This document shows, piece after piece, positions 1 to 22,518 of a stretch of DNA of 22,518 nt. Under the pieces are notes generated by a model. That model was not told the DNA's origin, made no database searches, and saw only the letters and a program-made list of their open reading frames with translations. Every line of letters starts with the position of its first letter. Within the stretch, counting starts at the first letter, position 1. The DNA comes from a virus: IMG/VR virus record IMGVR_UViG_3300034158_000123, positions 1 to 22,518 of that record; one strand, written 5' to 3'. The position numbers and the translations under genes were made by a program.

Positions 1-2868
1 TTACATAAAATATATATTTGACCATATATTATTTCCGGTATATACAAACCCTCTTGAATGTCGTCCCTGCGTTGCCAAACCTGTGTATGCAGCACCATCC
101 GCAAAAATGCAGGTTGCACAAACGCAACTGCTGTATGCGGTACTTTTGTTGGTTATTATGTGCATCTGACCAACAACCGGAACACTTGGAAGATATACAA
201 CAGGTGCAGCACTTGCACCGCAAACAATAACAAAAGCATCTGTATTTGCAAGTGTAGCATTTGCGGTAACAGTCCGGGGTGTCAACACAAGACCCGCTGT
301 TGTAATAGTGTTTGAAGCACTTATATTACAAGCCGTCACAGGACTATAAAAACAGAAATTGTTTGCTGTTGCATCGTGCCTATAACCATTATTGTTACAG
401 TAAATACCTTGTATTGACGTAGGTGTTATTTCTGTTTTTCCAACTGCACTTGCTATATTAATACGGTTAATACAAATGGTATTGCATAGGTTCAGGTCTT
501 CATTAAAACATTGACTACAATATAAAGCACAATTCAAAAATGTGCTTTGTTTCCTTTGTGTATATACATTATCAATACGGCAAATATTTGTTTTAAAATA
601 CACTGAAGTACCCGTAATTAAAGTATTTTGAAGGGTTAAACCGCCAATACTATAATAGTCATCAGAATTTGTTGGTGTTGTATTAACACAACAACTTAGT
701 TGCCTTAACACAACATTATTATTATCCAATAAACAAGTACTTGTACAAAGTGAATAATTACCCTGTCTGCTGTATTCGGTACATGTCCAGTTACATGTAT
801 CACCAACACAAGTATTTGTAGGTAATTGATAACAGTCAATTGCATATAAGTATATTCGGTTGGCATAAGTATTACCGCTGCACAAGGTAAACCGCTTGGT
901 TGTACAAAGTGAATTATAATTGTCAACTGCAAGGTTTGAACCTGCGGTCTGCTGTTCGTAAAATGTCAGGCAGGATAAATTACCACTACACCCCTGAATA
1001 GTAATATTGGCAGGACATAAACAGGCACATGATGTAATATTCATACATGACCCACAAAGCATATTTGCAACTGTTGTTGGGTTTCCGTTGTGAATAATAA
1101 TTCTTTCAACACTGTTAACATCTGCAATGCTTATAGAATGGGTTTGACTGTTCAGGTTTATAAAATTATCTTCAATACCTGAACTGTTGATATTCCAACC
1201 ACCAATACAACCACTACCAGCACAAACAATACCTGATACATTTGCATCAATAAGACAAGCATTACAAGCCTTTAACCCCTCTGCATTTAAGACGGTTTTT
1301 TTATTGGCCTCTGTAACGGTTTGACCAGTAACATTAGTGTATAATTCTATTTTTGGTGCGCCCGACTGCGTACCAGTTATGTATATTAAATTCTGTCTTG
1401 CAGGGTTGGTTTTATTACCCCATAGTGCAAATTCCCACCCTGAAACATCTGGCGGGTTTTTGGCATAAGTGTTGTATGCAGCGGGGTAGTATATCAATGC
1501 AGAAGTACTTGAAGTACCAAGAGTATAACGCATCCTGTAGCAACAATTTGCAACAGGAATTGTACAATTTATCATTGAAGTTGTGGTGCAAGTTCCAAAA
1601 TTGCAAACCAAATTACCTGAACAGTCATATAATGAAGGACAAACATTACCGTTATTCATTTGTAAGCAATGGCATACCTGCAATGTCCCGCCTGTTGTTT
1701 TAAATAAATTACTTTGTACATATTGACCTGCTGAATTTGAATCAACTTGGTAGAAAACCCCCGGTGGGGTGATATTACAGAAATAGTTGGCATTAACATT
1801 AACGAGACCAGGACCACAGGCTTTTGTAACATTCCAATTATCACAAACATATACCAAACAATTTGCACTGTCACCACTATATACACGCAAAAAACAACTG
1901 TGAGTACCGTTAGGGTCAGTTTGAAGTGACCAAAGTCCGTCATCTGGTTGAGCATAAAAACGGTCTTCGGGTATTACTTTAATACCAAATTTACCAACTT
2001 CTGGGTAATATGTCACACCTGAAACAGCACAAACACCGCCATTACCTATAACCAAGTCTGAAACGGTTTTCATTTTATCAACTACAAATTCACGGGCGTA
2101 CATTGCACAATTAACTCTAAGGTTTTGAAATTCTGCATTGCCTGTACTACCAACACAGAACCCCTGACCTGTTAAGGGGTCACTGATAAAAGGTACTGTT
2201 TTACTACAAAGTGCATCTGTTTTTACTATAGGACTAATAACACAAGTGCTACCAGTTACAATTGGCGACTTAATACAGGTACTACCACAAACAATAGGAC
2301 TTATAACACTTGTTGAAATGCTTGCAGGGGTTGTTATGTATGTGCAAGTGTTGGTTAAACAAATTCTTTTGGCATTATTTGTACGTATTTCCATTGCTGA
2401 GTTGTCAAGAGTTCCAACAACACCAACACCCAAAACACTTGCACCGAAAACGGTTTCAACTGCTTCTGAATGTGCAACAAAATAAGCATTGTTTACGCCC
2501 TGCATAACTACTGCATTGGACTTTTGTACATCTGAAGGAAAATAACAATGTAAATTGGTTGCTGTTGCTCCTGACCCCAATACATGAACCCTGAATTTGG
2601 GTGTTGCATTACCAATACCAATTTTACCTGCTGTTGTACTACCTGACTGGTAAATTATACTATTAACAACATTTGAAGGGGTTTCAAATACTGGTAAATA
2701 TCCTGCTGTTGTTCCAGTGCTTGCAGTAACATACCCTGTTAGGTCAACTGTTGAACCTGCACCACCTGAAGTAATTGCAGGTATAACAATACCTTCAAAG
2801 ACCTGACCACTGGTATAAACGCAACCTGACCTGCTGTCTGCTGTTTTTATTTTAGTTGTTAAATACAT
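1..2868 (-). CDS. Cysteine-rich tail fibre / receptor-binding protein
   Basis: A 955-aa protein and the last gene of the tail operon, as expected for a host-recognition fibre. The N-terminal 100 residues contain a GKIGIGNATPKFRV-type segment, common at the start of Bacteroidetes phage and surface fibre proteins. Residues around 190-220 hold hexapeptide-like repeats (SPIVxGSTC), suggesting a beta-helix. The last 100 residues resemble the usual beta-sandwich tip of phage fibres (VIVxG..APVVYLPSxPVxGQMHIITN, ending ..GNNIWSNIYFM). I count about 59 cysteines (6%), spread over nearly the whole length and often as CxxC, CxC or CC, whereas the tape measure and capsid have none that I can see. The 11-bp gap to the upstream gene holds a GTATTTAT motif only 4 nt from ATG. 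The TAA stop occupies the first three bases of the window. Fibre role is inferred from position and composition; the receptor is unknown. Confidence 0.75.
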   Translation of the reverse strand: MYLTTKIKTADSRSGCVYTSGQVFEGIVIPAITSGGAGSTVDLTGYVTASTGTTAGYLPVFETPSNVVNSIIYQSGSTTAGKIGIGNATPKFRVHVLGSGATATNLHCYFPSDVQKSNAVVMQGVNNAYFVAHSEAVETVFGASVLGVGVVGTLDNSAMEIRTNNAKRICLTNTCTYITTPASISTSVISPIVCGSTCIKSPIVTGSTCVISPIVKTDALCSKTVPFISDPLTGQGFCVGSTGNAEFQNLRVNCAMYAREFVVDKMKTVSDLVIGNGGVCAVSGVTYYPEVGKFGIKVIPEDRFYAQPDDGLWSLQTDPNGTHSCFLRVYSGDSANCLVYVCDNWNVTKACGPGLVNVNANYFCNITPPGVFYQVDSNSAGQYVQSNLFKTTGGTLQVCHCLQMNNGNVCPSLYDCSGNLVCNFGTCTTTSMINCTIPVANCCYRMRYTLGTSSTSALIYYPAAYNTYAKNPPDVSGWEFALWGNKTNPARQNLIYITGTQSGAPKIELYTNVTGQTVTEANKKTVLNAEGLKACNACLIDANVSGIVCAGSGCIGGWNINSSGIEDNFINLNSQTHSISIADVNSVERIIIHNGNPTTVANMLCGSCMNITSCACLCPANITIQGCSGNLSCLTFYEQQTAGSNLAVDNYNSLCTTKRFTLCSGNTYANRIYLYAIDCYQLPTNTCVGDTCNWTCTEYSRQGNYSLCTSTCLLDNNNVVLRQLSCCVNTTPTNSDDYYSIGGLTLQNTLITGTSVYFKTNICRIDNVYTQRKQSTFLNCALYCSQCFNEDLNLCNTICINRINIASAVGKTEITPTSIQGIYCNNNGYRHDATANNFCFYSPVTACNISASNTITTAGLVLTPRTVTANATLANTDAFVIVCGASAAPVVYLPSVPVVGQMHIITNKSTAYSSCVCATCIFADGAAYTGLATQGRHSRGFVYTGNNIWSNIYFM

Positions 2869-2872
2869 ACTT

Positions 2873-2880
2873 ATAAATAC
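2873..2880 (-). promoter_or_regulatory. GTATTTAT intercistronic motif before tail fibre gene
   Basis: Exact GTATTTAT on the coding strand, 4 nt before the fibre ATG and directly after the TAG stop of the baseplate gene. This is the closest spacing of the set; the others mostly lie 12-17 nt from ATG. Confidence 0.5.
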
Positions 2881-4952
2881 TATAGTTCGGTTATTGGTTC
2901 AGTATCTTCAACCATTTCCGTTAATGTTATTTGGTGTTGGTTTCTGAGTATATCTGACTTAATACCAGTAATTAGAAATTTCTTTCCCGGTAATTGGTCA
3001 TAAGTCATATAGCCTAATAATTCAGGGGTTCTATTTATTGTTCCAGATAAGTTATATGTAAAGTCATTATAGTTACTTATCCAACTTCTTAGATATAATT
3101 TACTTAAATTGGCCGTTATACCTTGTCGGGTATGCGTACTTATATAGTCATAATTAGTACCTGCACTATAATATATTGCACCCCGTTCACCTACAACACG
3201 GTAAAAAGTATCCGACAATAATAATTTTTGTTGCGGTGCTTCATTCTCAAAGTCCGGGTTCATATATGCAGTTAATTGAATATCACTTTTTGTCTGGTTT
3301 TCACTGTATTTGTTATTCATCGACAACTCAATTTTTTTTATCCAAATGTCTTTAATGGCTTGTTTGTTATCAACAAAGTCATTTGCATAGGCTTCGTAAC
3401 TGTCCAATATTCTGATATTAAGTTTTCCATTTATTCCGTTATAGTCTGGCCAAGGGGTCATTAATTGTATATACCCATAGTCAAGCACTTCCATCACTGT
3501 ATCAATAATATCATTGTGTTTATTATATATCCATTGGTCATTGACAGGAATTACATACCCCTGATAAGGGTCTGACTTAAAATAATATGGAACTCTCAAA
3601 TATTGACCAGTACCACCCGTGTAAACATCCCAACGACCCGGACCAAAAGTGTTATTCTGAAAAATAAGGTCATTCATAAAAACCTGTATATGCAATTGAA
3701 CATTATAAAGGTCATGTACACCTGCAATTATGTTTTCAGGTGCTTGGTATGCATCTTTTGTTCTAAAATATACTTGTAAACCAAATTTTATATTAGTAAA
3801 ACTACGATACTGAGTAATAAAAAACGGAAATTCATAATTAAAGTCAAATGCAACACCTGCTGTTGAAGGGTTTTGTTTTATAAGTACAAATTCGCTTTTA
3901 GTACCGTTTTCCTGACCCATACCGTCAACCTCTGCCATTTTTGTAGTACCACTGTGGTTAACAACATAACTTTTATTATAATACTTATATCTGAATTTAT
4001 AATTACTATCTGTTCCAATATTTACAGTGCTGCCAGTTTCGTATATATCAACTGCACTTGGTTGGTAATTAAAAACAACATCTTGGTAATACGGACTGTA
4101 ATTTAATTTAACACTATTGTAACTACTAATTTGTTCTTTGTTCATATCGTTTTCACTATAGTCACTTATGTCACCATTGCTTAAATTAAGGTTTTCTTGA
4201 CCTAAATAACTATAGTCAGTTAGACTGTACTTTTTAAAAACTCCTGTATCTTGGAGTTCTGCAATATGGTCAGTAATTACTATAGTGTTTCCAACTTGTT
4301 TTATGTATGCTACATATCCTTTTAATAACATTTCAAGTGCATCGTAACTACTACATACCTCATTTTCTTCATCGTAAAAGGTATCTGAAATTAAATAACT
4401 ACCATGAAATAGGGTTTCTTCATCACTGGGAGTTATTTCGTTACATGTTGTAGTTAATTTAATATATAGATATTCCAGATATTCTAAATTAATTTTATTC
4501 AAGCAATATTGTAATATTTGCCATTTGGTTAATATCTGGCCTTTAATTTTCTGGCCTTGGTCATCTGTGAGTTTATAACGTTGCAATAAATTCAATGCAT
4601 TATTAAAATGAAATTCAATTGTATAAATGTTGTTTGACATTGTTGTATTGAATTGTTCAGTTTTTAAATAACCATCAAAAACAACATCTGCGTTACATTT
4701 AACAACAATTTTAAACCTCTGCATATTGGCAGTACGTAACCAGTCGTATTGGTCAGCATATTCACTTACAAGCGTTAAATTACAGTTAGCAACTCTAATT
4801 ACTTGAAATTTGGTTGCAATGTTGGGTCTGTCAATAAATAAACTATTAATTAAACAAGTGCTTGTAGAACCCGTGTACTGGTTATCATAGATATATACGC
4901 TGTATATGTCATTACTTAATTGTTGTATTGTGTCGCCTGTTAGTCTTAACAT
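2880..4952 (-). CDS. Putative baseplate / distal tail protein
   Basis: A 690-aa protein between the tape measure and the fibre, the place of distal-tail (Dit) or tail-associated (Tal) proteins in siphoviruses. The N-terminal 130 residues read as mixed beta structure with a segment like those of baseplate hub proteins (..MQRFKIVVKCNADVVFDGYLKTE), followed by long aromatic- and Asn-rich beta-type sequence. No signal peptide, membrane segment or enzymatic motif was recognised. Its ATG shares one base with the tape-measure stop (TAATG), so translation is probably coupled. It ends in TAG, one of the few non-TAA stops here. The function comes from gene order and composition rather than a specific signature, so a plain structural tail protein is the alternative. 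Confidence 0.6.
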   Translation of the reverse strand: MLRLTGDTIQQLSNDIYSVYIYDNQYTGSTSTCLINSLFIDRPNIATKFQVIRVANCNLTLVSEYADQYDWLRTANMQRFKIVVKCNADVVFDGYLKTEQFNTTMSNNIYTIEFHFNNALNLLQRYKLTDDQGQKIKGQILTKWQILQYCLNKINLEYLEYLYIKLTTTCNEITPSDEETLFHGSYLISDTFYDEENEVCSSYDALEMLLKGYVAYIKQVGNTIVITDHIAELQDTGVFKKYSLTDYSYLGQENLNLSNGDISDYSENDMNKEQISSYNSVKLNYSPYYQDVVFNYQPSAVDIYETGSTVNIGTDSNYKFRYKYYNKSYVVNHSGTTKMAEVDGMGQENGTKSEFVLIKQNPSTAGVAFDFNYEFPFFITQYRSFTNIKFGLQVYFRTKDAYQAPENIIAGVHDLYNVQLHIQVFMNDLIFQNNTFGPGRWDVYTGGTGQYLRVPYYFKSDPYQGYVIPVNDQWIYNKHNDIIDTVMEVLDYGYIQLMTPWPDYNGINGKLNIRILDSYEAYANDFVDNKQAIKDIWIKKIELSMNNKYSENQTKSDIQLTAYMNPDFENEAPQQKLLLSDTFYRVVGERGAIYYSAGTNYDYISTHTRQGITANLSKLYLRSWISNYNDFTYNLSGTINRTPELLGYMTYDQLPGKKFLITGIKSDILRNQHQITLTEMVEDTEPITEL

Positions 4953-6586
4953 TATATTGAATTTTTGCCTTTATTATAATTATTTAATACACCTACAAGG
5001 GTGTCACCTTCAATTCTGAAAGTAACTGCACTACCACCAAAACCACCTAAACCACCTAACATACTTCGGCTTTGTTGGTTTGAATATACTTGAGTGTTAG
5101 CAGGTAGTTTTACTATTTCCGGGCCTCTTTCACCTACCAATGCATAACCAGTATTCGGAACTATACCACCTGTGGCAAAACTACCAACTAAGGAATTAAA
5201 TGCGGTTTTTGCTAAACCACCTGCTGCTGCTGCCATTACAGGGGCAATGATATAACCAAAAGGTACTTTGGTTGACCAGTCTTTTAATGCACTTGCAACC
5301 ATTGTTGCAACTGCCTGACTTATTAAAGTGCCAATAATACCTTTAACTGCTTGTTTTAATTGCTGTCCGAACTTCTTAAAATTATCTGCACCCTGTCCCA
5401 AAACATCTGCCAATTTACCAAAACTGGTTTCCATTGCATTTGTAAGACTTTCTGCAAGACTTGGCATTTCTTCTGCCATTACTTTCATGCGTTCATGCAT
5501 AATGTCCAACATTTGCACACCCGTTGAAAGTGCAGGACTACTTTTAGGTAATTTACTAAAGTCCGGTTGTGGTAATGCTGCACCACTAACACCACCGTCT
5601 TTACTCTGCATTGTTTGCATTGGGTTTGCTTTCCAGTCTGCTTGCTGTTTTTCCCTCTGCACTTGTGCTTCTGCCTGTTCACTGAGTTTATTGGTTAATT
5701 TAATTGTTTCTTTCAATGACTGGTTGTACTGTGTACGCATTCCAATTAACTCTGCTTCTTTCTCGTTAACCTTTTGCCTGTTGTCTTGGTTGTCAGCACT
5801 AATTGACATTTCTTCCCTGAGTTGTTTTAACTCCAAGGCTTTCTGGTTATAATTCAATTCAAATAATGCTTTATTTGCCTGTTCTAATTGCTTAGTAAAG
5901 TCAAGTCTTTCAACACTGCTAAAATTTTCTTCGTCTCGTGCTTTGGCTTGTAGTTCAGATATTCTTTCCTCAATTTTGGCTTTTCTAAGTGCGTAGGTTT
6001 CGTTGAAGTCTTCTAATTTATCTTGTGTTTCATTAAGTTTCTTGGCATTTTCAATACCGTCCTTTATACTATCATTCCAACCTGTAAACGCTGCTTTAGC
6101 GTCTTCGGCTGCACCTTTAAAGTCACCTTTAAAAAGTTTTACTATTGCCGAACCAAGAAAAGTAATTTTCTCCAATACGGTATTAATAACGGCTTTGATA
6201 ATATCAAAAACTTTACGCATAGTGTCCGAACCTTCATCGGTTCTTTTCATCCAACCAATAAGACCAGCAATAGCAACAGAAATACCAAGAATAATTGCAC
6301 CAATTCCGGTTGCAATAAATGCTGTTTTCACGCTTCCAAAAGCAGGTATAAGTGCTGACATTGCTGACTTTATACCACCAAACACCCCATTTAATGCACC
6401 AAATTGCTGACCCAATTGGGGTAACGCTTGACTGGTAAGACTGGCAAAACTTGACTTAATTGCATTATTACCACCAACAATACTGTTTTGTAGGTTCTTT
6501 GCATCCTTGCTGAACTTTTGCGCTCCTGTTGTGAACCCTGCTGCATTAAGTCCAACTTTAACACCTACTGAAAAGTCTTTATTCAT
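4952..6586 (-). CDS. Tail tape measure protein
   Basis: A 544-aa protein setting tail length and threading the tail lumen. The N-terminus is Gly/Ala/Phe-rich, with a hydrophobic segment at residues 86-113 (AFIATGIGAIILGISVAIAGLIGW split over the core), typical of tape measures. A long charged helical, coiled-coil-like stretch follows (about 185-315). Near residues 470-495 is the widespread ATGGIVPN..VGERGPEIVKLP signature of tape-measure C-termini. At roughly 0.15 nm per residue this predicts a tail near 80 nm (inference). It follows the tail chaperone pair, as expected. A GTATTTAT motif lies 12 nt before ATG, and the stop overlaps the next ATG. No cysteines seen. Confidence 0.9.
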   Translation of the reverse strand: MNKDFSVGVKVGLNAAGFTTGAQKFSKDAKNLQNSIVGGNNAIKSSFASLTSQALPQLGQQFGALNGVFGGIKSAMSALIPAFGSVKTAFIATGIGAIILGISVAIAGLIGWMKRTDEGSDTMRKVFDIIKAVINTVLEKITFLGSAIVKLFKGDFKGAAEDAKAAFTGWNDSIKDGIENAKKLNETQDKLEDFNETYALRKAKIEERISELQAKARDEENFSSVERLDFTKQLEQANKALFELNYNQKALELKQLREEMSISADNQDNRQKVNEKEAELIGMRTQYNQSLKETIKLTNKLSEQAEAQVQREKQQADWKANPMQTMQSKDGGVSGAALPQPDFSKLPKSSPALSTGVQMLDIMHERMKVMAEEMPSLAESLTNAMETSFGKLADVLGQGADNFKKFGQQLKQAVKGIIGTLISQAVATMVASALKDWSTKVPFGYIIAPVMAAAAGGLAKTAFNSLVGSFATGGIVPNTGYALVGERGPEIVKLPANTQVYSNQQSRSMLGGLGGFGGSAVTFRIEGDTLVGVLNNYNKGKNSI

Positions 6587-6598
6587 TTTAATTTTATT

Positions 6599-6606
6599 AT
6601 AAATAC
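6599..6606 (-). promoter_or_regulatory. GTATTTAT motif before tape measure gene
   Basis: Exact octamer 12 nt before ATG, extended on the coding strand to GTATTTATAATAAAA and containing the palindrome TTTATAATAAA. It lies in the 21-bp gap after the chaperone stop. Confidence 0.55.
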
Positions 6607-6607
6607 T

Positions 6608-6844
6608 TTATTGGGGTTTTGCTTTTGGTATTACAATTGTTTTATTCATTCTCTTTTTATGCAATTCCAATACTTTCTGCTTATCTGCTTGTTTTTGTTC
6701 AGGGGTCAGGGTTGGGGTTTTGTTATCCCAAGGCAGTTTAACTTCACCCCCAAATGCTTTACATATTAACCGTGTCTGTTCCCAACGGTCTTTATAATTG
6801 TCTTCAATTGCCTTAAAAATTGCATCGGTTTCCCGTTCTGACAT
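6608..6844 (-). CDS. T-domain of tail assembly chaperone, probably reached by -1 frameshift
   Basis: A 78-codon frame from its first ATG, but the same frame is open without a stop back to the A-run at 6923-6931 in the upstream gene. A -1 slip there would give one fused protein of about 220 aa (7269 to 6608), the arrangement of lambda G and GT. The frame encodes residues such as ..YFLYEMSERETDAIFKAIEDN.. before and across the ATG, then WEQTRLICKAFGGE, a Trp/Arg-containing segment often seen in the T half of siphovirus tail chaperones. It contacts the tape measure during tail assembly in the cytoplasm (family knowledge). The ATG at 6844 has no good leader of its own, so independent translation seems less likely. 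The tape measure follows directly. Confidence 0.75.
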   Translation of the reverse strand: MSERETDAIFKAIEDNYKDRWEQTRLICKAFGGEVKLPWDNKTPTLTPEQKQADKQKVLELHKKRMNKTIVIPKAKPQ

Positions 6845-6912
6845 TTCATAAAGGAAATATTCAGTACTAATATTGGTGTTTGTGCTAATACTGGCAAAAA
6901 TGTCAAATATGC

Positions 6913-7269
6913 TTACTTCTGCTTTTTTTTTGCTGTGGGTGTTTGCGAAGTCTTTGTTTGCTGTGACATAAATTTATTAAATTGTGTAAGTTGAACAGTT
7001 TCAAACATATCTTTAACCTCACCTGAATTTATTTGTATTTCATTTTCTTTGTCCATTTCATCACAAAATTCATCAAATGACATAATAAATGTGTTTCTAT
7101 TTGCACCTTTTAGAAAAGAATAAAATAACATCATTGTATCTGTAAACCCTATTCCGTTTTCAAGTTCTGAAACGAACTTACCTGAAAGTGTTTCATATAT
7201 TATTATTCCTTTATTTGTTTTTCTTAATTCGTATTCTTTGTCTTGAATTTTAATTACTATGCTTTCCAT
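6913..7269 (-). CDS. Tail assembly chaperone (G-like)
   Basis: A 118-aa acidic protein lying between the major tail protein and the tape measure, the fixed location of tail chaperones. It begins with a beta-rich segment (..IVIKIQDKEYELRKTNKGIIIYE..) followed by helices, and ends in a Lys-rich tail encoded across nine consecutive A residues (A-K-K-K). This run is a likely -1 slippery site leading into the downstream T-domain, so most ribosomes would make this short form and a minority the long one. A GTATTTAT motif lies 15 nt before ATG, downstream of a strong terminator. Sequence similarity to named chaperones is weak by eye; the call rests on position, size and the frameshift layout. Confidence 0.75.
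   Translation of the reverse strand: MESIVIKIQDKEYELRKTNKGIIIYETLSGKFVSELENGIGFTDTMMLFYSFLKGANRNTFIMSFDEFCDEMDKENEIQINSGEVKDMFETVQLTQFNKFMSQQTKTSQTPTAKKKQK
6923..6931 (-). other. Putative -1 ribosomal frameshift slip site
   Basis: Nine A on the coding strand followed by G, in zero frame GCA AAA AAA AAG. It contains the A-AAA-AAG heptamer known from dnaX-type slippage. Zero frame stops at 6913-6915; the -1 frame continues GCA GAA GTA AGC and stays open to 6608. Confidence 0.75.
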
Positions 7270-7284
7270 AAATTATATTTTAAT

Positions 7285-7292
7285 ATAAATAC
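7285..7292 (-). promoter_or_regulatory. GTATTTAT motif before tail chaperone gene
   Basis: Exact octamer 15 nt before ATG, located between the terminator at 7315-7339 and the chaperone gene. If the terminator is efficient, this gene needs a new transcript start here. Confidence 0.55.
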
Positions 7293-7314
7293 AGACAAAA
7301 CATAAAAAGGAAAT

Positions 7315-7339
7315 AAAAAAAGCGGGTGTTTAACCCGCT
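7315..7339 (-). terminator. Rho-independent terminator after major tail protein
   Basis: A perfect 7-bp stem AGCGGGT/ACCCGCT with a 5-nt loop, followed on the minus strand by TTTTTTATTT. It lies about 53 bp after the tail-tube stop. Confidence 0.85.
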
Positions 7340-7392
7340 CTTTCAGAAAGTAAATAATAAATAAAATTAAAATAACAAAAAAAGAGAATGTC

Positions 7393-7824
7393 TTATTCGT
7401 TTAATGTCCAATTACCAACGCCCGTAAAGGTTACATTATAACCTACTGCACCGTCAATACCTGAAGTAATACCCAAGTCAGTAATTTTTGTCTGACCACT
7501 AATGTAAACACTTGCTGTATCTAATTCCTGTGGTAAGTCTTGACCGTCTGCAAGACCAAAACTAAAGTTTATGTTTGTTTGTTTTGCTTTGTACATTTTC
7601 AAAAGTCCAGTCATGTTAGTATAACCAGTTGTTACAAAGTCTACATCACCGTCAACAGTTAAATTCCATTCGTCATCACCTAAAAGAAAACTTTTACCAT
7701 TACGGTTTTTTAAGTCAATTTTTTCGGGTGTGGTTTTAAATGCAACTGTTTTGCTCCAACCAACAGGACTTGTAGTACCTGTACCTGCCCAAAATAAGAA
7801 GTCTTTACCAAGAATATTTGCCAT
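7393..7824 (-). CDS. Major tail (tube) protein
   Basis: A 143-aa protein of the size and beta-rich character of siphovirus tail-tube subunits (MANILGKDFLFWAG.. then ..WNLTVDGDVDFVTTGYTNM.. and a C-terminal ..GYNVTFTGVGNWTLN). It lies between the tail-terminator gene and the chaperone pair, the standard site for the tube protein. Many copies stack around the tape measure (family knowledge). It has its own GTATTTAT motif 38 nt upstream and a strong terminator downstream, making it a near-independent expression unit, in line with high-copy need. No cysteine seen. Confidence 0.8.
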   Translation of the reverse strand: MANILGKDFLFWAGTGTTSPVGWSKTVAFKTTPEKIDLKNRNGKSFLLGDDEWNLTVDGDVDFVTTGYTNMTGLLKMYKAKQTNINFSFGLADGQDLPQELDTASVYISGQTKITDLGITSGIDGAVGYNVTFTGVGNWTLNE

Positions 7825-7862
7825 TATGTATAATATTTTTAATTGTTTGCTATAATTTTTAT

Positions 7863-7870
7863 ATAAATAC
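7863..7870 (-). promoter_or_regulatory. GTATTTAT motif before major tail protein gene
   Basis: Exact octamer, 38 nt before ATG and so the most distant of the set. The gap between motif and start is A/T-rich. Confidence 0.5.
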
Positions 7871-7883
7871 TCGGTGTTGTTTT

Positions 7884-8258
7884 TTAATTCGTTTGGAATT
7901 CAAATATTAATGTTTGTACCCATACCTGCCCGTCTGTCTGTTCATCGTCTCCAACTATTCTACAACCTTTAACCAAGATATTATTATAACTACCTGTTTG
8001 GTTTTCAAATAGTGTTCTAATTATTTCAATGTAAAATAGGCTTTCATCATAAGTGCTACCCATTACATCAATTCTAACAGTGCTGCTATTATAAACAACA
8101 CCATTGCGGTTATATTCGGGTCTCTCTGCTGTTCGTTTATAAACAACATAGGGTAATTGTGCATTAACTGCAAGCAATGCATTAAAACTTGTTATACCAG
8201 TTAAGGCAGTACAACCACTGAGTTTATAATAAGTGTATTTGTTTATACTGAGTGCCAT
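7884..8258 (-). CDS. Tail terminator / completion protein (DUF3168-like)
   Basis: A 124-aa protein between an HK97 gp10-like protein and the tube protein, where the tail-terminator (lambda U-like) protein is normally encoded. The core ..LPYVVYKRTAERPEYNRNG.. followed by ..VRIDVMGSTYDESLFYIEII.. matches the general look of DUF3168 tail-completion proteins (a Pro-Tyr-Val-Val-Tyr strand, then a strand-helix with Y/D residues). Its start lies 2 nt from the upstream stop, so it is translationally coupled. The role, capping the tail tube at the head end, follows from family and position. Confidence 0.7.
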   Translation of the reverse strand: MALSINKYTYYKLSGCTALTGITSFNALLAVNAQLPYVVYKRTAERPEYNRNGVVYNSSTVRIDVMGSTYDESLFYIEIIRTLFENQTGSYNNILVKGCRIVGDDEQTDGQVWVQTLIFEFQTN

Positions 8259-8260
8259 AT

Positions 8261-8707
8261 TTAATATTTTTTATTGTATTTGTCAATTACTTTATTTAAA
8301 GCGTCTTCCATTGTCTTTACTATTCCATTATAAATAAGGTCTTCAGTTGCTTCAACTGCTCTGCTAAACCATTTATTACCCGTCACCCTACCTGTTGGGT
8401 GAACCTTACCTTTTTTACTAATGTATTGTCTATCCTGCGTTCCCTCTTCCTGTATATGTCCCAAATAGCCTTTATAAGGTCTAAACTTTCTTGCTCCAAC
8501 AGTTGCAATACCTGCACCTTTACTGACCTTAACACCTACAGACTTTTTTAAATTCTCTCCTACTGCATTGTCTTTTGCTGCTTCAATTAAAGGTTTACTG
8601 GCTTCATTAAAACCTGTTCGCATAACATCTTTTTGCAACCTGCTGTCATACTCATTTAGTGCCTTTGTGAATTCCTCTAACCCTTCCATTTTAAAATTAT
8701 ATTCCAT
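8261..8707 (-). CDS. HK97 gp10-like head-tail / tail-completion protein
   Basis: A 148-aa basic protein. It opens with an amphipathic helix (MEGLEEFTKALNEYDSRL..), followed by ..EASKPLIEAAKDNAV.. and a glycine-containing ..GHIQEEGTQ.. segment. The end ..WFSRAVEATEDLI.. is characteristic of the HK97 gp10 family. The family acts at the head-tail joint or in tail completion. It lies between the head-closure and tail-terminator genes, with gaps of 5 and 2 nt, so the block from 9358 to 7884 reads as one coupled set. Confidence 0.8.
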   Translation of the reverse strand: MEYNFKMEGLEEFTKALNEYDSRLQKDVMRTGFNEASKPLIEAAKDNAVGENLKKSVGVKVSKGAGIATVGARKFRPYKGYLGHIQEEGTQDRQYISKKGKVHPTGRVTGNKWFSRAVEATEDLIYNGIVKTMEDALNKVIDKYNKKY

Positions 8708-8712
8708 TGGTA

Positions 8713-9030
8713 TTACTGTTTTAATTCGGCTGTAATTATTAAACTGTCTTTGTAACCAACCTCTTTTATATTGTCGATACCATACAATTTATTACCAAAC
8801 CTAATTTCAAAATATTCATTAATATCCTGTCTGTATTGTATTTGAAATTGTATAATAGTACTTACAAATAATTCATAATTCTGTATTGCCTTATTACCAC
8901 CAATATACTGAACTGCTGCGGGTACTGTTGCAAAGTCCGTATAGGTTTGGTTACCACCTGAACCCGTTTCGCTTGCTGCATCTTGGGGTTGTCTCAATGT
9001 TATAATATGTCTAAGTAGTCCTGCACGCAT
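8713..9030 (-). CDS. Head-tail adaptor / head closure protein
   Basis: A 105-aa protein beginning MRAGLLRHIITLRQPQDA, the typical opening of phage head-tail joining proteins (SPP1 gp16-like), with later strands ..YELFVSTIIQFQIQYR.. and ..YGIDNIKEVGYKDSLIITAEL.., also standard for this family. It closes the portal channel after packaging (family knowledge). It sits directly after the gp6-like connector, 1 nt after its stop, and ahead of the gp10-like gene. Confidence 0.85.
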   Translation of the reverse strand: MRAGLLRHIITLRQPQDAASETGSGGNQTYTDFATVPAAVQYIGGNKAIQNYELFVSTIIQFQIQYRQDINEYFEIRFGNKLYGIDNIKEVGYKDSLIITAELKQ

Positions 9031-9031
9031 T

Positions 9032-9358
9032 TTAATATTTCTCTCCGTAATTTATACTGCTTTCAATTAATGCATCAAAGGTTTCAGGCACTCTATACAT
9101 TTGTATTGGTGCAACGCTTTCCCTATTGCTAAACCAATGACCTGCAAGAAAAACCATTGCACGCTTTAACCTATTTGGAAATAATTCCAAAGTTGTACTG
9201 CCTGTTGTGGTTGTGAACCCTGTTGAATATCTATTTATTTTATCAAATACATAGTCTTCAACATCTGGTATAATGTCTTTGAAATAATTAGTTGCAAGTG
9301 TATTGCCTGTAGTGTCGTTTATTTGTAGTAAACAGTCTGAAATACTTATAAAACTCAT
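9032..9358 (-). CDS. HK97 gp6-like head-tail connector
   Basis: A 108-aa mostly helical protein between the capsid and head-closure genes. The middle reads ..RLKRAMVFLAGHWFSNRE.. and the end ..VPETFDALIESSINY.., which match the conserved helix and C-terminal FDALI motif of gp6-like connectors. It would form a ring under the portal. It follows the terminator after the capsid gene and is preceded by GTATTTAT 14 nt from ATG, so it begins the connector block. Confidence 0.85.
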   Translation of the reverse strand: MSFISISDCLLQINDTTGNTLATNYFKDIIPDVEDYVFDKINRYSTGFTTTTGSTTLELFPNRLKRAMVFLAGHWFSNRESVAPIQMYRVPETFDALIESSINYGEKY

Positions 9359-9372
9359 GTTTATGTTTTATC

Positions 9373-9380
9373 ATAAATAC
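9373..9380 (-). promoter_or_regulatory. GTATTTAT motif before connector gene
   Basis: Exact octamer 14 nt before ATG, with the palindrome TTTATGATAAA. It lies immediately downstream of the capsid terminator's T-tract. Confidence 0.55.
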
Positions 9381-9391
9381 TGTAAAAAGAA

Positions 9392-9428
9392 AAAAGGGGT
9401 GTTTTGCTGTGAAACAAACACCCCTTTT
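9392..9428 (-). terminator. Rho-independent terminator after major capsid gene
   Basis: A 13-bp perfect stem (AAAAGGGGTGTTT with its complement) and an 11-nt loop, followed on the minus strand by TTTTTTCTTTTTACA counting the stem end. It lies about 22 bp after the capsid stop and is the strongest hairpin in the window. Confidence 0.9.
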
Positions 9429-9449
9429 AAGATATTGAATATTGAATTT

Positions 9450-10769
9450 TTAAAGAATTGCTGCTTTTGTAAAACTTTCGTTTCTCAAAATACCCATGTT
9501 GTGAGCAATATTGATATGTAAACGAACAGTGTTTAAGTGAGCCTGTGTATATGGGTCAACCATAATTGAAACAGCACCAAGACTGTCAGGGGTTGCACCA
9601 AAAAATGCTTGTACTAAATTAGACCAGTCTGCGAATGCGGCACCATAATAGCCAGTACCACCAGTTCCACCAGTAACCTGAAGGTCAGAAGGCATTGTAG
9701 TTGTAGTATAATACGGAAAACCTGCAACATCATTACCATTTAAAATTGGGGTTGTAGCACTTGCAAAAGCAGGTGTTTGGCGAAGTTGATACACTGTATA
9801 AGGGTTAAAAATGAAACCCAATGAACCTTCTAAAGCGTCTTGTGCGTCTACTGCTGCTATCATTTTGAATATTGCATCTGCTGAAGTTGCACCAATGTAA
9901 GCATAAGGAACACCAGTTAAACCACCAAATAAAGACTTTGGTTTATAAGCAACACTTGCAAGGTGTTTACCAAAGAAAGCAGAAACAATTGCTTTATTAA
10001 TACCATTAACAATTGAATTTCTAATTATAGTTTCATTGCTGCTGTTTTCCTGAACTAAAAGAGTTTTTGAAATATCAACATGACCACGAATATACATAGG
10101 GGTAAGCGATAAAGCGACACTATTAGTAGGTGTTTTGTCAGTACTTGCAGTGTTTTCACCGTCAACATAGTCGAATGCAATTGCTGACTGTGCAGGGTAT
10201 GACAAATTTGAAGTTGCAAAAACTGCCTGTGAACCTGCTAAAAGTAATGGGTTTTTAGCGTAAAGCGGACCTAACAAGTCCATTACATTAGTCTGTACAC
10301 TTGCATTACTTGCTGCTGCAAGAATAGCACGTTTTTCTGCCATTGAAGCACCAAAAAGGTCTGCGTACATTCTGTTCTCAGATAAAGGAATTGTTATTTG
10401 TCCTTTGGCAGTAAGTCCATTCATTTGAAATGCATTGTTACCAATTTTCATTAGTCTGGTTTCTGCATCTGTGAAGGGTTGTTGGTTAACAACAGCGTTT
10501 AACGCTCTGAAGAAACTGAATTTTTTTTCTGGGGTATTCATATTGTAGTTTATATTTTTTTCTTTGAAAGTTTCAACATTTCTTTTGTCGGCTTCCTGAA
10601 TTTCTTTTATTTTTTCTTCGTTTAATGCAATAGTTACTTTGTGTTTTACTACTTCGTCTTCTTCTATTTGGGTAAGGCTGCGGTTTTCTGCTTTACCTTT
10701 GTTTACAATGGCTTCCAATGCATCTACTGCAATTTGTTTTTTATTTTGTAATTCAATTAAATTTTCCAT
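9450..10769 (-). CDS. Major capsid protein, HK97 fold
   Basis: A 439-aa protein of the Phage_capsid family. The first ~100 residues are charged and helical (..NKKQIAVDALEAIVNKGKAE..), fitting a scaffolding delta domain removed by the protease encoded just upstream. The remainder is Ala/Asn/Gly-rich with the usual HK97 features: ..FFRALNAVV.. near the domain junction and a C-terminal segment with ..YYGAAFADWSNLVQAFF... There is an internal Met at MNTPEKKFSFF, but the first ATG keeps the delta domain and follows the GTATTTAT motif by 17 nt. A strong terminator follows. Confidence 0.92.
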   Translation of the reverse strand: MENLIELQNKKQIAVDALEAIVNKGKAENRSLTQIEEDEVVKHKVTIALNEEKIKEIQEADKRNVETFKEKNINYNMNTPEKKFSFFRALNAVVNQQPFTDAETRLMKIGNNAFQMNGLTAKGQITIPLSENRMYADLFGASMAEKRAILAAASNASVQTNVMDLLGPLYAKNPLLLAGSQAVFATSNLSYPAQSAIAFDYVDGENTASTDKTPTNSVALSLTPMYIRGHVDISKTLLVQENSSNETIIRNSIVNGINKAIVSAFFGKHLASVAYKPKSLFGGLTGVPYAYIGATSADAIFKMIAAVDAQDALEGSLGFIFNPYTVYQLRQTPAFASATTPILNGNDVAGFPYYTTTTMPSDLQVTGGTGGTGYYGAAFADWSNLVQAFFGATPDSLGAVSIMVDPYTQAHLNTVRLHINIAHNMGILRNESFTKAAIL

Positions 10770-10786
10770 GCTTATTAAATTTTATA

Positions 10787-10794
10787 ATAAATAC
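10787..10794 (-). promoter_or_regulatory. GTATTTAT motif before capsid gene
   Basis: Exact octamer 17 nt before ATG, with the palindrome TTTATTATAAA. It starts 5 nt after the protease TAA stop. Confidence 0.55.
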
Positions 10795-10799
10795 TGTTG

Positions 10800-11444
10800 T
10801 TATTTTTTGCTTTTAATATAATTATCGTATATGCTGTAATATTTTCTAAGTTCTTCTTTGTGCTTTAGTTCTTCTACATGCTTTTGTATTTCCTGTTGTT
10901 CGTGTTGCTGCAATTCTTCCAGACCCCTTGTACTTACATCAGTTGCTTGGTATGCAGGGTTTATTACTATACTAAAGTCAAATATTGAACTGAATTTCTT
11001 AATTGTTCTTAAATATGTACCATCACTGCGTTTTTCCCATACATCATTGCCTTTGTTCGGTTCTAATGTGAAACCAAATGACATATATTGCAGGTCACCT
11101 GCACGAATCGCACTAAGAATTTCATCACTGAAAGCACTATTTTTCCTTGCTTTAAAACTAAATTCAATACCCCTTTCAGTTTTCCAAACCTTTAATGTAC
11201 TTGTTGGGTTTGCTTGTCTCCACCTTGCAAGCGGTATTGTGCTTGTATCGTGGTTGTATAACATAGTTATATCTGAATTACTTAATAATTCATCTGTTAC
11301 GGCTTCTGGTTTTATAATTTCTCTAAACTGACCACCTAGTAACTGACTTTCTGAATTAAAAACAATTGGTGTACCTGTTATAATTCTTTCGTCTTCACCT
11401 TCACCTGCACGGAGTTCGCAATTTATATACCTTAATTCTTTCAT
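10800..11444 (-). CDS. Prohead maturation protease (S78 family)
   Basis: A 214-aa HK97-type prohead protease that cleaves the capsid delta domain and itself during head maturation. The N-terminus (..GEDERIITGTPIVFNSES..) and ..FREIIKPEAV.. are typical. The catalytic residues appear to be H65 in YNHD and S122 in YMSFGF, the conserved placement of this family, with an acidic residue completing the triad. The C-terminal 40 residues are Gln/Glu/Lys-rich and probably helical. It lies between portal and capsid genes, with GTATTTAT 12 nt before ATG. Confidence 0.92.
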   Translation of the reverse strand: MKELRYINCELRAGEGEDERIITGTPIVFNSESQLLGGQFREIIKPEAVTDELLSNSDITMLYNHDTSTIPLARWRQANPTSTLKVWKTERGIEFSFKARKNSAFSDEILSAIRAGDLQYMSFGFTLEPNKGNDVWEKRSDGTYLRTIKKFSSIFDFSIVINPAYQATDVSTRGLEELQQHEQQEIQKHVEELKHKEELRKYYSIYDNYIKSKK

Positions 11445-11456
11445 ACTATGTTTATA

Positions 11457-11464
11457 ATAAATAC
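11457..11464 (-). promoter_or_regulatory. GTATTTAT motif before protease gene
   Basis: Exact octamer 12 nt before ATG, with the palindrome TTTATTATAAA. It lies just after the portal TAA stop. Confidence 0.55.
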
Positions 11465-11469
11465 TTAAA

Positions 11470-12744
11470 TTATTTTTTCAAATTATTGTCAACCTTGTCA
11501 CCAACAACAACGGGGTTTTTTAATGACTGCTGTTGAACAGTTGTTTTATAGTCGTCACCACCTTCAGCAAAATTTGTGTTTGGAAAATTCTTTGCTGCTT
11601 CGTTTCTGTTCCAAATACCGTTGTTAATACCAGTTGTATAATAATTCATTTGTGCAACACTGTCCATACGGATAAGGTCAGTTAAGTCCCAAGCCAATAT
11701 TAATTTTTGTCTGTCCTTTGGTAGTACTAATTTTCTGTAACACTCATTCTGTATTTTTTGCAGTATGGGTTGTAATGTTGTGTTTAAATATTCTATCTGC
11801 ATTGCTTCAACTGTTCCAGACAATTGTTTTGAATTGTCGAATAACAGTGCAGGACTAATATTAAACCAACGACTAATTTCAGTTATCGACCATTGACGGC
11901 TTTCCAAGAACTGCCCGTCTTTTGGACTAATACCAAGGGTTTTTAAGTCCATACCACCGCCAATAATTGGCGGGTCTTTCTGTCCAGTTGTTGGGTTAAA
12001 TGTATTTCTTAGGTCCTGGCGTAGGTCTGTTTTTTGTGTTGGGGTTGGTTGACCCTCTGTTTTAATATACAATAAAGAACTGCTGCCATTTAATGAATAG
12101 TCATTTGCTTGCTGTTCTATGTTGTATACACCACCTAATGAATTACGAGCGTATTGTAATACACTTATACCTTGTTCGTAGTCATCGGGGTCAGGGTAAT
12201 TGATAAAATGCAGTATATCCGTGTCATCAATTAAGTGTTGATACCCTGTAACCTTCCATTTCTTTTGTCCATTAACATTACCTTTTGCAACTGTGTTTGG
12301 TGGTAATAACCTGAATTCAATAGGGTTTCCGTTAGGGTCTCTGACAATAAGTATGTAAGCATTACCCGAAGTGAGCAAATTGCACCCTGCAACCTTCCAC
12401 ATATTAAATTTGCTCATGTTCCAATTTGGTTGGAGTGTTAAGAGGTCATATAAATTATTATGTAATTCTCTTTTAAACCCCTGTTCATCGACTTGGTATA
12501 ACTTTAGGTCTAATGTTGCAAGACTGTCGGAAATTTTATTTATTGCGCAATAAACCGCACTTAGTGTAAGTGTTTTATTTATTTCAAAAGTGCTTTTATA
12601 TGGTACACCAAAAATACTTTGTAAAGTATTAAGGGGTAATGTTGTCCATATATCTCGTTTTTCAAGGTCTATTAGTTTGTTTCCTTGTTCTAATATTTTG
12701 TCTTCTAAGGCTTTAACCTTTTTTGTGTTTCCGAAAATAGCCAT
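11470..12744 (-). CDS. Portal protein, HK97 family
   Basis: A 424-aa portal protein that forms the dodecameric DNA channel at the capsid vertex. Typical segments are ..TLSAVYCAINKISDSLATLDLKLYQ.. near the N-terminus, ..LTSGNAYILIVRDPNGNPIEFRLLPP.., ..DILHFINYPDPDDYEQGISVLQYAR.. and ..ITEISRWFNISPALLFD... I chose the ATG at 12744 (MAIFGNTKKV..). The frame opens at a GTG five codons earlier, but that GTG overlaps the region just after GTATTTAT, while the ATG lies 15 nt from the motif like its neighbours. It lies between TerL and protease in canonical order. Confidence 0.92.
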   Translation of the reverse strand: MAIFGNTKKVKALEDKILEQGNKLIDLEKRDIWTTLPLNTLQSIFGVPYKSTFEINKTLTLSAVYCAINKISDSLATLDLKLYQVDEQGFKRELHNNLYDLLTLQPNWNMSKFNMWKVAGCNLLTSGNAYILIVRDPNGNPIEFRLLPPNTVAKGNVNGQKKWKVTGYQHLIDDTDILHFINYPDPDDYEQGISVLQYARNSLGGVYNIEQQANDYSLNGSSSLLYIKTEGQPTPTQKTDLRQDLRNTFNPTTGQKDPPIIGGGMDLKTLGISPKDGQFLESRQWSITEISRWFNISPALLFDNSKQLSGTVEAMQIEYLNTTLQPILQKIQNECYRKLVLPKDRQKLILAWDLTDLIRMDSVAQMNYYTTGINNGIWNRNEAAKNFPNTNFAEGGDDYKTTVQQQSLKNPVVVGDKVDNNLKK

Positions 12745-12759
12745 AATTAAGTATTTCAC

Positions 12760-12767
12760 ATAAATAC
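12760..12767 (-). promoter_or_regulatory. GTATTTAT motif before portal gene
   Basis: Exact octamer 15 nt before the chosen ATG at 12744, used here to prefer that start over the upstream GTG. Confidence 0.5.
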
Positions 12768-12799
12768 TTAATGTTTTATTTCGTGTAAAGTGTTGGTTG

Positions 12800-14422
12800 T
12801 TAACCTATTCTATAACTGTATTTCTTCATTGACATCCAACAATTTAAAGCAGTGAGAATGCTAATTGCACCGTCAATTTTATTACTGCTCTTGGCTTTAT
12901 CGGGTTTCTTGTTACCATTTGCATCGTTACGCAGAACGCAATTAGAGAAGCACCAACGAGTTATTTTATTATTGTCTAATTCTACCTGACCACCTAATAA
13001 CAAACGCTCAAATTCAAGTGTTCCTGCACTGAATTTACCAACGGTCTGCGGTACTTCTTGCACATTAAAACCTCTGGTCTTCATGTCTTCTGTGAATGTC
13101 TTGGCCTTCCAAGCATCGTAACCAATGTTCAAAATATTTATTTTATACTGTTGTGCTGTGGCTTGTATGTCCGTTGCTATTGCTTCATAGTCTACACGGT
13201 TACCCGCTTGAAGTGTTATAAACCCTTGTTTATGCCAGTTCTCATAGGTTTTTTTGTCAATAGTACTGTTCATATTATCAACCGGAAGGTAATATTTGGT
13301 TATATAATGGTAGTTTCCATCTGCTTCAAACTGCCATGAAACGGCTGTAAGGTCTGAAACCTCTGACAAGTCAACACCTAACACGCAGTCAAAGCCTTCA
13401 TAATAACCAAAATTCAGGTCTTTGGAGTTGTTTAGAATGATGTTTGCAGGTATCCAAGTCGTTACAGTATCACACCAAACATTAAAATTCTTGGTCTTTA
13501 TATCATTTTCAACACTCTTGTTATTCTTACCCCGTGTTACTTCGTCTTCTAAATTCTTATATAAAACCGTATGGGTTAACGAAGGGTTACTGTATATCCA
13601 GTTGTCGGGGTTAGTCCAGTCCTGCTGCTGTTCTTCATCTAATTCAAAAATTAATGCATAAAAACTTTCATCGGTTTTCAGACCTGCATTAATTTCTTTA
13701 GCAGTGGTGTATAATTCGTATGCAGGGTAATTTTTATTAAGACCTGCGGTCATTGTGGTAATGAAAAGTTTTTCTTGTAAGTCTACTTGTGAACTTTTGA
13801 GGTTATTATATAAGTCCCAATTGCGGAATTCTTCGAATTCATCCATATAAACCACCTTCAAACCCAAACCGTCTTTACTTTTATTCTCACTGCTAATGCA
13901 TTTTATTACTGAATTGGCGTAATGTATGGTGTTATGTTTGCGGTTTAAGTACTGTTCTTCGGGGTCTAAGTTTATACAGAAATTATTTACTGCATCAAAG
14001 TCAATATCTTGTGCCTGTTCTCTTGAATTACTTACCATTACCAAACGGTTACCACTACCTTCAAATAATGTACAGTATAGCATCAAACCCGCTGCCAGTG
14101 CAGTCTTGCCGTTCTTCTTAGAAATGAATAATAGTATTTCTGTGAACCTGCGGACATTTGTTTCTTTCCACTGCCAACCAAAAATATTTGCAATAAAGAG
14201 TTTCTGCCAAGGTAATAATACAAAGTTCTTACCTGCATACCTGTCCTTGGTGTGTTGAAGGTGTGAAAAAAACCTAAACACATGCAGTACTTTGGCTTCA
14301 TTAAAATACAATTGGGGGTTGTTTTGGTCTTTCTCAAACCTCTTTACATTGTCTTGAAGTGCTTTGCAAGCCTTTATTTTACCAGTTTTAATGTCATTTA
14401 TATATGTCCAGACCTCTTGCAT
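12800..14422 (-). CDS. terL: Terminase large subunit
   Basis: A 540-aa packaging motor and nuclease of the Terminase_1 type. The ATPase part has a Walker-A-like SKKNGKT at residues 101-107, after the conserved LLPWQKLF at about 69-76, and a Walker B VVYMDE at 190-195 with catalytic Glu. The nuclease part has the RNase-H-like acidic residues D351 (VLGVDLSEVSD), D436 (NIGYDAWK) and D517 (KIDGAISIL). Its ATG overlaps the TerS stop (TAATG), so translation is coupled. The cleavage mode (cos or pac) cannot be read from the sequence, though the HNH gene nearby favours cos. Confidence 0.95.
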   Translation of the reverse strand: MQEVWTYINDIKTGKIKACKALQDNVKRFEKDQNNPQLYFNEAKVLHVFRFFSHLQHTKDRYAGKNFVLLPWQKLFIANIFGWQWKETNVRRFTEILLFISKKNGKTALAAGLMLYCTLFEGSGNRLVMVSNSREQAQDIDFDAVNNFCINLDPEEQYLNRKHNTIHYANSVIKCISSENKSKDGLGLKVVYMDEFEEFRNWDLYNNLKSSQVDLQEKLFITTMTAGLNKNYPAYELYTTAKEINAGLKTDESFYALIFELDEEQQQDWTNPDNWIYSNPSLTHTVLYKNLEDEVTRGKNNKSVENDIKTKNFNVWCDTVTTWIPANIILNNSKDLNFGYYEGFDCVLGVDLSEVSDLTAVSWQFEADGNYHYITKYYLPVDNMNSTIDKKTYENWHKQGFITLQAGNRVDYEAIATDIQATAQQYKINILNIGYDAWKAKTFTEDMKTRGFNVQEVPQTVGKFSAGTLEFERLLLGGQVELDNNKITRWCFSNCVLRNDANGNKKPDKAKSSNKIDGAISILTALNCWMSMKKYSYRIG

Positions 14423-14778
14423 TATAATAATTCATCCATCATTTTACTAAACTTTGAGTTATTTTTTTTCTTGGTGGTTGTCTTCTGTGCTTGTCTGGCC
14501 TTGGGGTTTAAATAAAACCCGTCCAATAATTTGAACATATCTTTTTTCAGGTCTTGCATTACATAAGTCCAAGGGTTTGTTTTATACTGCGGGTTTTCAT
14601 TATAGTCCAATAACTGCAACACTGCACCCATTTCCTTAACTTTCTTGCTGGCTTCCAAATACTGTTCGTATGTATTACCAAGCAATTGCAATGCAATTTC
14701 GTCCCGTTCTTTGTACAGGTTTTCCGTTTTTAGATATTCTCTAAGGCCATCAATTAATATTTTAGTTGTGCGTTTCAT
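14422..14778 (-). CDS. terS: Terminase small subunit (P27-like)
   Basis: A 118-aa protein directly before TerL. The helical core ..DEIALQLLGNTYEQYLEASKKVKEMG.. and the C-terminal ..GFYLNPKARQAQ.. fit P27-family (Terminase_4) small terminases, followed by a Lys-rich tail that may bind DNA. It recognises the packaging site and feeds DNA to TerL. The start overlaps the end of the upstream gene by 17 bp, and a near-match CTATTTAT lies 9 nt before ATG, inside that gene. Confidence 0.85.
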   Translation of the reverse strand: MKRTTKILIDGLREYLKTENLYKERDEIALQLLGNTYEQYLEASKKVKEMGAVLQLLDYNENPQYKTNPWTYVMQDLKKDMFKLLDGFYLNPKARQAQKTTTKKKNNSKFSKMMDELL

Positions 14779-15106
14779 ATTTCATAAATAAATAGTCTTT
14801 GCAAACAGTGTTGGTAAATATTGAAATGTCAACACTGTTTGTGTAGTTCTTATTTTTCTTAACATTCTGCATTAATTTTCTTATTGCCTGTAATAACTGC
14901 GGACTGAACTGCATTTCAATTGTTACTTTTCGCTCGTGTTCCAGACCCCAAGAAAATTTGTTACCGTCCTTTATACCTTCAATGTTACAGAACTTTTGTA
15001 TTGTTGCTCTATGCAGGTTTAATGCAGTTCCTGCAATTTTTATATTATCAAAAACCCTGACTTCATTGGTCAGGGTGTTGGTTGTTATTACTTGTCTTTC
15101 GTTCAT
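14762..15106 (-). CDS. NUMOD1-like small DNA-binding protein
   Basis: A 114-aa protein. Residues 8-50 (..TNEVRVFDNIKIAGTALNLHRATIQKFC..) resemble the NUMOD1 DNA-binding module of homing endonucleases: a V-F-D strand, then a helix-turn-helix with A-x-x-L and R-x-T-I. No nuclease motif follows. The second half contains ..FSPQLLQAIRKLMQN.., a possible oligomerising helix. Lying directly upstream of TerS and overlapping it by 17 bp, it could be a packaging-site accessory protein, a regulator, or a remnant of a homing endonuclease. NUMOD1 resemblance is by eye. Confidence 0.55.
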   Translation of the reverse strand: MNERQVITTNTLTNEVRVFDNIKIAGTALNLHRATIQKFCNIEGIKDGNKFSWGLEHERKVTIEMQFSPQLLQAIRKLMQNVKKNKNYTNSVDISIFTNTVCKDYLFMKYETHN

Positions 15107-15235
15107 TTTATAATTTATTATAAAATATTATTATTTGCATTTGGGAATTTGAGTTTTGAAAATTTGATATTTGTGCGAGTCTTGTTTGACGGGTGGTTTC
15201 CCGTCCTTAGTGAATTTTCTGACCCTATCCCCCCT
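15107..15235. other. Non-coding gap before terminase genes; candidate cos / TerS-binding region
   Basis: A gap of about 129 bp containing five copies of ATTTG on the plus strand (15133, 15139, 15147, 15162, 15169), plus a TTTTG at 15154, spaced 6-8 bp. It also has a perfect 6-bp inverted repeat GACGGG/CCCGTC at 15188-15205 and an isolated G-rich patch (GGGGGGATAGGG on the minus strand, near 15224-15235) in otherwise AT-rich DNA. Position next to TerS with an HNH gene upstream suits a cos site with repeat binding sites (inference). The hairpin could instead be a weak terminator. Confidence 0.4.
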
Positions 15236-15460
15236 TTATTTCTTTCTTCCAAATAGTTTTCTAAATATGTTGCTATCTTTTTTCACCCAACTATCTAAAC
15301 CATGTTCAGGAATTAATTTACTGTTATTAATAAATATTATCTTATTATAAAATTCAACTACTGCCTTACTATTCTTTACTGCTTGTTCAATATTGTAAAC
15401 AGTATTGCGTCTGTCTATCATTGCTTGCTGCTGTTCGGGTGTTAATTGTTGGTCTTTCAT
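15236..15460 (-). CDS. Small hypothetical protein
   Basis: A 74-aa protein of unknown function. It opens with a Gln-rich helix (..LTPEQQQAMIDRR..) and ends in a basic motif (..NIFRKLFGRKK) that might bind nucleic acid. It starts 1 nt after the stop of the preceding 67-aa gene, so the two are probably co-translated. I recognise no family. Confidence 0.6.
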   Translation of the reverse strand: MKDQQLTPEQQQAMIDRRNTVYNIEQAVKNSKAVVEFYNKIIFINNSKLIPEHGLDSWVKKDSNIFRKLFGRKK

Positions 15461-15461
15461 T

Positions 15462-15665
15462 TTATTCTGTTGTTTTAATAAAAATAAGAGGTTGTATTCT
15501 CTTATTTATATATTCAATTATTTTTGTTCTAAATACCTGACTTTGTTTAATTCTGCTGTTGTCAGGACTGTCGGGAAACTCATGCAATAACTCCTGCATT
15601 CTATCAATTTCAAATTGCAGTAGTGCAAGTAATTCATTTATATTACTGGTTGGGGTTAGGTTCAT
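15462..15665 (-). CDS. Small hypothetical protein
   Basis: A 67-aa, mostly helical protein of unknown function (..NELLALLQFEIDRMQELLHEF.. then ..KIIEYINKRIQPL..). It lies between the HNH gene and the 74-aa gene, with GTATTTAT 14 nt before ATG, which supports it as a true gene and the start of a short group. No motif was recognised. Confidence 0.65.
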   Translation of the reverse strand: MNLTPTSNINELLALLQFEIDRMQELLHEFPDSPDNSRIKQSQVFRTKIIEYINKRIQPLIFIKTTE

Positions 15666-15679
15666 AATTATTATTTCTC

Positions 15680-15687
15680 ATAAATAC
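15680..15687 (-). promoter_or_regulatory. GTATTTAT motif before 67-aa gene
   Basis: Exact octamer 14 nt before ATG. An 11-bp element TGGTCGTTTTT lies just upstream (15699-15709) and recurs at the next motif copy (16887-16897). Confidence 0.5.
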
Positions 15688-15710
15688 GAATGAGTTTTAA
15701 AAACGACCAA

Positions 15711-15980
15711 TTACCAGAATTCAGGGGGTATTGTAAACTTTCCGTGTTCGAATAAATGGCAGTCCGTGCATAGGCTTTCCATATTCTCAATGTCAAGTGC
15801 TAATTGTATTCTTTCGTTTTCGTCCTGACCTGACATAATATTTATTTTATGGTGTACTTCTGCAACTGGCTTTACAACACCTGTTTTAATACACCTTTCA
15901 CATATTGGTGACAACTTTACCTTTAATGCACGGACTTTCCGATATTTATTATAATATTTACTGTCTATATTATTTTTCAT
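15711..15980 (-). CDS. HNH endonuclease
   Basis: An 89-aa single-domain HNH nuclease with a structural zinc site. It has C27-x2-C30, the EVHH pair (H43/H44), N66 in the beta-beta-alpha part, and C71-x2-C74-H75 plus H79. Small HNH proteins next to terminase genes are often needed for cos cleavage together with TerL (established for several cos phages). I start it at the ATG at 15980; the frame extends to 16004 but without a better start. Its first 11 bases overlap the end of the GIY-YIG gene, so it may be coupled to it. Confidence 0.85.
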   Translation of the reverse strand: MKNNIDSKYYNKYRKVRALKVKLSPICERCIKTGVVKPVAEVHHKINIMSGQDENERIQLALDIENMESLCTDCHLFEHGKFTIPPEFW

Positions 15981-16398
15981 TTTTTTTTGCTCTCCATACA
16001 GCACTCATTTTTGCTTTACTTTCAGCAGTATGTTTATGTCCTAACCATATATTATTACGTTTATGTGCAGCACTCATTTTAGTACGTGTTTCATTACTAA
16101 CTTTTAAACCTAAGTTTGTTTTACTTGGTATTATATGTGTATTCCAACAAGGTCTGGTAACATATATTACAAATTCTTCACGCAATAATAATTCTGTATC
16201 ACCTTTCATAACCTCAGTAAAAACCAAGTCTTGTTTACCGTACTTATTATAATGGTTTTGCATAAATTTTGAATGATGCTTACCTTTTCTTAACAACCTT
16301 AAATGTTCTTGCCATCTTTCATTAATATTTACCGAACTACCAATATAAAAGCGTTCGGGGTGTGTTTTAGACTGTATTTTATAAATTGCTGTCATCAT
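15970..16398 (-). CDS. GIY-YIG homing-type endonuclease with NUMOD3 repeats
   Basis: A 142-aa nuclease. The GIY-YIG core is seen as IYKI (Y6) and FYIGSS (Y18), with R28 in ..NERWQEHL.., a Glu at about 75 and N86. The C-terminal third has two NUMOD3-like segments (..NETRTKMSAAHKRNN.. and ..TAESKAKMSAVWRAK), DNA-binding modules typical of phage homing endonucleases. The frame opens at TTG 16401, but ATG 16398 or 16395 is the probable start. It is free-standing between small genes and overlaps the HNH gene by 11 bp. It probably acts as a selfish mobile nuclease, but could have a role in packaging. Confidence 0.85.
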   Translation of the reverse strand: MMTAIYKIQSKTHPERFYIGSSVNINERWQEHLRLLRKGKHHSKFMQNHYNKYGKQDLVFTEVMKGDTELLLREEFVIYVTRPCWNTHIIPSKTNLGLKVSNETRTKMSAAHKRNNIWLGHKHTAESKAKMSAVWRAKKNEK

Positions 16399-16406
16399 CA
16401 ATATTT

Positions 16407-16652
16407 TTATAACTCATTTGGCGTTAATAATACCCTGCTGTTATTCTTTTCATAGGTGTTTATGTAGTACAGGTAAATATATTCCAGTAATTCTTGGAGT
16501 GTTATTTCTTCTGTTTCTGCAATTGCTATGAGTTTGTTATAAAGGTTATATTCAATGCTTATTTTCTTCTCTATAGTTTCACCACTATAATTGTCATATA
16601 GACAAAACAACTGGTCTAATAGAACTATTTGCATTATTTGAGTGTCTTTCAT
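16407..16652 (-). CDS. Small hypothetical protein
   Basis: An 81-aa acidic protein of unknown function. The second half is a probable helical pair with a run of Tyr/Leu (..LQELLEYIYLYYINTYEK..). The middle (..IEKKISIEYNLYNKLIAIAETEE..) hints at a short ribbon-helix-helix-like fold, but this is not secure. It starts 1 nt after the 69-aa gene stop and lies 8 nt before the GIY-YIG gene. Confidence 0.6.
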   Translation of the reverse strand: MKDTQIMQIVLLDQLFCLYDNYSGETIEKKISIEYNLYNKLIAIAETEEITLQELLEYIYLYYINTYEKNNSRVLLTPNEL

Positions 16653-16653
16653 G

Positions 16654-16863
16654 TTATTCTGGTAGATAATAATAACTTGCTATTATATATCCATTGGTTG
16701 TATTGATAACCAAATACAGGTGGTCAGGTGTTCTGAAAATAAATTCACCTTGGCATGTGTAATACTGTCCATTGATATTTGCAATTAACTTTCTTAATGC
16801 ATCGTAAGCACCCATTTTTGTTTGGTAATATGCTGGTTCTTCAACTATTTTTTTCTTTGCCAT
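16654..16863 (-). CDS. Small hypothetical protein
   Basis: A 69-aa protein with a basic start (MAKKK), a short helix (..YDALRKLIANI..) and then Tyr-rich beta hairpins (..QYYTCQGEFIFRTPDHLYLVI..), resembling a small single-domain beta-rich fold. No family was recognised. GTATTTAT lies 14 nt before ATG, and the gene begins a block after the nuclease gene. Confidence 0.6.
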   Translation of the reverse strand: MAKKKIVEEPAYYQTKMGAYDALRKLIANINGQYYTCQGEFIFRTPDHLYLVINTTNGYIIASYYYLPE

Positions 16864-16877
16864 AATTAAGGTTTATT

Positions 16878-16885
16878 ATAAATAC
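16878..16885 (-). promoter_or_regulatory. GTATTTAT motif before 69-aa gene
   Basis: Exact octamer 14 nt before ATG, with palindrome TTTATAATAAA. It is the most promoter-distal (rightmost) intergenic copy. TGGTCGTTTTT lies directly upstream (16887-16897). Confidence 0.55.
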
Positions 16886-16968
16886 AAAAAACGACCAGAA
16901 AAGACAGATAAAATTTAATTTTAACCTCTTTTTAGCCGTTTTAAAGCACTTATTTACTTTGGGTGGTG

Positions 16969-17631
16969 TTATGACATTGCTGAAGTCAATTTAATTACCT
17001 TAAAGCAATATTGCGTAAATATGTTCTTTGGTACTATCAATGCTTGTTGGTTATATGTTCGGCTTTCTATTTGTACTTGACAGGCTTTTTTATAATACTT
17101 GTCATATTGTTCATGTATGCACCTATTAAGCATATAGTAATAAATAAACATTATGCTTTGAGGTTCTGCAATTACCCAAATATCTGCGGTGCTTAACCTG
17201 AAACCTGACCACCTGCCATTAGTACCCAATTCAATATATATATTACCAGTCTTTGGGGTCATAGTGTCATTCTTGGCCTCAATGCTTAACCCTAATTCAG
17301 GTAAATAAATGTCATACTCTGCCAGTTTATCTTTGTCGATACTGTAATTTTTACAGGTGTTGGGGTATTGTTTACCTATGTTGGTAATTAGTGACTGTTC
17401 TAACTTGTCACCAATTGCACCCCTGTCTGAATATGAATATACATTACCATATTGATTTAATGAACATTCATTATTATAGTTAAATGCTTGTTCCCAACCT
17501 TCGGAATTCAGGAACGGGAAAACATCTAAATTTGCTTTAATTATTTGGTCTATTAAACCCCGGTCAATTGTCTCAATTGTTTTAACCCTGTTTTGGGTTT
17601 GTTTTTCTCTTATAAATGTTACTCTACTCAT
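16969..17631 (-). CDS. PD-(D/E)XK superfamily nuclease
   Basis: A 220-aa protein with the catalytic pattern of this fold: E78 in ..GAIGDKLEQSL.., D107 in ..AEYDIYLPELG.., and E118-A-K120 in ..LSIEAKND.., then a strand before ..STADIWVIAEP... The rest is unremarkable apart from an aromatic C-terminal part. Possible roles are a recombination or replication nuclease (Holliday junction resolvase or RecB-like) or restriction-type DNA cleavage. It starts 1 nt after the gene before it, so it belongs to the early replication block. The exact substrate cannot be told. Confidence 0.7.
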   Translation of the reverse strand: MSRVTFIREKQTQNRVKTIETIDRGLIDQIIKANLDVFPFLNSEGWEQAFNYNNECSLNQYGNVYSYSDRGAIGDKLEQSLITNIGKQYPNTCKNYSIDKDKLAEYDIYLPELGLSIEAKNDTMTPKTGNIYIELGTNGRWSGFRLSTADIWVIAEPQSIMFIYYYMLNRCIHEQYDKYYKKACQVQIESRTYNQQALIVPKNIFTQYCFKVIKLTSAMS

Positions 17632-17632
17632 T

Positions 17633-17869
17633 TTATTTTACTTTATCCATAAATGTTATTTTTTGCTTCTCTATAAGTGCCTTTATGAGTTTAGAAGCAT
17701 TGGCACTGTCGATACGTTTAAAAGGGTTCCTGCAACCGTACTTGGTTATATACTGGTCAAATGCATCACCGTAGTCATTCTTTTCAAGTAATGACCTTAT
17801 AAACCCTATTTGCTTTCCGCTTACTTTTGAGTTTGGGTAATATCCCAATTTAATAGTTATAGTCTTCAT
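17633..17869 (-). CDS. Small hypothetical protein of the early block
   Basis: A 78-aa basic protein. The segment ..KVSGKQIGFIRSLLEKND.. and the later ..SANASKLIKALIEKQ.. form a K-Q-I-x-F-I / A-S-x-L-I pair that I associate with short segments found at the ends of phage and plasmid DNA-processing proteins, but I cannot name a function. It overlaps the metallopeptidase-like gene by an ATGA junction and is followed 1 nt later by the nuclease, which suggests joint action. Confidence 0.65.
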   Translation of the reverse strand: MKTITIKLGYYPNSKVSGKQIGFIRSLLEKNDYGDAFDQYITKYGCRNPFKRIDSANASKLIKALIEKQKITFMDKVK

Positions 17870-18195
17870 ATATTCATTTTATTTATTACTATTTTAAGTA
17901 TTGGCATTTCTTTTAAGTCTACTTTACAGGTGTCCTGCCATTCTTTACTGTGATCAGTACACCCGTACTTAGTGAATGCAATTACGTGTGCAACTTCGTG
18001 TTTAATTATAACCTGCATTTGGTCATAAGTGCAAATTTTTATTGTCTCAATGTCAAATTGTATTGAGCGGGTTAAATAATGTGTTGTTGCACCTATAGTT
18101 TTATCCATTTCAAAGAATTGAATATTCCAATTTTCATTTGGTATATGCTTAGTAAGCAATTCTTGTGTTAATTTTTGAACTTCTGGTATAGTCAT
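17866..18195 (-). CDS. SprT-like zinc metalloprotease domain protein
   Basis: A 109-aa protein with the HExxH motif as H66-E67-V-A-H70 (..VIIKHEVAHVIAF..) and a third ligand candidate H82 in ..TDHSKEWQDTC.., the spacing seen in SprT / Spartan-like domains. Those proteins are zinc metalloproteases, some acting on DNA-protein crosslinks (family knowledge). A phage copy in the replication block could remove proteins from DNA or attack a host factor (inference). It ends in TGA within an ATGA overlap with the next start, the only TGA stop found. It lies 11 nt after the initiator gene stop. Confidence 0.75.
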   Translation of the reverse strand: MTIPEVQKLTQELLTKHIPNENWNIQFFEMDKTIGATTHYLTRSIQFDIETIKICTYDQMQVIIKHEVAHVIAFTKYGCTDHSKEWQDTCKVDLKEMPILKIVINKMNI

Positions 18196-18206
18196 TGGAA
18201 TGTGTA

Positions 18207-19310
18207 TTATACCTGTTGGGGTATGTGGTTTGAATTTATTTTTAAAAGCAATTCATCTTGGGCAACATTAATTGCTTCTTTTCTTAAATTGGAATCAGGA
18301 ATTTCCAAACAATACTTAACCATATAATAACCCAACAACCATTCGTTTTGGTGTGGTGTTGGCATATTCTGTTTCCATTTGGTATGAGCATTAGTTACCT
18401 CATAAGCAATTGTTGAAATACTATACTTCATTAACTCTTGTGCATACTCTTTAAACTTTGGGGTATTATCAAAACATTGAGCAAATTTTGGATGTTCATA
18501 TATTTTTTTAAATTCTTTCCTGAATTCAATTTCATTCTTATTTTTTTTGGGTTTAGTTTCTTTAATTGGTGTTAAACTAACTTCTTCTTTAATTGGTGTT
18601 ATTACAACTTCTTCTTTATCGTTTTTAACTTCATTAATAATTTCTTTAATTAAGTCACTTTCTTCAAACTCGTCATTTGAAGAAATAGAAACCAAATTTT
18701 GAGAAACTTCAAAAATTTCCTCTTGTTGTTTTCTTATTGTCTTTTCTTTTTGTTCTTCTTTTTGTTCTTGGTATTGTTTAGTATTGTTATTGTACAATTC
18801 TACCGGTATAATAGGGGTCGAATTACCGGTATATACAGGTAGAATTACCGGTACTATACCAGTAGAATTGTCGGTATTATTTGACAAATTTACCGGTACT
18901 ATACCAGTAGAATTGTCGGTATTATTTGACAAATTTACCGGTACTATACCAGTAGAATTGTTTGGTGCAATTGTACTTGCAGGTAGAATTGTCGGTAATA
19001 TACCAGTAGAATTGCACCAATTTAAAATTATGTTAATATCAATACCTAATGTCTGGTCGTTAATATTGTAAACCAATTTTAATTGCTTGAATTTGTCTAA
19101 TGCTTTTTTAACTGTTCGTCTATCAGTTCCTAATGCTTGTTCAATTCGGTAACTTGTTACTCTAAATGTTTCTGAATTGCTAAATAGATAAATTAGAATT
19201 AGTTTTTCAGTTGGTGTTAATTCCAATTCAAATATTTTGTTTGGAATTTGTGTAAAGTCCTGCTTTAATTCGGGTTTCTTTACATAGAAGAAATTGCCTT
19301 TATTTTTCAT
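18207..19310 (-). CDS. Winged-helix replication initiator-like protein with internal iterons
   Basis: A 367-aa protein with three parts. Residues 25-85 form a winged helix-turn-helix (..LTPTEKLILIYLFSNSE.., ..RIEQALGTDRRTVKKALDKF..), as in phage and plasmid initiators. Residues 100-172 hold five NSTG-type repeats spaced 18, 15, 15 and 15 residues, encoded by iterated DNA. A charged Glu/Lys linker follows. The C-terminal 110 residues (..EFRKEFKKIYEHPKF.. to ..NEWLLGYYMVKYC..) may bind host helicase or loader, as no phage helicase is encoded here. The layout, with an origin inside the initiator gene, matches lambda O. A transcriptional regulator is the alternative. It heads the block of DNA-processing genes. 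Confidence 0.7.
   Translation of the reverse strand: MKNKGNFFYVKKPELKQDFTQIPNKIFELELTPTEKLILIYLFSNSETFRVTSYRIEQALGTDRRTVKKALDKFKQLKLVYNINDQTLGIDINIILNWCNSTGILPTILPASTIAPNNSTGIVPVNLSNNTDNSTGIVPVNLSNNTDNSTGIVPVILPVYTGNSTPIIPVELYNNNTKQYQEQKEEQKEKTIRKQQEEIFEVSQNLVSISSNDEFEESDLIKEIINEVKNDKEEVVITPIKEEVSLTPIKETKPKKNKNEIEFRKEFKKIYEHPKFAQCFDNTPKFKEYAQELMKYSISTIAYEVTNAHTKWKQNMPTPHQNEWLLGYYMVKYCLEIPDSNLRKEAINVAQDELLLKINSNHIPQQV
18717..18782. other. Strand-asymmetric AT-rich tract beside iterons
   Basis: About 65 bp, almost all pyrimidine (mostly T) on the plus strand, adjoining the iteron cluster and encoding the Gln/Lys/Glu linker. Lambda ori has a comparable A/T-biased unwinding segment next to its iterons; unwinding here is inferred. 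Confidence 0.4.
18801..19013 (-). repeat. Iteron cluster; candidate replication origin
   Basis: Five related 24-bp repeats on the coding strand, at 18990-19013, 18936-18959, 18891-18914, 18846-18869 and 18801-18824. Each begins AATTC and has core elements ACTGGTA or near-matches, then ACCGGTA or ACCGACA. The plus strand shows two perfect 45-bp tandem units (18846-18890 and 18891-18935). They lie inside the initiator gene. Confidence 0.7.
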
Positions 19311-19335
19311 TTGTTCTTTCTTTAGGTTTAATTCA

Positions 19336-19360
19336 GGGTGTTACTTCATCGGTAACACCC
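19336..19360. promoter_or_regulatory. Perfect hairpin between 66-aa gene and initiator gene
   Basis: A 9-bp perfect inverted repeat GGGTGTTAC/GTAACACCC with a 7-nt loop, 25 bp before the initiator ATG. No T-tract follows on the minus strand; weak T-richness follows on the plus strand. It could be a terminator, attenuator or operator. Confidence 0.45.
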
Positions 19361-19369
19361 CTGTTATTT

Positions 19370-19570
19370 TTAATTTTTAAGTTTTAATTCGTTTATTTTT
19401 TTCTCTATTAAAAGTTCCACAAATTGCTTTAAGAACTGTATTTGTGTATAGTACGCATTGTACAATTTTGCTTGTTCCTGCTTTTGTAATTCGTCTAAGC
19501 ATTCTTGTGCTAAGTCCCTTTTTTGGGTTGCAACCTCTTGGGGTTGTTCTTCGTCTTTTCTTTTTTTCAT
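19370..19570 (-). CDS. Small coiled-coil hypothetical protein
   Basis: A 66-aa protein of unknown function, very rich in Lys, Glu and Gln (MKKRKDEEQPQEV..) with a long helix containing regularly spaced Leu/Ile (..YYTQIQFLKQFVELLIEKKINELKLK). It is probably a short coiled coil. Composition resembles the 69-aa protein at 20678-20887. It ends 9 nt before the hairpin preceding the initiator gene. Confidence 0.55.
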   Translation of the reverse strand: MKKRKDEEQPQEVATQKRDLAQECLDELQKQEQAKLYNAYYTQIQFLKQFVELLIEKKINELKLKN

Positions 19571-19724
19571 AGTTGTAAATTTTTAATTAATATTATTTTC
19601 TAATAAATATTCAAAATATTCAAAACGGCCATTGGTGAATATCAACTACATAGCGTTTTTAATAGGGCAAATTCTTCCCATTGGCTTGTAAAGCACACTA
19701 CTATGTTATTAATACAACTAATGT
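19571..19724. other. Intergenic gap with little structure
   Basis: 154 bp, AT-rich, between two small genes. CATTGG occurs twice (near 19630 and 19679), but I see no convincing promoter, terminator or gene. Confidence 0.3.
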
Positions 19725-20018
19725 TTAACGCTTGCTGTTGGTTAGGATAAGGTCAAAATTGTCGGGTTTGAAGTTCATTAAACCCAAGAATTGACATAAT
19801 TCACTAATTTCCTGTAACGGTAATATCAGTGGTTCACTTGCACAAACTTCAACGGTCATAAATTGGTTATTCTCATAACTCAAATAGACAATTAGACCCT
19901 TAATTTTGACTTCTGTACATTCATTACTTAGTACTTCAATAGTACCATTGAATTTTTGTGCAAGTGTTTCACCTGTACTCTTTAAATTCTCTTGTTTTTG
20001 CTTTTTACTTATATTCAT
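19725..20018 (-). CDS. Hypothetical protein
   Basis: A 97-aa protein with a charged N-terminal helix, then a beta-rich body (..VKIKGLIVYLSYENNQFMTVEV..) and an alpha-helical or loop C-terminus (..ISELCQFLGLMNFKPDNFDLIL). No motif or family was recognised. Its start is 6 nt after the stop of the lipoprotein gene, suggesting one operon from the promoter at 20490-20520. Confidence 0.6.
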   Translation of the reverse strand: MNISKKQKQENLKSTGETLAQKFNGTIEVLSNECTEVKIKGLIVYLSYENNQFMTVEVCASEPLILPLQEISELCQFLGLMNFKPDNFDLILTNSKR

Positions 20019-20024
20019 ATTTAT

Positions 20025-20339
20025 TTAATTTACTAACTCATAGGCTAAATATACCCTGTGATGTTCAGCCGTATTAATATCAATTTGTCGCTGATAGTCC
20101 ATGAACAACCTGAATTGGTTATCTGGTATATTTAAGGGTGCTAATTCTAATTCTGTTTCACAAATTACAATGTCTGCACTATCATGTATTTGAAATTCTC
20201 CAAATACCATTATATTTTCCTGTAATTCACCAATACTTACACTGTCAACCATATATTGAGTTGCACAAGTATAATTTTGTTTTTCACAACTAACTAAAGT
20301 CATTAAAACTGCTGCTAAAACTACTGTTAAAGTTTTCAT
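20025..20339 (-). CDS. Small phage-encoded lipoprotein
   Basis: A 104-aa protein with an N-terminal signal peptide MKTLTVVLAAVLMTLVSC, whose LVSC is a lipobox with Cys18 as the lipidated residue. The mature part starts CEKQNYTC and is otherwise soluble, with two further Cys. The open frame reaches back to 20483, but that would put 48 polar residues ahead of the signal sequence, and the upstream ATG sits at the predicted transcript start, so I place the start at 20339. It would be attached to the cell envelope of the host. Roles may include superinfection exclusion or lysogenic conversion (inference); alternative is an unrelated membrane protein. Confidence 0.65.
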   Translation of the reverse strand: MKTLTVVLAAVLMTLVSCEKQNYTCATQYMVDSVSIGELQENIMVFGEFQIHDSADIVICETELELAPLNIPDNQFRLFMDYQRQIDINTAEHHRVYLAYELVN

Positions 20340-20383
20340 TAGATTTGGTATTAAGTTTGTATTATATGGTGTTATATTTAATA

Positions 20384-20537
20384 TTTCGTTATACGATAAA
20401 AAAGCACTTATGTTACAATTTAATGTAACTATTAGTAACTTAAAATACTGTTTTTCGTATGGCTTATTTCTTTCGTTATTCATAATATTAAATATACAGT
20501 CTATATTTTAAATTGTCAAGTGTTTTTATTTCGTTAT
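20384..20537. promoter_or_regulatory. Repeated TTTCGTTAT sites around the promoter; candidate operators
   Basis: Three copies of TTTCGTTAT on the plus strand, at 20384-20392, 20471-20479 and 20529-20537, in about 155 bp that contain the promoter and the 5' leader. In addition, GTTACA and TGTAAC form an 18-bp inverted repeat at 20412-20429. They could be binding sites for a repressor encoded outside the window. Confidence 0.4.
20490..20519 (-). promoter_or_regulatory. Sigma70-like promoter for leftward early operon
   Basis: On the minus strand, TTGACA (20519-20514), a 17-bp spacer, then TATATT (20496-20491), extended as TATATTTA, which is close to the Bacteroidetes TAnnTTTG -7 element. It would start transcription near 20484, upstream of the lipoprotein and replication genes. 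Confidence 0.65.
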
Positions 20538-20627
20538 GGTTCAACATTATAACCCTTTTTTTAAACTTATTTTAATTAAAAACATTGAAATTCTGCGTGA
20601 AAACACTAAAATGCTAATTATGGACAT

Positions 20628-20656
20628 AAAAAAACCCCGCTTAAATTGGCGGGGTT
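20628..20656 (-). terminator. Rho-independent terminator after 69-aa gene
   Basis: An 8-bp perfect stem AACCCCGC/GCGGGGTT with an 8-nt loop, followed on the minus strand by TTTTTTT. It separates the integrase-side transcript from the early operon promoter. Confidence 0.9.
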
Positions 20657-20677
20657 CTGTAATGAATTCTGTGGTTA

Positions 20678-20887
20678 TTAACTGAACTTCTTCAAATATT
20701 CAATTCGTTCCTGTAGTGCAAGTATTTCTGCTGCTTTCTGTCTTTCTAATTGCCTTTTTACTGCTTCTATTAATTGTTCCTTTTCATCGTAAGACAGAGA
20801 ATGTGCAAGTTTAACGCATTCTTTTAGTTGCTCTGTTGCTGTTCGTGGTAACCTCTTTGGGTTCTGTTCTTCTTTTTTCTTTGCCAT
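20678..20887 (-). CDS. Small basic hypothetical protein
   Basis: A 69-aa protein beginning MAKKKEEQNPKRLPRTATEQL, then a long amphipathic helix (..LSYDEKEQLIEAVKRQLERQKAAEILALQERIEYLKKF). It looks like a short, charged coiled-coil or DNA-associated protein. By its place between the integrase gene and the early promoter it could be an excisionase-like or regulatory partner, but no helix-turn-helix is evident. A strong terminator follows about 20 bp on. Confidence 0.6.
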   Translation of the reverse strand: MAKKKEEQNPKRLPRTATEQLKECVKLAHSLSYDEKEQLIEAVKRQLERQKAAEILALQERIEYLKKFS

Positions 20888-21063
20888 AGTCAGTAAATTT
20901 GTGTTTATACCTGCTAAATTAGGTTTTTTATTTAAGAATAGTTTTAAAAGTCCTAATTTACCAAAACTGGCTTTAATACATTAATGGTATTAAAAGAACT
21001 AACCCCGTCTCAATACCAAGTATTAAAAACGGGGTCAGGTGCTTAAATTGCTTTAAAACGGCT
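20888..21063. other. Repeat-rich spacer after integrase; candidate attP region
   Basis: 176 bp with GCTTTAA repeated at 20970, 21050 and 21061, and GTATTAAAA at 20988 and 21020. It also has an inverted repeat ACCCCGT/ACGGGGT at 21002-21035 enclosing a short AATAC/GTATT hairpin. Integrase-adjacent DNA with short repeated arm-like sites is typical of attP (inference). The hairpin might also terminate the integrase transcript, though no strong T-tract follows. Confidence 0.4.
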
Positions 21064-22518
21064 TTAAATAGTATTTATCATTTCTGCTTTACTATTCTGT
21101 AGTATTGCAATGTAGTGTTGAATAGCATTTATACTGTGTTTTGTTATTGTTGCAATTTGTTCAATGCTATAACCTTTATTAAATAGAAGTGTAACTAATG
21201 CTTTACGGGCAACCTTAGATGTAAATAATTCATGTAATTTAAAAATTTGAACTTCGGGGTGCTGTTGGTTAACATTACTACTGAGTTGAACAATTTCCCT
21301 GTTTAAACCCAAAAGTTCTGCCATAAGTCTTAAACTATCATTGTACTGGTAATTGTGACCGAACCAAACCAATTCTTGAATGTTGTAATTAATTGCTTCC
21401 AGAATTTCAGTTAATTCATTATGCAAAGGTGAGTCTATCATTTTGCCTGTCTTACCTTGTTTCAGGTATAAGAAGTACTTACCGTTAACTTGTACAAAAC
21501 TGTCTTTGGTAATTGCAAGCAATTCTGAATATCTCAGACCACCCAACAGGGTTTCAATAATAAAAAGTTTACGGGTTTTTTCCAGTTTTTCTTTGTCAAC
21601 TTTTGACAATTTTTTATTATAAATACCTTGTTTAATTGCTTCAAATTCAACATAATTAATACTAAAAACATTTTGTTTTTCATCAAAAACATACTGAATT
21701 TGGGCGTTACTTTTAGTACTTTGTCTTAATTGATAGTCGTATATTTCTGCAAGACTTGCTGCATTAATATCATAACCCTCTTTTTTTAGGGTCTTAAAAA
21801 ATATCTTAATGTGTTTAATAAAACCCTTTATACTACCAACTGCATAATATTTTTTACCTTTTGCAACGGGGTTCTGTATACAATAATTAACAATGTTTTC
21901 CAATACCTGTGCATTGAAGGTTTTAATTAAAATGTCTGTTGTGTTAATTGAATTACAATAAGCACTGACAAAAGGACGAATTTTATGGGTGGTTATATTC
22001 TCAAATTTATAGAAGTCCATTGCTTCAAGTAATGCAGTTGGTTGTAATATATCCAATTCAAATTGTTTTAATAGGTCTTGTTGGTCTTCTGTTTTATTCT
22101 GTTCAGGTGTTTGAACAAATGTTCTGGTTATAAATTCTTTTATTTGGTCTTCGTCACCTGCAACATTGTTTTCAAAGAAGTGAAATACATCTGAGAATTG
22201 AAAATAAGTATATTTTTCAATATTCTGTTTTGTTACTGGCAGGTTGAAGAACTTCAAAAAATCAATACTTAACCTTATTTTATTCTTGGTCTTATCTACA
22301 TATTGGTTAAATACAAATGCTTCTTTAAACCCAATTGCCTGACCTTTGGTTAATTGGTTGGGTTTAAGTCTTATTATTTCCCTATTGGCATTTAATGCTG
22401 ATATACGGATAATTGCAGGACTAAAATTCTTTATTTCAAAAAGTACTTGCAATGTTCCGTCTTTTCTAGTATGTTTGTAGTTAAAACGCAGTGTAATAAG
22501 TTCTTTGGCCGTTTTCAT
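21064..22518 (-). CDS. int: Tyrosine recombinase integrase
   Basis: A 484-aa site-specific recombinase that inserts and excises the phage. The N-terminus (..FNYKHTRKDGTLQVLFEIKN..) resembles the arm-binding beta domain of Bacteroidetes integrases. A SAM-like core-binding region follows (about 150-265), then the catalytic domain with R329 (..LLGGLRYSELLAIT), Lys near 355, K435-x-x-R438 (..TSKVARKALVTLLFNKG), H461 and the nucleophile Y469 (..HSINAIQHYIAIL). The usual His of box II is Lys here, a known variant. The ATG lies on the last bases of the window, so a longer N-terminus cannot be excluded, though this start looks natural. Confidence 0.9.
   Translation of the reverse strand: MKTAKELITLRFNYKHTRKDGTLQVLFEIKNFSPAIIRISALNANREIIRLKPNQLTKGQAIGFKEAFVFNQYVDKTKNKIRLSIDFLKFFNLPVTKQNIEKYTYFQFSDVFHFFENNVAGDEDQIKEFITRTFVQTPEQNKTEDQQDLLKQFELDILQPTALLEAMDFYKFENITTHKIRPFVSAYCNSINTTDILIKTFNAQVLENIVNYCIQNPVAKGKKYYAVGSIKGFIKHIKIFFKTLKKEGYDINAASLAEIYDYQLRQSTKSNAQIQYVFDEKQNVFSINYVEFEAIKQGIYNKKLSKVDKEKLEKTRKLFIIETLLGGLRYSELLAITKDSFVQVNGKYFLYLKQGKTGKMIDSPLHNELTEILEAINYNIQELVWFGHNYQYNDSLRLMAELLGLNREIVQLSSNVNQQHPEVQIFKLHELFTSKVARKALVTLLFNKGYSIEQIATITKHSINAIQHYIAILQNSKAEMINTI

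Follow-up and report, generated by a model that had tools for sequence, protein, structure and literature searches.

Gene content of the window

The window, an entire IMG/VR virus record of 22,518 bases, has both its ends at gene boundaries, like trimmed proviruses, such that outlying genes may be missing. Its genes lie on the minus strand. An integrase gene comes first, then a few early genes, among them those for a SprT-like protein and a replication-initiator-like protein; behind these lie the genes for terminase, portal, protease, capsid, connectors, tail protein and tape measure, with two large tail genes last. The window is apparently a prophage, and relatives (Flavobacterium, Cellulophaga and Bacteroides phages) point to Bacteroidota as the host phylum, both for it and for the motif-bearing contigs described below; among 50,697 annotated phage records there is no close relative (best terminase identity ~33%).

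A repeated octamer before gapped late genes

The octamer GTATTTAT and the features that accompany it are given here with their counterparts in two related siphophages, L007 and L312. Scores derive from a matrix for which L007 and immuto alone supplied the sites (immuto being an isolated T4-like Flavobacterium phage).

21619..21626, minus strand: octamer copy within the integrase gene, probably there by chance
19603..19610, minus strand: ATATTTAT form (ATATTTATTAGAAAA copy), 32 nt upstream of a 66-aa early gene that starts at 19570; score 16.2
16878..16885, minus strand: motif, exact copy, ahead of the 69-aa first late gene (start at 16863), whose L007 ortholog also has one
near 16872, minus strand: predicted transcription start for the 16878 motif
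15680..15687, minus strand: motif, exact copy, before a 67-aa gene (starts 15665), ATG 14 nt on
14788..14795, minus strand: CTATTTAT near-match before TerS, a doubtful motif site; score 8.6; inside the preceding gene, overlapping the junction
12760..12767, minus strand: motif before the portal gene (starts 12744); L007 counterpart at 8245
11457..11464, minus strand: motif before the head maturation protease gene; L007 counterpart at 9517
10787..10794, minus strand: motif before the major capsid gene; L007 counterpart at 10165
9392..9428, minus strand: terminator-like hairpin and T run 3′ of the capsid gene, adjoining the next motif; inverted repeat AAAAGGGGTGTTT...AAACACCCCTTTTTT
9373..9380, minus strand: motif before the head–tail connector gene (starts 9358); counterparts at 11468 in L007 and 766 in L312
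7863..7870, minus strand: motif 38 nt before the major tail protein gene; counterparts at 12951 in L007 and 2682 in L312
7316..7344, minus strand: intrinsic terminator (12 pairs, T tail) 3′ of the major tail protein gene, adjoining the next motif
7285..7292, minus strand: motif before a 118-aa tail assembly gene (starts 7269); L007 counterpart at 13499
6599..6606, minus strand: motif before the tape measure gene; counterparts at 14101 in L007 and 4461 in L312
2873..2880, minus strand: motif before a 955-aa gene, ATG 4 nt on

The ten intergenic minus-strand copies reported by an earlier, sequence-only reading of the window are all exact and, as it said, the only further copy on the coding strand is the one in the integrase gene; the plus strand holds one additional copy (21071–21078). 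Both strands together thus contain 12 copies against 2.95 expected, and comparison with shuffled sequence, which that reading had proposed, left the excess standing (0 of 100 dinucleotide shuffles of the window got to 12). Placement is similarly marked: GTATTTAT is the most frequent 8-mer at ≤46 nt from 30 starts (found at 10 of them), and 10 of the 11 coding-strand copies fall within the 5.9% of the strand that lies just upstream of starts (P = 5.5e-12). A control with the 167 other anagrams gave at most four starts for any one of them. The octamer observation is correct and is not chance.

Distances from motif to ATG are also as first described, running from the 16878 copy down to the 2873 copy at 14, 14, 15, 12, 17, 14, 38, 15, 12 and 4 nt. 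Late starts with a gap of at least 11 nt bear the motif in 10 of 11 cases; late genes with smaller gaps or overlaps, from which it had been said to be missing, bear it in 1 of 10 (Fisher p = 3e-4), the single case being the doubtful form at TerS. The start at 6844, which has no motif, belongs to a probable −1 frameshift pair as its second half (an A-run slip site is present in both the window and L007) and is therefore not an independent gene. Among the gapped early genes of the window, one in five carries the motif.

The copy before that early gene (19610–19603), overlooked by the sequence-only reading, scores like the other window copies on the matrix from other phages.

Conservation in related siphophages

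L007, the nearest relative of the window, is syntenic with it and has a terminase 65% identical. The L007 stretch analysed contains nine copies of GTATTTAT where 0.5 would be expected, and every one is on the coding strand; the check for conservation in related phages came out positive, in that eight of these precede orthologs of motif-bearing window genes (first late gene, portal, protease, major capsid, connector, major tail, tail assembly and tape measure). The block common to the two phages begins at the first late gene, the one preceded by the 16878 motif, and between their early modules no common protein was detected. A third siphophage, L312 (a fragment whose tape measure is 35% identical), carries seven copies on a single strand against 0.6 expected; these include one following the terminator of the capsid gene and one each ahead of the tail protein and tape measure genes. 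Portal and protease profile searches for more relatives returned only L007 again and one 30%-identical locus.

The comparison defines the conserved core as TATTTAT, rarely preceded by T and followed ~5 nt further on by A-A; the sequence 3′ of it in L007 is usually AAGAAAA or ATAAAAA. The extension TTTATNATAAA is present in five of the ten window copies, as first noted, but L007 reveals it to be no conserved feature. The palindrome placed in the title of the sequence-only reading is likewise incidental, being not conserved in L007, so neither a palindrome nor an RNA hairpin is the unit that functions.

Both terminator junctions recur. At 9392..9428 (a hairpin read by eye, its loop exceeding the limit of our terminator scan) L007 has a similar hairpin and L312 a T-rich terminator; the L007 terminator at 13448–13473 lies at the junction matching 7316..7344. 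In the window and L007, a terminator, a motif and a gene thus follow one another closely behind both the capsid gene and the tail protein gene, which leaves little space for another promoter.

Occurrence beyond the siphophage group

A scan of viral contigs with an extended form of the motif matched many unrelated phages, and several matched contigs hold extra same-strand copies outside the selection criterion. Some of the motif contigs span 200–350 kb, with T4-like genes at loci among them (T4-group terminase, tail sheath, SbcC-like). In immuto, TATTTAT, whose 5′ neighbour is often A or C, precedes late genes that include those for terminase, portal, sheath and tube. Counted over whole records, TATTTATNNKAAA and its reversed control occur at 10:3 in the window, 7:1 in L007, 10:2 in immuto and, for example, 43:9 in large contigs (contigs were drawn using the motif itself and the large ones partly chosen for high counts; isolates were not so chosen). 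The motif is not limited to the siphophage group of the window.

There is no motif enrichment in the ten other Bacteroidota phage isolates phi12:1, phiST, 19:3, 14:2, 3:1, 6H, pT24, P12002L, P12024S and crAss001, T4 has zero matches to TATTTATNNKAAA, and the start-associated pattern was not found in phi39:1, BS-TP3 or MT835917. A host-wide promoter word was considered and rejected, 395 Bacteroidota genomes giving 165 matches versus 133 for the reversed control with a maximum of 4 per genome; clear motif excess is absent from these chromosomes, and a prophage in genome G366, which carries relatives of the portal, TerL and MCP and a gp55-like frame, has no excess of the motif either. The literature that we covered, incompletely, on the octamer, on Bacteroidetes late promoters with gp55 and on Bacteroides and crAss-like phage promoters does not describe the element, although an earlier description may exist.

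Promoter-like flanks and spacing

We aligned 282 non-redundant gene-preceding copies, in comparison with 847 other TATTTAT occurrences from the same contigs, setting the first T at −12. The gene-preceding copies display T-rich blocks at −29 to −24 and −20 to −17 (centres near −27 and −19) with a trough between; T occupies −13 in 4%, versus 34% of controls, with G preferred; and A is strong at −1 and +1, including in copies taken without selection for A. The T-block signal arises mainly from T-run sites, such that terminator tails may contribute to it, and it is a property of the pooled copies, the window and L007 together supplying only 19. The distance from motif to ATG is bimodal, at 4–6 nt (peak 5) and 12–18 nt (peak 15), and a distance of 5 puts the AUG exactly on the predicted +1; the 2873 copy would be of this leaderless type if the start-site prediction is correct. 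Terminators lie directly upstream of 20 of 130 motif genes versus 12 of 530 others (p = 6e-8, gap length uncontrolled), an excess in the same direction in the window, L007 and immuto.

A gp55-like sigma as candidate reader

The gp55 family phrog_234 matches proteins of four motif-rich metagenomic records (G397, G398, G399 and G400) and, weakly, one of immuto (E 0.008). The candidate sigma of immuto is its gp118 (YP_010114565.1). A family model made from three of those proteins gives strong matches in G397, G402, G405, G407, G408 and G409 (E 1e-19 to 1e-38), such that 9 of 13 motif-rich metagenomic records have gp55-like sigma genes. Three of the four records without one are fragments of <36 kb; the fourth, G403, encodes a protein with sigma-70 region 2 whose size is ECF-like. 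The best Protein Data Bank match of the sigma family is T4 gp55 (7d7c, E 0.07), and three of eight family members match phrog_234; weak-to-moderate scores together with the region 2 pattern thus suggest gp55 homology. Among the Bacteroidota chromosomes, 1 of 395 has a gp55-like sigma.

The window and L007 yield no gp55-type sigma with phrog_234, phrog_12791, Pfam Sigma70_r2 or the family-specific profile, and a gp55 hidden in the window was rejected after no match to these four models or in an all-frames search. The siphophages would thus appear to share the promoter class without a visible reader. With the early modules unrelated and the motif kept, we infer that the reader should be encoded by the late block common to the two phages, by the host or by another phage. 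It is possible, and we advance it tentatively, that small siphophages, apparently of Bacteroidota, use the late-promoter class of T4-like phages without gp55, via a new specificity factor; no firmer is the accompanying suggestion that this factor may be one of the small proteins encoded in that late block, or may come from the host or from a co-infecting T4-like phage. Two small shared proteins considered as the factor gave weak AlphaFold models (114 aa, pLDDT 58; 81 aa, pLDDT 66).

A probable late promoter and its alternatives

The motif is probably a late promoter (we put this at roughly 0.8). The sequence-only reading had entertained a promoter, a regulator site and a translation signal with a lean to the first, and that lean is well supported by the orthologous junctions, terminators, T blocks, start-site A and ATG distances. 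The motif itself, its conservation and position, the composition of its flanks and the gp55-like genes of other carriers are direct observations; from them we infer the promoter role, the start sites, late timing and recognition by gp55-like sigmas, the label “late” resting on gene content.

TATTTAT would form the core (−12 to −6) element. RNA polymerase with a dedicated specificity factor would bind it (with G or A, rarely T, at −13) along with T-rich DNA near −19 and −27, and transcription would begin at an A about six bases downstream of the motif, yielding a transcript, leaderless or with a ~10-nt leader, for every virion gene or small group of genes that overlap. Within the late region, terminators would end one transcript and the following motif restart transcription. 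In the large T4-like carriers the factor would most likely be their own gp55-type late sigma.

Several points count against the late-promoter reading. The gp55 searches found no sigma in the window or L007, T-run sites carry most of the T-block signal, and the motif itself was used to draw the contigs; one A-form copy also stands before an early gene, and a lambda-like late region does not usually have a promoter for every gene.

An mRNA-leader signal for translation initiation, substituting for a ribosome-binding site at genes without translational coupling, is unlikely. It would account for a motif found at gapped genes and missing from overlapping junctions, mostly 12–17 nt from the ATG, in a phylum where Shine–Dalgarno sites are missing (PMC6847099); however, it predicts a fixed spacing, where the observed distances run from 4 to 38 nt and are bimodal, and no conserved upstream DNA, where T blocks are in fact conserved 5–17 nt upstream of the motif. 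The gapped early genes (one of five with the motif) and the lack of clear enrichment in Bacteroidota chromosomes also speak against it, and in F. johnsoniae it is A at −3, −6, −12 and −13 that favours translation, not a TATTTAT word (PMC6847099).

Less probable still is an operator for a phage repressor or activator repeated along the genome, comparable with mycobacteriophage stoperators. The motif is indeed repeated, asymmetric, intergenic and in a single orientation, but the identical word occurs in unrelated lytic T4-like phages, at set distances from starts rather than scattered genome-wide and with flanks that resemble a promoter, and no common regulator was found between the early modules of the window and L007. 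A chance or base-composition artefact, suggested by the AT-richness of both motif and gaps, is refuted by the shuffles, the anagram control, the strand bias and conservation at orthologous junctions across phages whose proteins are 35–65% identical.

Read as a late promoter, the motif provides a testable rule by which many uncultured phages could be searched for their late genes and start sites, and would tie these phages to a divergent gp55-like sigma family, in a phylum whose phage promoters have been little described so far. It also poses a sharp question, that of one promoter class in unrelated phages with a reader visible in only some. A strong, short phage promoter would serve a phylum in which E. 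coli promoters fail.

Comparison with known promoter and start-associated elements

T4 late promoters carry TATAAATA at −13 to −6 (PMC1524935). They are served by the sigma gp55 with gp33 and the clamp gp45. Like them, the motif is a short AT word, highly conserved and placed at roughly −12 to −6, with a clear −35 word absent; each late gene or small cluster has one, often with terminators near; it lies before structural genes (10 of the 11 gapped late starts); and most of the large phages that bear it encode gp55-like sigmas. Unlike them, it reads TATTTAT(A), not TATAAATA or the close CTAAATA (in a compatible position), has T-rich blocks upstream, and is used by siphophages, the window and L007 being without gp55. 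The motif most likely works like a T4 late promoter, albeit one that differs in sequence and whose window lineage gives no match in the gp55 searches.

In Flavobacterium promoters, the element TAHHTTTG occupies −12 to −5, and AT-rich blocks lie at −18 and −28 (PMC6847099). The Bacteroidota housekeeping (sigma-ABfr) promoter also has a weak TTTG at −33. Our motif shares its register, the TAnnT beginning and the AT-rich blocks near −18 and −28, but has A and not T at −7 (invariably, since the core is so defined) and A or another base, rarely G, at −5, whereas T at −7 and G at −5 are nearly invariant in the sigma-ABfr element.

Cluster K mycobacteriophages have start-associated sequences, GGGATAGGAGCCC, mostly outside the structural module (PMC12699233). 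These too are short conserved motifs directly before many phage start codons; their sequence is different, and the motif described here marks the structural module and has promoter anatomy.

The gp55-like sigma gene and its neighbours

In the large T4-like phage records (L282, L285, L286 and L289-L294) a glycosyltransferase-like gene lies upstream of the gp55-like sigma gene in most cases and, downstream, there is a conserved gene for a protein of 116-130 aa, either adjacent or separated by one or two genes. By analogy with T4, where gp33 works with the late sigma gp55, this small protein is a candidate gp33-like coactivator. Two of the phages carry ~35-40 extra residues in the middle of sigma region 2, with the frame intact:

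L293 1471-2340, minus strand: gp55-like sigma gene with region 2 insertion
L294 1471-2346, minus strand: gp55-like sigma gene with region 2 insertion

Motif-rich record G403 and a prophage in genome G366

The strongest motif excess (24:1, motif to reversed control) was that of G403, an 83-kb metagenomic record whose genes include transposase and helicase genes, together with an ECF-like sigma; G403 may be a plasmid or another mobile element rather than a phage.

L300-L303, and L309 1195-1764 (minus strand): loci of G403

Genome G366 holds the following prophage:

L318-L319, about 1,384,000-1,404,000 of G366: prophage with relatives of the window's portal, terminase and capsid

This prophage contains a gp55-like reading frame, and AGAGAG-type sites are numerous upstream of its starts, which would be unusual if the host is truly a member of the Bacteroidota.

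Further features of the window

The window and its closest relative, the siphophage L007, each have two overlapping reading frames in the interval that separates the tail protein gene from the tape measure gene. The frames, which in both phages have an A-run slip site, AAAAAAAAAG, resemble a -1 frameshift pair for tail assembly.

Window 6608-7269, minus strand: overlapping frames
L007 13513-14093: counterpart overlapping frames
Window 15711-16398, minus strand: GIY-YIG-like frame overlapping the HNH gene, late block
Window 21613-21626, minus strand: perfect extended motif, GTATTTATAATAAAA, within the integrase gene

The GIY-YIG-like frame, which L007 lacks, is possibly a homing endonuclease insertion. 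An in-frame TTG lies 9 nt downstream of the integrase-gene motif, near the beginning of the catalytic domain, and this copy could represent either a chance occurrence or an internal start.
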